This document shows, one piece after another, positions 1-64,000 of a stretch of 64,000 bases of DNA. Position numbers and translations under genes: made by a program. Each line of letters opens with the position of its first letter. The stretch's first letter is position 1. The notes beneath the pieces are model-generated. The model ran no database searches, was not told the origin of the DNA, and saw only the letters and a program-made list of their open reading frames with translations. Source of the DNA: Lysobacter alkalisoli (GTDB lineage: Bacteria; Pseudomonadota; Gammaproteobacteria; Xanthomonadales; Xanthomonadaceae); the NCBI RefSeq assembly GCF_006547045.1, contig NZ_CP041242.1, positions 3,048,001 through 3,112,000 on the forward strand, written 5' to 3'.

Positions 1-218
1 CGGATCTGGGGTCGCGGGCCGGCATCGTCCGGCAACGCCTCGACGCTGTCGGCAGGAGGCAACGTGGTCTGCACCCGCGGACTGAGGTCGGCCTCGCGGC
101 TGACCCGCGGGGTTGGCGCACTGGCGCAGGCATTGAGCAACATCGCGATGGAGGCGGCCAACAGCCAGGGCCGGGCGCCGGCCAGGGACGGTGCGGTTGA
201 TTCGTCGCGTCGATTCAT
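1..218 (-). CDS. gspD: Type II secretion outer-membrane secretin GspD/XpsD, N-terminal part (truncated by window edge)
   Basis: The first 72 codons of a minus-strand gene are visible, starting at the ATG at 216-218. They encode a basic N-terminus, a hydrophobic stretch and a lipobox (L-L-N-A-C, Cys at about residue 31), so the protein should be exported and lipidated. The gene follows xpsN closely in the same direction. In Xanthomonas xps operons the lipoprotein secretin XpsD comes last, after xpsN, and that position is the main reason for the call. No secretin domain is inside the window, so identity rests on context and the lipoprotein signal. Confidence 0.72.
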   Translation of the reverse strand, partial: MNRRDESTAPSLAGARPWLLAASIAMLLNACASAPTPRVSREADLSPRVQTTLPPADSVEALPDDAGPRPQI

Positions 219-241
219 TGCATGCACTTTACTGGCTCTCG

Positions 242-1075
242 TCACTGGCTCTCTGCCGGCGGATTGGGCGAAGGTGGCGTGTCTGATGGAGGTGCAGGGG
301 GTTGCGGCGGGGGTTGCGGACTCTGGCGATTCTGTGCCTGCTCGCGCAGGGCCGCACGACGGGCCTGGATGCGCTGGCGGATCGCTTCCATCTGCGATTC
401 CGGTGTGGTCGCCGGAGTCGCCTGATCGGGCTGCGATTCGGCCTGTTTGCCATTGGCGTCAGCCACGGCCGATGGCGCGGGTCCGGCCGGCTCGCCCTCG
501 GCCATCGCCGGAGCCGTGCGGGTACCGGCAGCATCGGGGCGACGCACGGCCACCTCCGTCGGGGGCCGTCCGCCATGTCCGTCGAACACGCGCAAGGCCA
601 TGGTCCGACGCCCTTCGGGCCCCTCGAACACCGCCGCGCGCACATCCAGCTCGACCAGCCGCCAGGCCGGGTGCGATTTCGGCGCCTCATCGAGCTTGAC
701 CCGGACAGACTCGCTGCCGTCGGCCGGCTGCAGGATCGCCATCCGCAGGCCCGGCGTGATCAGCACGCTGGTCAGCACGTAGTCGAAGGCCGAATCGGTG
801 GCTTCGCTCTCTTCTCCCTGCAACGAGAACGGCTTGGGCTTGCGGTCATCGCTGAACAGGGGTCGTCGGGAGATTTCACCGTAGCTGGCCAGCGGTTCGA
901 CCATGCCCTCGGTGGCCGGTGGCAGCGACGGCAACGGTTCGAGCGTCTCCTCGTCCGATGCCAGGGGTTCGATCCGGCCACCCATGCCGGCCACGGCCAG
1001 GATCAGGGCCAGCAAGGCCCAGCCGGCGACGGTGGCCAGCAACCAGGTGCGCGGGCCGGCGCTCTCAAGTCGCAT
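242..1075 (-). CDS. xpsN: Type II secretion protein XpsN (GspC-like inner-membrane component)
   Basis: This 277-residue protein has one membrane span near residues 11-31, a short motif with RPLFS at 71-75 typical of the T2SSC/GspC homology region, a compact beta-rich domain to about residue 150, and a long Pro/Ala/Gln-rich tail. In Xanthomonas, XpsN takes the role of GspC and links the inner-membrane platform to the secretin. It overlaps gspM by 11 bases and is followed by the secretin gene. The proline-rich C-terminus is low complexity and probably disordered. No separate gspC is seen, which fits the Xanthomonas arrangement. Confidence 0.8.
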   Translation of the reverse strand: MRLESAGPRTWLLATVAGWALLALILAVAGMGGRIEPLASDEETLEPLPSLPPATEGMVEPLASYGEISRRPLFSDDRKPKPFSLQGEESEATDSAFDYVLTSVLITPGLRMAILQPADGSESVRVKLDEAPKSHPAWRLVELDVRAAVFEGPEGRRTMALRVFDGHGGRPPTEVAVRRPDAAGTRTAPAMAEGEPAGPAPSAVADANGKQAESQPDQATPATTPESQMEAIRQRIQARRAALREQAQNRQSPQPPPQPPAPPSDTPPSPNPPAESQ

Positions 1076-1679
1076 CGCGAGCCTCCGCTCCGCTGGGGGG
1101 CAGGTAGCCGTAGAGGTCGAAGCTCACGTCGAGGCCGCCGTCGCTGCTGGCACGGCCGGAACCGGGGGCGAAGTACATGCGCTGGACCAGGATGTTGAGA
1201 TTGCCGATGAACAGCCGCGGCGAACCGCTCTCCAGCGCATGCAGCACCGCCGCTGTTTCCGGGGTGCCGCATTTGAGCCGCACCTGCACCGTGACCCGGG
1301 TGTAGGGCTCACGGCTGCTGGGCTCCAGCGGCGAGCGGTTGACGATGCCGCAGCTGCGGTTGCCGGGACTGGCCTCGGACACGACCGCTTCCAGACGCTG
1401 GACCAGGGCGGCAGTCGCCAGTTCTGCGTTGGCCTCGGGCATGAAACCCGGCCGCTCGGCCTGCCGCGCTCCCAGTTCGGCCAGCTGGCGGTTGACCTCG
1501 TCGGCCTGCTCCAGTTGGGCACGCAGGCGCAGCTCACGCTGCTGCAAGGTGTCGATGCGGGCATCGAGATCGCGCATCGGGATCGTCCACCACGGATGCA
1601 CCAGCACCGCGTAGGCCAGGGCCAGTACGCCCAGCAACAGACCCAGCGCCAGCCAGCGATCGCGCTTGCCCGCCGTCAT
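1065..1679 (-). CDS. gspM: Type II secretion inner-membrane protein GspM
   Basis: The start is the ATG at 1677-1679, which overlaps the gspL stop as ATGA and gives 204 residues. A single membrane helix lies at about residues 8-28, followed by a charged heptad-like stretch (about 35-75) and a ferredoxin-like periplasmic domain. This is the usual GspM/PilO layout. GspM pairs with GspL in the inner-membrane assembly platform. The open frame continues upstream inside gspL, but that part is a shadow and translation is very probably coupled to gspL. Confidence 0.82.
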   Translation of the reverse strand: MTAGKRDRWLALGLLLGVLALAYAVLVHPWWTIPMRDLDARIDTLQQRELRLRAQLEQADEVNRQLAELGARQAERPGFMPEANAELATAALVQRLEAVVSEASPGNRSCGIVNRSPLEPSSREPYTRVTVQVRLKCGTPETAAVLHALESGSPRLFIGNLNILVQRMYFAPGSGRASSDGGLDVSFDLYGYLPPSGAEARDAT

Positions 1680-2872
1680 TCGTCGGTCTCCGGTGCCGGG
1701 ACGGTTCCGCTGTCCGCAGGTGCGTCGGCCGGCGCTGCCCCCGGGGGAGGCATTGCAGCCAGTTCGGCGGTCAGGGTGAAACGGTCGCGGCCGCTGGCGG
1801 GGTCGGGCTGCAGTGCGCCGGCCAGTGCCGGCGAGCGCCACGGTCCGGCCCCCTGCAGGCGGCCGACCAGGGCCGGCGCCTCGCGGCTCAAGCCGATCAG
1901 CAGCATGCGGCGCTCCTCCAGCGAAAGCTTTTCGAGATAGGTGTTGTCGGGCAGGCGGCGGGTCAACTCGTCGATGACCACCACTGCCGGTGGCCGGGCG
2001 GTGCGCTTGGCGTCGAGGAAGGCCTGGCCACTGATCAGGCCGGCCAGGCGCTGGCGCTGGGCGGCGGCCTGGCGGCCGGCGGCGGCCTCGGCGGCGATCT
2101 GCTGCTCGAGTGCATCGGCGGTGGCGCGACGATTCTGCAATACCTGCCAGAGCATCAAACCGCAGGCAAGCAGCGCCAGTGCGGCCAGGCCCCAGTTCCA
2201 TGGCCGCCACGGATCGCGCTGGCGGCGGCGCTCGGACGGGGGCAGCAGGTTGACGCCAATCGGAAGACCATCGGCACCGGCCACCTCGATCCCGGCCAGT
2301 TCGCCGCCCAGCGCCCCGAGTGCGGCCCGCTGTGGTGCCAGGGCGGTGCGCGGCACCACCACCAGCTCCACGTCGAGCTGCCCGTCGGACTCGCGACGGC
2401 CGAGCACGCGAGCGTCGTAGGCCACTTCATCGATCGGGAACGGGGTCTGCCGGTCGACCTCGAAACCGACCACGTCGCGCAGCCGGTCCGCAGCCGCGGC
2501 CGGCAGCAGCAGGCGACGGCGCAAACAGGCCGAGGCCGGCAACAGCAACCAGCGCGGCAACTCGGCCAGGCGCGGCGACAGCAGGCCGGCGAGCGGATCG
2601 GCCATGGCGGCTGCCATCGGCGTCAGCGCCTCGGCATCGGCCAGCGCCGGAATCCGGCCGAGTGCGGTCAGGGTCTCTTCCTGCTGGCGCGACAGGGCGA
2701 TCTCGCCGCCTTCGGCCTGCAGCATCAGCCGGCCGCGGCCGACGCCCAGCGCGCGACGCAGCCCGGACGGCAGCCAGGCAGCCAGCGAGCGCCCCCACCA
2801 GGCCAGGAAATGACCGGCACCCGGCCACAGCCGGGCGCCCATCGATCCAAGGCGGTCCCGCAAGCCTGTCAT
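1676..2872 (-). CDS. gspL: Type II secretion inner-membrane protein GspL
   Basis: This 398-residue protein has a cytoplasmic actin-like first half, a membrane helix at about residues 232-250 and a PilN-like periplasmic part. The motif NLLPPSERRR just before the helix is typical of PilN/GspL. GspL binds the ATPase GspE and transmits its action to the pseudopilus machinery. It starts 31 bases downstream of the gspK stop, behind an odd 17-bp tandem repeat, and overlaps gspM by four bases. Confidence 0.85.
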   Translation of the reverse strand: MTGLRDRLGSMGARLWPGAGHFLAWWGRSLAAWLPSGLRRALGVGRGRLMLQAEGGEIALSRQQEETLTALGRIPALADAEALTPMAAAMADPLAGLLSPRLAELPRWLLLPASACLRRRLLLPAAAADRLRDVVGFEVDRQTPFPIDEVAYDARVLGRRESDGQLDVELVVVPRTALAPQRAALGALGGELAGIEVAGADGLPIGVNLLPPSERRRQRDPWRPWNWGLAALALLACGLMLWQVLQNRRATADALEQQIAAEAAAGRQAAAQRQRLAGLISGQAFLDAKRTARPPAVVVIDELTRRLPDNTYLEKLSLEERRMLLIGLSREAPALVGRLQGAGPWRSPALAGALQPDPASGRDRFTLTAELAAMPPPGAAPADAPADSGTVPAPETDE

Positions 2873-2903
2873 CGTGGCCTGCTCTTCATCGTGGCCTGCT
2901 CCT
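2870..2903 (-). repeat. 17-bp tandem duplication in the gspK-gspL junction
   Basis: Two adjacent 17-bp units, 2870-2886 and 2887-2903, differ at one position. On the minus strand each has an AGCAGG segment before an ATG. The copies create two six-codon reading frames (M-R/K-S-R-P-R, stop), each stop overlapping the next ATG. The last ATG is the gspL start. It looks like a recent slippage duplication at a translation initiation region. Confidence 0.75.
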
Positions 2904-3853
2904 CATCGCGGTGTAACTCCCTCCTCCCAGCGCAACACGGTATAGGCCATGCCAGGCATGGCGCCCCCTCCCGTGCGGACTACTGCACGCACAACTCCTT
3001 CACGACCGTCGGCCAGCCGCGCGCGGCTGCCGATACTATACGTGCCGCTCCGGCTGCCCACGAGCCAGGAGTTGTCGACTGCACCCGGCATGGGCTCTCC
3101 GGTGACCGGATCGAGTTGCCTGCGCTGCGTCACCAGAAGCTCGCCATCCAGCCCCATCGCATCCAGGACCTCCTGCGAGGCAAACGCAGTGTCCGGACGC
3201 GGGCGGCCGCTGTACACGGTGACATGCGGTGCGATCCGGGCGTAGATCTCCGAGGTGAAGCCCAGCACCTGCTGCAACTCGGCGATGCTCTCGAACTCGC
3301 CGTCCTTGGCGCCGTACGGACGGCCGGCAGCCGCATAGTCGGCGTCCTCGGCGCCTCCGGTCGGCTGGGTCAGCGAATCGGCATCGCGCCAGTCGAGGAC
3401 CGCCCCGGCCAATTGCTCGGCCTCGAACTGCTCGCTGCCCAGCACCCGCAGCAGGCCGGCCAGCAGGGTCATGTCGGCCTGGTTGAGATCGACCTTGCCG
3501 CCCTCGTCGATGATCGTGACTTCGATCTCGGCACCGGCGTATCGCCAGGCATGGGGCTGGCCGTCGGGTTGCCACTGGCGGCGAGGGTCGTCCAGTTCGA
3601 TCCGGGTCAACGCGTATTCGAGCCCGGCCCGGGCCGCGTTGCCAGCGGCCAGGCCACTGACCAATACGCGCCCCTGCAGGGCCTCGACCCGGGCCGTCAG
3701 TGCGAAGGCACCCACCAATGCGGTCAGCAGGGTGATCAGCCACAGCACCAGCAGCAGGGCGGCGCCGCGCGGTCGTGCGGCGGTCGTCAGTCGTGGGCAG
3801 GCCGTATCAAGCCGGCATCCGGCGACCGTGAGCCGACGGTCATTGCCTGCCAT
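2903..3853 (-). CDS. gspK: Type II secretion minor pseudopilin GspK
   Basis: The start at 3853 follows a GGAGG ribosome-binding site and overlaps the gspJ stop by one base; the product has 316 residues. A 30-residue basic leader ends in Gly before a hydrophobic helix ([10 protein letters not shown]), and there is no Glu at +5, as is usual for GspK. The large globular domain contains two helix-hairpin-like segments (KVDLNQAD and the region around residue 200) typical of T2SSK. GspK caps the pseudopilus tip with GspI and GspJ. Confidence 0.88.
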
Positions 3854-4500
3854 CAAAACCTCCCCACCACGTTGGCACCGGCCAGGCTGCCGGCCTGCGG
3901 CAGGGCCACCACCAGCGGTGGCCACGGGCGGCCATCGGCATCGGTCAGGGTCACCTCGACCAGCAATGGCAGTTGTTCGCTGGCTTCCCAGCGATCCTCC
4001 CAGCCGGACAGCTCGCCTTCGACGGTCAGCGCACGGTAGCGGAAGCGCGCTTCGCCGAGACGGTCGACCAGCAGTTCCGGCGGCCTGGGATCGGCCTCCT
4101 CCCAGGTCTGCGCCGACTGCACCACGGTCAGGGCCAGCACGATGCGGGCACCGCCCTCGCCTTCTTCGATCCGGAAATCGTGCAGGTAGGGACCGCCGTA
4201 GCCGAGGTAATCCGGCAGATCGGCGACGAAACGGATGCGGCCGGGCTCGCCAACGAAGCGCATCGGCAAGGTGGTCGCGGGGTCGACCTCGAAGGCGATC
4301 GTCCGCGCCGCCATCATCCGCTGGCGCAGGAAGCCGAGCACGGCGCGCTCGCGTTCGGCACGCTGGGCCATCGCCTCGCCGCGATTGATAGTGGTGGTGG
4401 CCGCGGTGAGGGTGGCGAAGGCCAGCGCCAGTCCGGCGGCCAGCAGCACGGTGGCCAGCAGCACTTCGATCAGGGTGAAGCCGTGTGTCCGCCGCCTCAC
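3853..4500 (-). CDS. gspJ: Type II secretion minor pseudopilin GspJ
   Basis: The start is the GTG at 4498-4500, overlapping the gspI stop as GTGA. It gives a 215-residue protein with a seven-residue leader (cleavage after Gly7) and then FTLIEVLLA, a classic class III prepilin signal with Glu at +5. Starting upstream would give an unnatural leader. The rest is a beta-rich T2SSJ domain. The leader is processed by a prepilin peptidase not encoded in this window. Confidence 0.88.
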
Positions 4501-4967
4501 AATCCACCCTCCAGCGGATCCACCGGCACCAGCCGCAGGCTGCGCAACAGCAGGCGCTGGCCAGGACGACCTTCGCCCCACTCCACCGCAAGGCTGATCT
4601 CATGGAGACGGTTGGCATCGCCGTCGACCGGCTGCAGCACATCAAGTGGCGGTTCGGGGTCTTCCCAGGGCGCGATATCGAGTGTCCAGCGGTAGCGGCC
4701 GTCCTCGAACTCACCGCGCTCCTGCCCCGGCTCCAGTGGCGCGCCCACGCCGACCTGGTCGAGCAGCGACTGCGCGTGCAGGGCGGCACGGCCGGCATCA
4801 CCGGACCAGCGCACCTGTCGTGTCGCGCCGGACAACGTGCCCAGCAGCAGGGTCATCGCCAGTGCCAGCAACGCAAAGGAAACGATGACCTCGATCAACG
4901 TATAGCCGCGCTGGCTGCGGCGGGATCCGGCCGGATTGCAGCCGCGCCGGGCGATGAACCGCTTCAT
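4497..4967 (-). CDS. gspI: Type II secretion minor pseudopilin GspI
   Basis: This 156-residue prepilin-like protein has a 21-residue positively charged leader ending in Gly, then [16 protein letters not shown]. It sits between gspH and gspJ with four-base overlaps on both sides, the standard operon position. GspI helps nucleate the pseudopilus tip. Confidence 0.87.
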
Positions 4968-5434
4968 CGCTCCACCTCCGCGCGTCGCAGCCGGACCTCA
5001 CCGGTCAGCCAGGCCACATCGATGTTCCAGGCCGCACGCTCGATGCTCAGCTGCACCCGCCCACCGGTGGCGGCACCATCGGCAAAGAACAGCACCGCCC
5101 CCTGCCCTTCGCTTGGCTGTGCCTCGCGGGCGCCGGTGAAATGGATCCCGATCGCGGACGGGATCGTGCCGCTCTTGCCGTTCGGCGCCTCCCAGCGATG
5201 CGCTTGCGGGTCGATCACGAATCGCTGCGGCTGCCCGGTCGCCAGCGCCTGGGCGCGGGTGTAACGCAACTGCGAGGCCACTTCCTTGGCGCTGGAGCGC
5301 AGCTGCATGCCGCGGTAACCGCCACCCATGGCGGCGGCCGCCAGCAGACTGGCAACCGCAAACAGCGCCACCACCATCAACATCTCCACCAGGGAGACGC
5401 CGCGGATTCGGCGGCGGGCTGTCCGGGCAGGCAT
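4964..5434 (-). CDS. gspH: Type II secretion pseudopilin GspH
   Basis: The start at 5434 is chosen because it gives a short 12-residue leader (cleavage after Gly12) before VSLVEMLMVVALF and has an AGGAA ribosome-binding site; the product has 156 residues. Longer versions add an Arg/Ala-rich stretch overlapping the gspG 3' end. The globular part shows the GspH/FimT pattern of a beta-rich domain with a C-terminal VRLRR segment. Confidence 0.85.
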   Translation of the reverse strand: MPARTARRRIRGVSLVEMLMVVALFAVASLLAAAAMGGGYRGMQLRSSAKEVASQLRYTRAQALATGQPQRFVIDPQAHRWEAPNGKSGTIPSAIGIHFTGAREAQPSEGQGAVLFFADGAATGGRVQLSIERAAWNIDVAWLTGEVRLRRAEVER

Positions 5435-5474
5435 GGCCGATGCGTTCCTGCGCAATGCGCTGGCGTGGAGTCGC

Positions 5475-5915
5475 TTACTCGTAGCGGACGTCGGCGTCGA
5501 CACTGGTGCCGCCCGCCTTGCCATCACGGCCGAGGATCACCAGATCGAACGAACCGGCCTCGCCCGGGGCACGGTAGACGACGTCATGGCCCCACGGGTC
5601 CTTCAATTCCTGCGCCTTGGCATAGGGCCCCAGCCAGCCCGGCGCATCGCCGGGCGCGGTGACCAGCTCGTCGAGCGCCGTGGGCAGGCGGCCGGTGTCC
5701 ATCTGGAAGGACTCGACCTTCTGCGCCAGGGTCATCACCTGCGACTTGGCGAGGTTGGCCTTGGCACGGTCGGCGCCGCCCAGCACGCGGCTGCCGACGA
5801 AGGTCAGGACCGCGCCGATCAGGACGATGACGATGATGATCTCGATCAGGCTCATGCCGCGCTGGGCGGCGGCAAACCCCGCACGGGGGGAGCGGATCGG
5901 GCGATGTTGACGCAT
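5475..5915 (-). CDS. gspG: Type II secretion major pseudopilin GspG
   Basis: The 146-residue product starts at 5915 after an AAGGA site. A 20-residue leader ends in Gly, followed by MSLIEIIIVIVLIGAV and a short globular domain with the DPWG motif and C-terminal residues typical of T2SSG calcium-binding pseudopilins. GspG is the main subunit of the pseudopilus. The +1 residue is Met instead of the usual Phe, which prepilin peptidases generally tolerate. Confidence 0.9.
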   Translation of the reverse strand: MRQHRPIRSPRAGFAAAQRGMSLIEIIIVIVLIGAVLTFVGSRVLGGADRAKANLAKSQVMTLAQKVESFQMDTGRLPTALDELVTAPGDAPGWLGPYAKAQELKDPWGHDVVYRAPGEAGSFDLVILGRDGKAGGTSVDADVRYE

Positions 5916-6010
5916 GGCGAATGTCCTTCTCGAAGGGAATCTGGAATGTTTACCCGAAACGGGCGTCGAATGGGCTGACTGCGCGGGCAGGCGTTCAGTT
6001 CCCTGCCCAA

Positions 6011-7228
6011 TCACCCGATGGCCGAAGTCAGGTCGTACAGCGGTGTCAGCACCGCCAGCACGATGATGCCGACCACCGCGGCCAGCACCACCGTCACCAC
6101 CGGCACCAACGCCGCCAGCATCCGGTCCAGTGCCTGCGCGGTCTGCTGCTCGAAGGTCTCGGCGGTCTTGACCAGCATGGTATCGAGTGCACCGGACTCC
6201 TCGCCAACCTGGATCATCTGCAGCGCCAGGCGCGGGAAGCGCTTGCCACGCGACAGTGCGGTCGACAGCGCGACACCGTTCTTGACCTCGGCGGCGGCCT
6301 TGTCGACGTCATCGGCCAGGACCCGGTTGTCCATCACGTTGCGGCCGATGCCCAGCGCCGCCATCAACGGCACGCCGTTGCGGACCAGGGTGCCGAGGGT
6401 GCGCGCCAACCGCGCGGTCTCCATCTTCGCCACCAGCGAGCCGAAGAAGCGTCGGCGCAGCAGCCAGCCATCGAGCTTCTCGCGGAACACCGGGTCACGT
6501 CGCTTGCGGTCGAACCACCACAGCGCCAGCCCCGGCACCACCAGCAGCACGATCCACCAGTCGCGCACGAACTGGCCGATGCCGAGCACGATCAGGGTGA
6601 ACAGGGGCAGTTCGGCATCCAGGCTCTCGTACATCTGGGCGAACTGCGGCACCACGTAGCCGAGCAGGAACAGCAGGCTCAGACCAACCATCACCAGCAG
6701 GATCGCCGGGTAGATCAACGCGTTGATGACCCGCCCCTGCAGCGCACGGCTACGCTCGAGGTAGTCGGCCAGCCGCGCCAGCGTCTCCTGCAGGCTGCCG
6801 CCGGCCTCGCCGGCACGGACCATGTTGATGTACAGCCGCGAGAAGGTGCCGTGCTGGCGCTCCAGCGCCGCCGACAGCGAACTGCCGCCACGCACCGCAT
6901 CGCGGACGTCGGTGAGCGTGCGCTTCGCCGCTTCGTCCTCGGGCAGCTCCAGCAGGATGGTCAGCGCCCGGTCCAGCGGCTGTCCGGCACCGAGCAGGGT
7001 CGCCAGCTGCTGAGTGAACTGGACCAGGCGTTCGCCCGAGAAGGTCCTGGGCTTGAACAGTCCCTTCAGCAGCGACGTCCCGTCGCCGGCCCCGGCCGGC
7101 TTGGCTTCGACCGGCAGATGGCCCTGTTCCTGCAGCCGGAGCACCACCTCGTTGCCGGACGCGGCCTCCATCTGGCCTTCCAGCATCTCACCTCGCGCGT
7201 TGAGGGCTTTGTAGTGGAACAGGGGCAT
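6011..7228 (-). CDS. gspF: Type II secretion inner-membrane platform protein GspF
   Basis: The start at 7228 (MPLFHYKAL) gives 405 residues, the usual GspF length. Longer forms read into the upstream REP repeat. Two T2SSF repeats are visible, each followed by hydrophobic helices (about residues 170-190, 220-245 and 375-400). GspF is the polytopic core on which the pseudopilus is assembled. Normally gspE lies immediately upstream; here 466 bases holding a GIY-YIG gene and two REPs separate them. Confidence 0.92.
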   Translation of the reverse strand: MPLFHYKALNARGEMLEGQMEAASGNEVVLRLQEQGHLPVEAKPAGAGDGTSLLKGLFKPRTFSGERLVQFTQQLATLLGAGQPLDRALTILLELPEDEAAKRTLTDVRDAVRGGSSLSAALERQHGTFSRLYINMVRAGEAGGSLQETLARLADYLERSRALQGRVINALIYPAILLVMVGLSLLFLLGYVVPQFAQMYESLDAELPLFTLIVLGIGQFVRDWWIVLLVVPGLALWWFDRKRRDPVFREKLDGWLLRRRFFGSLVAKMETARLARTLGTLVRNGVPLMAALGIGRNVMDNRVLADDVDKAAAEVKNGVALSTALSRGKRFPRLALQMIQVGEESGALDTMLVKTAETFEQQTAQALDRMLAALVPVVTVVLAAVVGIIVLAVLTPLYDLTSAIG

Positions 7229-7240
7229 GTGCTTTTGCTC

Positions 7241-7275
7241 GTCATCCCCGCGCAGGCGGGGATCCAAGGACGTTG
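7241..7275 (-). repeat. REP-like repeat, left arm of GIY-YIG element
   Basis: This 35-bp sequence is the inverted partner of 7600-7634, with 33 of 35 matches. It contains an internal palindrome (ATCCCCGC / GCGGGGAT). It also encodes the last residues of the GIY-YIG protein. Confidence 0.9.
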
Positions 7276-7580
7276 GCTGTCGGCGCCATCCCGACAATAT
7301 CAGGCCAAAGATCACGCCATGAAGGGTTCATTTCATCAATCAACCGGATCTTCCAGGCTCGATTCCACTTTTTGATCCGCTTCTCCCGCTGGATCGCGGA
7401 CTCCATCGTGTCATGCAACTCGTACCAGACCAGTCGAGTCACACCGTAGCGGGCACTAAAGCTTTCAACGATGTGCTCCTTGTGTTGCCAGACACGTGAA
7501 ATCAGCTCACTTGTTACACCAACATACAAAGTTCCATTCCGGTCGCTTGCGAGCAGGTATACACAGGGTTGTCTGTCCAT
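7242..7580 (-). CDS. Small GIY-YIG family nuclease inside an inverted REP pair
   Basis: This 112-residue protein has the GIY-YIG domain: VYLLAS then TLYVGVT, an Arg in the following helix (ISRVWQHK), a Glu/Arg-rich IQREKRIKKW stretch and a terminal WRDLW motif. A strong GGAGGA ribosome-binding site precedes the ATG at 7580. The last residues come from the REP repeat, so gene and repeat are physically one unit. Base composition is less GC-rich than the gsp genes around it. Small solitary GIY-YIG proteins are commonly labelled UvrC-like endonucleases, with no firm function. It splits gspE from gspF on the same strand, so operon transcription must pass through it. A mobile or passenger role is inference. 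Confidence 0.85.
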   Translation of the reverse strand: MDRQPCVYLLASDRNGTLYVGVTSELISRVWQHKEHIVESFSARYGVTRLVWYELHDTMESAIQREKRIKKWNRAWKIRLIDEMNPSWRDLWPDIVGMAPTANVLGSPPARG

Positions 7581-7599
7581 TCCCTCCTCCTCGAAACCT

Positions 7600-7634
7600 C
7601 AACGTCCATGGATCCCCGCCTTCGCGGGGATGAC
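7600..7634 (+). repeat. REP-like repeat, right arm of GIY-YIG element
   Basis: This is the inverted copy of 7241-7275, with two mismatches. Together the arms enclose about 324 bp that consist almost entirely of the GIY-YIG gene and its ribosome-binding site. Confidence 0.9.
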
Positions 7635-7694
7635 GGCCCTGATACTCCTGTTTTCGCGGGGAGGACTGCGCCGAAGGCCATTACCACCTCGGGT

Positions 7695-9434
7695 TCAGGC
7701 GTCTTCGGTCACCCGCAGCACTTCCTCGATCGTGGTCTCGCCGGCCAGGGCCTTGGCGATGCCGTCCTCGTACATGGTGCGCATGCCGGCCTCGCGGGCG
7801 ATCTGTTCGAGTTCGCCCATGCCGGCGTGGCGCATCACCGCGCGACGCAGTTCGTCGTTCATGACCAGGAACTCCATGATCGTCGTGCGTCCCACGTAGC
7901 CGGTCGGCGCGATCGCCGACGACCGTGGCCGGTACAGGAAGATCTCGCCTTCGGGCTGATAGCGGCGCAGGCCGAACTTGTCGATCTCCTCGGCGCTGGC
8001 CCGGTACTTCTCGGCGTGGGTCGGCTCCAGCCGCCGCACCAGGCGCTGACCGAGGATGCCGTTGATGGTCGAGGTCAGCAAGTAGTCCTCCACCCCCATG
8101 TCGAGCAGGCGGGTGATGCCGCCGGCGGCGTTGTTGGTATGCAGGGTGCTCAGCACCAGATGGCCGGTCAGCGCGGACTGGATCGCGATGCGCGCGGTCT
8201 CCAGGTCGCGCATCTCACCGATCATGATGATGTCCGGATCCTGGCGGACGATGCTGCGCAGCGCGTGGGCGAAGTCGAGCCCGATCTGCGGCTTGGCCTG
8301 GATCTGGTTGATGCCCTCGATCTGGTACTCGACCGGATCCTCGACGGTGATGATCTTGACGTCGGGGGTGTTGAGCTTGCTCAGCGCCGTGTAGAGCGTC
8401 GTTGTCTTGCCCGAACCGGTCGGGCCCGTCACCAGCAGGATCCCGTGCGGTTGCTCGAGCACCTTCTGGAACTGCGGCAGGAAGTGGTCGGTGAAGCCCA
8501 GCCGCTTGAAGTCGAACACCACCGTTTCCCGATCGAGCAGGCGCATCACCACGCTCTCGCCGTGTGCGGTCGGCACCGTACTCACGCGCAGGTCCAGTTC
8601 CTTGCCCTGCACCCGCAACATGATCCGGCCGTCCTGCGGCAGCCGACGCTCGGCGATGTTGAGCTTGGCCATGATCTTGATGCGGCTGATCACCGCCGCA
8701 GTCAGGTTCACAGGCGGACTTTCGCCGTCGATCAGCACGCCGTCGACCCGATAGCGCACCTTGAGCCGGTTCTCGAACGGCTCGATGTGGATGTCGGAGG
8801 CGCGCAGCTCGACCGCGCGCTGGATGATCAGGTTGACCAGCCGGATCACCGGCGCCTCGGAGGCCAGGTCGCGCAGGTGCTCGACATCGTCGAGGTCGCC
8901 GCCGCCCTCGCCCTCGGCAGTTTCGACGATCGCGCCCATCGCACTGCGGCCCTGGCCATGCCAGCGTTCGATCAGCGCCTCGATCTCGGAACGCAGGCCG
9001 ATCCTCAATTGCAGCGGGCGGCCGAGCGCGAGCCGCACCGCATCGACCGTGTAACCGTCCTGCGGATCGGCCATCAGCAACTCCACGCCCCGTTCACTGG
9101 AACCCAGCGGGCAGACATGGAACTGCTTCATGAACTTGATGCTGAGGTTGACGTCCTCCGGCGGCAGGTCCGGTGCATCCTGGACCGGCACCAGCGGCAG
9201 GCCGGTCACCTCGGCGACCGTGGCGGCGTGGTCGCGCTCGGACACCAGGCCGAGCCTGCCCAGCAGACCGAGCAGGCTGCCACCGGTTTCGGCCTGCAGC
9301 TTGCGCGCCCGGCCAAGGTCGGCCTCCTTCAGCCGGCCCTTTTCCAGCAGGGCGTCGAGGATGAGCTGTTCGACCGTGCCCGCAGCATCAGCGGAGTGGG
9401 AGGCTGTCGTGTTTTCGCTTGCTACCGAACTCAT
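7695..9434 (-). CDS. gspE: Type II secretion ATPase GspE
   Basis: With the ATG at 9434 the product has 579 residues; an upstream TTG at 9464 is possible but poorly placed for a ribosome-binding site. An N-terminal GspE_N domain precedes the ATPase: Walker A GPTGSGKTTTLY near residue 335, Asp box VEDPVEY, Walker B RQDPDIIMIGEMRD and His box LSTLHTNN. It powers pseudopilus extension. The cysteine-pair zinc motif found in most GspE proteins, between the His box and the C-terminus, is absent; this region has no Cys at all. First gene of the operon; a leader of about 150 bases lies upstream. Confidence 0.93.
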   Translation of the reverse strand: MSSVASENTTASHSADAAGTVEQLILDALLEKGRLKEADLGRARKLQAETGGSLLGLLGRLGLVSERDHAATVAEVTGLPLVPVQDAPDLPPEDVNLSIKFMKQFHVCPLGSSERGVELLMADPQDGYTVDAVRLALGRPLQLRIGLRSEIEALIERWHGQGRSAMGAIVETAEGEGGGDLDDVEHLRDLASEAPVIRLVNLIIQRAVELRASDIHIEPFENRLKVRYRVDGVLIDGESPPVNLTAAVISRIKIMAKLNIAERRLPQDGRIMLRVQGKELDLRVSTVPTAHGESVVMRLLDRETVVFDFKRLGFTDHFLPQFQKVLEQPHGILLVTGPTGSGKTTTLYTALSKLNTPDVKIITVEDPVEYQIEGINQIQAKPQIGLDFAHALRSIVRQDPDIIMIGEMRDLETARIAIQSALTGHLVLSTLHTNNAAGGITRLLDMGVEDYLLTSTINGILGQRLVRRLEPTHAEKYRASAEEIDKFGLRRYQPEGEIFLYRPRSSAIAPTGYVGRTTIMEFLVMNDELRRAVMRHAGMGELEQIAREAGMRTMYEDGIAKALAGETTIEEVLRVTEDA

Positions 9435-9699
9435 GGCCTGATTTCCGCTCGCCGACTCTTGCAACCTTGAACGCCAAATCTATCAGGCCGCGGCCTGTCA
9501 GGCACCTGCACGGGCCTGGCCGACATCCCTTGCCCATGTGCAGGACCAGGTTACCTCCGCAATCAGGACATCCTTTAGAAAGACAAACCGATCACACAAA
9601 TGCGTAGCACCAGTGGGAAGACTATGCTTGCCACAACCTGCCGGGAACCTCTACGTTTCTGGCGCCTTGTCCATTAAGACAGTCACGAAGGGGAACGTC
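9435..9699. other. Divergent intergenic region between gspE and the lipoprotein gene
   Basis: This 265-bp region should carry the promoters of the gsp operon (minus) and the lipoprotein gene (plus). I see a short GGCCGCGGCC palindrome near 9490 but no convincing -35/-10 pair. No small ORF with a good ribosome-binding site was found. Confidence 0.4.
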
Positions 9700-10236
9700 T
9701 TGAAAATCCGCACCTACTGCCTCGCGGCTCTTGCCCTGGCCATCGCGGCCTGCTCCTCACCCCAGGCACCGGAAGCAGCCCAGTCCGAAGTCGCCCCCCA
9801 GCCCGGCACCGGCACTACCCAAGCTCACGACGAAGAGGGAAGCCTCCGACCGCGTCCGGAAGAGTCCCCGGAAGCATCCATGCCGCAGCGCGACACCACA
9901 CCGGTTGACGCGAGCGTGGTCGGAGTCCGCTTCAGCAGCAGTGGCGACACCGAGAACAACACCCTCGGCGCTCCCGCCACCACGTTCAAGCCCACCGACA
10001 CCGTCTACGCCGAGGTCGAAACCAACGGCACCGCCTACGAGTACACCCTCTATGCGAAATGGATGAGCCCGGATGGAACGGTACTCGCCGACTATGGCAT
10101 GCGCGTCGGCGAAGCCGGTCCCAGGCGAACGGTCATCAGCCTCAGCAAACCCGATGGCTGGTCCGAAGGCGCCCATTCGATCGAACTGGCCATCAACGGG
10201 AAGACCGAGCGCAGCGTGAAGTTCGAGGTCCGATGA
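9700..10236 (+). CDS. Putative lipoprotein of unknown function
   Basis: The most likely start is the TTG at 9700, about seven bases after an AAGGGG site. It gives 178 residues with a lipoprotein signal (LALAIAAC). A Pro/Glu/Thr-rich linker follows to about residue 65, then a domain of roughly 100 residues with a beta-sandwich feel (VYAEVET, YTLYAKWMSPDG, HSIELAINGK). I do not recognise the family. The stop overlaps the next gene's ATG (ATGA), so it is probably co-translated with the sulfotransferase. Confidence 0.75.
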   Translation: MKIRTYCLAALALAIAACSSPQAPEAAQSEVAPQPGTGTTQAHDEEGSLRPRPEESPEASMPQRDTTPVDASVVGVRFSSSGDTENNTLGAPATTFKPTDTVYAEVETNGTAYEYTLYAKWMSPDGTVLADYGMRVGEAGPRRTVISLSKPDGWSEGAHSIELAINGKTERSVKFEVR

Positions 10237-11075
10237 GCCCTTCCCTCGTGCCCCAGGCACCCGCCGCCGTTGGCGGCGTCGGCGGTAGCGGCACCCGTTT
10301 GGTCGCGCAGTTGCTACAGGCCGCCGGCTTCCACCTTGGCGACGATATCAATGAGTCGTCCGACACGCTTTGGTTCACTCTGTTGTTCAAACGCGAGGAG
10401 ATCCTGCGTGTCGATGACGATGAGTTCGACCAACTGACCCGGATCCTGATCACTGCACTGCAGCGAGGCCGACAGCTCGATTCCGATGACGAAGCGCTGG
10501 TGCGCTCCCTTGCAGTTGCCGATCGACCACAACACTTGGCCGATTGGCTTGGCAAACGCGCCGAGTCGCTCCTTGCATCAACTTTGCAACCGCCAGTCGC
10601 CAACACACTGGGTTGGAAGGAGCCGAACACTCACGTCGTGATCGAACGCCTCTGGCAACGCCTACCGCAACTGCGTTACGTGCATGTGGTGCGTAACGGC
10701 GTGGATATGGCTTATAGCCAGAATCAAAACCAGCTACGCCTGTGGGGACCACATGTATTGGGCGAGGATGGTCCGGTCACACCAGCCCGCTCACTCGCCT
10801 ACTGGTGCAAGTTGCACCAACGCATGCAACGCCTGCTGGCGGACAATCCGCAACGCATGTATTGGCTGGATTACGATGCGTTGTGTCGCGATCCGCTGGG
10901 CGAGGCCCGGAAGCTTTGCGAATTCATGCGATGCGACCTGGCACAGATGCGTCCGCAACTGACTAGCGTACTTCCCCCCGGTCCCGCTCGACATGCCGGC
11001 AGAGATCTGTCCGATCTACATCCCGCAAATCTCGCCTATGTCCGCTCACTGGGATACGCCATCGCCCAATCTTGA
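10233..11075 (+). CDS. Sulfotransferase-like protein
   Basis: The ATG at 10233 overlaps the lipoprotein stop and gives 280 residues. Near the N-terminus GGVGGSGTRLV fits the 5'-phosphosulfate-binding loop of PAPS sulfotransferases, and VHVVRNGVDMAYS at about residue 150 fits the 3'-phosphate-binding region (R-N-G-x-D). Such enzymes move sulfate from PAPS to sugars, lipids or peptides. The acceptor cannot be told from sequence. No signal peptide is present, so it is likely cytoplasmic. The partner lipoprotein hints at a surface-related product. Confidence 0.78.
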   Translation: MSPSLVPQAPAAVGGVGGSGTRLVAQLLQAAGFHLGDDINESSDTLWFTLLFKREEILRVDDDEFDQLTRILITALQRGRQLDSDDEALVRSLAVADRPQHLADWLGKRAESLLASTLQPPVANTLGWKEPNTHVVIERLWQRLPQLRYVHVVRNGVDMAYSQNQNQLRLWGPHVLGEDGPVTPARSLAYWCKLHQRMQRLLADNPQRMYWLDYDALCRDPLGEARKLCEFMRCDLAQMRPQLTSVLPPGPARHAGRDLSDLHPANLAYVRSLGYAIAQS

Positions 11076-11204
11076 TCCGCCGCACGGCCAGTTTCTACCG
11101 GTTTCATGCCGCCATGCATGGGCGGTACAAGCCATGAGAAATACGCGTGCTTCAGCTCGAAAACGCTTTCTTTTGCCGCACCCAGTTCCGATGGGAGATC
11201 GGCA

Positions 11205-12068
11205 CTACGGTGCAGATTGAGCCGGACTACGGGGAGTGCCGGGGTCCTGAAGATCCTTTGGCCGACGATCTCCCAGCGCGTGGGGCGAGGTCGTCGTCAG
11301 CAGCTTGAATGGATCGGCTTGGTGTACGGCCTCAGACAGCTCCCGTAGTTCCGTATCAAGGAAAATCTCGTCCAGCACTGCGCGCTCCGGAGCCTTGAGC
11401 TGCGAAACCCTGTCGAGCACATTCATTTCGTGGCCGCGCCCTTCGTACGCCATGCCATCGAAAGAGCTTCCTCCACCTTGCAGGCCAACCTTGCCAAAAG
11501 CGCTGTCGTCAAAAACGAGGCCGAGCGCCTCGGAAATGGCGTGGCGATAGTCGCGGCAGGTGACCCAAGCCTCGAAGGAAATCGCCACTCTTCCCGGGTA
11601 GGTGTCCTCCAGCCCCAGGAAGCAGCGGGCATGTTGCTTCCAGACCGTCGAAACACGCTGCATGACATGGTTGTTGTCCTTCGGGAACGCCACCATTTCC
11701 ACCCGAGAGGCATGGCGCACCCGACTACTGAACATCTGCTCCGGCCTGCGCAGGATCAGCAACCGGTGCATGCGGACCCCCTCGACCTGCCATGGGGACA
11801 CGGACAACTCTAGGTCTTCAAGACCCACCAAAAGTTTGCCTCCCGGCTTTTCCTTCCGCAACTCCGGCCTACTGGCTTGCCATGCAATGAACGGCGCCGG
11901 ATCCGGCATGGTCTCCACTCCACGCAGAATCGGGCCGATAGGAATGGCGTTGTTGACGAACGTTCCATCGATCTGCGGGAGGAGCCAGCGAACCAGCGCA
12001 TGGTTTCCGCTTCGTTTCATCCCGTGAAGAAGGAACACCGACGGAGTGGATGGTTCAGCAATCAACAT
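11205..12068 (-). CDS. Sulfotransferase-like P-loop protein
   Basis: This 287-residue protein begins VFLLHGMKRSGNHALVRWLL, which resembles the PAPS-binding loop of a sulfotransferase subgroup with an S-G-N-H motif. LLILRRPEQMFSSR, near residue 110, fits the second PAPS-contact segment. It converges on the sulfotransferase at 10233-11075 and follows a GT61-like gene on the same strand. The Pro/Ser-rich last 25 residues look like read-through tail. The function is inferred from motifs only; a kinase-like P-loop protein is the alternative. Confidence 0.65.
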   Translation of the reverse strand: MLIAEPSTPSVFLLHGMKRSGNHALVRWLLPQIDGTFVNNAIPIGPILRGVETMPDPAPFIAWQASRPELRKEKPGGKLLVGLEDLELSVSPWQVEGVRMHRLLILRRPEQMFSSRVRHASRVEMVAFPKDNNHVMQRVSTVWKQHARCFLGLEDTYPGRVAISFEAWVTCRDYRHAISEALGLVFDDSAFGKVGLQGGGSSFDGMAYEGRGHEMNVLDRVSQLKAPERAVLDEIFLDTELRELSEAVHQADPFKLLTTTSPHALGDRRPKDLQDPGTPRSPAQSAP

Positions 12069-12165
12069 ATACCTCCAGGTCCGACGCAGCCGGACACATC
12101 AGTTCAGGAACAATCACTTAGGTGCCGATGAACGACACTTCATCTACACGCGCCATCCGACGGCG

Positions 12166-13347
12166 TCAGCCAGCTTGCAGTTTCTCGATACCCTCTACGA
12201 TCATGCCAGGGGACGCGGTCCAGCGCCGCAAGTGAGGCGGCTCCCGCTTGTCGCTGGGATCGAACTTTCCAAACGCAAATGCGTAGCGGTGCCCACCACT
12301 GCTGTAAATCCGGGCGTGCTGGCGCACGGTGCTGTGAAAGCTCTCGATGTCAAGAACTTTGGCGCCCGGCGCTGAAAACAGGGAATTGAGCATCCCAGAC
12401 CCCGACGGTCCCACGATGAAATCAGCGCCGGCGAAAAGACCGATCTGCTGGCGGAAGGATAGGGATTCTGGGAATACGGCCTGGAAACCCATCTTTTCTG
12501 CTTCCCGCTCGATTTTCGCTTCGTTCAGTAGAGGTCGGCGCAGGGGACGATGCGCATTCAATCGGCGGGACACGTAAATTCGTTTGAGATTGGAGTGCAC
12601 CCCAGGCAGCGAGCGCAGTCTGGACATGGTGCCCGAGCACATGCATCCCTTCAGCTCGAAATCGTCGATGACGTAGAGCCGCTCGAATTCCAGGGCACTG
12701 GCCTCGGGCACAGAATAGACGGGCAGCGCACCCAAACCCGTCATCGCCATTGCTTCGGCAGTAGCCAGGATTCTCTGGGGTACCACGATCTGATCGATTC
12801 GGATGCCCTGCTCGACGAAGTACAGCAATTTCGGAAGGACCCGGATCACGAACGAGCCGTAGTTGGCCGGCTCGAGCGCCGGAAGGAACAGGGTGTTTCC
12901 TTTGATTTCGATCCTGTCCTTGTGCCCCGCCACGTACGTCAGTACACCATCGTGGACGACAAGCCCGTCCCAACGGCTGTCGACGAGTGCATCCGGGTTG
13001 CCTCCAGCGTCACGGAACTCGCTTGCCGAAGAGTAGAACCCATCCCGCGTGAACATGGATCGCCAGCCCACGATGCGAACTCCGCGGAAAGCCCGGACCG
13101 CCTTTGTCGGAATCTTCAGCACCTTGGGATCCAAGACGTCGGCAAGGCAGGAAGGATCCTCGGGGTCGCCAAGTACGAACTCGGGCGTCTGGAATTCCAC
13201 CTGCAGGGACGGTTCCGACACGACCACTTCCCCCCAGTCGACGGGAGGGTTTACCGAATGCGCCAAGGCAAAACCATAGCCCCGATCGACCCTGCCTTCT
13301 TCCGTGATGCGACGGCGCAAATCGATGGTTTGAAGTGGCGAAAGCAT
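12166..13347 (-). CDS. Glycosyltransferase family 61 (DUF563-like) protein
   Basis: The start at 13347 has a GGAGAAC ribosome-binding site and gives 393 residues; a longer form from 13404 lacks one. The C-terminal half carries the GT61 pattern: IYVSRR, then R-R-P-L-L-N-E, a GFQAVFPESLSFRQQIGLFAGAD block and a G-x-G-M-L-N-S-L-F motif. GT61 enzymes transfer pentoses or GlcNAc onto glycans. In bacteria they often lie in surface polysaccharide regions. It lies upstream of the sulfotransferase-like gene on the same strand, so the pair may modify the same glycan (inference). Confidence 0.78.
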   Translation of the reverse strand: MLSPLQTIDLRRRITEEGRVDRGYGFALAHSVNPPVDWGEVVVSEPSLQVEFQTPEFVLGDPEDPSCLADVLDPKVLKIPTKAVRAFRGVRIVGWRSMFTRDGFYSSASEFRDAGGNPDALVDSRWDGLVVHDGVLTYVAGHKDRIEIKGNTLFLPALEPANYGSFVIRVLPKLLYFVEQGIRIDQIVVPQRILATAEAMAMTGLGALPVYSVPEASALEFERLYVIDDFELKGCMCSGTMSRLRSLPGVHSNLKRIYVSRRLNAHRPLRRPLLNEAKIEREAEKMGFQAVFPESLSFRQQIGLFAGADFIVGPSGSGMLNSLFSAPGAKVLDIESFHSTVRQHARIYSSGGHRYAFAFGKFDPSDKREPPHLRRWTASPGMIVEGIEKLQAG

Positions 13348-13454
13348 GTGTTCTCCATTGTGTGCGGTGTGTGGCCCAGGGTAGATCCCGTGCAGCTTCA
13401 GCATGCCTTGTGTGACGGGGTAAGGGAACCTGCCTCCTGGTCCCTATCGGAAGT

Positions 13455-13478
13455 GAACCCCGGCCTGGGCCGGGGTTC
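13455..13478. terminator. GC-rich hairpin between the S8 remnant and GT61 gene
   Basis: A perfect 11-bp stem with a two-base loop (GAACCCCGGCC TG GGCCGGGGTTC). No clear T-run follows on either strand, so it may be a REP-like hairpin instead of an intrinsic terminator. Confidence 0.4.
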
Positions 13479-13504
13479 GGATGATCCATCGGATATCGCG
13501 ACTG

Positions 13505-14070
13505 TCAGTTGTGGCGGGCCCGCACGATGACGTTGCCATAAGCGCGCTCGCCAACGAGCTTGATGTAGTACACGCCGCCGGCCGCGCCGCTCTGACCCGA
13601 CAAAGGCACCTTGTTGACCAGGGCGATGGCATCGGGTTCACACTGCTCCACCTCCGGATCGCAAGGTTCGGGCGGCCCTTCGATCACCAGCGTGACAGCA
13701 GCGTCGGCATCGAGAACGCCCACGCCGATCGGCTTGTCCACCGCCTCGGGGAATGCGCGCGTGCTGTCCTTGAGGATCGCCTTGACATCGGCCGGGGCCA
13801 GCGGCTCCGGCGAAGCGCTCAGGACCAGTGCCGCCACGCCGGCGACGTGGGGCGAGGCCATCGAGGTGCCGTAGTAAACGCGTCGGCGATATCGGTACTC
13901 CAGCCACCGCACTTGCCGACAGACGGGGGGTCCCGAAATCCGCAGTTCCGGCAACGCGGCATACACGCATTCATCGCCGATCCCTGCCAATCGACAAGTG
14001 CCTCCGGGCCTCGCATGCGCATTTCCATCTGAGTGGAGTCTCCACCCATTCCGTCGACACTCGGTCAGCA
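13505..14070 (-). pseudogene. Remnant of a subtilisin-like (S8) serine protease
   Basis: The minus strand encodes the end of a subtilase: the active-site serine block GTSMASPHVAGVAALVLS, then helices and the start of a likely pre-peptidase C-terminal domain (NKVPLSGQSGAAGG). That domain stops after about 20 residues. Upstream, the expected APGGD-ST motif appears only in a different frame (around 14040), and the Asp and His catalytic blocks are missing. The piece is therefore frameshifted and truncated at both ends. The open frame of 205 codons is not a functional protease. Its location beside glycan-modification genes and a duplicated segment fits a rearranged region. Confidence 0.7.
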
Positions 14071-14235
14071 GTGACGTGGATTGGGAGCAATCCAAAGCAC
14101 AAAACCATGGCCCGAACCGCACCGGCGTCGGCGCTGGCCTACCTTGCCCGCTTTTCGCGTAAAGGTGGAGTGAACTACCGGAGTGGCCCGCCGATCCCGA
14201 TCTCGATCCACTGCCGGCACCAACGGAGAACCACC

Positions 14236-15105
14236 ATGCATCGTTTTGCCTTCGTCATCCTCCTGCTCGCCACCCTTTTGACAACACCCCATGCCCGAGC
14301 GGCCGAAAGCTACGACAGCTGCAAGGGCTTCATCGATTCACTACCGGCCACGATCAATGCCCAGGGAACCTGGTGCCTGCGCAAGGACCTGAGTACGGCC
14401 ATGGCCAGCGGCAACGCCATCACCGTGGCCACCAACAACGTCACCATCGACTGCAACGACTTCAAACTCGGCGGGCTGGCGGCGGGCCTGGGCAGCGAGG
14501 CGACCGGCATCTACGCATCTGGCCGCTCCAACGTCACGGTCCGCAACTGCAATATCCGCGGCTTTTGGATAGGGGTATACATGCTCGGCATCAACAGCGG
14601 GGGCCATCGAGTAGAAAGCAACCGCTTCGACGGCAACAACTTCATCGGAGCCGCGGTCAGCGGCCGCGGGTCAGTCGTTCGTGACAACCAGTTCACCGAT
14701 ACAGGCGGAAGCACGGTTTCCCCGAATGCCTGGGCCATCTTCGACCAGGACGGCGGGACGGACATCCTCAACAACGTGATCGACGGCGTCGCCGCCGCGG
14801 CCGGGAACAATGGATGGGCGGTAGGCATCCAGAGCAATGCTGGTGGCCTGCCAGTCACGATCTCCGGCAACCGCATCCGCAATCTCGTTGCCGACGGCAC
14901 AGGCCAGACCTACGGCATTCGGCGATCTTCCGGCAGCTTCGCGGTGATCGCTCGCAACGAACTGATCGGCGCAGCCGCCGGAGCCGGCATCCAGTGCAAT
15001 CAGAGCGGTATCGACAGCGTCAAGGACAATGTCATCCTGAATTTCGCAACCGGCATTCAGTCCTGCGCGAACGATGGCGGGAACGTAATCCGCAGCGCGC
15101 TATAA
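14236..15105 (+). CDS. Secreted right-handed beta-helix repeat protein (copy 1)
   Basis: The ATG at 14236 follows GGAGAA and gives 289 residues with a clear Sec signal peptide ending ARA. The mature part starts AESYDSCKGFIDSLPATI and has repeated N-x-T-I/V-x-x-C/N-x-I patterns typical of parallel beta-helix (pectate-lyase-like) folds. Paired Cys residues sit at the N-terminal cap. No catalytic residues can be assigned. It is a close paralogue of 15412-16257, sharing most of the first 100 residues. Such proteins are usually extracellular, possibly type II secretion substrates (inference). Confidence 0.85.
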   Translation: MHRFAFVILLLATLLTTPHARAAESYDSCKGFIDSLPATINAQGTWCLRKDLSTAMASGNAITVATNNVTIDCNDFKLGGLAAGLGSEATGIYASGRSNVTVRNCNIRGFWIGVYMLGINSGGHRVESNRFDGNNFIGAAVSGRGSVVRDNQFTDTGGSTVSPNAWAIFDQDGGTDILNNVIDGVAAAAGNNGWAVGIQSNAGGLPVTISGNRIRNLVADGTGQTYGIRRSSGSFAVIARNELIGAAAGAGIQCNQSGIDSVKDNVILNFATGIQSCANDGGNVIRSAL

Positions 15106-15164
15106 ACCTGTCCAAAACGTAACCACCGGGGTGGGAGCGATGCATGCCCCCAATCGGCTCGCGA

Positions 15165-15330
15165 TCACCCCACGAACACCCGCGCGTTGCGGAACATGCG
15201 CAGCCACGGCGAGTCGTCGCCCCAGTCCTTCGGTGCCCAGCTCAGGTTGGCGCTGAGCAAGGTGCGTTCTGGGTGCGGCATCATGATCGTAACCCGGCCA
15301 TCGTCGCTGGATAAAACCGGTGATGCCATC
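15165..15330 (-). pseudogene. Duplicated 3' fragment of purL
   Basis: These 166 bases match the last 165 bases of purL (16294-16458) with only scattered substitutions and one extra base near 15313. The stop codon is retained. It encodes the purL C-terminus in the same orientation but has no start or upstream part. It lies between two beta-helix paralogues, exactly where an ancient tandem duplication of [beta-helix gene + purL tail] would leave it. Confidence 0.92.
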
Positions 15331-15411
15331 GAGCGAGGCCCTTGGATGGAGTAGGTTCAATCCCCGTGCGCTATGATCCATGCGGGGAATCAACCTTATA
15401 GGGGAAATTAC

Positions 15412-16257
15412 ATGAAACGCCTCGTTACCATCACTCTGGTGGTGGCCAGTCTGTGGGCCGCCAACCCAGTCCAGGCGGCCGAAAGCTACGACAACTGCAC
15501 CGGCTTCATCGACTCGTTGCCCGCCACCATCGGCACCCAAGGCACCTGGTGCCTGCGCAAGAACCTGTCCACCGGTATGGCCAGCGGCCACGCGATCGAG
15601 ATCACCACCAACAACGTCACCATCGATTGCAACGACTTCAAGATCGGTGGATTGGCCGCTGGCCCGAGCTCGGCAACCAATGGCATCCGTGCCTTCACAC
15701 GGCAAAACATCACTGTGCGCAATTGCAGTATCCGGGGCTTCTACAGGGGCATCTTGCTATCCGGTACCAACTCCAGCGGACACCTGATCGAGAACAACCG
15801 TCTGGACAATAATCTGCAAACCGCGATTGAAGTAGCTGGTGAGAACAGCCTGATCCAGAACAACCAGGTAATTGACACCGGCGGGAACCCGGACACCGTC
15901 CCGTGGGGGATCTACAGTGACGGTGCCGACGTTTTGAACAACAGCATCTCAGGGGTTTTTGCTGTCGTAGACAACGAAGATGTTTACGGAATTCAGTCGT
16001 TCGGAACAGGCATCACCATCAGTGGCAACCGGGTTCGCGGGTTGGTACCGACCGGGACAACCGGCCAGGCGCGGGGAATATCGTCAGGTGCCGAGGCAGC
16101 GAGAATCAGCGACAACCATGCGGTCGTTTCTCCATCTGCCACCGGCGTCGGAATAGCGGGCGGCAGCGGTTCGTTCTGCACGGGCAATACGGTTGCCGGC
16201 TTTAGTACCGCCTTCCAGAACTGCGATGCCGCCGACGGCAGCAACCTGAGCAACTGA
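15412..16257 (+). CDS. Secreted right-handed beta-helix repeat protein (copy 2)
   Basis: The ATG at 15412 follows GGGGAAATTAC and gives 281 residues with a Sec signal peptide (cleavage near VQA). It is a paralogue of copy 1: the first mature 90 residues, including SYDNCTGFIDSLPATI, TWCLRKNLST and NNVTIDCNDFKIGGLAAG, are nearly the same. Later beta-helix coils diverge more. Repeated N-x-I/V-S/T motifs mark the helix turns. It lies just upstream of the purL 3' end, the arrangement that was duplicated. No enzymatic motif was identified. Confidence 0.85.
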   Translation: MKRLVTITLVVASLWAANPVQAAESYDNCTGFIDSLPATIGTQGTWCLRKNLSTGMASGHAIEITTNNVTIDCNDFKIGGLAAGPSSATNGIRAFTRQNITVRNCSIRGFYRGILLSGTNSSGHLIENNRLDNNLQTAIEVAGENSLIQNNQVIDTGGNPDTVPWGIYSDGADVLNNSISGVFAVVDNEDVYGIQSFGTGITISGNRVRGLVPTGTTGQARGISSGAEAARISDNHAVVSPSATGVGIAGGSGSFCTGNTVAGFSTAFQNCDAADGSNLSN

Positions 16258-16267
16258 CGGTAGAACC

Positions 16268-16290
16268 GCGGGGCCGCCAGCCGGCCCCGC
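16268..16290. terminator. Hairpin between converging beta-helix gene and purL
   Basis: A nine-bp GC-only stem (GCGGGGCCG / CGGCCCCGC) with a five-base loop sits between convergent stop codons. The T-run is poor. It probably serves as a bidirectional terminator. Confidence 0.55.
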
Positions 16291-16293
16291 CCC

Positions 16294-19200
16294 TCAACCC
16301 ACGAACACCCGCGCGTTGCGGAACATGCGCAGCCACGGCGAGTCGTCGCCCCAGTCCTTCGGCGCCCAGCTCAGGTTGGCGCTGAGCAGGGTGCGTTCGG
16401 GATGCGGCATCATGATCGTGACCCGGCCATCGTCGCTGGACAGGCCGGTGATGCCATCAGGGGAACCGTTCGGATTGAGCGGATAGATGCGGGCGATCTC
16501 GCCGTCGCCGTCGACATAGCGCAGAGCAACGCGCGCTGCAGCGGGATCGAGACTGTCGGAGAACATCGCGCGGCCCTCGCCATGCGCGACCACCACTGGC
16601 AGCCGCGAACCGGCCATGCCGCGCAGCAGCACTGACGGCGACTCGACCACCTCGACCTGGGACAGACGCGCCTCATACTGCTCGCTGGCGTTGCGCAGGA
16701 ACTCGGGCCAGTGCCCGGCACCGGGGATGATCGGCTTGAGTTGGCTCAACATCTGGCAGCCGTTGCAAACACCCAAGGCAAAAGTACCGTCGCGCTCGAA
16801 GAACGCGGCGAACATGTCGCGCAGGACGGAGCGTTCGAGAACCGATGTCGCCCAGCCGCGGCCGGCACCGAGCACGTCGCCATAACTGAAACCGCCGCAG
16901 GCGGCGAGGCCGACGAAATCGGACAGCGCGAAACGACCGGCGATCAGGTCGCTCATGTGCACATCGAAAGCCTCGAAGCCTGCCCTGTCGAACGCACGCG
17001 CCATCTCGACCTGGCCGTTGACGCCCTGCTCGCGCAGGATCGCCACCTTCGGCCGCTTGCCGGTCGCGATGAATGGCGCGGCGATGTCCTCGACCGGGTC
17101 GAACGCAAGCTTCGGGCGCAGGCCCGGTGCCGCGAACCGGCGCGACACTTCGCGCTCCTGGTCGGCGCATTCGGGGTTGTCGCGCAGTTTCTGCATCGCA
17201 TGGGTGGTCGACCACCAGGCATCGAACAGCTCGTCCCAGCGCCATTGGGCGAGCACCTTGCCCTCCTCGTGCACACGGATTGCCGCTGCGGTGGTCGGGC
17301 GGGCGATGCGCTGCGCGCAGTCGATCAGGCCGTGGCGGGCCACCAGGTCGGCGAAGGCAGCGCGATCCTCGGTGGATATCTGCACGACCGCACCGAGTTC
17401 CTCGTTGAACAGGGTCCGGAACGGGTCGTCGCCCCAGCCGTCGAGGTTGATGTCGAGGCCGAGGTGCGAAGCGAATGCCATCTCGCACAGGGTGACAAAG
17501 GCGCCGCCGTCGGAACGGTCGTGGTAGGCCTTGAGCAGGCTCGCCTCACGGGCGTCGCGGATCAGTTCGAAGAAGTCGCGCAGGCGTTGCGGATCGTCGA
17601 GATCGGGCACGCCGACATTTCGGCGGCCGTCCTCCGAGGGCTGTCCGGCGAAGGCCGGCAACTCGCTGCCGCTGGCGCCGGCCAGCACCGCGTCGGGGTG
17701 GCACTGCGCCAGCACCGAAGCACCGAGGCGTTGCTTGCCCGCGCCCAGGCCGATCAGCCACAGCTCGGACTCTTCCTCGCGCTCGAGCAACGGAGTCAAC
17801 TGCCGGCGCACGTCGACCACCGGAGTGAACGCACTGACGATCAGCGAAACCGGCGACACTGATTTGTGTACATCGTCGCCGGCCTGCCACTGCGCCTGCA
17901 TCGACAGCGAGTCCTTGCCGACCGGAATGCTCAGCTCCAGTTCCGGGCACAGTTCCATGCCGACCGCACGGACCGCGTCGAATAGCAACGCATCCTCGCC
18001 GTCGTGGGAGGCGGCCGCCATCCAGTTGGCCGAAAGCTTGATGCGGTTGAGCGATTCCACCGGCGCTGCGCACAGATTGGTGATCGCCTCGCCGACCGCC
18101 ATCCGCGCGGCGGCCTGGGCATCGAGCAGGGCCAGCGGGGTACGCTCGCCGATCGACATCGCCTCACCGGTGAAACCGTCGAAGCCGGTCAGGGTGATCG
18201 CGCAGTCGGCCACCGGCAGCTGCCATGGGCCGACCATCTGGTCGCGTGCGGTCAGGCCGCCGACACTGCGATCGCCGATGGTGACCAGGAAGTTCTTCGA
18301 CGCCACGCTCGGATGCGCCATCACCCGCAGTGCGGCGTCATGCAGCGACAGCTCGCTCCAGTCCAGCGACGGCCACGGGGCGTCGACCGGCCTGGCGGTA
18401 TCGCGATGCATCTTCGGCGCCTTGCCGAACAGCACGTCCATCGGGATGTCGATCGACCAGTCGCGGCCGGGTTCGCCCGCGTTCCCGACCGTGGCGCCAT
18501 GACCCACCACCAGTCGCTCCTCGGCGGTCGCATGACCGACCACCGCGAACGGACAGCGCTCGCGCTCGCAGATCGCGGCGAACTCGTCGACGCGATCTGC
18601 CGGCAGGCCGATCACGTAGCGCTCCTGCGATTCGTTGCACCACAGTTGCATCGGCGACAGCGACGGATCGTCGCTGGGCACCTTGTCGAGGTCGATCACG
18701 CCACCGACACCGGAGTCGTGCAGCAACTCGGGGATCGCGTTGGACAGGCCGCCGGCACCGACATCGTGGACGCTGGCGATCGGGTTGGCGTCGCCGAGCG
18801 CGACACAGTGGTCGATCACCTCCTGGCAGCGGCGCTCCATCTCCGGGTTGTCGCGCTGCACGCTGGCGAAATCAAGCTCCTCGGAACTGGTCCCGGACGC
18901 GACCGAACTGGCGGCGCCCCCACCCAGCCCGATCAGCATCGCCGGGCCGCCGAGCACGATCACGGCATGACCGGGCTTGAGCCCATGCTTGTCGACCTGC
19001 ACCCGGTCGATCGCACCGAGGCCGCCGGCCAGCATGATCGGTTTGTCGTAGGCGCGGGTCAGCACGGTGCCGTCGACCTGGCCCTGGTCGAGCTCGAAGC
19101 TGCGGAAATAGCCGGCCAGGTTCGGGCGGCCGAACTCGTTGTTGAACGCGGCGCCACCGATCGGCCCCTCGATCATGATCTCCAGTGCCGAGGCCATGCG

Positions 19201-20250
19201 CGGGTTCAATGGCCGCTCGCGCTCCCACGGCTGCGGCAGGCCGGGTATGCGCAGGTGCGAGACCGAGAAACCGCTCAGGCCGGCCTTGGGCTTGCCGCCG
19301 CGGCCGGTCGCGCCCTCGTCTCGGATCTCGCCGCCATTGCCGGTCGATGCGCCGGGGAACGGGGCGATCGCGGTCGGATGGTTGTGGGTCTCGACCTTGA
19401 TGCAGAACGCCGAATCGGCCACGCCCTCGCTGCGCCAGGCACCGGTTGCCGGGTCCGGGCGGAAACGTTGGCTCGTGTAGCCCGCAACCACTGCAGCGTT
19501 GTCGCTGTAGGCCGACAGCGTGTGTTCCGGCGTCTGCGCGTGGGTGTTGCGGATCATCCGGAACAGCGACAGAGGCTGCTCACGCCCCTCGATGGTCCAG
19601 CTGGCGTTGAATATCTTGTGCCGGCAATGCTCGGAGTTGGCCTGCGCGAACATCATCAGCTCGACGTCGGCCGGCTGCCGATCGAGCTCGGCGTAGCGCT
19701 CGCGCAGGTAATCGATCTCGTCCCCGGCCAGGGCCAGGCCGAGGCGGCCGTTGGCGTCGTCGAGGTCATCGAGCGCGATCCGCTCCAGCTCCCCGCGCGC
19801 GGGGGCGTTGAACAGCGCCTCGCCGGCCTCGCAGGACTCGAGCAGCGATTGCGTCATCGGATCGTGCAGGACCTTGGCCACGGCGGCCTGCGTCGCAGGA
19901 TCGGCGGGCCAGCCGGCAAGGTCGTAGCGGAAGCCGCGCTCGACCCGCTTCACCGGCAATTCGGCGCCATGCAGCAGCTCGGTGGCCTTGCTCGACCACG
20001 GCGACAGCGTGCCCAGACGCGGGGTCGCATAGCGGGCGGTGGTGCCGTCGGCGGCCGGCTCGAACTCCGGCCGGGCCTGCAGAATCCGGCACAGGATGCC
20101 GATGTCCGGTACCGCGTCCGGCTCGGGCTGGACCCAGTAGACCGGCCATGCGCCGATCAGGCGCAGTTCGGGATGGAGGGCCTGGAGACGGGCTTGGAGG
20201 CGTTCACGTCGGAACGCAGACAGGGCCTGGGGGCCCTCGAGGACGATCAT
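16294..20250 (-). CDS. purL: Phosphoribosylformylglycinamidine synthase (FGAM synthase)
   Basis: This is a long-form PurL of 1,318 residues from the ATG at 20250 ([13 protein letters not shown]). That start matches family N-termini better than upstream ATGs. It uses ATP and glutamine to convert FGAR to FGAM in purine synthesis. The N-terminal domain, two AIRS-like halves and a C-terminal glutamine amidotransferase are all present. The latter has the nucleophile region [10 protein letters not shown] near residue 1165 and a PHPERT motif. The last 165 bases are duplicated at 15165-15330. No PurR-type site could be recognised upstream. Confidence 0.96.
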
Positions 20251-20389
20251 GTCCGGGGAACCGTGCGACATCGGGGGCGCCGATTGTAACCAACACACCC
20301 GTAACCAACACCCCACCCCCGCACCGGATGGGGTGCGTCCGGGCCGAATGGATCGAGCCCGGGCGCCTTCTGCGGCGCTGGCTCAGGGC

Positions 20390-21247
20390 TCAGGCATCAC
20401 CGGCAGGCTGGGCCTGCTGCGCCGCCGTTTCCATCCGCCCAGCCTTGTCCGCAGCCAGCTTGTCGAGGGTCTGGCGCAGGGCCTGCGGCGGCACATAGCC
20501 ACCGACCTGGATACCGTCCTCGGTCAGGATCATCGGGGTACCGGTCAGCCCGGCACGCTGGCCGACGTTGTACTGCATGTTCACGGTGGTCTTGCAGTCG
20601 CGGTCCGGCACCGGCCTCTCTGCCTTGGCGTCGGTCATCGCCTTGCGACGATCCGACGCGCACCAGACCGAGACCATCTTCCGGTAGTCCTCGCTGCCGA
20701 TTCCCATGCGCGGGAACGCCAGGTATTCGATCGCGATGCCTTGCTTGTTGTACTCGGCGATCTCGTCGTGCATGCGGCGGCAGTAGCCGCATTCGACGTC
20801 GGTGAAGACGGTGACGGTGTGCACGGGCTTGGCCGGAGCGAACACGATGCGCTCGCCGGCCGGAATGGTCTTGAGCAGGTCGCGACGCATCGTCGACAGA
20901 CTGTCCTCGCTGAGGTTGCGCTCGGCGACCGCGTCGAACAGCGCACCGCCCTGGCCGGGCAGGAACATGTAGCGGCCATCATCGCTGACGTAGACGATCT
21001 GGCCGCCGACGATGACCTCGCGGAAGCCCGGCAGCGGCGCCGCACCGATGTGGTCGGCGTTCAGATTCGGGCTGAGAATGCGTACGGCCGCGAGTGCGCG
21101 CTCTTCAGGCGTGCCCTCGGCGGGCTGGACGCCTGCCGGCGGCTGGGCGGTCTGCGAGGACCGGGCGGCCGGGGCGTCGTCCTGGGGCGACTGGGCGCAG
21201 GCGGAAAGGCTGATGGCGCCGAGCACGGCAATGAGGATGCGCTTCAT
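20390..21247 (-). CDS. dsbC: DsbC-like thiol:disulfide interchange lipoprotein
   Basis: This 285-residue protein starts at 21247 after AAGGA; a TTG one codon earlier is possible. It has a lipoprotein-type signal (SLSACA), a Pro/Ala-rich linker, a DsbC_N dimerisation-like domain (about residues 50-110) and a thioredoxin-fold domain with the active-site pair CGYC near residue 155. A cis-Pro loop (GLTGTPM) follows. It should isomerise wrong disulfides in the periplasm, useful for secreted proteins such as type II substrates. A lipid anchor would be unusual for classical soluble DsbC but is common in Xanthomonadales. Confidence 0.88.
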   Translation of the reverse strand: MKRILIAVLGAISLSACAQSPQDDAPAARSSQTAQPPAGVQPAEGTPEERALAAVRILSPNLNADHIGAAPLPGFREVIVGGQIVYVSDDGRYMFLPGQGGALFDAVAERNLSEDSLSTMRRDLLKTIPAGERIVFAPAKPVHTVTVFTDVECGYCRRMHDEIAEYNKQGIAIEYLAFPRMGIGSEDYRKMVSVWCASDRRKAMTDAKAERPVPDRDCKTTVNMQYNVGQRAGLTGTPMILTEDGIQVGGYVPPQALRQTLDKLAADKAGRMETAAQQAQPAGDA

Positions 21248-21471
21248 CAAGTCTGGGTCCTTGGTTCCGGGCGAGTCCCGGGCACATAGGTTAAGGGGGG
21301 AACGGATTGTGGCACGTCGTACGGGCAGGAGCAGGCGACGTGGTTCAGGTTTGACGCAGGGCTACCCAGGCACGGCCGGAAACACCCAAGCGGTTCAAGC
21401 TTTCTTGGCGCTGGGACAGGGCGCCTTAGGCGCTAGCGGGAGTTGGAAGCACGGCCCGGGGCGAGAGATCC

Positions 21472-21496
21472 GCAACGCAAACTTCGGGAGCTTCAT
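21472..21496 (-). repeat. 25-bp inverted repeat flanking xerD (left copy)
   Basis: Reads, in reverse complement, as ATGAAGCTCCCGAAGTTTGC plus five bases. It matches 22507-22531 in inverted orientation with two mismatches. The two copies bracket xerD. Confidence 0.7.
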
Positions 21497-21522
21497 TGGC
21501 GCGCGCACCAAGGGAGCGGGCG

Positions 21523-22476
21523 TCACCCTCGGGGGTGGTGCTTCGCATGCAGCTGCTTGAGCTGCTCGCGCGCGACCAGGGTGTAGATCTGGGTGGTCGA
21601 GAGCGAGCTGTGGCCGAGCAGCATCTGCAGCGAACGCAGATCGGCACCGTGGTTGAGCAGGTGGGTGGCGAAGCTGTGACGCAGGCCATGGGGACTGATC
21701 CGGGCCGGGTCGATGCCGGCCACCCCGGCGTAGCGCTTGACCAGCTGCCAGAATTGTTGCCGGCTCGGCGCCTGTCCCTTGGGGTCGAGGAACAGGGCCG
21801 GCAGCGCGCGCTTGCCGGCCAGTTGCGGCCGAGCCTCGCCGAGATAGCGTTCCAGCCAGTGCCGGGCCTCCTCGCCCAACGGCACCAGTCGTTCCTTGCT
21901 TCCCTTGCCGGTCACCCGCAGCACGCCCTGGCGCAGGTTGACCGCGGTCGCCGGCAGGTCGACCAGTTCGCTGACGCGCAGGCCGCAGGCATACATCAGC
22001 TCCAGCATCGCGCGGTCGCGCAGGCCGAGCGGGTTATCGGTGTCGGGCGCCGCCAGCAGGGCATCGACCTGGCTCTCGGTGATCGCCTTGGGCAGCGAAC
22101 GCGGCAGTCTCGGGGGCTCCAGCAACGCGGTCGGGTCGTCGCCGCGCGTGCCCTGGCGCACGCACCAGGCGTAGTACGCCCGCAGCGAGGACAGCAGGCG
22201 GGCCGTGCTACGCGGCGAGTAGCCCTGCTCGGCGCGCCAGGCGAGGTAGCGGAACAGGGTTTCGCGGTCGGCTTTTTCCAGCCCGCCATCGCGCAGGTTG
22301 CGCCAGCGGGCGAACCCCTCCAGGTCACGCCGGTAACTGGCCAGGGTCGCCTGCGCCAAGCCGTTTTCGGCCCAGATCGCGTCGAGGAAGGCCTCGATGC
22401 CACGCTGGTCGGGCTCCGGCACCGGTGGCATCTGCATCACGTACTGGCGGCGGTCGGCGGGGGATTTGCGTGGCAT
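21523..22476 (-). CDS. xerD: Tyrosine recombinase XerD
   Basis: The start at 22476 ([12 protein letters not shown]) gives 317 residues. An N-terminal SAM-like core-binding domain (about 25-110) precedes the catalytic domain with Arg in CGLRVSEL, Lys in GKGSKER, the [10 protein letters not shown] block, GHSS and the nucleophile Tyr in TTQIYT. XerD acts with XerC at dif to resolve chromosome dimers. XerC, not in this window, has a similar pattern, but length and motif spacing favour XerD. It is flanked by 25-bp inverted repeats, although nothing suggests the gene itself is mobile. Confidence 0.9.
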
Positions 22477-22506
22477 GCGGACCAGCTTACATGGGCGCAT
22501 GCGCCC

Positions 22507-22531
22507 ATGAAGCTCCCAAAGTTTGCGCTGC
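22507..22531 (+). repeat. 25-bp inverted repeat flanking xerD (right copy)
   Basis: Inverted partner of 21472-21496. The segment 22512-22540 also folds on itself (AAGTTTGC / GCAAACTT), and a 16-bp perfect palindrome (TGGGCGCATGCGCCCA) lies just upstream. Confidence 0.7.
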
Positions 22532-22557
22532 AAACTTCGGGCGCCAGGCATGTTTCC

Positions 22558-22667
22558 GGAAGCCGGTGGCCATGGGTTTGCGGGACACGCCGTGAATACA
22601 TCCATGGAGGCTCATCCGAAACGTCCATGTTTCGGAAGGTCCCGCAAACCCATGGCCACCGGCTTCC
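22558..22667. repeat. Long inverted-repeat element, copy A (perfect 29-bp arms)
   Basis: Perfect 29-bp inverted arms, 22558-22586 and 22639-22667, enclose 52 bases that hold an inner hairpin (CCGAAAC / GTTTCGG). Read on the minus strand, the loop shares a core with copies B (30.8 kb) and C (43.6 kb): a CATGGAYG loop, then GAGCC and ACGGCGTGTC. The arm sequence is unique to this copy. Confidence 0.85.
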
Positions 22668-22732
22668 CCCGTAGAGACCTCCGTCGCTTGGCGAAGATCC
22701 TTGCAGAACCCGCCCCACGCTATCCTGACGCG

Positions 22733-23209
22733 ATGACCGAATCTGTTCCGCCCTCTCCCGCCACACCGGCCGCGCTGGTCGGTCGCCGCCTGCTCGCCCT
22801 GTTCTACGACGTGTGGCCGACGGTGGCGATCTGGATGCTGCTGTCGCTGCTGTTCAACCTCGGCTATCTGCTGGCCGGGCACGGCGAACGCGAGTACATC
22901 GCCCCGTTCACCCTGCTTGGCTGGCTGCTGTGGCTGGCGTGCTGGGGCGTGGCCGGGCTGTACGCAACCATCAGCTGGCGCCGCGGCGGGCAGACCCTGG
23001 GCATGCGACCGTGGCGGCTGCGGGTGGTCGCGGCCGACGGCAGCCGCCCCGACATGCGCGCGCTATGGCTGCGCTATGCGGTCGGCAGCCTGTCGCTGCT
23101 GGCCGCGGGGCTGGGCTTCTGGTGGGCCTGGCTCGACCGCGACCGCCTGACCTGGCACGACCGCGCGAGCGGCACACGGCTGGTACGGACACCAAAAGCG
23201 AGGAAATAG
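22733..23209 (+). CDS. RDD family membrane protein
   Basis: This 158-residue protein starts MTESVPP and has three hydrophobic spans (about residues 22-50, 62-85 and 115-135). The first is preceded by RRLLALFYDVWPT, a form of the R-D-D signature, and RGGQTLGMRPWRLRVV is the usual RDD loop. Function is poorly defined; some members affect ion transport or stress. It converges on lptG across a long terminator hairpin. Confidence 0.82.
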   Translation: MTESVPPSPATPAALVGRRLLALFYDVWPTVAIWMLLSLLFNLGYLLAGHGEREYIAPFTLLGWLLWLACWGVAGLYATISWRRGGQTLGMRPWRLRVVAADGSRPDMRALWLRYAVGSLSLLAAGLGFWWAWLDRDRLTWHDRASGTRLVRTPKARK

Positions 23210-23283
23210 TGGAGAGGAGTGAGAAAAGAGTGGGAGCGATGGGTGGTTCCATCTCTTTTCTCACTCCTTCTTCACTCTCCACT
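23208..23283. terminator. Bidirectional terminator between RDD gene and lptG
   Basis: A long stem made of AGTGGAGAG and a 14-bp GAGTGAGAAAAGAG on the left pairs with the reverse complement on the right, with an eight-base bulge. Its A-rich and T-rich flanks act as a T-run in either direction. The RDD stop codon lies inside the left arm. Confidence 0.75.
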
Positions 23284-23288
23284 GCTTT

Positions 23289-24389
23289 CTACCCCGACCG
23301 CCGCCGGAACAGCCACACCGACACCCCGACCATGATCAGGGTCGGCAGCAGGTAGGCGATGCGGAAGTCGAACTTGAGCACCTTGGCCAACTGCACGAAC
23401 TGCGCCTGCAGCAGGTAGAAGCCGAGCCCGAACACGATGCCGATGAACAGCCGCCTGCCGGTACCGCCACTGCGCAGCATGCCGAACGCGAACGGGATCG
23501 CCGCCAGGCACAGCGCCAGCACGTTGAACGGGTAGAACCAGCGGCCCCAGTAATGCTCCTTGAAGTCGCCGGCATCGAGGTCGTTGCGCTCGCGGTAGTC
23601 GATCGCCTGGCGCAGGTCGCTTGCGGACAGGTAGCGCGGCCGGTCGGTGCCAGCCGACAGCGCGGTGGCGTCCAGGCGCGACTCCCAGCGCTCCTCGTCG
23701 ACATGGGTCTCGCTGACCGAGCGCGCGTCGAAGAAGGTCCGGGTCACGTCGCGCAACAACCAGCCGCCCGGCCGGTGCTCGGCGACCTTGGCCTGCGCCA
23801 TCGACTGCAGCCGGCCGTCATCGGCAAACTCGTACAGCCACACGTCGTGCAACTCGATCCAGCTGTCGCCGCCCTCGGCACGTTCCTGGCCGCCGGCGGC
23901 GTTGAGGATGGTATCGCCCTCGCGCGCCCATACGCCGGAATAGCGGGCGACGATCATGTTGTCGGACTTGGCCGAGCTCTTGAGCGCGTCGGCGCGACGC
24001 TGTCCGTTCGGCCCGGCAGTCTCGCCGCTGATCACCATCAGCAGGGTCAGCACCGCCACCGCACCGGCCACCGCCATGCTGATCCGCCGCCGCGACAGGC
24101 CGATCGCGCGCAGCGCGGTCAGCTCCGAGGTCGCCGACAGCTGGCCCAGCCCCATCAGCGAGCCGATCACCGCCGCGTACGGGAACAGGTAATGGGCCCG
24201 CCGCGGCACGGTCAGGCCGACATGGGCCAGTGCCTGGACGAAGCCATAGCGGCCCTTGCCAAGGTCACCGAGCTCGCCGACCAGAGCCAGCATCACGTCC
24301 AGCCCCAGCAGCACCGCCCAGCTCAGCGTCACCGAAGCCAGCACCACGCGGGCCACGTACAGGTCGTGGATCCGGGGACCTATTTTCAT
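23289..24389 (-). CDS. lptG: LPS export ABC transporter permease LptG
   Basis: The ATG at 24389 overlaps the lptF stop as ATGA and gives 366 residues. Six membrane helices flank a periplasmic beta-jellyroll region (about 110-260), as in the LptF/LptG family. With LptF and two LptB ATPases it extracts lipopolysaccharide from the inner membrane and passes it to LptC. The gene ends in a basic tail after VSVWLFRRR. Confidence 0.92.
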   Translation of the reverse strand: MKIGPRIHDLYVARVVLASVTLSWAVLLGLDVMLALVGELGDLGKGRYGFVQALAHVGLTVPRRAHYLFPYAAVIGSLMGLGQLSATSELTALRAIGLSRRRISMAVAGAVAVLTLLMVISGETAGPNGQRRADALKSSAKSDNMIVARYSGVWAREGDTILNAAGGQERAEGGDSWIELHDVWLYEFADDGRLQSMAQAKVAEHRPGGWLLRDVTRTFFDARSVSETHVDEERWESRLDATALSAGTDRPRYLSASDLRQAIDYRERNDLDAGDFKEHYWGRWFYPFNVLALCLAAIPFAFGMLRSGGTGRRLFIGIVFGLGFYLLQAQFVQLAKVLKFDFRIAYLLPTLIMVGVSVWLFRRRSG

Positions 24390-25468
24390 GCGCGGACCCT
24401 CGGCCGGCGCATGCGGCCGTCGGTGGAATACAGCCAGACCCCGACCACAAGCAGCGGCAGCACCAGCCACCACAGGCCGAGCACCGGCGGGATCGTGCCC
24501 TTGGCCAGCCAGCCGGACCCCACCAGCATCAGGTTGACGCCGATCAGGTAACCGAGGAAGCCCATCAGCATCGGCCCGTAGCGGGCCTGACGCGGCATGC
24601 TGCGCGCCAGCGGAATCGCCATCAGGGCGAAGGCCAGTGCCAGCAGCGGCGGTGCCAGCCGGCGATGCAGCTGGGCCACCGCCTCCGGCCGCGGGTCGCC
24701 GACCAGGGCAACGGTCGGCAGCGCCTTGGGCTCATCGAGGTCGAACTTCTCCTTGCCGGGCGGCATCCGCACCTCATTGCTGGCGTAGCGCATCAGCCGG
24801 TAGTCCTGGCCACCATTGCGGGGGCCCTCGACCTCGAAGCCGTTGTTCAGCACCAGATAGCGCTCGCCATCCTCGCCTGCCTTGAGCAGGCCCTCGTTGG
24901 AGGTAGTCACGTTGATGCGGTCGTCGGACTGGCGGTAGACGAAGACCCGGTCGAAGCGCCTGCCGTCGCCGGTCATCTCACCGACGAAGGCGACCCCGCC
25001 ACCGCCCGGCAGCTCGGTGAAGCGCCCCGGCTCCAGTCCGGCGACGAGGGTGTTGCGGTTGGCCTCGTTGATCAGCTCCCGCGACAGCCGCTCGGCCCAC
25101 GGCCCCAGCCACAGCGAACAGGCCGCGACCACGGCCACCAGCGGCACCATCACCCACAGCAGCGGCTTGAGCATGCGTCGCGGGCCGACCCCGATCGAGG
25201 CGATCACCGGCATCTCGGCATCGCGGTAGAGCCGCCCCATGGCCATCATCAAGCCCAGCATCAGTGCCAACGGCATGATCACCGGCAACCAGTTCAACAG
25301 CACCAGGCCAAGCTGGGCCAGCAACAGCCCCGCCGGCACTCGGCCACGGGCGATGTCGCCAAGCACGTCGGTCAGGGCGCCGCCCACGCAGACGATCAGC
25401 AGCACCGTCAGGGTGGCCAGGACAGCCTGGGCGAATTCACCCAGCAGGTATCGGTCGAGCTTCGGCAT
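24386..25468 (-). CDS. lptF: LPS export ABC transporter permease LptF
   Basis: This 360-residue protein starts MPKLDRYLLGEF, the usual LptF N-terminus, with six predicted helices and a central periplasmic domain. It is first in the lptF-lptG pair and divergent from pepA, as in many gammaproteobacteria. No Shine-Dalgarno sequence is visible before the ATG, and a TTGACA box lies unusually close upstream, so translation may be leaderless (inference). Confidence 0.92.
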   Translation of the reverse strand: MPKLDRYLLGEFAQAVLATLTVLLIVCVGGALTDVLGDIARGRVPAGLLLAQLGLVLLNWLPVIMPLALMLGLMMAMGRLYRDAEMPVIASIGVGPRRMLKPLLWVMVPLVAVVAACSLWLGPWAERLSRELINEANRNTLVAGLEPGRFTELPGGGGVAFVGEMTGDGRRFDRVFVYRQSDDRINVTTSNEGLLKAGEDGERYLVLNNGFEVEGPRNGGQDYRLMRYASNEVRMPPGKEKFDLDEPKALPTVALVGDPRPEAVAQLHRRLAPPLLALAFALMAIPLARSMPRQARYGPMLMGFLGYLIGVNLMLVGSGWLAKGTIPPVLGLWWLVLPLLVVGVWLYSTDGRMRRPRVRA

Positions 25469-25479
25469 CAGGCGGGCTT

Positions 25480-25508
25480 GCTTTAGAATCGGGGGTTCTC
25501 TGTGTCAA
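25480..25508 (-). promoter_or_regulatory. Possible sigma-70 promoter for lptFG
   Basis: A consensus TTGACA lies at 25503-25508 on the minus strand, with TAAAGC 17 bases downstream (25480-25485). The expected start site would be only about five bases before the lptF ATG, leaving no room for a ribosome-binding site. The -10 match is weak. Confidence 0.35.
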
Positions 25509-25621
25509 TGGCCGGCGCACATGTCCGTGCCACCGCCACACGCCGGGCAACGCATCGCCCCGGCATCCAGACCGTCGATTGTACGGAACCATTCATCGCA
25601 TAACTCCCGGGAATCTGTTTC

Positions 25622-27112
<1,491 letters not shown>

Positions 27113-27125
27113 CCTGCCCCGCCCC

Positions 27126-27548
27126 ATGCGCGCCGACTTCTACCTGATCGCCAAGCCGCGGTTCCGCGAGGAGCCGCTGCGGCTGGTCTGCGAGCTGGCC
27201 CGCAAGGCCTACGAGACCGGCACCCCGACCCTGGTGCTGGCGCGCGACGCCGCGCAGGCCGAGCAGCTCGACGATCTGTTGTGGGCGTTCGACCCGGACG
27301 CGTTCATCCCGCACCAGATCGTCGGCGTGGATGCCGACGAGGACGAGGCCGAAGTGCTGATCGCCGCGCCCGATGCCGACGTGCCGTTGCGGCCGATCGT
27401 GATCAACCTGCGCGACGGCGCGGTCGAGGGCGACTTCGAGCGGGTGCTTGAAGTGGTCCCGGCCGACCAGGACGCGCGCGGCCCGCTGCGCGAGCGCTGG
27501 AAGCACTACCAGGCGCGCGGCATCGATGTGAACAAATACGACATGTGA
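27126..27548 (+). CDS. holC: DNA polymerase III chi subunit
   Basis: This 140-residue protein starts 13 bases after pepA. It shows the chi pattern: MRADFYLI start, [13 protein letters not shown], a [14 protein letters not shown] motif and the acidic C-terminal segment ending [16 protein letters not shown]. Chi links the clamp loader, through psi, to single-strand binding protein at the replication fork. The pepA-holC-valS order is standard. Confidence 0.92.
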
Positions 27549-27742
27549 CTTTTGACTCCCTTCCCCTGCTTGCGGGGGACAAACCGGCAGGGACTGCCGG
27601 TTTGGACGCCGAAGGCGCCCGAAGGGTGAGCCACATGGATGTGGCGAATCCACGTGTCCGAAGGGCGGATGGGGCGCTTTCGCCCTCACCCCAACCCTCT
27701 CCCGCACGCGGGAGAGGGGGCAAAGAAGACAACCTTGAAACC
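27549..27742. repeat. Mosaic of REP-like hairpins in the holC-valS gap
   Basis: This 194-bp spacer holds several hairpins: CCCTGCTTGCGGGG near 27565, AAACCGGCAG / CTGCCGGTTT near 27582-27604, GCCA-CATGGATG-TGGC near 27631-27646, and CTCTCCCGC / GCGGGAGAG near 27695-27717. The last belongs to a widespread repeat starting CCCTCACCCCAACCC. The CATGGATG loop is the same octamer seen in copy C of the long inverted-repeat family. The reading frame runs through from upstream, but valS starts at 27743. Confidence 0.6.
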
Positions 27743-30700
27743 ATGACCACCCTCGCTCCCAGTTACGACCCCACCCAGTTCGAATCGCGCCTCTATCAGC
27801 AGTGGGAGGCCAGCGGCGTGTTCACGCCGACCGGCAAGGGCGAGCCCTATTGCATCCTGCTGCCGCCGCCGAACGTCACCGGCACCCTGCATATGGGACA
27901 CGCGTTCCAGCACACCCTGATGGATGCGCTGGTGCGCTATCAGCGCATGCGGGGCCGCGACGTGCTGTGGCAGATGGGCAGCGACCATGCCGGCATCGCG
28001 ACCGAGATGGTGGTCAGCCGCAACCTCGCGATCGAGGGCAAGGGCGAGACCCGCGACTCGCTCGGCCGCGACGGCTTCATCGAGAAGGTCTGGGAGTGGA
28101 AGGCCCACTCCGGCGACACCATCGAGCGGCAGATGCGCCGGCTCGGCGCGTCGGGCGACTGGAGCCGCAGCGTGTTCACGATGGACGAGATGCCGGCCAA
28201 GGCCGTGGTCGAGGCCTTCATCCGCCTGCACGAAGAGGGGCTGATCTACCGCGGCCAGCGCCTGGTCAACTGGGACCCGGTGCTGAAGACCGCGATCTCC
28301 GACCTGGAGGTCGAGAACCGCGAAGTCCCGGGCCACATGTGGCACTTCAAGTACCCGCTGGCCGGCGGCGAAACCTACGAGTACATCGAGCGCGACGCCG
28401 AAGGCAACGTCACCCTGCGCGAAACGCGCGACTACATATCGATCGCGACCACCCGCCCGGAAACCATGCTCGGCGACGGCGCGGTCGCGGTGCACCCCTC
28501 CGACGCGCGCTATGCGCCGATCATCGGCAAGCTGTGCGAGATCCCGGTCGGTCCGAAGGAACACCGCCGCCTGATCCCGATCATCACCGACAGCTACCCG
28601 GACCCCGACTTCGGCTCCGGCGCGGTGAAGATCACCGGCGCGCACGACTTCAACGACTACGCGGTCGCCGCACGCAACGGCATCCCGATGTATGCGCTGA
28701 TGGACGATGGCGCGCGCATGCGCACCGATGGCCTGGCGTACGAGGAAAGCGCGCGCATTGCCGGCCAGATCGCACGCGGCGAACGCGAAGCCGGCGACGT
28801 GACCGAGATCAACCTGGTGCCCGAGGAACTGCGCGGCCTGGACCGCTACGCGGCCCGCGAACGCGTGGTCGAGGCGATCACCGCCGAAGGCCTGGCCGTG
28901 ACCGATGCCGAAGGCAACCCGGTCGTCGACCACAAGCCGATCATGCAGCCCTTCGGCGACCGCTCCGGCACCGTGATCGAGCCGTACCTGACCGACCAGT
29001 GGTTCGTGAAGATGGACGGCCTCGCCAAGCGCGGCATGGAGCTCGTTGAGCATGCCGATGGAAAGCCGGGGCAAGTGAAGTTCGTCCCGCCGAACTGGAT
29101 CAACACCTACCGCCACTGGATGGAGAACATCCAGGACTGGTGCATCAGCCGCCAGCTGTGGTGGGGGCATCGCATCCCGGCCTGGTACGACGAGGCCGGC
29201 AACATCTTCGTCGGCCGCGACGAGGCGGAAGTGCGGGCGAAGCACGGCCTCGGCGACGACGTCGTGTTGAAGCAGGACAGCGACGTGCTGGAAACCTGGT
29301 TCTCCTCGGCGCTGTGGCCGTTCAGCACCCAGGGCTGGCCCGACGAGGGCACGATGGCCGCGCGCGGCTGCGACCGCTACCTGCCGTCGAGCGTGCTGGT
29401 CACCGGCTTCGACATCATCTTCTTCTGGGTCGCCCGGATGATCATGATGACCGACCACTTCACCGGCGAGGTGCCGTTCCGCGACGTCTACATCACCGGC
29501 CTGGTCCGCGATGCGCACGGCCAGAAGATGTCCAAGTCCAAGGGCAACGTGCTCGATCCGCTCGACCTGATCGACGGCATCAGCGCCGACGCCCTGGTCG
29601 CCAAGCGCACCACCGGCCTGATGCAGCCGAAGATGGCCGAGAAGATCGAGAAGGCCACCCGCAAGGAATTCCCGGACGGTATCCCGGCCTTCGGCGCCGA
29701 CGCGCTGCGCTTCACCCTCGCCGCGCTGGCCGGCCCGGGCCGCGACATCAAGTTCGACCTCGGCCGCGCCGAGGGCTACAAGAACTTCTGCAACAAGCTG
29801 TGGAACGCGACCCGCTTCGTGCTGATGAACACCGAGGGCGCAAGCTTCAAGGGCGCGCCGCAACCACGCACCGACGCCGAGAAGTGGATCCTCGCCCGTC
29901 TCGACCATGCCGCCGCCGAGGCCGGGAAGCACTTCGCCGACTACCGCTTCGACCTGCTCGGCCAGGCGTTGTACGAATTCGCATGGAACGCGTTCTGCGA
30001 CTGGTTCGTCGAACTGGCCAAGCCGGCGCTCAACGGCAACGACACAGCCGCCGCCGACAGCACCCGCCACACACTGCTGTACGTGCTCGAACGCCTGCTG
30101 AGCCTGCTGCACCCGCTGGTACCGTTCGTGACCGAAGAGCTGTGGCAGGCGGTTGCGCCGCGGCTCGGCATCGAGGGCGGCACGATCATGACCCGCGCCT
30201 ACCCACAGGCCGGCGGCATTGACTACCGCTCCGCCGAAGCCGACATCGAATGGCTCAAGGCGATGGTTTCCGCGCTGCGTCGCGTGCGCAGCGAACTCAA
30301 CGTCGCGCCGTCCAAACAGGTCCGCCTGCTGCTGGCCGGTGGTGGCGAGGCCGACCACCCTCGCGTCAGCCGCTTTGCGTCGCAGTTGCGCTTCCTGGTC
30401 CGCCTCGAAAGCATCGACACCCTGGCTGCGGGCAGCGAAGCCCCGGCCGCCGCAACCGCGGTGGTCGGCGAGCTGCACCTGCTGGTGCCGCTGGAAGGCC
30501 TGGTCGACCTCGACGCCGAGCGCGCCCGCCTGGACAAGGAAATCGCCAGGGTCGGCGCGGAGAAGGCCAAGAGCGAAACCAAGTTGTCGAAGTTCAGCGA
30601 CAAGGTGCCGCCGGCGGTGGTCGAACAAGAGCGCCAGCGCTTGGCCGACTGGACCCGCCAGCATGAGGGATTGACCGCGCAACGCGCGAAGCTGGGCTGA
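27743..30700 (+). CDS. valS: Valyl-tRNA synthetase
   Basis: The 985-residue class I synthetase starts [10 protein letters not shown]. It has the HIGH-type motif HMGH near residue 51 ([13 protein letters not shown]), an editing domain with T-T-R-P-E-T, the KMSKS loop near 596 and a C-terminal coiled coil (about 900-985) that contacts the tRNA. A longer open frame upstream reads only repeat DNA. No T-box or leader peptide was recognised. Confidence 0.96.
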
Positions 30701-30718
30701 CGAGACCCGCAATCATCG

Positions 30719-30997
30719 TCATCCCGAGCGCAGCGAGGGATCTGTTCTCCTGCCAACTGTCCAGACGCAGGCGGGCATCGCTTTGCAGGACCTTCCGAAA
30801 CATGGACGTTTCGGATGAGCCCCCATGGGTTAGGCAACGCGTTTGCGAAGCACTGCTTCGTGCGTTGCCGAACGCCCGAGCGCTACGCGCGAGGGCCGGA
30901 CCCGCCTGCGGGGGTTCACGGCGTGTCCTGCAAAGCGATGCCCGCCTACGTCCCTTGCCAACTTTCAGAACAGATCCCTCGCTGCGCTCGAGATGAC
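30719..30997. repeat. Nested long inverted-repeat element, copy B
   Basis: This fills most of the 316-bp valS-rimI gap. Outer arms of 30 bp (30719-30748 and 30968-30997; GTCATCCCGAGCGCAGCGAG family) enclose inner 28-bp arms (30764-30791 and 30925-30952, one mismatch). The core starts with the same CCGAAACATGGACGTTTCGG hairpin as copy A and ends TTCACGGCGTGTC. Between them about 80 bases of further nested palindromes (around 30833-30915) are inserted. Confidence 0.85.
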
Positions 30998-31016
30998 GAG
31001 GCCGGGGAACCTCGGC

Positions 31017-31517
31017 CTACTCTGGCGACAGCAACTCGATCGCCATCACCAGCGCATCCTCGCGACCGTCGTCGGCCGGGTAGTAGCGCGGACGGCGGCC
31101 GATTTCGTTGAAACCCTCCCGCTCGTAGAGCCGGATCGCGCCGGCATTGGACGGCCGCACTTCCAGGAAAATGCGCTCCACGCCACGGCCGCGGGCAACG
31201 TGCATCAGCGCCTGCAGCAGGCGCCGGCCAAAACCTTGGCCCTGCCGCTCGGGATCGATGCAGATATTGAGCACATGGGCCTCGCCGGCGGCCAGGCTCA
31301 TCAGGAAATAACCGACGATCCGGCCAGCCTCGTGGAGCACCCAGGCCGGGTAGTCCGCGCGCAGGCAGTCGCGGAAGATCCCGAGCGTCCACGGGTGCGG
31401 ATAGGCCCGCAGTTCGATCTCGTAGACCTCGTCGAGGTCGGCCTCGCGCATCGGCCGCAACGAGGCCGCGGGATGCACGGCATCGGTCGGTCGCACGTCC
31501 TGTCGCCGCGCGCTCAT
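31017..31517 (-). CDS. rimI: Ribosomal protein S18 alanine N-acetyltransferase
   Basis: The ATG at 31517 overlaps the upstream stop as ATGA and gives 166 residues. A GNAT fold is clear: LRPMREADLDEVYEIE, then PHPW, the acetyl-CoA loop RQGQGFGRRLL, and NAGAIRLYEREGFNEIGRRPRYY at the end, all RimI hallmarks. It acetylates the N-terminal alanine of ribosomal protein S18. It is last in the pssA - (unknown) - rimI operon. Confidence 0.92.
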   Translation of the reverse strand: MSARRQDVRPTDAVHPAASLRPMREADLDEVYEIELRAYPHPWTLGIFRDCLRADYPAWVLHEAGRIVGYFLMSLAAGEAHVLNICIDPERQGQGFGRRLLQALMHVARGRGVERIFLEVRPSNAGAIRLYEREGFNEIGRRPRYYPADDGREDALVMAIELLSPE

Positions 31518-31948
31518 CGACGCCCAACCTTGCGGACAGCCCGCAGTCGCACCCACAGCGCGCGCTTGCGCGCCGGTTCGTCGCGCAGCGCATCCAGATC
31601 GATGGCCAGTGATTCCAGTACCGCCTCGCCTTCGTGCGGGGTACGTCGGGCGGTCGCGCGCAACAGGGCGCGGTAGAGGCGATCGGACATCCGTCCTGGC
31701 ACCGCTGTCCGGGCACGGCCGGGCTCCACGTCATCGGGGGTGACCGGAGCGGGAGCCGCGGGCGGCGTCCGTGGCGGCCGATCCGGCATCGAAGGCGTGG
31801 CCTGAGCCGCGTCCGACTCCGGAGCCTCCCCGGCAACCGGGGCAATACCCGCCAGCGGCACCGGCTCGTCCACCCCCGCAAGCGCCAACGCCGGATGGCC
31901 AAGCGCCTGCAGCCATTCACGCTGTTCGGGCGTCCACAGGCCGCTCAT
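31514..31948 (-). CDS. Hypothetical protein, candidate divergent DNA polymerase III psi subunit (HolD)
   Basis: This 144-residue protein has a short N-terminal segment (WTPEQREWLQALGHPALALAG), a Pro/Ala-rich middle of about 60 residues and a conserved-looking C-terminus (LRDEPARKRALWVRLRAVRK). It overlaps both pssA and rimI by four bases. In E. coli, holD sits directly upstream of rimI. The N-terminal L-x-x-L-G motif and the A-R-x-A-L-W near the end resemble HolD, which is also about 140 residues. The match is weak and the middle does not align, so this is a hypothesis. Confidence 0.5.
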   Translation of the reverse strand: MSGLWTPEQREWLQALGHPALALAGVDEPVPLAGIAPVAGEAPESDAAQATPSMPDRPPRTPPAAPAPVTPDDVEPGRARTAVPGRMSDRLYRALLRATARRTPHEGEAVLESLAIDLDALRDEPARKRALWVRLRAVRKVGRR

Positions 31949-32745
31949 TGCACGCCCTGCCCTCCACTGCCGCTGTCGTCGCTGCCGCGACGCAGCCTGC
32001 GCCAGGCCCAGTACCCGGGCCCGGACAGCGCATATAGCGTGGTCACTACCAGCAGCATGCTGGGCGGATCGACCGCGACCGCCACCAGCACCGCCACCAC
32101 CACCATGATCGCGAGAAACGGCACCCGATCGTTGCGCGGACCGCCCTTGAAGCTGAAATATCGGATCCCGCTGACCATCAGCAGCGCCGCCGCCACGGTC
32201 ACGCCGAGGGCGACGTAACGCAGTTCCTCGCCGCTATAGCCGGCCTCGTGCGCGGTCCAGACGAAGCTGGCCATCAGTCCGGCCGCGGCCGGACTGGCCA
32301 GGCCGATGAACCAGCGCTTGTCGACCACGCCGACCTGCGAATTGAACCGTGCCAGCCGCAACGCCGCGCAGGCCGCGTACAGGAACGCCGCGATCCAGCC
32401 GACCTTGCCGGCGGTATCGCTGTCGAACTTCATCGTCACCAGCGCCCAGTGGTACATCACCATCGCCGGGGCCAGGCCGAAGCTGATCAGGTCGGCCAGC
32501 GAGTCGTACTGCACGCCGAATTCGCTCTGGGTATTGGTCAGCCGTGCGACCCGGCCGTCGATACCGTCGAGGAGCGCGGCCACGAACACGGCCACGCAAG
32601 CGGCGCCGAAACGCCCCTGCGAGGCGGCGATGATCGCGTAGAAGCCCGCAAACAGGCCGCCGGTGGTGAACAGGTTGGGCAGCAGGTAGATGCCGCGGCC
32701 GCGCGGGCGCGGGGGTGGCCGTGATGGAGTTTGGGTTTCTGACAT
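31945..32745 (-). CDS. pssA: CDP-diacylglycerol-serine O-phosphatidyltransferase
   Basis: The start at 32745 gives 266 residues. The CDP-alcohol phosphotransferase motif is complete: DGIDGRVARLTNTQSEFG followed by QYDSLAD (about residues 61-85). There are about eight membrane helices. The enzyme makes phosphatidylserine, the precursor of phosphatidylethanolamine. The N-terminal PNLFTTGGLFAGFYAI is typical of the membrane-bound PssA type. It leads an operon with the HolD-like gene and rimI. Confidence 0.9.
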   Translation of the reverse strand: MSETQTPSRPPPRPRGRGIYLLPNLFTTGGLFAGFYAIIAASQGRFGAACVAVFVAALLDGIDGRVARLTNTQSEFGVQYDSLADLISFGLAPAMVMYHWALVTMKFDSDTAGKVGWIAAFLYAACAALRLARFNSQVGVVDKRWFIGLASPAAAGLMASFVWTAHEAGYSGEELRYVALGVTVAAALLMVSGIRYFSFKGGPRNDRVPFLAIMVVVAVLVAVAVDPPSMLLVVTTLYALSGPGYWAWRRLRRGSDDSGSGGQGVQ

Positions 32746-32831
32746 GTGCGGGAGTGTATCGCTTGCCTGCCCGTCGGAGCGGTGTTGCAATCACGGCCTG
32801 CCAGGCGATCCTGCCGCGAGCGGAGTATCCA

Positions 32832-33260
32832 ATGACCCGTCCGACCTCGTCCCGTCCTGCCGGCCGCGCCCTGTTGGCGATGGCCCTGCCCGCGGTAGCC
32901 ATGCTGCTCGTGGCCCTGCCTGCGGCCGCCCAGGTGTACCAGTGGAAGGATGCCAACGGCGTCACCCACTATTCCGACTCGCCGCCGCCGGACCACGATT
33001 ACCGCAACCGCAACGTCAAGACCTCGCAAGGCATGGCGGTGGAAACCGCCGGGGAGGACGCCCCGGCCGAGAACGCGCAGTGCACCCAGGCCCGCGGCAA
33101 CCTGGCCCTGCTCAGCGGCGACGCCCCGGTGGGCGTGGATACCGACGGCGACGGCAAACCCGACGACACCCTGGATGCCGACCAGCGCGCTGCACAGAAG
33201 AAGCTGGCCGAGGCCGCGATCGGCGTCCACTGCACCACGGCGGCGGCGGCCGACGACTAA
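32832..33260 (+). CDS. DUF4124-containing secreted protein
   Basis: This 142-residue protein follows a GGAG site. It has a Sec signal peptide ending PAAAQ, then QVYQWKDANGVTHYSDSPPP, the diagnostic DUF4124 motif. The last third is an Asp/Gly/Ala-rich region with two Cys residues. The family is common in the periplasm of gamma- and betaproteobacteria and has no established role. The gene is divergent from pssA. Confidence 0.85.
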   Translation: MTRPTSSRPAGRALLAMALPAVAMLLVALPAAAQVYQWKDANGVTHYSDSPPPDHDYRNRNVKTSQGMAVETAGEDAPAENAQCTQARGNLALLSGDAPVGVDTDGDGKPDDTLDADQRAAQKKLAEAAIGVHCTTAAAADD

Positions 33261-33477
33261 TGCGTAGCGCGCAGGTCGGATGGAGCGCGGCGGATCCGGG
33301 TTCGGCGATGCGGAATATCCACGTATGACCTCCTCCCAGCCCGGATGACCAGCCTGCTGCTGTTGCGCGGCACTTCGGCCTGCGACCCGCATCCGGACGG
33401 CTGAACACCACCAACGGCTCGCGCCACGCCGCCGCGCACGGCAGAATGGCCGCTTTCCCACGCCAGAAAGCCCGCCG

Positions 33478-35187
33478 ATGCGCCTGTCGCAGTTCCACCT
33501 CCACACCAGCAAGGAAACCCCCGCCGAAGCCGAGCTCGCCAGCCACAGGCTGATGCTCAAGGCCGGCATGATCCGCAAGCTCGCCGCCGGCCTCTATACC
33601 TGGTCGCCGCTGGGCCTGCGCGTGCTGCGCAAGGTCGAGCGCGTGGTACGCGAGGAGATGGATGCCGCTGGCGCGATCGAACTGCTGATGCCGACGATCC
33701 AGCCGCAGGAGCTGTGGGAGGAGACCGGTCGCTGGGAGAAGTTCGGCGGCCAGCTGCTCAAGATCAAGGACCGAAAGGAGGCCGGCTACTGCTACGGCCC
33801 CACCGCCGAGGAAGTCATCACCGATTTCGCCCGCAGCGAGCTGTCGAGCTACAAGCAGCTGCCGGTCAACTTCTACAACATCCAGACCAAGTTCCGCGAC
33901 GAGATCCGCCCGCGCTTCGGGGTGATGCGTGCGCGCGAATTCCTGATGAAGGACGCCTACTCGTTCCACCTCACCGACGAGGACCTGGACCGCGAGTACC
34001 GCAACATGTTCGACGCCTATTGCCGGATCTTCGAGCGGCTCGGACTGAAATACCGCGCCGTGTTCGCCGACACCGGCGCGATCGGCGGCAGCGCCTCGCA
34101 CGAGTTCCACGTGCTCGCCGATTCCGGCGAGGACGCGATCGCGTTCGCTTCCGGCTCGGACTACGCGGCCAACGTCGAGCTGGCCGAAGCGGTGTCGCCG
34201 GGGCAACGCCCTGACGCCGGCGAGGCCATGCGCAAGATCGACACTCCGACCCAGAAGACCTGCGAGGAGGTCGCAGCGCTGATGGGCATCGCGCTGCAGC
34301 GCACCGTCAAGTCGATCGCGATCATCGGCACCGATGCCGACGGCAACGAGCAATTCGTGCTGGCTCTGGTCCGCGGCGACCACGTCGTCAACGAGATCAA
34401 GCTGGCCAAGCTGCCCGGTCTGGGCGAATACCGGCTGGCGACCGAGGCCGAGATCGCCGACCACCTCGGCAGCGAGCCGGGCTTCCTCGGCCCGGTCAAT
34501 CCGCGCAGGCCGATCCGGGTCATCGCCGACCGCAGCGTCGCGACGATGGCCGATTTCGTGGTCGGCGCCAACGAGGCCGGCTACCACCTGGCCGGGGCCA
34601 ACTGGGGCCGCGACCTGCCCGAGCCCGAGGTCGCCGACATCCGCAACGTGGTCGAGGGCGACCCCTCGCCGGACGGCCACGGCACGCTCGGCATCGCCCG
34701 CGGCATCGAGGTCGGCCATGTGTTCCAGCTCGGCCGCCGCTACGCCGAGGCGATGAAGTGCACCGTGCTCGACGAGAACGGCAAGGCCGCGGTACCGACG
34801 ATGGGCTGCTACGGCGTCGGCGTCTCGCGCATCGTCGCTGCCGCGATCGAGCAGAACTTCGACGACAACGGCATCCGCTGGCCCGAAACGATGGCGCCGT
34901 GGCGGGTCGCGGTATGCATGATCAATCCGAAGAAGGACGCCGCCGTTTCCGGGGCCGCGGAAAACCTGTACCGCGAATTGAATGCCGCCGGCATCGAAAC
35001 CGTCCTCGACGACCGCGGCCTGCGCCCTGGCGCGATGTTTGCCGATATCGAACTGATCGGCATCCCGCACCGGGTCGTGGTATCCGAACGCGGTCTGGCC
35101 GCCGGCACCTTCGAATATCGCGCCCGCGACGCGGTGGAATCGGAGAATCTCGACCACGCGGCCTTGATGGCGCGACTCGGGGCTTGA
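33478..35187 (+). CDS. proS: Prolyl-tRNA synthetase (bacterial type with editing domain)
   Basis: The 569-residue class II synthetase starts [20 protein letters not shown], the usual bacterial ProS N-terminus. Class II motifs 2 and 3 are present ([13 protein letters not shown] and [17 protein letters not shown]). They flank an inserted editing domain (about residues 225-385) that hydrolyses Ala-tRNA(Pro). The C-terminal anticodon-binding domain is complete. A hairpin at 35202-35230 follows. Confidence 0.96.
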
Positions 35188-35201
35188 AGCGCATGCAGAC
35201 C

Positions 35202-35230
35202 CGTCATCCCGGAAAATAGCCGGGATGACG
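35202..35230. terminator. REP-like hairpin after proS
   Basis: An 11-bp perfect stem (CGTCATCCCGG / CCGGGATGACG) with a seven-base loop. It starts with the GTCATCCC motif shared by other repeats in the window. It may terminate proS, but no T-run follows. Confidence 0.5.
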
Positions 35231-35241
35231 ATGCCATCAGG

Positions 35242-35270
35242 TTTACGAATCAATACACGCCCTTTATGAT
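35242..35270 (+). promoter_or_regulatory. Sigma-70-like promoter of the H-NS-like gene
   Basis: TTTACG (35242-35247) and TATGAT (35265-35270) are separated by 17 bases, upstream of the gene at 35345. A small palindrome CCCATGGAATGGG (35281-35293) lies just downstream of the expected start, and a second -10-like TATATT is at 35297-35302. The palindrome could be an operator (inference). Confidence 0.6.
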
Positions 35271-35344
35271 CTGCGCGTTTCCCATGGAATGGGCCGTATA
35301 TTCATCCCCTTTTTCACGTATTCCGAACCTGTTCCGGAGGCTGC

Positions 35345-35695
35345 ATGTCGATCGATATCAATGCCCTGTCCACGAAAGAACTCGAAAACCTGATCAGCAA
35401 GGCCAAGAAGCGCAAATCGACGCTGGCCAAGCGCAAGCCGGTCGCCGCGGTGCGCAAGAAACTCACCGCGCTGGCCAAGGCCGAGGGTTACACCATCGAT
35501 GAGCTGTTCGGTGGCAAGTCCACTGGCCGTGCCGCCACCCCGCGCAAGACCCGCAAGGCCGCCGGCAAGGTCGCCCCGAAGTATCGCGACCCGGCCAACG
35601 GCGCCAACACCTGGACCGGGCGTGGCAAGCAGCCGCGCTGGCTCGCCGCCTATACCGGCGAGGGACGCAAACTGGAGGATTTCCTGATCAAGTGA
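35345..35695 (+). CDS. H-NS-family nucleoid protein
   Basis: This 116-residue basic protein follows a GGAGG site. An N-terminal oligomerisation helix (ELENLISKAKKRKSTLAKRKP) leads to a linker and the C-terminal DNA-binding domain with TWTGRGKQPRWL, the H-NS/BpH3 minor-groove motif. It likely binds AT-rich DNA and silences acquired genes such as those in the accessory stretches here (inference). It has its own promoter and terminator, so it is monocistronic. Confidence 0.9.
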   Translation: MSIDINALSTKELENLISKAKKRKSTLAKRKPVAAVRKKLTALAKAEGYTIDELFGGKSTGRAATPRKTRKAAGKVAPKYRDPANGANTWTGRGKQPRWLAAYTGEGRKLEDFLIK

Positions 35696-35717
35696 TCGGG
35701 ATTTCTGGACGACAGAA

Positions 35718-35746
35718 CGCCGGCCACCAGGCCGGCGTTTTTGTTT
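35718..35746 (+). terminator. Intrinsic terminator of the H-NS-like gene
   Basis: An eight-bp stem CGCCGGCC / GGCCGGCG with loop ACCA, followed by TTTTTGTTT. It starts 22 bases after the stop codon. Confidence 0.88.
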
Positions 35747-35749
35747 CCG

Positions 35750-36033
35750 GGGCACAGAAAACGATCCTTCTCCCAGGTGAGGGGGAGCTCGTTCAGCGAA
35801 GACGTGGGCACTGCCGCTTGCGTTCGATCGCCGTTTCTCGCCGCTGTCTGGCTGTCCCGACGCGACCTGCCGGCCTTGACGGCGAAATCAAGGAGGAGGC
35901 GCCGGCCCTGGCCGGTGCCGGGGGACATTCGCATCCAAGGGCCTTCGCCCCCGGCGCCCCGGTCATCCAACAGACCCGGCGCTTTCCCCTCGATTGGGCG
36001 AAGAACCAAAAGAAAGCCCGCCCCCCAGCGCTG
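35750..36033. other. Intergenic region with no recognised gene
   Basis: About 280 bp between the H-NS terminator and the thrE-like 3' end. I see no ORF with a ribosome-binding site on either strand, no repeat shared with the rest of the window and only small GC hairpins near 35902-35920. It may be decayed coding DNA. Confidence 0.5.
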
Positions 36034-36056
36034 GGGCGAACTTTAGTAGTTCGCCC
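36023..36056 (-). terminator. Double hairpin after the ThrE-like gene
   Basis: On the minus strand GGGCGAAC pairs with GTTCGCCC (36034-36056). It overlaps a second palindrome CCCCAGCGCTGGGG (36023-36036), after which a TTTCTTTT stretch follows. Only one of the two can form at a time. Confidence 0.45.
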
Positions 36057-36065
36057 ATTCCCGCC

Positions 36066-37331
36066 TTACAGATTCCGCCGAGACGGCAACAGCAGGTTGC
36101 CGATCAGCAGACCCGCAACCAGGGCCAGGATGATATTGAGCACCGCCAGTATCGCGGCATGGCCGGCACCCACATCCTGTTGCTGCAGCAGGGTCAGCAG
36201 GCTACGCAGGCTGGCGCTGCCGGGCACCAGCATGATGATGCCGGGCACCCGGATCACCGCGCCGGGACGCTGCAGCCAGCGGGCATAGGCATTGCCGGCG
36301 ACGGTAATGACCAGGGCCGCGACGAATATGCCGGCCAGGCTGCCCATGGCCAAACCGACATGGCGTGATATCAGGTAACCGCCAGCGGCGGCAGCCATCA
36401 CCACCGGATAGTCGCGACGGTGACCGCGAAACAGGATCGCGAACGCACCGGCTGCCAGCGCTACCGCACACCATTCCACCCATGCCGGCTGCGGCCGCAG
36501 GGCGCGCACCTGCGGCTCCAACCCGGCCAGGCTGGCGACATACAGCGCGACCACGGTACCGATACCCAGCTTCAGTATCGTGGTCACCGCACCGGCAAAC
36601 CTCGCCGAGCCGGCGACCAGATGCTGGCTGCTCAGCTCGTTGATCGCATTGGTCAGCGCCATGCCGGGCAGCAGCACGATCAGCGAGGCGATGATCACGG
36701 TGTTCTGGTTGAGCGGAATGAAAAAGCTGGCGACCAGCACCGTGACCGCGGTGGCAACCAGTGCCGCGATCACGTCCACGCCCTCCTTCAGCCGTGGCCG
36801 CAGGTCGGCCAGTTGCACCAGGCAGCCGATCAACAGACCGTTGGCGCCGGCCAGCGCGATCTCCAGCCATGGCAGTCGCAGCAGGCCGGCCACCGCCGCG
36901 GCGCACATGCCGTAACCCAATATCTGCAGCAGCCGCGCCCGGGTCCCCGGCGGTTCGTCGAGTACCGCCATTGCGACGTGGGCCTCGGCCAGACCCATCT
37001 GTCCGGCCAGTACCGCCTCGGCGATGCGGTCGGTTTCGCCGAGCCGGGCCAGGTCGTTCTCGCCCGGCGGCAGTCGGATCACCCGGGTCACGTCGCTCTC
37101 ACCGGCCGGTCGCTGCGGGTCGCTGAAGCTCAGGATCAGACCGGTCGGATTGGCCCAGGGCTCGCACTCCAGCCCCAGCTTGTCGGCCACCGAGGTAATC
37201 GCGCCTTCCAGGCGCTGGGCCGTGGTGCCATAGGTGTGCAGGCGCGCGGCCAGCTCGCAGACGAAATTGATCCGGGCCGAGTAGCGCGCGGCGCTCAGCG
37301 GCGTTGCTTCCTGGAGAGTAGGGTCCGACAT
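36066..37331 (-). CDS. ThrE-type threonine/serine exporter family protein
   Basis: The chosen start (37331, MSDPTLQEAT) gives 421 residues. The N-terminal DUF1212-like domain (LAARLHTYGTTAQRLE ...) is followed by about ten membrane helices covering both the ThrE and DUF3815 halves, so a single chain holds what is split in YjjP/YjjB. LIVLLPGMALTNAINEL is typical. Predicted role: proton-driven export of Thr/Ser or small dicarboxylates; the substrate is not determined here. It is divergent from the Mla-like operon, 84 bases away. Confidence 0.82.
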   Translation of the reverse strand: MSDPTLQEATPLSAARYSARINFVCELAARLHTYGTTAQRLEGAITSVADKLGLECEPWANPTGLILSFSDPQRPAGESDVTRVIRLPPGENDLARLGETDRIAEAVLAGQMGLAEAHVAMAVLDEPPGTRARLLQILGYGMCAAAVAGLLRLPWLEIALAGANGLLIGCLVQLADLRPRLKEGVDVIAALVATAVTVLVASFFIPLNQNTVIIASLIVLLPGMALTNAINELSSQHLVAGSARFAGAVTTILKLGIGTVVALYVASLAGLEPQVRALRPQPAWVEWCAVALAAGAFAILFRGHRRDYPVVMAAAAGGYLISRHVGLAMGSLAGIFVAALVITVAGNAYARWLQRPGAVIRVPGIIMLVPGSASLRSLLTLLQQQDVGAGHAAILAVLNIILALVAGLLIGNLLLPSRRNL

Positions 37332-37415
37332 GGCGGAAGGATGGCACGAGGCACCGCCTTCCAACAGCCTGCGATGCATGCATCCGCCAGCGGCCAGCAT
37401 GTATCCTCGCCGACA

Positions 37416-38540
37416 ATGGCCCATCAACCGTCCCAGACTGAAGCGCCACGGCTTGCCATCGACCCCGACCAGCCGGCCCTGATGCGGCTGACCGGACGCT
37501 GGACGCTCAACTTCGCGACCGAACTGAGCCAGGCGCTGCGGTCGGCGCCGGAGAACGCCACCCGCTTCGATGCCCGCGACGTGGCCCGGCTGGATTCGCT
37601 GGGCGTGCTGCAGCTGATCCGCTTCGCCCGGCGCCGCGGCATCGATTTCGACGCCTGCCTGTTCCACGAGGACCACCGCGCTCTGGTCGAGGCGATCGAA
37701 GACGTCGCCGACGATCGCCCCGCTCGCGGGCGCGAATACGGCGTGGCCGAGGCCCTGGCCCGCCTCGGCCGCGCGGTACACCGCAACTGGCGGGAGTTCC
37801 TGGCGCTGATCGGCTTTTTCGGAGAGGTGCTGGCCAAGCTGGCGAGGATGTTCGGCCAGCCGCGCCGGTTCCGCCCGACCGCGACCGTGTACCACATGGA
37901 GCAGGTCGGTCTCGATGCGGTACCGCTGGTCGCCCTGCTCTGCTTCCTGGTCGGCGCGGTGGTCGCCTTCCTCGGCGCGAACATCCTGCGCGATTTCGGC
38001 GCGACCATCTTCGTGGTCGAACTGGTCAGCATCGCGTTCCTGCGCGAGTTCGCGGTGTTGCTGACCGCGATCATTCTTGCCGGCCGCACCGCCAGTGCGT
38101 TCACCGCCCAGATCGGAGCGATGGTCAGCCGCGAGGAGGTCGATGCGATCCGCACCCTCGGCCTGGACCCGATCGACCTGCTGGTGATCCCGCGCGTGCT
38201 GGCGTTGCTGGTGATGCTGCCGCTGCTGACCTTCGTGGCGATGGTCGCCGGCCTGCTGGGCGGCCTGACCGTTGGCGCCTACGGTCTGGACATCCCGCCA
38301 CAGCAGTATCTGGCGCGCATGCACGAGACGATGGAACTCCGGCACTTCCTGGTCGGCCTGGTCAAGGCGCCGGTGTTCGCGGTGATGATCGCCCTGATCG
38401 GCTGTCTGGAAGGGTTGCAGGTCGAGGGCACGGCACAGTCGGTCGGCGAGCGCACCACGTCAAGCGTGGTGCAGGCGATCTCGATGGTGATCGTGGCCGA
38501 TGCGTTCTTCGCCATCTGGTTCATGCAGATGGGTTACTGA
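37416..38540 (+). CDS. MlaE-family ABC permease with N-terminal STAS domain
   Basis: The 374-residue protein joins a STAS-like domain (about residues 20-95, including ARLDSLGVLQLIRFARRR) to an MlaE permease domain with five helices (about 130-370). In E. coli these are separate proteins, MlaB and MlaE. It should form the membrane core of an MCE lipid transporter moving phospholipids between membranes. It is first in a four-gene operon with one- to four-base overlaps or very short gaps. Confidence 0.9.
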   Translation: MAHQPSQTEAPRLAIDPDQPALMRLTGRWTLNFATELSQALRSAPENATRFDARDVARLDSLGVLQLIRFARRRGIDFDACLFHEDHRALVEAIEDVADDRPARGREYGVAEALARLGRAVHRNWREFLALIGFFGEVLAKLARMFGQPRRFRPTATVYHMEQVGLDAVPLVALLCFLVGAVVAFLGANILRDFGATIFVVELVSIAFLREFAVLLTAIILAGRTASAFTAQIGAMVSREEVDAIRTLGLDPIDLLVIPRVLALLVMLPLLTFVAMVAGLLGGLTVGAYGLDIPPQQYLARMHETMELRHFLVGLVKAPVFAVMIALIGCLEGLQVEGTAQSVGERTTSSVVQAISMVIVADAFFAIWFMQMGY

Positions 38541-39349
38541 TGAGCACGCTCCGGATCGCACCGACGATGAAGCCAGGCGAGCCGATCGTCCGCGTACGCG
38601 GACTGGTCAACCGTTTCGGCGAGCAGGTCGTTCACGACGGCCTCGACCTCGACGTGCGGCCGGGCGAGATCCTCGGTGTGGTCGGCGGCTCCGGCTCCGG
38701 CAAGTCGGTGCTGATGAGGACCATCCTCGGCCTGCGGCGGCCGGACGCGGGGGAGATCGCGGTGTTCGGCATCGACGCGGTCGCCCACGATCCCGTCCGG
38801 CGCCGCGAGATCGAGCGCCGCTGCGGTGTGCTGTTCCAGGACGGTGCGCTGTTCTCGTCGCTGACCGTCGGCGAGAACGTGCAGGTGCCGCTGAAGGAAT
38901 ACCATCCTCACCTGCCGGGCTCGCTGCTCTACGAGCTGTCCCTGCTCAAGGTCAAGCTTGCCGGCCTGCCCGCCGACGCGATCGACAAACTGCCCGCGCA
39001 GTTGTCAGGCGGCATGCGCAAGCGTGCAGGCCTTGCGCGCGCACTGGCGCTGGACCCGCCGCTGCTGTTCCTCGACGAACCCACCGCCGGCCTCGACCCG
39101 ATCGGCGCGGCCGCGTTCGACCGCCTGATCCGCACGCTGCAGCAGGCATTGGGGCTGACCGTGTTCCTGATCACCCACGATCTCGACACCCTGTACGCTA
39201 TCTGCGACCGTATCGCCGTGCTCGCCGACCGCCGGGTCATCGCCTGCGCGCCGGTCGAGGAAGTGGAGCAACTCGATCATCCGTGGGTGCGGGAATATTT
39301 CCACGGACCGCGCGCGCGCGCCGCGCAGGCCGCCCGAGAGGCAATCTGA
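38540..39349 (+). CDS. MlaF-family ABC transporter ATPase
   Basis: This 269-residue ATPase has Walker A GGSGSGKS near residue 50, the Q-loop in VLFQDGALFSSLTV, signature LSGGMRKR near 155, Walker B LLFLDEPTAGLD near 175 and the H-loop LITHDL. The ALFSSLTVGENV segment is typical of MlaF. Its start overlaps the permease stop (TGATG). It energises the MCE transporter. Confidence 0.92.
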   Translation: MSTLRIAPTMKPGEPIVRVRGLVNRFGEQVVHDGLDLDVRPGEILGVVGGSGSGKSVLMRTILGLRRPDAGEIAVFGIDAVAHDPVRRREIERRCGVLFQDGALFSSLTVGENVQVPLKEYHPHLPGSLLYELSLLKVKLAGLPADAIDKLPAQLSGGMRKRAGLARALALDPPLLFLDEPTAGLDPIGAAAFDRLIRTLQQALGLTVFLITHDLDTLYAICDRIAVLADRRVIACAPVEEVEQLDHPWVREYFHGPRARAAQAAREAI

Positions 39350-39352
39350 CGC

Positions 39353-40279
39353 ATGGAAACCAAAGCCAACTACGTGCTCATCGGTGCATTCACGATCGTC
39401 GTGACCCTGTTCCTGCTGCTGTTCGCGCTGTGGGCGGCCAAGTACTCGTCGGAGAAGAGCTGGCAGGCCTATGCGGTGATCTTCAACGAGCCGGTGACAG
39501 GGCTGTCGGAGGGCAGCATGGTCCAGTACAACGGCATCTCGGTCGGCACGGTGGAATCATTGCGGCTGGCGCCGGACGACCCGCGCCGGGTGTTCGCCCA
39601 CCTGCGCGTGCAGGCCAGCGCACCGGTCAAGACCGACACCCGCGCCAAGATGTCGATGCCCAGCCTCACCGGCAGCCCGATCATCCAGCTCACCGGCGGC
39701 AGCCCGGGCGCTCCGTTGCTGGTCGATGCCGACCAGCGCGAGGTTCCGGTCATCGAAACCGAACCCTCGGCGCTTCAGAACATCGCCGACACCGCCAACC
39801 GGCTCGTGTCCCGGCTCGACCAGGTGCTCAGCGAGGACAACGTCGCCAACATCGCCAGGACGCTGGAGAACCTCGAGGCGACGACCGGTTCGATCGCCGA
39901 CCAGCGCGAAGACCTGGGCGCCATGATCGCCAATGCACGGCGTTCCACCGAGCAGCTGGAAGCGACCCTGGTCACGACCCGCGATGCCATGGAAAGCCTA
40001 GACCGCGAGCTGGTCGCCAAGCTGCCGGGGCTGGTGGCACGACTGGAAAGCACGTTGACCAACCTCGATGACGCCGCCGGCAACGCCAACAGCATCCTCG
40101 GCGAGAATCGCGCCGCGATCGGCAGCTTCGCCAATGATGGCCTGGCCCAGTTGGGCCCGACCCTGGCCGAGTTGCGGGTCCTGGTACGTGACCTTCGCCG
40201 GATGAGCGACCGCCTCGACAGCAACCCGACCCGCTACCTGCTGGGCCGCGACGCACCCAAGGAGTTCGTCCCCGAATGA
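39353..40279 (+). CDS. MCE-domain (MlaD-like) protein
   Basis: The 308-residue protein has one N-terminal membrane helix (about 7-27), one MCE domain (about 38-120, with VTGLSEGSMVQYNGISVG) and a long coiled-coil-prone C-terminal region (about 140-290). It is longer than E. coli MlaD, and the extended helical tail may form a tunnel or needle, as in other MCE proteins. It follows the ATPase by three bases. Confidence 0.9.
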   Translation: METKANYVLIGAFTIVVTLFLLLFALWAAKYSSEKSWQAYAVIFNEPVTGLSEGSMVQYNGISVGTVESLRLAPDDPRRVFAHLRVQASAPVKTDTRAKMSMPSLTGSPIIQLTGGSPGAPLLVDADQREVPVIETEPSALQNIADTANRLVSRLDQVLSEDNVANIARTLENLEATTGSIADQREDLGAMIANARRSTEQLEATLVTTRDAMESLDRELVAKLPGLVARLESTLTNLDDAAGNANSILGENRAAIGSFANDGLAQLGPTLAELRVLVRDLRRMSDRLDSNPTRYLLGRDAPKEFVPE

Positions 40280-40968
40280 TCAGAATGCCGATCAGAATGC
40301 CGACCAGAATTATGGGCATCGAGCCGGACCCGCGCTCGGCCCTCCTGCTGCCGACCCTGCTGCTGGCCCTGCTCGTGCTGCCGGCCTGCTCGATCCTCGG
40401 CAATGCCGGCCCGAGGGAGGCGTCCGTCCGCTACGCGCCCGCTCCGCGCGTCCTGCCCGACCCCGGCTGGCCGCGCGCGGACTGGCAGCTGTCGATCGCC
40501 GACCCCGAGGTCAGCACCGGATTCGACAGCCTGCGCATCGCGGTACGGCCACAATCGAACGAGCTCCAGGTCTACCAGGGGGCCCGCTGGGCGAGACCGC
40601 CGGGCAGCATGGTGCTCGACAGCGTCCTGCAGGCGCTGGAGGACTCCGGCCGGATCGATGCGGTGGCACGCCAGAGCAGCGGCATCGGCGCCGACTACAA
40701 ACTGGTGATGGATCTGCGCCGGTTCGAATCCGACTATGCCGGTGCCACCCTGCCCTCGGCGGTGGTCGAGATCAGCGCCAAGCTGCTGCACGTACGCGAT
40801 CAGCAGGTGGCCGCGTCGCGGGTGTTCCTGCAGTCGGTCCCCGCGGCCAGCCCGGCAATGGCCGACGTGGTCACCGCATTCGAGCAGGCGCTGGCCGCCA
40901 ACAGCCGGGAGATGGTCGGCTGGGTGCTCGAATCCGGCAACGCGCACGAACTCAGCGCCCATCGGTAG
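40276..40968 (+). CDS. ABC-type transport auxiliary lipoprotein (PqiC-like)
   Basis: The 230-residue protein starts at an ATG overlapping the MCE gene stop. It has a lipoprotein signal (LLVLPACS) and the ABC_trans_aux pattern with a beta-rich domain (FDSLRIAVRP to LVMDLRRFE). It replaces MlaC-type periplasmic shuttles, as in PqiABC-like systems, so the operon is probably an MCE transporter of that general kind. The first 12 codons contain a 12-bp triplicate (40278-40313, Ile-Arg-Met-Pro units). A later ATG at 40312 could be the true start. Confidence 0.82.
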   Translation: MIRMPIRMPTRIMGIEPDPRSALLLPTLLLALLVLPACSILGNAGPREASVRYAPAPRVLPDPGWPRADWQLSIADPEVSTGFDSLRIAVRPQSNELQVYQGARWARPPGSMVLDSVLQALEDSGRIDAVARQSSGIGADYKLVMDLRRFESDYAGATLPSAVVEISAKLLHVRDQQVAASRVFLQSVPAASPAMADVVTAFEQALAANSREMVGWVLESGNAHELSAHR

Positions 40969-41146
40969 GAGCGCCCTTGGGCGCGATTCCCGGGCTGTGC
41001 CCGGGAATCCCCAAAGTTTGCTGCGCAAACCTTGGGCCCCGCAGTGCACTGCCACACCCCCATTCGCGCCTACGGCGCGAATCGCCCCCTGACTCAGGGG
41101 GCTGGATTCCCTTTTGATCTGTAGGAGCGCCCTTCGGCGCTCCTAC
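40969..41146. repeat. Run of consecutive hairpins between the Mla-like operon and the AlkB gene
   Basis: Five near-perfect palindromes stand in a row: GATTCCCGGGC/GCCCGGGAATC (about 40986-41010), CAAAGTTTGC/GCAAACCTTG (about 41012-41035), ATTCGCGCC/GGCGCGAAT (about 41062-41082), GCCCCCTGA/AGGGGGC (about 41084-41102), and GTAGGAGCGCC/GGCGCTCCTAC (41121-41146). The last overlaps the stop codon of the AlkB-family gene. Convergent transcripts meet here. Confidence 0.75.
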
Positions 41147-41721
41147 AGGACCCTGCGGAAGGTCAGGTTGATCCGCTCCCCCACCATCCGCTGCGTGCGC
41201 GGCAACGCATGCTGGCAGTGGCGCTGGGTCGGCCCCGACATCACCAGCAGGCTGCCGGGCGGCAGTTCCAGTGTCAGTCGCGCATCCGGGCGGATCCGGT
41301 GCTTGAGCAGGAAACGCCGCGTCGCCCCCAGGCTGACCGAAGCGATGACCGGCTCCGGGCCGAGTTCGGGCTCGTCGTCGCTGTGCCAGCCCATCGCGTC
41401 GCGGCCGTCGCGGTACAGGTTGGCCAGTACGCTGTTGAAGTCCACGCCAAGTTCCCTGCGCAATCGTGCCCGCACGGACAACAGCGCCTCAGGCCACGGA
41501 TGCGGCTCGAACAACGTGCCGGAATAGCGGTAGCGCGCACCGGCATCCCCGATCCAGCAGCTCAGCCGTGGCGAGGCATGCATGCGGCCGAACAGTCGGA
41601 TGCGGTGCACCTCCCAGGCGATCCCATCGCGCAACTGGTGGAACAGCGCTTCCGCATCGCGCCGGGACAACCATTCCGGGTCCATTTCGATACGGGCATC
41701 GGGCAGTCGGACGGGAATCAT
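41143..41721 (-). CDS. AlkB-family 2-oxoglutarate/Fe(II) dioxygenase
   Basis: The start at 41721 (MIPVRLPD) gives 192 residues. The iron ligands HxD (MGWHSDDE) and the later His (RHCQHALP), plus the 2-oxoglutarate-binding R-x-N-x-T-F-R (ERINLTFR), are intact. LYRDGRDAMGWHSD and LFEPHPWPEAL resemble human ALKBH2/3-like bacterial AlkB proteins. It probably removes alkyl lesions from nucleic acids by oxidation. It is divergent from ETF-QO. Confidence 0.9.
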   Translation of the reverse strand: MIPVRLPDARIEMDPEWLSRRDAEALFHQLRDGIAWEVHRIRLFGRMHASPRLSCWIGDAGARYRYSGTLFEPHPWPEALLSVRARLRRELGVDFNSVLANLYRDGRDAMGWHSDDEPELGPEPVIASVSLGATRRFLLKHRIRPDARLTLELPPGSLLVMSGPTQRHCQHALPRTQRMVGERINLTFRRVL

Positions 41722-41882
41722 CCGGCAGAGTCTGGAAGTGCACCGACCGAGTGTCCAGAAGCCGGTGGCCACCCCTGCAGAATTCCTGTGGAGCGGTTTG
41801 GCTGGTATTCCACGCTGGCAGGCCGGAGTTTTGAGACAATGCCAGGTCGATACCCAAGCAAGCCGCGAGCGGAGCAGCCAGC

Positions 41883-43520
41883 ATGAGCGAAATCCAACCT
41901 GCCGCCGAAGTCGAACCGGTCGAGCGTGACGTGATGGAATACGACGTCGTCACTGTCGGCGCCGGTCCGGCCGGACTGGCGTTCGCGATCCGGCTCAAGC
42001 AGTTGAACCCCGAGATCTCGGTCTGCGTGATCGAGAAGGCCTCGAGCGTCGGCGCCCACATCCTGTCCGGCGCGGTGATCGAGACCGGGCCCCTCGACGC
42101 CCTGCTGCCGAACTGGCGCGACAACCCGCCGCCGATCTGCGTGCCGGCGACCGAAGACGAATTCTGGCTGCTGAGCCGCGACGGTGGCCGCAAGCTGCCG
42201 GTACCGCCGGGCATGAACAACCACGGCAACGTGATCGTCAGCCTCGGCGCGATGTGCGCATGGCTGGCGCCGCAGGCCGAGGCGCTCGGGGTGGAGATCT
42301 ACCCCGGCTTCGCCGCCGCCGAAACCCTGCACGACGCCGACGGCAAGGTCATCGGCGTGCGCATCGGCGACATGGGCGTGGCCAAGGACGGTTCGCACAA
42401 GCCCGGCTTCACCGCCGGCATCGACATCCACGCCAAGGTCACCGTGCTCGCCGAGGGCGCGCGCGGCCACCTGACCAAGCGCCTGGTCAAGCAGTTCAGG
42501 CTCGACGCCGACAGCGACCCGCAGGGCTATTCGATCGGCATCAAGGAGCTGTGGCAGGTTCCGGAGGAGCGCGTTTCTCCCGGCAAGATCGTGCACAGCT
42601 TCGGCTGGCCGGCCGACAGCAAGACCTATGGCGGCAGCTTCCTCTACCACCTCGACAAGGGCCGGATCGCGCTCGGCTACGTCAGCGGCCTCGATTACAG
42701 CGACCCGGACTACAAGCCGTGGGAAGCCTTCCAGCAGTGGAAGAACCACCCGACGATCAAGCCGCTGCTGGAAGGTGGCAGCATCATTTCTGCGGGCGCG
42801 CGCGCGATCGTCACCGGCGGCTGGCAGTCGTTGCCGAAAGTGGAGATGCCCGGTGCGCTGCTGATCGGCGACACCGCCGGTCTGCTCAACGTACCCAAGG
42901 TCAAGGGCACCCACCAGGCGATCCGCAGCGGCATGCTCGCCGCCGAGCACCTGGTGGCATCGCAGCTGGAGCCTGAAGGTTTCGACGCCAAACTGCGCAG
43001 CTCCGATGCGATGGCCGAGCTGAAGAAGGTCCGCAACATCAAGCCCGGCTTCAAGCGCGGACTGTGGTTCGGCATGCTCAACGCCGCGTGGGAAACGATC
43101 ACCGGCGGCCTGTCGCCGTGGACGCTGAAGAACAAGCCGGACTGGTCGTCGCTGGACAAGCTCGGTGAGCACGAGCAACCGAAGCGCGACTACGTCGAAC
43201 GCACCCTGGAACCGCGCGACCGCCTCGCCGGCGTCTACTTCGCCGCCACCGAGCACGACGAGGACCAACCGGTTCACCTGCGCGTACATGACACTTCGGT
43301 CTGCGTGACCCGTTGTGCCGAGGAATACGGCAATCCCTGCATCCGCTTCTGCCCGGTCGGCGTCTACGAGATCGTCGAGGACGAGGCCAACGGCAAGCGC
43401 CTGCAGATCAACGCCGCCAACTGCGTCCACTGCAAGACCTGCGACATCAAGGATCCCTACCAGATCATCGACTGGGTGACGCCGGAAGGCGGCTCGGGGC
43501 CGAACTACCAGAATCTCTGA
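41883..43520 (+). CDS. etfQO: Electron transfer flavoprotein-ubiquinone oxidoreductase
   Basis: The 545-residue enzyme has an N-terminal FAD-binding motif (GAGPAGLAFA near residue 26). A C-terminal 4Fe-4S domain carries Cys ligands in CIRFCP and CVHCKTCDI. It passes electrons from reduced ETF to ubiquinone at the membrane, linking acyl-CoA and amino-acid dehydrogenases to respiration. Its partners etfB-etfA lie 3.4 kb downstream on the same strand. Confidence 0.95.
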   Translation: MSEIQPAAEVEPVERDVMEYDVVTVGAGPAGLAFAIRLKQLNPEISVCVIEKASSVGAHILSGAVIETGPLDALLPNWRDNPPPICVPATEDEFWLLSRDGGRKLPVPPGMNNHGNVIVSLGAMCAWLAPQAEALGVEIYPGFAAAETLHDADGKVIGVRIGDMGVAKDGSHKPGFTAGIDIHAKVTVLAEGARGHLTKRLVKQFRLDADSDPQGYSIGIKELWQVPEERVSPGKIVHSFGWPADSKTYGGSFLYHLDKGRIALGYVSGLDYSDPDYKPWEAFQQWKNHPTIKPLLEGGSIISAGARAIVTGGWQSLPKVEMPGALLIGDTAGLLNVPKVKGTHQAIRSGMLAAEHLVASQLEPEGFDAKLRSSDAMAELKKVRNIKPGFKRGLWFGMLNAAWETITGGLSPWTLKNKPDWSSLDKLGEHEQPKRDYVERTLEPRDRLAGVYFAATEHDEDQPVHLRVHDTSVCVTRCAEEYGNPCIRFCPVGVYEIVEDEANGKRLQINAANCVHCKTCDIKDPYQIIDWVTPEGGSGPNYQNL

Positions 43521-43526
43521 TCCGGC

Positions 43527-43735
43527 GTCATCTTTCCGCAAGCGGCGAGGGAGCGGCTTTCCAGCAAACTATCCAGACGCAGCCGGACATGCCTTTGCAT
43601 GACCGTCTGCGGCATGGATGCCGCAGCCGAGCCCCAAGGATGGGTTTACGGCGTGTCATGCAAAGGCATGCCCGGCTGCGTCCTGCCGAAATGTCACCAC
43701 AGCAGCTCCCTCGCTACGCTCGGGATGACATGCAA
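43527..43735. repeat. Long inverted-repeat element, copy C
   Basis: Inner 28-bp arms (43576-43603 and 43655-43682, one mismatch) enclose 51 bases with the hairpin CTGCGG-CATGGATG-CCGCAG and the core ending TTTACGGCGTGTC, shared with copies A and B. The arms are flanked by REP-like sequence, clear on the right (CTCCCTCGCTACGCTCGGGA, near 43706) and degraded on the left. The element lies between convergent genes. Confidence 0.82.
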
Positions 43736-43743
43736 AGTGTCAA

Positions 43744-44373
43744 TCAGACAGCAACCGGAACGCCTGTCTTTTCGCGCACGTCGCCTTCGGTCACGTCCGG
43801 CGCCAGCTCGACCAGCTTGAGGCCTTCGGCGGTCACATCGAACACGCCCAGGTCGCTGATGATGCGATCGACCACGCCGACGCCGGTCAGCGGCAGGGTG
43901 CATTCGGGCAGGATCTTGTGGCTTCCGTCCTTGGCGACGTGCTCCATCAGCACCACCACGCGCTTGACGCCGGCGACCAGGTCCATCGCCCCGCCCATGC
44001 CCTTGACCATCTTGCCGGGCACCATCCAGTTGGCGAGATCGCCCCGGTCGGTGACCTGCATCGCGCCGAGAATGGCCAGGTCGATGTGACCGCCGCGGAT
44101 CATGGCGAAGCTGTCGTCGCTGCCGAAGTAGCTGGCGCCCTGACGGGCGGTGACGGTCTGCTTGCCGGCGTTGATCAGATCGGCGTCGACCTCGTCCTCG
44201 GCCGGAAACGGGCCGATGCCGAGCAGGCCGTTCTCGCTCTGCAGCCAGACGTCTATGCCGTCCGGGATGTGGTTGGCCACCAGGGTCGGCAGGCCGATGC
44301 CGAGGTTGACGTAGGCGCCGTCGGTGAGTTCTTTCGCGGCGCGCTGGGCCATCTGGTCACGGTTCCATGGCAT
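43744..44373 (-). CDS. scoB: 3-oxoacid CoA-transferase, subunit B
   Basis: This 209-residue subunit starts [16 protein letters not shown]. It carries the catalytic Glu motif [12 protein letters not shown], and later GGAMDLV and L-T-x-x-G-V-V-D, which match the small subunit of succinyl-CoA:3-ketoacid CoA-transferases. With subunit A it moves CoA between succinate and acetoacetate-type acids. The substrate cannot be fixed from sequence. Confidence 0.9.
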
Positions 44374-44385
44374 GTCTTCTTCTCC

Positions 44386-45114
44386 TCAGGCGGCGGCGCG
44401 CACGGTGCGCTGCTCGATGCGCTTCTCGGGCGTGGGGTTGTGGACGATACGGTCGACATAGATGCCGGGCAGGTGGACCTGGTCCGGGTCGATGGTGCCG
44501 ACCTCGACCACCTCCTCCACTTCCGCGATGCAGACCTTGCCGGCCATCGCGCAGGCGGGGTTGAAATTGCGCGCGGTCTTGCGGAACACCAGGTTGCCGG
44601 CCTTGTCGGCCTTCCATGCCTTGACCAGCGACACGTCGGCGGTCAGCGCGGTCTCCAGCACGTAGTGCTTGCCGTCGAACTCGCGGGTTTCCTTGCCTTC
44701 GGCGACCACGGTGCCATAGCCGGTGGCGGTGAAGAACGCCGGGATGCCTGCGCCGCCCGCGCGCAGGCGCTCGGCCAGGGTGCCCTGCGGGTTGAACTCC
44801 AGCTCCAGCTCGCCGGCCAGGAACTGGCGCTCGAACTCCTTGTTCTCGCCGACATAGGACGAAATCATTTTGCGGATCTGCCGGGTCTCCAGCAGCCGGC
44901 CGAGGCCGAAGCCGTCGACGCCCGCATTGTTGGAAATGGCAGTCAGACCCTTGACCCCCGAGTCATGCAGCGCCTCGATCAGCGCCTCGGGAATGCCGCA
45001 CAGGCCGAAGCCCCCGACCGCAAGGGTCTGGTTGTCGGCGACGATGCCGTCGAGTGCGGACTTGGCGTCGGGGTAAAGCTTGCTCCTGGCTTCGCCAGCG
45101 GCGGACTGGGCCAT
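44386..45114 (-). CDS. scoA: 3-oxoacid CoA-transferase, subunit A
   Basis: The 242-residue subunit starts MAQSAAGEARSKLYPDA after AAGGAG. It has the GGFGLCGIPEALI loop and FFTATGYGTVVAEGKETREF, both typical of the large subunit of SCOT-like enzymes. It ends 12 bases before scoB, so the two are co-expressed. It may supply ketone-body or branched-chain breakdown together with the ETF system nearby. Confidence 0.9.
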   Translation of the reverse strand: MAQSAAGEARSKLYPDAKSALDGIVADNQTLAVGGFGLCGIPEALIEALHDSGVKGLTAISNNAGVDGFGLGRLLETRQIRKMISSYVGENKEFERQFLAGELELEFNPQGTLAERLRAGGAGIPAFFTATGYGTVVAEGKETREFDGKHYVLETALTADVSLVKAWKADKAGNLVFRKTARNFNPACAMAGKVCIAEVEEVVEVGTIDPDQVHLPGIYVDRIVHNPTPEKRIEQRTVRAAA

Positions 45115-45226
45115 CGGTACGGCTCCTTGCGGGTCGGGCTATACGGGTGGGCAAGTGTATCGCGCCCACATGACCCGACCGAACCGTACGTTCGGGCAAT
45201 GGGCCCGGCCCGCCGGCAACCGGCGC

Positions 45227-46642
45227 TCACGAACGACCGTACACGTCCTCCAGCCGGACGATGTCGTCCTCGCCCAAATAGCTGCCGGACTGGACCTCGA
45301 TCAGCTCGACCGGCTCGGTACCGTTGTTGCGCAGCCGATGCACGCTGCCGAGCGGGATGAAGGTACTTTCGTTCTCGCGCAGGTCGAACACGCTGTCGTC
45401 GCAGGTGACCTCGGCCACCCCGGAAACGACCACCCAGTGCTCGGCGCGGTGGGCGTGTTTCTGCAGGCTCAGCGCGGCACCGGGCTTGACCACGATCCGC
45501 TTGACCTGAAAGCGCGGACCGACGCCGATCGAGTCATAGCTGCCCCAGGGGCGATAGACCTTGCGGTGGAACAGGTGTTCCTGCCGCCCCTCGCCCTTGA
45601 GACGGTCGACGATCGCCTTGACGTCCTGCACCCGGTCCTTGCGCGCCACCAGGGTGGCGTCGGCGGTGTCGATGATGACCAGGTCCTCGACACCGAGGGT
45701 GGCGATCATGCGCCGCTCCGAGGCGCGCACGAGACTGCCCTTGGTGTCGACCGAGATCACGTCGCCCTCGTGGAGGTTGTCGTCGGCATCGCGCTCGGCC
45801 ACCGACCACAGCGACGACCACGAGCCGATGTCGCTCCAGCCGCAGCTGACCGGCACCACCGCAGCGCGGTCGGTTTTCTCCATCACCGCGTAGTCGATCG
45901 AGTCGCTGGGACTGGCGGCGAACATCGCCTCGGGAATACGCGTGAAGTCGAGATCGGACTCGGCCTGCGCATAGGCCTCGCGTACTGTCGCCATCATCTC
46001 CGGCGCATGCTTGCCGAGCTCTTCCAGATAGCGATCGGCGCGAAACAGGAACATGCCCGAATTCCAGGCATAGGTGCCTTCGGCAAGATAGCGCTCTGCG
46101 GTGGCCAGGTCGGGCTTCTCGACGAAGCTCTCGATCCGGTAGCCGCCATCCGTACCGAGTGCGTCACCGCGGAGGATGTAGCCGTAACCGGTCTCGGCGT
46201 AGTCGGGCTTGATCCCGAACGCGACCAGACAGCCCTCGTCGCCCAGCGCACGGGCGGTGTCGACGGCGGTACGGAATGCGGCTTCGTCCTCGATCAGATG
46301 ATCGGCCGGCATCACCAGCAGGGTAGCGCCGGGATCGCGTGCCAGCACGTGCATTGCCGCCAGCGCGATCGCCGGTGCGGTATTGCGCGCGACCGGCTCC
46401 AGCACGATGCCGCCGCTGGGCACGCCGACCGCCTGCAGCTGCTCGCCGACCATGAACCGGTGGTCCTCGCTGCAGACCGTCACCGGTGGTTGCACGCCCT
46501 CGAGGGCATGCGCGCGCAGCACGGTCTCCTGGAACAGCGACCGGTCGCCCATCAGGGCCAGGAACTGCTTGGGCTGGTTCTGCCGCGACAGCGGCCACAG
46601 GCGGGTGCCGCTGCCGCCGCTCAGTACCACGGGATGGAGCAT
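45227..46642 (-). CDS. xanB: Bifunctional mannose-1-phosphate guanylyltransferase / mannose-6-phosphate isomerase
   Basis: The start at 46642 (MLHPVVLSGGSGTRLWPLSR) gives 471 residues. The N-terminal nucleotidyltransferase has the GGSGTRLWP loop and FVEKPD; the C-terminal type II PMI cupin has PWGSYDSI, QKHAHRAEHWVVV and the final EVQSGSYLGEDDIVR. It converts fructose-6-phosphate-derived Man-6-P and Man-1-P toward GDP-mannose, used for exopolysaccharide and LPS. In Xanthomonas this enzyme is XanB. Its partner XanA is not in the window. Confidence 0.93.
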   Translation of the reverse strand: MLHPVVLSGGSGTRLWPLSRQNQPKQFLALMGDRSLFQETVLRAHALEGVQPPVTVCSEDHRFMVGEQLQAVGVPSGGIVLEPVARNTAPAIALAAMHVLARDPGATLLVMPADHLIEDEAAFRTAVDTARALGDEGCLVAFGIKPDYAETGYGYILRGDALGTDGGYRIESFVEKPDLATAERYLAEGTYAWNSGMFLFRADRYLEELGKHAPEMMATVREAYAQAESDLDFTRIPEAMFAASPSDSIDYAVMEKTDRAAVVPVSCGWSDIGSWSSLWSVAERDADDNLHEGDVISVDTKGSLVRASERRMIATLGVEDLVIIDTADATLVARKDRVQDVKAIVDRLKGEGRQEHLFHRKVYRPWGSYDSIGVGPRFQVKRIVVKPGAALSLQKHAHRAEHWVVVSGVAEVTCDDSVFDLRENESTFIPLGSVHRLRNNGTEPVELIEVQSGSYLGEDDIVRLEDVYGRS

Positions 46643-46849
46643 GATTCGCCTCGTTCCTTGTCGGACTGCGTGACCGGCACAGCATAGACCAGTCATCTCC
46701 CCATCCGGATTCACGCCAAGGCAGACACGATCCGGCCAGGCACACCCCGCCCAACCCGCAGTCGCAGGCGATGGAATTCGCCCCGTGAACCCCCTGGGCC
46801 TCCCTTGTGGAACGCGGGACATTCGCATGCGTATGGATTCAGACTCGGC

Positions 46850-46855
46850 TAGAAT
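46850..46855 (+). promoter_or_regulatory. Possible -10 element of the etfBA operon
   Basis: TAGAAT lies about 50 bases before the etfB start. No good -35 is visible at the right spacing. Confidence 0.3.
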
Positions 46856-46905
46856 CCGGGACCCTCGGCCTCTTTCGGCATGCAATCCAAAGGAACCCCC
46901 ACTCG

Positions 46906-47652
46906 ATGAAGATCCTGGTCGGTTACAAGCGCGTGGTGGACTTCAACGTCCGCATCCAGGTCAAGCCGGATGGCTCCGACGTCGTCACCGACGGCGTCAA
47001 GCTGTCGCCCAACCCCTTCGACGAAATCGCGCTGGAAGAAGCCCTGCGCCTGCGCGACAAGGGCGTTGCGACCGAGGTCGTGGTCGCCACGATCGCGCCG
47101 GCCGACGCCCAGGCGCACCTGCGCAACGGCCTGGCGATGGGCGCCAACCGCGCCATCCACGTGGTCAGCGACGGCCCGATCCAGCCGCTGACCGCCGCGC
47201 GCACCTTTCTCAAGCTGATCGAGAAGGAGCAGCCGGATCTGGTGATCCTCGGCAAGCAGGCGATCGACGACGATGCCAACCAGACCGGCCAGATGCTGGC
47301 CACGCTGTGGGGCCGCCCGCAGGCGACCTTCGCTTCGAAGCTGGACATCGCTGACGGCAAGGCGACCGTGACCCGCGAGGTCGATGCCGGCCTGGAGACG
47401 CTGGAAGTCGACCTGCCGGCCGTGGTCACCACCGACCTGCGCCTGAACGAGCCTCGCTTCATCAAGCTGCCGGACATCATGAAGGCCAAGAGCAAGCCGA
47501 TCGACACCATTGCGTTCGCCGACCTGGCCGTCGACACCGGCGACACGCTGAAGACCACCGCCTACGCCCCGCCGCCGAAGCGCAGCAAGGGCGTGATGGT
47601 CAAGGACGCGGCCGAACTGGTCGCCGCACTGAAGCAGAAGGGGTTGCTGTAA
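46906..47652 (+). CDS. etfB: Electron transfer flavoprotein beta subunit
   Basis: The 248-residue protein starts MKILVGYKRVVDFNVRI after AAGGAA. The NPFDEIALEEALRL segment, GKQAIDDDANQTGQ and the family signature around VTTDLRLNEPRF are present. EtfB binds AMP structurally and docks with dehydrogenases. Its stop overlaps the etfA start (TAATG). Confidence 0.96.
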   Translation: MKILVGYKRVVDFNVRIQVKPDGSDVVTDGVKLSPNPFDEIALEEALRLRDKGVATEVVVATIAPADAQAHLRNGLAMGANRAIHVVSDGPIQPLTAARTFLKLIEKEQPDLVILGKQAIDDDANQTGQMLATLWGRPQATFASKLDIADGKATVTREVDAGLETLEVDLPAVVTTDLRLNEPRFIKLPDIMKAKSKPIDTIAFADLAVDTGDTLKTTAYAPPPKRSKGVMVKDAAELVAALKQKGLL

Positions 47653-48593
47653 TGAGCAAGGTACTGATCGTCGCCGAACACCTGGACGGCAAGCTGAACG
47701 CCTCCACCGCCAAGTGCGTGTCCGCCGCGCAGGCGCTTTCGCCCAAGTCCATCGACATCGTCGTGCTGGCCGCCGACCCGTCCACGATCGCCGCCGAGGC
47801 CGCGCAGATCACTGGCGTGTCCAAGGTGCTGGCCGTCGCCAACGACGCCAACGCCCACGCCGTCGCCCAAGTGCTGGCCCCGCAGGTCGCCAAGCTGGCC
47901 AACGGCTACAGCCATGTGTTCGGCCCGTCGACCACCTTCGGCAAGGACCTGATGCCCTGCATCGCCGCCCTGCTCGGCGTCGCCCAAGTCTCGGACATCA
48001 TGGCGGTCGAAGGCAGCCACGTCTTCAAGCGCCCGATCTACGCCGGCAACGCGATCATCACCGTCGAGGCCCCGGCCGACCACACCGTGGTCGCGACCGT
48101 GCGCACCGCCTCGTGGCCGGAAGCCGGCATGGGCGGCAACGCCGCGGTGGAAGCGGCATCGGTCGACGCCGAACTGCCGACCCATACCCGCTTCGTCGGC
48201 CTCGAGGCCGGCAGCAGCGATCGCCCCGACCTGCAGAGCGCGAAACGCGTCGTCTCCGGTGGCCGCGGCGTCGGCTCGGCCGAAAACTTCAAGATCATCT
48301 TCGATTTCGCCGACAAGCTCGGCGCCGGCGTCGGCGCCTCGCGCGCCGCGGTCGATGCCGGCTACGTGCCGAACGAAATGCAGGTCGGCCAGACCGGCAA
48401 GATCATCGCCCCCGAACTCTACGTCGCCATCGGCATCTCCGGCGCGATCCAGCACCTGACCGGCATCAAGGATGCTGGCACCATCGTCGCGATCAACAAG
48501 GATGCCGACGCACCGATCTTCGAGATCGCGGACATCGGCCTGGTGGGCGATCTGTTCAAGGTGTTGCCAGAACTCGAGCAGGCGCTGAGCTGA
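47652..48593 (+). CDS. etfA: Electron transfer flavoprotein alpha subunit
   Basis: The 313-residue protein has the N-terminal ETF domain and a C-terminal FAD-binding domain with [24 protein letters not shown] and [13 protein letters not shown]. It carries the FAD that shuttles electrons to ETF-QO, encoded at 41883. It is co-transcribed with etfB; the GT2 gene follows by 81 bases and may share the transcript. Confidence 0.96.
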
Positions 48594-48674
48594 CAAGCAT
48601 CGTTGGACTCAAAAGCGATGGAGTGCAGGCTACCAGACACCGCCAAGGCGGTTGATGCAAATCCCGGGGCAGCG

Positions 48675-49631
48675 ATGAGTGTCCCGCGGATTGCGGTGGT
48701 AATCCCGTGTTACCGCGTCCGCCGGCACATCCTGGACGTCATTGCCAGCATTCCCGCGTTCGTCGAGCTGATCCTGGTGGTCGACGATGCCTGCCCTGAA
48801 GGGTCCGGCGATTTCGTGCAGTCGCAATGCAGCGACGGCCGTGCCGTCGTGATCCGCCGTGAAACCAACGGCGGCGTGGGCGCTGCAGTCATCAGCGGCT
48901 ACCAGGAAGCGCTGGCACGCGGCGCCGACATCATCGTCAAGATCGACGGTGACGGCCAGATGGATCCCGCGCAACTGCCCGCCCTGATCACGCCGTTGCT
49001 GCGTGGCGAGGCCGACTACGCCAAGGGCAACCGGTTCTTCGACGTCGAAGTGGTACGACGAATGCCGAAGCAGCGCCTCGTCGGCAACGCCGTGCTGTCG
49101 TTCATGAACAAGATGTCCAGCGGGTACTGGAGCCTGTTCGATCCCACCAACGGCTACACCGCCATCCATGCGACCGCGCTGCGATGCCTTCCACTGGACA
49201 AGGTCAGCCCGCGTTACTTCTTCGAGACGGACCTGCTGTTCCGGCTCAACACGGTCAACGCCGTCGTCGAGGACGTGCCCATGCCGGCGCACTATGGCGA
49301 CGAGATCAGCAACCTGCGGATCGGGCGCGTGATCGGACCGTTCCTGGCCGGGCACCTGCGAAATCTGGGTAAACGGATTTTCTACAAGTACTTCCTGCGC
49401 GATTTTTCGGTGGCTTCATTGCAACTGGTCGCAGGCTCGGCATTGCTGCTGTTCGGCATGGCACATGGCAGTTACCACTGGTGGCTGTCCGTATCGACCG
49501 GGATCGCCGCAACCACCGGGACGGTGATCCTCGCTGCGCTGTCGGTCCTGGCCGGTCTGCAACTGCTGCTGGCTTTCCTGGCCTACGATATGACCACGGT
49601 GCCAAGACGTCCGTTGCAGCAGAGGGATTGA
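48675..49631 (+). CDS. GT2 glycosyltransferase with C-terminal membrane helices (DPM1/GtrB-like)
   Basis: With the ATG at 48675 ([14 protein letters not shown]) the protein has 318 residues; longer starts are possible. The GT-A fold shows [17 protein letters not shown], the D-G-D motif [10 protein letters not shown] and [11 protein letters not shown]. Two hydrophobic helices close the chain (about 250-310). This is the polyprenyl-phosphate sugar synthase layout, which loads a sugar onto a lipid carrier for later transfer outside. It converges on the DUF2142 gene with one base between the stops. Confidence 0.85.
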
Positions 49632-49632
49632 G

Positions 49633-51564
49633 TCAAGGACGGCCCACCACGAAGTACGCCAAATACATCTGGCGCAGGGCATCCACGTTGATCGCCACCA
49701 CCACCAGCAGCATCCACGCCACCAGCAACACGCGGATGCCGGCAGGCGAGCGCAGCGAGCTCCAGGTCAGGGCGAATGCCGCCGCCGGGATGAAGTACCG
49801 CCCCTGCAATCCTTCGATCGCCGGGTGGCCAAGCGGAGTCCACAGGAAAAACAGCGGCAAGGCCACCAGGACCAATGACCCGAGCACGGCAGCCCACGCC
49901 AATCCAAGGACGCGCCACGGCTCCCGCGACACACCATTGGCCCAGAACGCAGCCAACAGCGCCGACATGCCTGCAGCGTAAGCCCAGCCCGACAACCTGA
50001 CATCGAGCCAGCCCAGCACACCAATCATCCGCTCCAGCTGCAGCAGCCCTCGTTCACCTGTATAGGTACTCACCAACATCCGCAGGAACGTCACCGGCTC
50101 GCTTGCAAGCAAGGCCAGGTTGGCCGCCGGGTCCACGCCCTTCAGTACCGGTGCGTTGTCCGATGCCGACAATGCCCACGCCACGTGGATCGCCCACGGC
50201 AGGGCGACATGCAGGGCCAGCGCACGAGCAAAGGATTTTCCGGCCCGGTCATAGGCGGGCTTGCAGAACAGCAAGCATGCCAGTACCCACGCCGCGCCTG
50301 GCTTCAACAATGCGATCACCAAGGCCAGCGTCCACAGCGCCGGGGCCGCTTTCCCGGGCGTGACCTTGCCCCCCGCGATCCCCGACACCAGGCCTAGCCA
50401 CGCCAGGCTGGCGGCAATCGTCAGCGAGTCGGCCGAAATCGACGCCATCTGGAACAGGCTCATCGGCAGGAGGGCCACCAGCAGCAACGCCCACTTCCCG
50501 CGCACAGCCTTCGACAGTCCCCACGCGACCAGCGCCGTGGCCAGCAGCAGATTCAACAAACGCGACAGGTAAAGGAAGGTCCCGAACGACGCCCCTGTCA
50601 TGCACGAGGCCTTGAACAACCCGGCCGGCAGCAGGTGCTGGTGCGGAAAGTACCCGTCCGCACCGCGGGGTAACGCGACCGTTTCCGGCTCGCAGGCCAG
50701 CGGCTGGTTCGCCTGCTGCTGCAACTGCCCGTACGTGAAGGGCGTCTTGTTGATCAAATAGTCGCTGAAAGGACCGTACATCGCATGCGTGCTCGGCATC
50801 GGCCGACCATCGGCATTTCCAAACGGCACGCCTTCACCGATCTTCACGATCTTGGCCAGGTGCGCCGCCTCATCCGGCACCGCTCCCGGTGGAGTGATCG
50901 CGATGAAAGCGATTCCGAACGCCAACATCAATGGCACGCACACCAGCACGATCCGTCGTTCCAGCACAAAGAAGCCGGGCCACGTCGGCATGGACTCGAT
51001 CGCTCGCGACCACGATTTCCTGTGCACGACCGCAAACGTTGAGAGGAACACGCCGATCAGGAGCAACGCCCAGTCACGGATGCCACGCCAGTGTCCGGCC
51101 CTGTCGATCGTGTCGAGCGAGGCACCGGTGAAACGCAACGAGAACAACGGATCGACCGCCTGCGGCGACGTCGTCACCACTAGACAGTCCTGCGAACGTT
51201 GGAGTTCGACGCGGTCGCCCCCCAGGATTTCGAACTGACCCGCCACTCCCGCAACACTCAGTCCACACAAGCGGGTCACGTCACCATTCGGCGGATCCAC
51301 TCGCAGGAACCTCGCATCCTTTCCGCCTACCTCCAGACGCCGGGCCGTCGTGGACGGGCCGACGGGCCACCAGCGCGACCGCCTCTCGGACCAACGCCCG
51401 GCCCTGTCATGGAAAACTTGGAGCCATCCGGTCGACTGCGCCTGCAGGGTGAACTCAATTGCTACCCGACTGCGGACGTGCGACATCAGGGCCAGCCCGA
51501 CCAACGTCGCCAGAATCAAGCCGACAATGATCCTGCCGTGGGGAATGCGAGATGTGGCATCCAT
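49633..51564 (-). CDS. DUF2142 polytopic membrane protein
   Basis: The 643-residue protein has about 12 membrane helices. A first helix and an approximately 110-residue soluble loop come before the main body, which carries the DUF2142 motif PPGAVPDEAAHLAK (about residue 225). The family resembles GT-C type glycosyltransferases, where an acidic residue in the first loop is catalytic. It may use a lipid-linked sugar from the neighbouring GT2 (inference). It starts 14 bases downstream of the two-domain GT2 gene. Confidence 0.82.
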   Translation of the reverse strand: MDATSRIPHGRIIVGLILATLVGLALMSHVRSRVAIEFTLQAQSTGWLQVFHDRAGRWSERRSRWWPVGPSTTARRLEVGGKDARFLRVDPPNGDVTRLCGLSVAGVAGQFEILGGDRVELQRSQDCLVVTTSPQAVDPLFSLRFTGASLDTIDRAGHWRGIRDWALLLIGVFLSTFAVVHRKSWSRAIESMPTWPGFFVLERRIVLVCVPLMLAFGIAFIAITPPGAVPDEAAHLAKIVKIGEGVPFGNADGRPMPSTHAMYGPFSDYLINKTPFTYGQLQQQANQPLACEPETVALPRGADGYFPHQHLLPAGLFKASCMTGASFGTFLYLSRLLNLLLATALVAWGLSKAVRGKWALLLVALLPMSLFQMASISADSLTIAASLAWLGLVSGIAGGKVTPGKAAPALWTLALVIALLKPGAAWVLACLLFCKPAYDRAGKSFARALALHVALPWAIHVAWALSASDNAPVLKGVDPAANLALLASEPVTFLRMLVSTYTGERGLLQLERMIGVLGWLDVRLSGWAYAAGMSALLAAFWANGVSREPWRVLGLAWAAVLGSLVLVALPLFFLWTPLGHPAIEGLQGRYFIPAAAFALTWSSLRSPAGIRVLLVAWMLLVVVAINVDALRQMYLAYFVVGRP

Positions 51565-51578
51565 GCGAATGGCCTGGA

Positions 51579-53924
51579 TCAGGGCGCGATATCCCGCCTG
51601 CCATCGGCATTCCTGGGCGGGAACGACAACGCAAAGTTGAGATCCTGCAAGCTCAGGTTGGGGTTATAAGCGGGATCGCGCAGCAACATACCGTCCCATC
51701 GATTCATCATGAACTGGACCTCTCCTGAAAATCGCTTCTTCTTAGCCTCGGTATCTTCGCTGCCACGCGATGCAGATTCATGGTGGTACAGCTCGGCGAA
51801 CGGCGTCCAGACGTTGCGATAACCAGCCTCGCGCAGGCGAAGGCAGAAGTCGATGTCATTGAAGGCCACCGCCAGCGTTTCATCCAGCCCGCCAAGCTGC
51901 TCGAACCTCTCCCGCTTGACCAGCAGGCAGGCGCCCGTAACGGCTGACAGGCCCTGCGCAACCCGCACTCGCCCACCATGCCCAGGGTAGCCCTTCACCA
52001 TTCCGGCATATGCGTGCGCCGCCACCCCGTGCACACCGAGGATCACGCCCGCATGCTGGATCGTGTCGTTGGGGTAGTACAGCATTGCTCCGACCGCACC
52101 TACATCCGGACGGATCGCATGCGACACCATCTCCTCCAGCCAATCGGGGGTGATCACCTCGATGTCGTTGTTGACGAGCCCGATTACTTCGCCATCGCAC
52201 TGTGCGATTGCCCAGTTGTTGATCGCCGAGTAATTGAATGGCGCGTCGTAACGCAACACGCGAACCTGGTCGACACCCCTCAATGACTCCAGGTACTCGA
52301 CCGCATCGGGCTCGGAGGAGCCATTGTCGACGACCACGATCTCGAAGTCGCGGTACGTCGAACGCTGCAGGATGCTGTCGATGCAAAGCCGCAACAGACC
52401 GGCCTTGTCCCGCGTCGGCACCACCAGGCTGACTTTCGGCCTGGGTGAGGGCAGCGGCCAGCGCACCCGATAGTGGCCGTGCGACAGCTCTTCGGCCCGT
52501 GCGCCCGTGCCACTCCGGGACAGCTGCTCGTCGACGGCACGAACACCTGCTGTTGCGGCGTAGTCCTTCGCATCACGTGTCAGGGCCGTAGACCCCGGGA
52601 TGGCCCGCCAGTGATAGAGCACCTTGGGGATGTGTCGGATCTGCGACGGCAGCAGGCATTCGGTGCAACGAAGGATGAGGTCATGGTCCTGGCTGCCCTC
52701 GAACCCCTTGCGAAAACCGCCCACGGCACGCACCAGCTCCGTCCTTATCACGGTCAGGTGGCAGACGTAGTTCTGGCTACGCAGCAGGTCCGGATCCCAG
52801 TCGGGTTTGAAGTAGGGGTCGAAACGGCGACCTTCGGCATCGATCTTGTCCTCGTCCGAATACAACAGGCCGATATCCGGCGCCTCCATGATGGCCTCGG
52901 CCATTTCAAGCAAGGCGTGTGGCCGCAGCTCGTCATCGTGGTCGAGCAACGCCACGAAATCGCCACTGGCCATTTCCAGCGCCGAGTTCGAGGCTTCGGA
53001 AATGTGCCCGTTGCTTTCGCGGCGAACCGCGACTATGCGTGGGTCGGAACCTGCATATTCACGGATGACCTCCATGACCTTCGGGTCGGACGATGCATCA
53101 TCGGCAATACAGAGTTGCCAGTTCGGGTACACCTGCGCCTGCACGCTTTCGATGCACTTGCGCAACCAGCGTTCCGGGGTCTGGTAGGTGGGCAACAATA
53201 CGGAGATCAATGGCTTCACGGGGCCGAGCCGGGCGACGCGATCACCGAGCTCGCCTATCATCGCGCTGCCCAATGTGTCGAACCGCAACACCCAGCCCTC
53301 GTAGTCGCCAAGTTCACGTGGATGCAACCGCTTCCGGTAGCTGGAGAACAGTCGCGCCGTTGCCGTCGAGACACCTGCGCCCAAGCAATCGCTCAGGAAC
53401 CGCCCACCACGGGCGAGGGCTCTGGCGAGGCCGGAGCCCTCGCCCTCCAGCGGCACCAGCATCTTCCAGAGGGCGTTCGCCCGGGTGAGCCGGCAAATGC
53501 CGAACCTGCCCATCCGGAATCTCAGGATCCCGCTTCCGGGAGAGAAGCGGAGCCCCGTTACGTCGTATTTCAATAGGACCAGGGCCCTGACCCGACCGTT
53601 TCTGTCCGGATCGGGCAGAAGGATCTGGTGGTCTCCGTCGCTTCCAGGCACATACGCAAGGTACAGGCACGGCACTAGAGTCGATTCGTCCGTGGAATTC
53701 AACTGCCCGCTGACCTCGTACCAGCCGGCAGGCAAGGCGAACGAACCCTTCGTGCCAAAGCCAGAGCGCTCGCCACGCGACCGCCATTCAGGACCATCTT
53801 CGCCATCGATCGGCTCAAGGAAGGCGTCCGGCCACAACTCGACCGCGACCGGGGGTTCTCCCGCGCGAGCCACGACTTCCCAGCGCACGGCCTCCTCCGA
53901 CTTCCTCGACACGACCCTCGGCAC
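51579..53924 (-). CDS. Two-domain GT2 glycosyltransferase with N-terminal accessory region
   Basis: Two GT-A domains are clear: the first has ISVLLPTYQTPERWL, IADDASSDP and LLDHDDELR; the second has VSLVVPTRDKAGLL, VVVDNGSS and VNNDIEVI. An N-terminal beta-rich region of about 200 residues precedes them. The start is uncertain: the GTG at 53924, six bases after GGAGG, gives 781 residues, but upstream GTG/TTG codons up to about 54029 are open. Such tandem enzymes build repeating O-antigen or capsule units. It forms an operon with the DUF2142 gene. Confidence 0.85.
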   Translation of the reverse strand: MPRVVSRKSEEAVRWEVVARAGEPPVAVELWPDAFLEPIDGEDGPEWRSRGERSGFGTKGSFALPAGWYEVSGQLNSTDESTLVPCLYLAYVPGSDGDHQILLPDPDRNGRVRALVLLKYDVTGLRFSPGSGILRFRMGRFGICRLTRANALWKMLVPLEGEGSGLARALARGGRFLSDCLGAGVSTATARLFSSYRKRLHPRELGDYEGWVLRFDTLGSAMIGELGDRVARLGPVKPLISVLLPTYQTPERWLRKCIESVQAQVYPNWQLCIADDASSDPKVMEVIREYAGSDPRIVAVRRESNGHISEASNSALEMASGDFVALLDHDDELRPHALLEMAEAIMEAPDIGLLYSDEDKIDAEGRRFDPYFKPDWDPDLLRSQNYVCHLTVIRTELVRAVGGFRKGFEGSQDHDLILRCTECLLPSQIRHIPKVLYHWRAIPGSTALTRDAKDYAATAGVRAVDEQLSRSGTGARAEELSHGHYRVRWPLPSPRPKVSLVVPTRDKAGLLRLCIDSILQRSTYRDFEIVVVDNGSSEPDAVEYLESLRGVDQVRVLRYDAPFNYSAINNWAIAQCDGEVIGLVNNDIEVITPDWLEEMVSHAIRPDVGAVGAMLYYPNDTIQHAGVILGVHGVAAHAYAGMVKGYPGHGGRVRVAQGLSAVTGACLLVKRERFEQLGGLDETLAVAFNDIDFCLRLREAGYRNVWTPFAELYHHESASRGSEDTEAKKKRFSGEVQFMMNRWDGMLLRDPAYNPNLSLQDLNFALSFPPRNADGRRDIAP

Positions 53925-54102
53925 CAACGCCCTCCAGGATGTTACGACGGCCGACAATGCCGCACGGTAGCCGGATAGCTTATCCGCAGTCTCTCGCCTG
54001 CCCAAGGCTCCGCCCTCCCGAGCTTTCACCCGGTTCAAGGTAGAATGCCGCCCCGCAGGGCCTGCCGGCCTCCGCTGGACCACGTATCCCGTAAGGAACT
54101 GA

Positions 54103-55893
54103 ATGGGCGAAATCACCAGTGCTTTCGGCTGGCAAGGCTGGCTGACCATCGCGGTCATCGTCGCGACCCTCGGTTTGTTGTTGTGGGAGCGCTTCACCCC
54201 CGACAAGGTGCTCGCGGGGGCGGCAGCCGTGCTGATGGCCAGCGGCGTGCTCACCCCCGCACAGGCGCTGGGCGGGTTCTGGAACCCCGGCGTGCTGACC
54301 GTGGCCCTGCTGTTCGTGCTGGTGGCGGCGCTCAAGACCACCGGGGCAATCCGCTGGATCGGCGACTGGGTGCTTGGCCGGCCGAATGGCACGCTGCATG
54401 CACAGGCACGTCTGGTCGGTATTTCCGCCCCGCTCAGCGCCTTCATCAACAACACCCCGATCGTGGCAATGCTGACCTCGGCAGTGGAGCAATGGAGCCG
54501 GCAACGCGGCATCGCCCCGTCCAAACTGCTGATGCCAATGAACTACGCCACCATCCTCGGCGGCATGTGCACCCTGGTCGGCACCAGTACCAATCTCATC
54601 GTCTCCGGGCTGGTATTGCAGGCGGGCCTGCCGGGCCTGCATATGTTCACCCCGCTCGGTGTCGGCGCCGTGGCGGCGCTTGCGGGCATTGCCTACTTGT
54701 TGACGCTCGGTCGCTGGCTGCTGCCGCAGCGTCGCTCCACCCTGCAGCAGGCGGTGGCCGATGTCCGCGAGTACACCGTGGAGATGCTGGTCGAGGATGA
54801 GGGCGGGCTGGCCGGCAAGACCATCGATGAGGCCCGCCTGCGCCACCTGTCCGGCTCCTATCTGCTGGAACTGGTGCGTGGCGACATCGTGCATGCCGCG
54901 GTCAGCCCGCAGGTCAGGCTGCGCGCTGGCGACCGTCTGGTCTTCGTCGGCCAGACCGACGCCGTACGTGAGCTGCGCCAGCTGCCCGGCCTGCGCCCAG
55001 CGACCGAGCAGGTGTTCAAGGTCGACGACGCCGGTGGCCAACGCACCCTGGTCGAGGTCGTGCTGTCACGCTTCAGCCCGGCGGTCGGCCGGACTCTGGT
55101 CGAGTCGGCCTTCCGCAGCCGCTACAACGCGGCGGTGATTGCGATCTCCCATCATGGCCAGCGCCTGCATCGCAAACCGGGCAGCATCGTGTTGCAGCCG
55201 GGCGACACGCTGCTGATCGAGACCGACAGAGGCTTCCTCGAACGCCATGGCCGCTCGCCGGACTTCCTGATCGCCAGCCAGATCGACGGTCCGGCCCGGG
55301 TCGATGGCCGCCGGGCGCTCACTGCGCTGGGCATCGTGGGGCTGATGATTCTCGCCAATACCCTGCTCGGGGTGAACATCCTTTACTCGGCGCTGGGCGC
55401 CGCGGTGGCCGCGATCGCGGCGCGCTGCGTCAGTCTGGCCGAGCTGCGCAGCAGCCTGGACCTGCGCCTGCTGGTGGTGATCGCCTGCGCGTTCGCGCTG
55501 GGCGCGGCGCTGAAGCAGAGCGGCGTGGCAGAGGTGGTAGCGGCATCATTGACGGACTGGGCTGGAGGGGACCCGTTCTGGACCCTGGTGCTGGTCTACG
55601 TCGCCGCGGTCGTGTTCACCGAGATGCTGACCAACAACGCCGCCGCGGTGCTGATGTTCCCGATAGGCATGGCCGCCGCCCAGCAACTGGGAGTGGCACC
55701 AATGCCATTCGTGATCGCGGTAATGATGGGCGCCTCGGCCGGCTTCATCACCCCGATCGGCTACCAGACCAACATGATGATCTACGGCCCGGGCGGCTAT
55801 CGTTTTTCCGACTACGTGCGGGTCGGGCTACCCTTGTCCATCACCGTCGGAATCGCGGTACTGTGGGCGATTCCGCGTTTATGGCCGTTTTAA
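54103..55893 (+). CDS. SLC13-family permease, probable sulfate transporter
   Basis: The 596-residue protein has two membrane blocks (about 10-195 and 400-595) split by two RCK_C/TrkA_C-like domains (about 215-370). INNTPIVAML with GTSTNLIVSG and the later MLTNNAAAVLMFP with GYQTNMMIYGPGGY are SLC13/DASS signatures. It starts after AAGGAACTG. Position just upstream of cysD and cysNC strongly suggests sulfate as substrate, as in other bacterial SLC13-cys pairings. Confidence 0.85.
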   Translation: MGEITSAFGWQGWLTIAVIVATLGLLLWERFTPDKVLAGAAAVLMASGVLTPAQALGGFWNPGVLTVALLFVLVAALKTTGAIRWIGDWVLGRPNGTLHAQARLVGISAPLSAFINNTPIVAMLTSAVEQWSRQRGIAPSKLLMPMNYATILGGMCTLVGTSTNLIVSGLVLQAGLPGLHMFTPLGVGAVAALAGIAYLLTLGRWLLPQRRSTLQQAVADVREYTVEMLVEDEGGLAGKTIDEARLRHLSGSYLLELVRGDIVHAAVSPQVRLRAGDRLVFVGQTDAVRELRQLPGLRPATEQVFKVDDAGGQRTLVEVVLSRFSPAVGRTLVESAFRSRYNAAVIAISHHGQRLHRKPGSIVLQPGDTLLIETDRGFLERHGRSPDFLIASQIDGPARVDGRRALTALGIVGLMILANTLLGVNILYSALGAAVAAIAARCVSLAELRSSLDLRLLVVIACAFALGAALKQSGVAEVVAASLTDWAGGDPFWTLVLVYVAAVVFTEMLTNNAAAVLMFPIGMAAAQQLGVAPMPFVIAVMMGASAGFITPIGYQTNMMIYGPGGYRFSDYVRVGLPLSITVGIAVLWAIPRLWPF

Positions 55894-56075
55894 TCGGGTG
55901 GCAGGACCGGCATTGGTCGCGGAAACCTGCCCGCGTTATGGGCTTATCACCCCGACTCATTTTCACCAGTCGTACGAAAGCTGAATACTGCATTCTCCAG
56001 CGTGGCCGGGTCGCGCTCCTCTGTTAACCTTCCCGTCTTTCCGGAATCACATCCCACAAGGCTCCCGAAACCGCA

Positions 56076-56987
56076 ATGCTTTCCACCTCGCAACTGTCCC
56101 ACCTCGACCGGCTCGAAGCCGAGAGCATCCATATCCTGCGCGAGGTCGCCGCCGGGTTCCAGAACCCGGTGATGATGTATTCGGTCGGCAAGGACAGCTC
56201 GGTGTTGCTGCACCTGCTGGTCAAGGCGTTCTACCCGGCGCGGCCGCCGATCCCGCTGCTGCACGTCGATACCGGCTGGAAGTTCCGCGAGATGATCGCC
56301 TTCCGCGACCGCCGTGCGGCGGAGACCGGCACCGAGTTGCGCACCTGGATGAACCCCGACGGCGTGGCCCAGGGCATCGGTCCGATCAGCCACGGCGCCA
56401 CCGTCCATACCGACGTGATGAAGACCCAGGGCCTGAAGCAGGCGCTGGACAAGTGGGGTTTCGACGCCGCGATCGGCGGTGCCCGCCGCGACGAGGAGAA
56501 GTCGCGCGCCAAGGAGCGCATCTTCAGCTTCCGCAACGCCCAGCACCGCTGGGATCCGAAGAACCAGCGCCCGGAACTGTGGAATCTCTACAACACCCGC
56601 ATCCACAAGGGCGAGTCGGTGCGCGTGTTCCCGATCTCGAACTGGACCGAGCTCGATGTCTGGCTCTACATCTACCGCGAGAACATCCCGGTGCCGTCGC
56701 TCTACTTCGCTGCCGAACGTCCAGTGGTCGAGCGCGACGGCGCGCTGATCATGGTCGACGACGAGCGCCTGCCGCTGCGCGACGGCGAGACGGCGATGGT
56801 GAAACAGGTCCGTTTCCGCACCCTCGGCTGCTACCCGCTGACCGGTGCGATCGAGTCCGATGCCGACAGCCTGGAGAAGATCATCGCCGAGATGCTGGTC
56901 TCGACCACGTCCGAGCGCCAGGGCCGGGTGATCGACCACGACCCGTCCGCGTCGATGGAGAAGAAGAAGCAGGAGGGGTATTTCTAA
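56076..56987 (+). CDS. cysD: Sulfate adenylyltransferase subunit 2
   Basis: The 303-residue protein has the PP-loop motif SVGKDSS (about residues 35-41) and the C-terminal [18 protein letters not shown] of CysD. With CysN it forms APS from sulfate and ATP. Its stop overlaps the cysNC start (TAATG). A small dyad GAAT-ACTGC-ATTC (55983-55995) lies upstream, but I cannot assign it to a known regulator. Confidence 0.95.
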
Positions 56988-58897
56988 TGGACACGATGAA
57001 TGCCGACGCCCGGGCCGCCGTCGCCGCCTACCTGCAGCAGCACGAGACCAAGAGCCTGTTGCGCTTCATCACCTGCGGCAGCGTCGACGATGGCAAGAGC
57101 ACCCTGATCGGGCGCCTGCTGCACGATACCAAGCTGCTGCTCGACGACCAGGTGGCGGCGCTTGAAGCTGACAGCCGCAAGCACGGCACCCAGGGCGAGG
57201 ACATCGACTTCGCCCTGTTGGTCGACGGCCTCGCCGCCGAGCGCGAGCAGGGCATCACCATCGACGTCGCCTACCGCTTCTTCGGCACCGACCAGCGCAA
57301 GTTCATCGTCGCCGACTGCCCCGGCCACGAGCAGTACACCCGCAACATGGTCACCGGCGCCTCCACCGCCGACCTCGCCATCGTGCTGGTCGACGCACGC
57401 AAGGGCCTGCTGACCCAGACCCGCCGCCACAGCTACATCGTCTCGCTGCTCGGCATCCGGCACGTGGTGCTGGCGGTCAACAAGATGGATCTGGTCGGCT
57501 ACGACCAGAAAGTGTTCGACGACATCGTCGCCGGCTACAGCGAGTTGGCCGGCCAGCTCGGCATCGCCAACGTCACCTGCATCCCGCTGTCGGCGCTGAA
57601 GGGCGACAACATGCTGGAGGCCTCGTCCAACACCCCGTGGTACGACGGCCCCAGCCTGCTGCAGCACCTGGAAACCGTGGACGCCAGCCGCGACGACGGC
57701 CGTACCGGCTTCCGTCTGGCGGTGCAGTGGGTCAACCGACCCAATCAGGATTTCCGCGGCTTCGCCGGCACGGTGGTCGCAGATGCGGTGTCGGTGGGCG
57801 AGGAGGTAGCGGTGCTGCCGTCTGGGCAGCGCTCGAAGGTCGCGCGCATCGTCACCGCCGATGGCGACCTGCAACGCGCTGTCCCCGGCCAGGCCGTGAC
57901 TTTGACCCTGGAGGACGAGGTCGACGCCAGCCGTGGCGACGTCATCGCCGCCGCCTCTAATCCACCGGAAACCGCCGACCAGTTCGCCGCCCACCTGATC
58001 TGGATGGGCGAGCAGCCACTGCTGCCCGGTCGTCCGTACTGGCTCAAGATCGGCACCCGTACCGTCGGCGCGCAGATCACCGAAATCAAGCACAAGATCG
58101 ACGTCAACACCCAGGATCAGCTGGCGGCCAAGCACCTGGAATTGAACGAAGTCGCCTATTGCAACCTCTATCTGGACCAGCCGGTCGCGTTCGAGAAATA
58201 TGCCGACAACCGCGAGCTGGGCGCGTTCATCCTGATCGACCGCCAGAGCAACGGCACCGTCGCCGCAGGCGCCCTCGACTTCGCCCTGCGCCGCGCCGGC
58301 AACATCCACTGGCAACACGTCGACGTCGACAAGGCCGCGCGTAGTCGGATCAAGCACCAAATCCCGCGCTGCCTGTGGTTCACCGGCTTGTCCGGCTCCG
58401 GCAAGTCGACGATCGCGAACCTGGTCGAGAAACGCCTGCTGGCGATGGGCCACCACACCTATATCCTCGACGGCGACAACGTCCGCCATGGCCTCAACAA
58501 GGACCTGGGCTTCACTGACGAGGACCGCGTCGAGAACATCCGCCGGGTCGCCGAGGTCGCCAGGCTGATGGTCGACGCAGGCCTGATCGTGCTGGTCAGC
58601 TTCATCTCCCCGTTCCGCGCCGAACGGCGCATGGCGCGGGAGATGTTCGACGAGGGCGAGTTTCTTGAAGTCTTCGTTGATACGCCGCTGGACGTGGCCG
58701 AACAACGCGACGTCAAGGGGCTCTACGCCAAGGCGAGGGCCGGGGAGATTAGAAACTTTACTGGCATTGATTCGCCGTACGAGGTGCCGGAGGCACCCGA
58801 GGTCCACTTGAACACGGTTTCCGTTTCGGCGGTCAGCCTTGCAGAAAGCGTCATTGCCTCACTAAGGGACGGCAAACCACCAGCTGTCGACGCTTGA
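56987..58897 (+). CDS. cysNC: Fused sulfate adenylyltransferase subunit 1 / adenylylsulfate kinase
   Basis: The 636-residue bifunctional protein starts [12 protein letters not shown]. The CysN part (about 1-450) has the GTPase P-loop [17 protein letters not shown] and NKMD. The CysC part (about 460-636) has the kinase P-loop GLSGSGKST and [15 protein letters not shown]. It makes APS using GTP hydrolysis and then phosphorylates it to PAPS. PAPS serves reductive cysteine synthesis and also the sulfotransferases found on both sides of this window. Confidence 0.95.
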
Positions 58898-58930
58898 TTT
58901 ATTCGCCACAACTATTCCATAGGCATAACA

Positions 58931-59458
58931 ATGAAGAAAACGTCTCTTCTCCTTACCGTCGCCCTCGTCGCACTCACAGGTTGCAATAAACCCGCACCAG
59001 CCCCGCAGAATACGGCGACCGTCGAGACTGAAGTTGCGACGGATATTTCCGGGGCTACGGCCGCAGCGAACTGCCCAGATACGAAAGGGTACAATCCATT
59101 CCCGGACGGCCTCGCACCAGAGTTTGCGTACCACCTGCGCTCGGACCGGATCTATACGCACAAAAATGACCGCGTCCGACGGCGCGTGACGATGGAAGTA
59201 CTCGAATCCGATGCTGCCTCGGCCCTGGTTTCGCTACAGAAGAACCTCACTGATATCGGCTACAAGGAGCGGCAGCGCAGTGACGGGAATGAAGGTCGTG
59301 TCAGCGTGCACTTCTCCAAGGCACGCGCCGGTTCCACGATCCTAACCGCGGACTCTTCACCTGGAAGCAACCCCAGCAACCCCAAGGCAAACGGCATAAT
59401 TTCAATCGACTTCGCCTATACCAGCAACATGGACGGGGACAACATCAGCAAACAGTAG
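58931..59458 (+). CDS. Putative lipoprotein of unknown function
   Basis: The 175-residue protein starts MKKTSLLLTVALVALTGC, a clear lipoprotein signal. The mature part has an acidic Thr/Ala-rich linker and a domain of about 110 residues (DTKGYNPFPDGLAPEFAYHLR ...) with no motif I recognise. It starts 33 bases after cysNC without an evident terminator, but base composition drops here, suggesting the start of an acquired segment. Confidence 0.75.
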   Translation: MKKTSLLLTVALVALTGCNKPAPAPQNTATVETEVATDISGATAAANCPDTKGYNPFPDGLAPEFAYHLRSDRIYTHKNDRVRRRVTMEVLESDAASALVSLQKNLTDIGYKERQRSDGNEGRVSVHFSKARAGSTILTADSSPGSNPSNPKANGIISIDFAYTSNMDGDNISKQ

Positions 59459-59510
59459 GGCGCCGCCCCTCGCTTCATCCCATTTGGATTGAACCAGGAA
59501 ATCCATATTC

Positions 59511-60482
59511 ATGCCGAAAGAAATTCTACTGCATGCCGGGCACGGAAAAACAGGCACCAGCTACATTCAGGGCGCCATTATTGAATCGCTGGATCGGCTG
59601 AACGCGCGAGGTATCGAGTATCCAATCGCTGAAAGGACCAAAAAGCGCGCTCTGGAGGGCCTCGTCACGCACGGCAACATCCGGCCCGTCACCGGCGCAT
59701 TCACGGAATGCATCGGATTTTCCACCGCCGATCTAGCAGGAAGCCGGCTTCTGATTTCCAGCGAGAGTATCTTCAAGACTCTTCATACCGAGCTATTGGA
59801 CGAGATCCGTGCGCAGTACCCGAAGACGCCTATCTCGGCGCTGCTACTTGTGCGCGACCCAGTCGGAAACGTCGCATCGTCCTATCAACAGGCCGTGAAG
59901 AAGGGTTTCAAGGGGGTGTCCTTCAAAAAGTATCTTCGCGCTTTCAATCAGCCGAAGAAGGCCGTTGCTTTCTATCTTGCCTGTAAAGCATCCGGGATAG
60001 ACATCCGCGTCGAGAGCTTCTCCAGAAACAAGAGCAATCTGCTGGAGATTGTCGGAGATTGGCTCGGAGTTCCTGAAGGCACTCTGGTATCGCCAAAAAT
60101 GAATGTCATCAACCGCTCCCTTACCCGATCCGAGATGTATTTTCAGAGCGCTCTGAACGACCTTCTGCCGTACAAGGCAGCCTTCCTCAGTGAAGCGCTT
60201 TGCTCCAAACTGCCAGACATTCGACATGACAATCCCAAGGAGTCACGCGACACGCTCGAAACTTTTGCCGCAAGGATGCGGGCCGATATCGAGGTCGCGA
60301 ACGAGCTGTTTGGCAAAGAGCTGTATTGCCTTGACTCCATCGAGCCGTACGTAGGCGACGAAGAGCATGAACCGCTGGCCTTCTCGCAGGAGCAGTTGGA
60401 CGTCATTGCCAGCGCCATCGCGGAAAAGTTCCTCGCCCTTGAAGCAGGAACCAGAAGCAAGCAGGTAGCGGCGCAAGTCTAG
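59511..60482 (+). CDS. Sulfotransferase-like protein
   Basis: The 323-residue protein begins ILLHAGHGKTGTSYIQ, a phosphosulfate-binding-loop variant (K-T-G-T). LISSESIF and LLLVRDPVGNVASSYQQ follow, matching the second PAPS-binding segment with its Arg-Asp. No signal peptide is present. Codon use is visibly more AT-rich than in cysNC. The location just downstream of the PAPS-making genes supports the assignment. The acceptor is unknown. Confidence 0.75.
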   Translation: MPKEILLHAGHGKTGTSYIQGAIIESLDRLNARGIEYPIAERTKKRALEGLVTHGNIRPVTGAFTECIGFSTADLAGSRLLISSESIFKTLHTELLDEIRAQYPKTPISALLLVRDPVGNVASSYQQAVKKGFKGVSFKKYLRAFNQPKKAVAFYLACKASGIDIRVESFSRNKSNLLEIVGDWLGVPEGTLVSPKMNVINRSLTRSEMYFQSALNDLLPYKAAFLSEALCSKLPDIRHDNPKESRDTLETFAARMRADIEVANELFGKELYCLDSIEPYVGDEEHEPLAFSQEQLDVIASAIAEKFLALEAGTRSKQVAAQV

Positions 60483-60695
60483 GGCATCCCTGATGGCATC
60501 CCATCCCGGATGGAAAAAAAACGTAGCTCCAGCACCCTCCCACCGCTCGCCGGGCGTCTCGCGGCTCACCTGACTGGGCGACCGTTCATAGACATCGTGT
60601 CCCATTCGTCCAGCAGATTGCGTATGGCTGGGTGAGGGGACGATCAGTGGCTTCCCGCCCCTCATCCCACGACCTTTATGAAACGGTGACGTCCT

Positions 60696-61262
60696 ATGTA
60701 TATCGCTCCTCTCAAACCTCTCGCACTAGCCGCTCTGGCGATCGCAGTGGTGGGCATTTCCAGCAATGCTGCAGCGCAGCAGTTCACTGCAGCTGATGAC
60801 AAGTCATTCGCACCCGCGGCTTGCATGCCAGCTCTTGGCGCCGCTTACGGTGACTGGGATATCCGCGCCACCTATATTCAGAATGTATCCCCAGGCAATC
60901 GCTGGGTCGCGTGCAGCCTGACGATGGATACCGAGCAAACCTGGAAGTTCGCTGACAGCACGACCACCCCTGATAGCGGCAGGGGAGTCATCAGAGTGAG
61001 TGTGAAGTATGGCAGCACCGCCGGCACTTCGGTCTGCAATGCACAGATCGCAAACAGAGCCACCGGGACCATCGTAGAAACAGCATCGGTCACCATCGAT
61101 GGCACTCCCGGCACCGCATACTCTCGAACATTTCCTGACATGCTTGAAGGAAACAGCGACAACCGGGTGCTAGGCGTCAACTGTCGCCTGACTCCGGGCG
61201 TGAGGCTTTTTGGCTTCAACCTGGAAGAATATTCGGACACCCACCCTGAAATCGTCTTCTGA
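60696..61262 (+). CDS. Secreted protein of unknown function
   Basis: The 188-residue protein has a Sec signal peptide ending NAAAQ (about residue 28). The mature domain, of about 160 residues, has four Cys (potentially two disulfides) and alternating beta-strand patterns (VIRVSVKYG, TASVTIDG). I do not recognise the family. It stands alone with 213 bp upstream and a hairpin downstream. Confidence 0.7.
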   Translation: MYIAPLKPLALAALAIAVVGISSNAAAQQFTAADDKSFAPAACMPALGAAYGDWDIRATYIQNVSPGNRWVACSLTMDTEQTWKFADSTTTPDSGRGVIRVSVKYGSTAGTSVCNAQIANRATGTIVETASVTIDGTPGTAYSRTFPDMLEGNSDNRVLGVNCRLTPGVRLFGFNLEEYSDTHPEIVF

Positions 61263-61273
61263 CCAACGAGCCT

Positions 61274-61300
61274 CCTGCCGGCAACCATGTTGCCGGCAGG
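61274..61300. terminator. Hairpin after the secreted protein gene
   Basis: An 11-bp perfect stem (CCTGCCGGCAA / TTGCCGGCAGG) with a five-base loop lies 12 bases after the stop codon. No T-run follows, so termination strength is uncertain. Confidence 0.6.
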
Positions 61301-61382
61301 AAGATAGCGTCTTTCGACGCCGATCTCCGGCTTATGGAGGGAGAATCCGCGTCCTCCACATCACCATGTTGGACAACCGCCC

Positions 61383-62048
61383 ATGAAGACGACAATTCAC
61401 CAAGGCTTCGCGATTTCGCCCCTAGGCATCCTGTTTACCGGCTTGATCTGCTTGGGGGTTGGTGTAGGGGGTAGTTATCTGTTCTTCCGCACTCCCAATA
61501 CAGCTCCCCCGGAAGTATCTCAACAGCTCCGCACTTTGATGGATCGTCTCGACGCGATAGAACAACGACAGACCGCCTCGCAGGCACCCTACCATTCCGC
61601 CAAGTCCCGCAGTACGCCGGGAGTGGTCGCCTACGTCGCGCAGCGGCAGCATGTTGAGCGACTCAGGAATGATCCAGAGTACGCCAGGCAGGAAGAGCAG
61701 CATCGGCAGGACCGATTAGAGAAGGCATACCTGGACGAGCCGATCAATGCCGCGTGGGCAGCCCAATCGGCAGTACTTGTGGACAGCGCCCTCCTCGATG
61801 CCTTCGAGCAATCCAATCTGAATGTACATGCCAGCTCGGTCGATTGCCGCAGCCGGAGCTGCCGGATCAGAATTGACGGTATTGACGGTGCCGATGCCTA
61901 TGATGACCTGGTGACCTTTTTAAGCGTCAACATTGCCGACACATTGCCGAAAGCGCGGCTGGTAACCACTATCGGGCCGGATGGAAAGCAGGCTCTCGAC
62001 ATTTTCGCTAGCGCTGTACCCGAGGGAGCACAACACTGGGAGCCATAG
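61383..62048 (+). CDS. Membrane-anchored periplasmic protein of unknown function
   Basis: The 221-residue protein has one N-terminal membrane helix (about 12-34), a coiled-coil-prone stretch (VSQQLRTLMDRLDAIEQRQ), and a charged helical region with RLRNDPEYARQEEQHRQDRLEKAY. A C-terminal domain contains a C-x-x-x-x-C pair (VDCRSRSCRIRI). The last part has the feel of small periplasmic domains found in gammaproteobacteria, but I cannot name it. It converges on the SGNH gene. Confidence 0.7.
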   Translation: MKTTIHQGFAISPLGILFTGLICLGVGVGGSYLFFRTPNTAPPEVSQQLRTLMDRLDAIEQRQTASQAPYHSAKSRSTPGVVAYVAQRQHVERLRNDPEYARQEEQHRQDRLEKAYLDEPINAAWAAQSAVLVDSALLDAFEQSNLNVHASSVDCRSRSCRIRIDGIDGADAYDDLVTFLSVNIADTLPKARLVTTIGPDGKQALDIFASAVPEGAQHWEP

Positions 62049-62145
62049 CTGGCCGGAACCCAGAGCCAATACTGATCCGACTACGGAAGGGTGGGAGCAA
62101 GCTCTTCTTAAACACCACCGCCTCACTTACTCGACTACGGCACAA

Positions 62146-63123
62146 TCAACTGCGCCATGTCGCATGTTCCGTCAGCTTCCCATTTCGCACTGTTGCGTCG
62201 AACGCGGCGCCAAATCCGTCGCTCGGTTGAAGTACCCGCCCCTTCGACAATGGATATGACAAGAAGTGCGGACGACGATCATCACTCTCGCAGCTGGAAA
62301 GATAGCGCTCGGCCATGCCGGTGAATATGGCGTCCGGCGCGATGGCCTGTACCAGCTCGTAGTGGAAGAAACGGGTCCTGCAGAAAACTACATGAGAAAA
62401 GAAGAACGCCAGATAGGGAATTAACGCGCGGAAATAGCTGTCGGCGAACAGCAGGACACGCTTGTCGCTTATGGCGTCTGCATTGCTTGCGATCATCATA
62501 AGCCCGTCGTTTCCGCTTTGCATGCCGTTGCTTTCCATGGAGAATCCAGGGAAACGGCGCAACGCCGTTGCACTCTCGATGATTGGTGGGTCGAACTTTC
62601 TGCCGAGGTCACCGCAGAAATTGTTCTTACGCACTGTGTTCCTGGACACGATTGCGTCGAACTGATCGAGCCTTTCACCGAAAAGCGGGCTTGCGATCCT
62701 TCTCGCACAGGCATGATTGCCTTCAACGCTGTAGTGCGTATCCGTCTTGGGAAACGGCGCCTCGCAAGATGCCAGCTCAGACCCCAGGTAGTGACATTTC
62801 AGGTTTGGCGCCAGCGCATAGCCGTTTTCGAACAACGACACGGGGCTGAACGGCAGCAAGTTGCCCAGTGCCGGCATCTTGTCCGGGAACACGAACGCTT
62901 CAAAATGGATGCCATGTCGTTCGCAGTATGTCTGCCTGTGCTCGATGTTCTCGGCCAGGTTGCATCGCGATGCCTCGCTTGGCTGCTTTTCGCCGGAGAA
63001 GAGCTTGATCACTTCGTGCCGACCACCGGCCAGAAACAACGTGCCATCACTGGCCATCAATACGTCATCCTGCGTGCCGTGTGCTACTCCTCGCACTATC
63101 TCCCCGTCGGAGTTACCGCCCAT
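62146..63123 (-). CDS. AlgX/AlgJ-like SGNH-fold protein, putative polysaccharide O-acetyltransferase
   Basis: With the ATG at 63123 the protein has 325 residues; a GTG at 63132 that overlaps the upstream stop is also plausible. Motifs fit the AlgX-N/SGNH family: DGTLFLAGG at the start, KTDTHYSVEGNHACA (the D-x-x-H motif) in the middle and LLFADSYFRALIPYLAF (the G/A-D-S motif) later. Such proteins acetylate exported polysaccharides. No signal peptide is visible, unusual for AlgX. It lies directly behind a sulfotransferase, suggesting joint decoration of one glycan. Confidence 0.7.
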   Translation of the reverse strand: MGGNSDGEIVRGVAHGTQDDVLMASDGTLFLAGGRHEVIKLFSGEKQPSEASRCNLAENIEHRQTYCERHGIHFEAFVFPDKMPALGNLLPFSPVSLFENGYALAPNLKCHYLGSELASCEAPFPKTDTHYSVEGNHACARRIASPLFGERLDQFDAIVSRNTVRKNNFCGDLGRKFDPPIIESATALRRFPGFSMESNGMQSGNDGLMMIASNADAISDKRVLLFADSYFRALIPYLAFFFSHVVFCRTRFFHYELVQAIAPDAIFTGMAERYLSSCESDDRRPHFLSYPLSKGRVLQPSDGFGAAFDATVRNGKLTEHATWRS

Positions 63124-63128
63124 TGCGC

Positions 63129-63926
63129 TCACCAGTTCTTTTGCTTGTCCAGGAAGGTAGGCAACTGTTTCCACGTTGCCAACGATCTTCCGATCAGACG
63201 CTCGGTCTGCTCGACGTCGTCACTGAAAGAGGCATGCAGGTCTTCGAGTTCCTGGCGAGAAAAACCCACGCCTTCCAACCTCTCTCCCTGTTCATTCATT
63301 GCAACGAGGGAGTCGCCATCCCAGCAAAGTTCGAAGCCGCGATTGACTGGCTTGTCGCGCAACTGACAGACGTTTGGAATCCCCAGGTAGTCGCAGGCTT
63401 CGCCAACGAATGCCGTAGGCGATTCAACCAGCGTATCGAAGAGCATGAAATGCATGTTGTCCCCGTATTCCTCCAACCACCGCTCGATATGCTTGGCGTA
63501 CAGGCTGGAAGTTACGGGTGATACACGCACGTCGCCGAGAGAGTGAGTCAGTACCTCGGCACCGGTCAGGCGCTTCTTGCGGTAATTATGCAGATAGAAG
63601 GAAACAGCGCGATCGGTCGGGTGACGCAGGCACACGATCATCTTCAAGTCGGTGCCCAGGTACTTCTTGATGTTCGGCAATGCATTGGGCCACTGGAAAT
63701 ACACAGTGGAGCCTTCGCCAACGAGCGGCTGGTCCCCGGCAGCAGTGAAATTGTTGGACAGATAGTCGTCGAATGTCTCTGCTGATACATCCTTGCGCTG
63801 GAAGAACAGCAGTTCTTTCGGATCGGAATGAAATACCTGAGGGTGCCTGGATAGCGCCGCACACAGATAAGTGGTGCCGCACTTCTGCGCCCCGATGATC
63901 ATGAAGTTGGGCTTTCTGATACTCAT
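63129..63926 (-). CDS. Sulfotransferase domain protein
   Basis: The start at 63926 (MSIRKPNFMIIGAQKCGTT) gives 265 residues. FMIIGAQKCGTTYLCAAL is a textbook 5'-phosphosulfate-binding loop; LKMIVCLRHPTDRAVSFYLH near residue 100 is the 3'-phosphate-binding motif (R-x-P-x-x-R-A-x-S). KELLFFQR and the terminal helices match heparan/carbohydrate sulfotransferases. The start overlaps the end of an upstream reading frame (ATGA). It likely sulfates a sugar, using PAPS from cysDNC. Confidence 0.88.
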   Translation of the reverse strand: MSIRKPNFMIIGAQKCGTTYLCAALSRHPQVFHSDPKELLFFQRKDVSAETFDDYLSNNFTAAGDQPLVGEGSTVYFQWPNALPNIKKYLGTDLKMIVCLRHPTDRAVSFYLHNYRKKRLTGAEVLTHSLGDVRVSPVTSSLYAKHIERWLEEYGDNMHFMLFDTLVESPTAFVGEACDYLGIPNVCQLRDKPVNRGFELCWDGDSLVAMNEQGERLEGVGFSRQELEDLHASFSDDVEQTERLIGRSLATWKQLPTFLDKQKNW

Positions 63927-64000
63927 TCGACAAGTGTTCCTGTTCCGGCATGCAGTGCCTGGGCCTTCTGCCACAATTTCCCGACCCCATCTCCGAAGGG
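63923..64000 (-). CDS. 3' end of an upstream gene (cut by the window edge)
   Basis: The last 25 codons of a minus-strand frame end in a TGA that overlaps the sulfotransferase ATG. The peptide (ending QALHAGTGTLVE) is too short to identify. The four-base overlap, common in the operons of this window, is the reason to believe it is coding. Confidence 0.45.
   Translation of the reverse strand, partial: PFGDGVGKLWQKAQALHAGTGTLVE

What the first reader, a model, noticed from the sequence alone, without database searches (positions are those of the whole stretch)
22558..43682. Family of long inverted-repeat elements with conserved core but copy-specific, still complementary arms
Three intergenic copies (22558-22667, 30764-30952, 43576-43682) share a core (CATGGAYG loop, GAGCC, ACGGCGTGTC). 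The outer arms (28-29 bp) of copy A share no sequence with B or C, and the inner stem is CCGAAA/TTTCGG in A and B but CTGCGG/CCGCAG in C. Within each copy the arms are perfect or have one mismatch. Keeping pairing while sequence changes implies selection or a copying mechanism acting on structure (cruciform DNA or RNA). I believe related sequences occur between genes in Xanthomonadaceae, but I know of no assigned function.
Basis: partly seen in the sequence, partly recalled or inferred. Interest (0 to 1): 0.72.

Follow-up and report, generated by a model that had tools for sequence, protein, structure and literature searches.

The report
Dispersed RNA repeats resembling CsrA sponges
The three inverted repeats belong to a large family of structured RNA elements scattered between genes of many Gammaproteobacteria, each built with two hairpin loops that look like docking sites for the global regulator CsrA/RsmA, which suggests that some genomes carry dozens to hundreds of small decoys for one master regulator.

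Summary
A, B and C are 3 of at least 63 copies in this genome; relatives occur in at least 15 families of Gammaproteobacteria. On one strand each is a 28-bp stem of free sequence closing a junction with two hairpins whose loops read C-ANGGAY-G. Compensatory change keeps the pairing. In the long arms G.U far outnumbers A.C on the ANGGA strand (37:3 here; 34:3 between orthologous Xanthomonas elements), which contradicts cruciform selection and points to RNA. In those orthologues loop 2 changed 0-12-0-0-0 times at A-N-G-G-A, the published specificity of CsrA/RsmE. The in-vitro CsrA consensus RUACARGGAUGU occurs 50 times in 11 element-bearing genomes against 2 for the reversed pattern; 27 of 30 sites fetched lie in hairpin 2. 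All 36 element-bearing genomes of a 397-genome sample encode CsrA. Best reading: dispersed bivalent CsrA/RsmA-binding RNA elements, probably decoys. Transcription, binding and function are inferred; orientation bias is modest. No Rfam 15 match in what was scanned; nine paper searches found no description.

The parts
22558..22667 (-). Copy A, complete element (arm subtype I), in the divergent space between an RDD-like gene (+) and a XerC/D-like recombinase gene (-), sense to the latter
   Evidence: gene names by inspection
22616..22635 (-). Copy A hairpin 1, CCGAAAC-ATGGAC-GTTTCGG; loop at 22623-22628
   Evidence: sequence; fold; covariation of this helix
22597..22608 (-). Copy A hairpin 2, TCC-ATGGAT-GTA (its middle pair is not standard in this copy); loop at 22600-22605
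   Evidence: sequence; helix covariation; the minimum-energy fold does not draw this short helix
30764..30952 (+). Copy B, element of arm subtype II with an insertion in hairpin 2; between a valS-like gene (+, sense) and a rimI-like gene (-)
   Evidence: weak match at genome 3078764-3078866; gene names by inspection
30795..30814 (+). Copy B hairpin 1, CCGAAAC-ATGGAC-GTTTCGG; loop at 30802-30807
30830..30911 (+). Insertion of about 80 nt inside hairpin 2 of copy B (approximate ends), itself with inverted repeats; a similar insertion begins in the copy at genome 129373
30716..30999 (.). Outer inverted repeat around copy B (33-nt arms), GTCATCCCGAGCGCAGCGAGGGATCTG type, with similar sequence around other subtype II copies of this genome
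43576..43682 (+). Copy C, complete element (arm subtype II), between an ETF-quinone oxidoreductase-like gene (+, sense) and a CoA-transferase subunit B-like gene (-)
   Evidence: gene names by inspection
43607..43626 (+). Copy C hairpin 1, CTGCGGC-ATGGAT-GCCGCAG; loop at 43614-43619
   Evidence: the minimum-energy fold extends this stem by one pair into the loop
43633..43644 (+). Copy C hairpin 2, CCC-AAGGAT-GGG; loop at 43636-43641
   Evidence: the minimum-energy fold draws this region differently

Best explanation
Each repeat is an RNA element that, when transcribed on the strand reading CANGGAYG, folds into a 28-bp stem closing a junction with two hairpins, each presenting an ANGGAY hexaloop on a C-G pair. 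The two GGA motifs lie about 23 nt apart, so that one CsrA/RsmA dimer could hold both. Copies in untranslated regions would be carried or released as stable RNA and bind CsrA/RsmA. Summed over dozens to hundreds of copies they would act as a distributed decoy that tunes free CsrA, and may locally affect the mRNA that carries them. Shown: structure, covariation, strand specificity in the arms, loop conservation with a free N, spacing, and presence of csrA in all bearers of the sample searched. Inferred: transcription, CsrA binding, the decoy role and the means of spread.
For: Covariation: 98.7% of cells paired against 80.3% shuffled, 30 of 41 pairs with both-side changes (alignment made without structure); 94.4% against 56.4% in the named set (alignment fitted to the model, one opposite-strand row among 119). 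Strand: outer arms of 61 own copies hold 37 G.T, 3 A.C, 9 other of 1708 cells (2 of 63 copies left out because their arms were out of register); the G.T pairs come from C>T (27) and A>G (10) against G>A 2 and T>C 1, so cytosine deamination alone does not explain them. Other sets, G.T/A.C/other: 38/4/12 and 39/13/45, 202/38/136. In place: 29 orthologous element pairs of two Xanthomonas species give, in the outer arms, 34 single changes WC<->G.U, 3 WC<->A.C, 4 WC<->other and 6 double compensations, with 4 more doubles in the inner helices; loop 2 changes by position A0 N12 G0 G0 A0 X1 (30 pairs before one doubtful pair was dropped). Loops: GGA in loop 1 of 116 of 118 named elements, a loop not covered by the search pattern. 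Literature: an ANGGAX hexaloop directly on a stem is the high-affinity CsrA/RsmE site (PMC4005645, passages); SELEX consensus RUACARGGAUGU, sites bridged at 10-63 nt, best above 18 (PMC7652899, passages). The consensus gives 50 sites against 2 reversed in 11 genomes; 27 of 30 fetched sites lie in hairpin 2. Spacing of 23 nt in 186 of 221 elements parsed, of 239 tried. csrA in 36 of 36 element-bearing genomes against 163 of 361 others; by family, among those visible in the listings, 15 of 29 csrA-bearing against 0 of 10 lacking it, Fisher p=0.006. No homologue of CsrB, CsrC or the Rsm sRNAs is reported in Xanthomonas (PMC7694677 and PMC7286519, passages).
Against: No expression or binding data. 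Orientation bias is modest: upstream gene sense 88, antisense 54 (p=0.005); tandem 52:34 (p=0.066), with a crude gene caller, 142 single elements over four sets; one set (diverse) leans the other way in tandem, 6:9. The G.T excess holds also where the upstream gene is antisense (11:0), and in the two Xanthomonas genomes many elements lie in inverted pairs, so sense read-through from the next gene cannot be the whole story. In the inner helices of the orthologous pairs the single changes are 2 WC<->A.C and no G.U. No clear excess of downstream terminators. Copy B has lost loop 2. Distribution inside the genus is patchy (3 of 7 at E<=1e-12), so it is not an essential regulator. The csrA association is confounded by phylogeny. 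In RsmU, changing all four predicted GGA motifs to AAU did not abolish RsmA binding (PMC7694677), so GGA loops need not be the only determinant.
Confidence: 0.6

Rival explanations
1. A structured RNA element in mRNA 3' regions that stabilises or ends transcripts, as proposed for REP/BIME repeats, where the ANGGA loops serve another protein or a tertiary contact and CsrA is not the partner.
For: Location near gene ends, strand-specific RNA-like wobble and inverted pairs resemble REP repeats, for which GT pairing and a location mostly downstream of genes are reported (PMC3733652, abstract and passages). Own-genome upstream gene sense 42, antisense 21.
Against: Does not explain why A, G, G and A are fixed while the N between them changes, the match to the CsrA SELEX consensus or the constant GGA spacing.
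Confidence: 0.2
2. A mobile element whose single-stranded DNA hairpin, on one strand, is the substrate of a transposase or recombinase; the constraint is on mobility, and the loops are protein recognition sites.
For: Many similar copies, patchy presence, inverted pairs, subfamilies; Y1 transposases of the RAYT type act on one DNA strand (recalled). The G.T excess is independent of gene orientation.
Against: No Y1_Tnp match at E<=1e-8 in 15 of 36 element-bearing genomes, though another enzyme is possible. Constraint acts at orthologous sites. One Xanthomonas copy has no match in the plasmid and phage collections. No clean empty site was seen: the one absence examined looks like slippage between short direct repeats.
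Confidence: 0.12
3. Double-stranded cruciform DNA, or template-switch correction of quasi-palindromes, keeps the arms complementary.
For: Arms are long and nearly perfect.
Against: Both act equally on the two strands and predict equal G.T and A.C; observed 37:3 and 34:3 in the arms. Copies lie on both chromosome strands (22 and 21), so replication direction should not create the asymmetry. Loop conservation is unexplained.
Confidence: 0.03

Closest known systems
CsrB/CsrC, RsmX/Y/Z decoy RNAs
   Same: Repeated GGA hairpin loops that hold CsrA/RsmA; two or more sites per molecule.
   Different: Those are one to a few dedicated sRNA genes with many sites (recalled, and PMC7694677 passages); here there are two sites per element and dozens to hundreds of dispersed copies, with a 28-bp closing stem of free sequence. 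No Rfam match of that kind.
RsmU of Xanthomonas campestris (3' UTR of comEA; PMC7694677)
   Same: RNA from an mRNA 3' end that binds RsmA in EMSA and co-immunoprecipitation; a bacterium of a genus that bears the element.
   Different: One locus, four GGA motifs in the long form, reported as limited to Xanthomonas. R2 finds no element in the comEA 3' region of two Xanthomonas genomes.
REP/BIME repeats with GTAG or CGTC tags (PMC3733652)
   Same: High-copy palindromic intergenic repeats near gene ends, inverted pairs, compensatory stem changes, GT pairs.
   Different: REPs are 20-40 bp palindromes with a terminal tag, GTAG types often with RAYT genes; here a branched structure of about 108 nt with two ANGGA loops, and bearers without a detected Y1 transposase.

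Membership tests
CsrA/RsmA ligand RNA | ANGGA in a hairpin loop directly on a stem | tested here: met
   GGA in loop 1 of 116 of 118; closing C-G pair in 108 of 118 distinct rows, one of them an opposite-strand match; in-place loop conservation
CsrA/RsmA ligand RNA | Two sites within bridging distance | tested here: met
   23 nt in 186 of 221 parsed elements, range 21-25; the published range is 10-63 nt
CsrA/RsmA ligand RNA | Binds CsrA/RsmA in vitro or in vivo | not testable with these tools
   no binding data; inferred
CsrA/RsmA ligand RNA | Host encodes CsrA | tested here: met
   36 of 36 element-bearing genomes of the 397 searched
Known Csr/Rsm decoy sRNA families of Rfam | Match to the covariance model | tested here: not met
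   0 gathering matches in the window; none of the 12 matches at E<=1 in 5 loci is a CsrB/CsrC/RsmX/Y/Z family
RsmU | Element lies in the comEA 3' UTR | tested here: not met
   no R2 match at E<=1 there in L342 and L343; the matches in those loci are more than 1 kb away
GTAG/CGTC REP | 20-40 bp palindrome with a terminal GTAG or CGTC tag | tested here: not met
   about 108 nt, hairpins above a 28-bp stem; no recurrent GTAG at the ends of the 63 own copies by inspection
GTAG/CGTC REP | RAYT (Y1) transposase in the genome | tested here: inconclusive
   21 of 36 element-bearing genomes have a Y1_Tnp match, 15 have none
RNA element (against DNA element) | Strand-specific wobble tolerance | tested here: met
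   outer arms; not seen in the few inner-helix changes (2 A.C, 0 G.U); single-stranded DNA is not excluded by this alone

The most novel reading that the evidence does not exclude
Gammaproteobacterial genomes carry a self-spreading RNA repeat family whose hundreds of copies together form a genome-wide CsrA/RsmA sponge. It is embedded in ordinary mRNAs, couples free CsrA to total transcription and takes the place of CsrB/RsmYZ in lineages such as Xanthomonadaceae that lack them.
Probability: 0.35. Interest if true: 0.92.

Novelty: new variant of a known kind. Interest (0 to 1): 0.8.

Why it matters
CsrA/RsmA is a master post-transcriptional regulator. How its activity is set in bacteria without CsrB or RsmY/Z, such as Xanthomonas, is largely open; RsmU is the one RsmA-sequestering RNA that my searches turned up there. 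A dispersed decoy family would be a different way of titrating a regulator, by many small loci instead of one strong sRNA gene. It would give a function to an abundant repeat class and would complicate CsrA target prediction. The claim is directly testable by CLIP-seq and gel shift.

Tried and rejected
A first pattern with the wrong spacing found 1 place against 1 in the control. Rfam: no match in the window at gathering level; at E<=1 in 5 loci only microRNA-precursor and unrelated sRNA models, read as chance hits to long hairpins. RAYT mobilisation: no Y1_Tnp match in 15 of 36 element-bearing genomes. Plasmid or phage vehicle: one Xanthomonas copy, no match. E. coli: one query without a match; the other in 5 of 5426 genomes, about 82% identical over 75% of the query, beside insertion sequences in the two regions looked at. 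Own terminator downstream: no clear excess. RsmU as a member: not supported. Arms as captured target palindromes: rejected, since most arms of the genome form two alignable subtypes. Clean insertion sites: not found in the one absence looked at.

Rows dropped before counts: from A5, 6 of 36 rows (four opposite-strand, one partial, one with an insertion); from A6, 1 of 119 (opposite strand); from the own set, 2 of 63 (arms out of register); from the orthologous pairs, 1 of 30. A first mixed alignment of 61 rows was remade with 55 rows to lose duplicates, one opposite-strand and one partial match. Of 164 matches in the Xanthomonas regions the alignment held 150.

Papers: nine searches; no paper describing this repeat was found. 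One of them looked for six core sequences as text. Seen: passages of PMC9788540, PMC4005645, PMC12889724, PMC7286519, PMC7652899; abstract, outline and passages of PMC3733652; abstract, outline, passages and part 1 of 2 of section 2.5 of PMC7694677. Supplements were not available, so published Xanthomonas sRNA lists could not be compared.
Full report
Check. Read in one polarity (A on the minus strand) they share one plan: 28-nt arm ending GAC; a short joint; hairpin 1 with loop ANGGAY; a joint; GAGCC; hairpin 2 with loop ANGGAY; TTYACGGCG; arm beginning GTC. The arms of A are related to those of B and C once the polarity is matched. B has an insertion in hairpin 2.

Family size. The core has 43 matches in the 3.86-Mb genome, 0 for the reversed pattern. 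A covariance model R1 from these 43 copies finds 61 places at E<=1e-12; with B and one weak place 63 copies were used below. Only 150 of 2206 candidates were scored, so this is a lower bound. In the 43 copies the arms pair over 28 bp with at most 2 departures from Watson-Crick, and the distances from arms to core are fixed to within one base.

Structure. On a plain MAFFT alignment of the 43 copies the proposed structure has 98.7% standard pairs against 80.3% in shuffles, and 30 of 41 pairs change on both sides against 18.9; structures slid by 1-3 columns score far lower. With relatives the figures are 97.7% against 70.5% and 37 against 26.8, and for 119 matches in 80 named loci 94.4% against 56.4% and 38 against 35.2. 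The last two alignments were fitted to the model and lean towards it.

Which molecule. A mutation in one arm gives G.T on one strand and A.C on the other. In the 28-bp arms of 43 copies the ANGGA strand shows 24 G.T and 1 A.C; with 61 of the 63 copies, 37 and 3. Both C>T (27) and A>G (10) feed the G.T class, G>A and T>C only 2 and 1. Copies lie on both chromosome strands. Hence selection sees one strand as a single strand: RNA, or less likely single-stranded DNA. Cruciform selection and symmetric arm correction are contradicted as the main cause.

In place. To ask whether fixed copies are constrained, 80 regions were fetched from Xanthomonas hortorum jj2001 and Xanthomonas sp. LMG 31884 (40 each, chosen from the listed best matches) and, with four loci already held, paired by flanks. 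Thirty pairs resulted; one with 25 differences was dropped. In the other 29 the outer arms hold 34 single changes between Watson-Crick and G.U, 3 with A.C, 4 with others, 1 between two non-standard pairs, 6 double compensations and 1 double change that breaks a pair; the inner helices hold 4 double compensations, 2 single changes with A.C and none with G.U. Loop 2 changed 0-12-0-0-0-1 times at A-N-G-G-A-X and loop 1 0-0-1-0-0-0. Conversion between copies may contribute. Elements at one site beside a tuf-like gene in two unnamed species also show double compensations (L137 and L138; that site holds arrays in relatives, so turnover of units is possible), and another orthologous pair shows one in hairpin 1 (L146 and L147, whose outer arms have diverged). 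A further pair (L200 and L203) differs in the element by one change that breaks an A-U pair.

Loops and CsrA. I recalled the CsrA motif on seeing the loops and then checked it in print: a hexaloop ANGGAX directly on a stem, with a closing C-G pair in the solved complex, is the high-affinity site (PMC4005645, passages); the SELEX consensus is RUACARGGAUGU, and CsrA bridges sites 10-63 nt apart, best above 18 (PMC7652899, passages). Here GGA is in loop 1 of 116 of 118 named elements, and the two motifs are 23 nt apart in 186 of 221 parsed elements; 18 of 239 could not be parsed. The exact consensus occurs 50 times in 11 genomes chosen because they bear the element, 31 of them in one genome, against 2 for the reversed pattern; of 30 sites fetched, 27 lie in hairpin 2 and 3 (L309, L311, L314) elsewhere. 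Because the genomes were chosen for the element, this shows identity of the motifs, not a general enrichment; 5 of the 11 have no exact site.

Distribution. R2 matches 36 of 397 Pseudomonadota genomes, all in the class of the window's genome, in 15 families (at most 9 candidates scored per genome, so misses are likely). In the same 397, csrA is in 199, and in all 36 bearers (compared by eye). Among same-class genomes I could see 124 with csrA (36 bearers) and 31 without (0 bearers); by family 15 of 29 against 0 of 10, p=0.006. The csrA-lacking genomes counted are those that the listings show, not the full number. Xanthomonas hortorum, Xanthomonas sp. LMG 31884 and S. maltophilia SJTL3 gave 150, 150 and 121 matches with 150 candidates scored each; some may be one copy met on both strands.

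Context. Of the 63 own copies the upstream gene is sense in 42 and antisense in 21. Over four sets, 142 single elements: 88 and 54, p=0.005; tandem genes 52 and 34, p=0.066 (edge and far cases and inverted pairs left out; one set leans the other way). G.T excess is also present where the upstream gene is antisense (11 to 0). In an unnamed genus (G374; Shewanella is my guess) elements form tandem arrays ahead of a terminator shared with a tuf-like gene. B and C lie downstream of and sense to a valS-like and an ETF-QO-like gene; A lies between divergent genes, sense to a XerC/D-like gene (names by inspection).

Mechanism. The best reading is a bivalent CsrA/RsmA ligand carried by transcripts, acting as decoy. 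The closing stem would protect the RNA and hold the two loops at bridging distance, which would explain why its sequence is free but its pairing and length are not. The reported lack of CsrB/RsmYZ homologues in Xanthomonas (PMC7694677, PMC7286519; passages) leaves room for such decoys, and RsmU shows that a 3' UTR RNA can bind RsmA there; RsmU itself is not a member. Not shown: transcription, binding, titration, and how copies spread.

Known or new. No Rfam 15 match in what was scanned; nine paper searches without a description of this repeat. It combines two known kinds, high-copy palindromic repeats and CsrA decoys, in a form I did not find described.

Noticed in passing
Loop 2 of Xanthomonas elements, e.g. 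L378 and L426: The N of ANGGA in loop 2 changed in 12 of 29 orthologous pairs, more than any other unpaired column, while the N of loop 1 stayed T. Why one N is so variable is unexplained.
   Followed up: partly
window 30830-30911 and genome 129373-129477: Two copies share the start of a similar insertion inside hairpin 2 (about 80 nt in B), itself rich in inverted repeats, perhaps a second nested repeat family.
   Followed up: no
window 30716-30748 and 30967-30999; other subtype II copies: Many subtype II elements sit inside a further inverted repeat (GTCATCCCGAGCGCAGCGAGGGATCTG type); some subtype I copies have TTCTTCTCCCA and TGGGAGAAGAA further out.
   Followed up: partly
L002, L010 (copy A), L034: In these copies the usual 5' flank motif (TGTCCAG or TTTCCGG) lies on the 3' side, as if the element had inverted between its arms.
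   Followed up: no
L277-L284, L289: Arrays of elements with different arms and hairpin modules ahead of a terminator shared with a convergent tuf-like gene, reminiscent of a multi-site decoy RNA.
   Followed up: partly
genome G141: This bearer has nine CsrA-family matches and 31 exact CsrA SELEX consensus sites, the most of each seen in the listings read.
   Followed up: no
L339 (reverse) against L340: One Xanthomonas element lacks its 5' arm and core in a relative, between short GCGGTG direct repeats, which looks like slippage deletion.
   Followed up: yes
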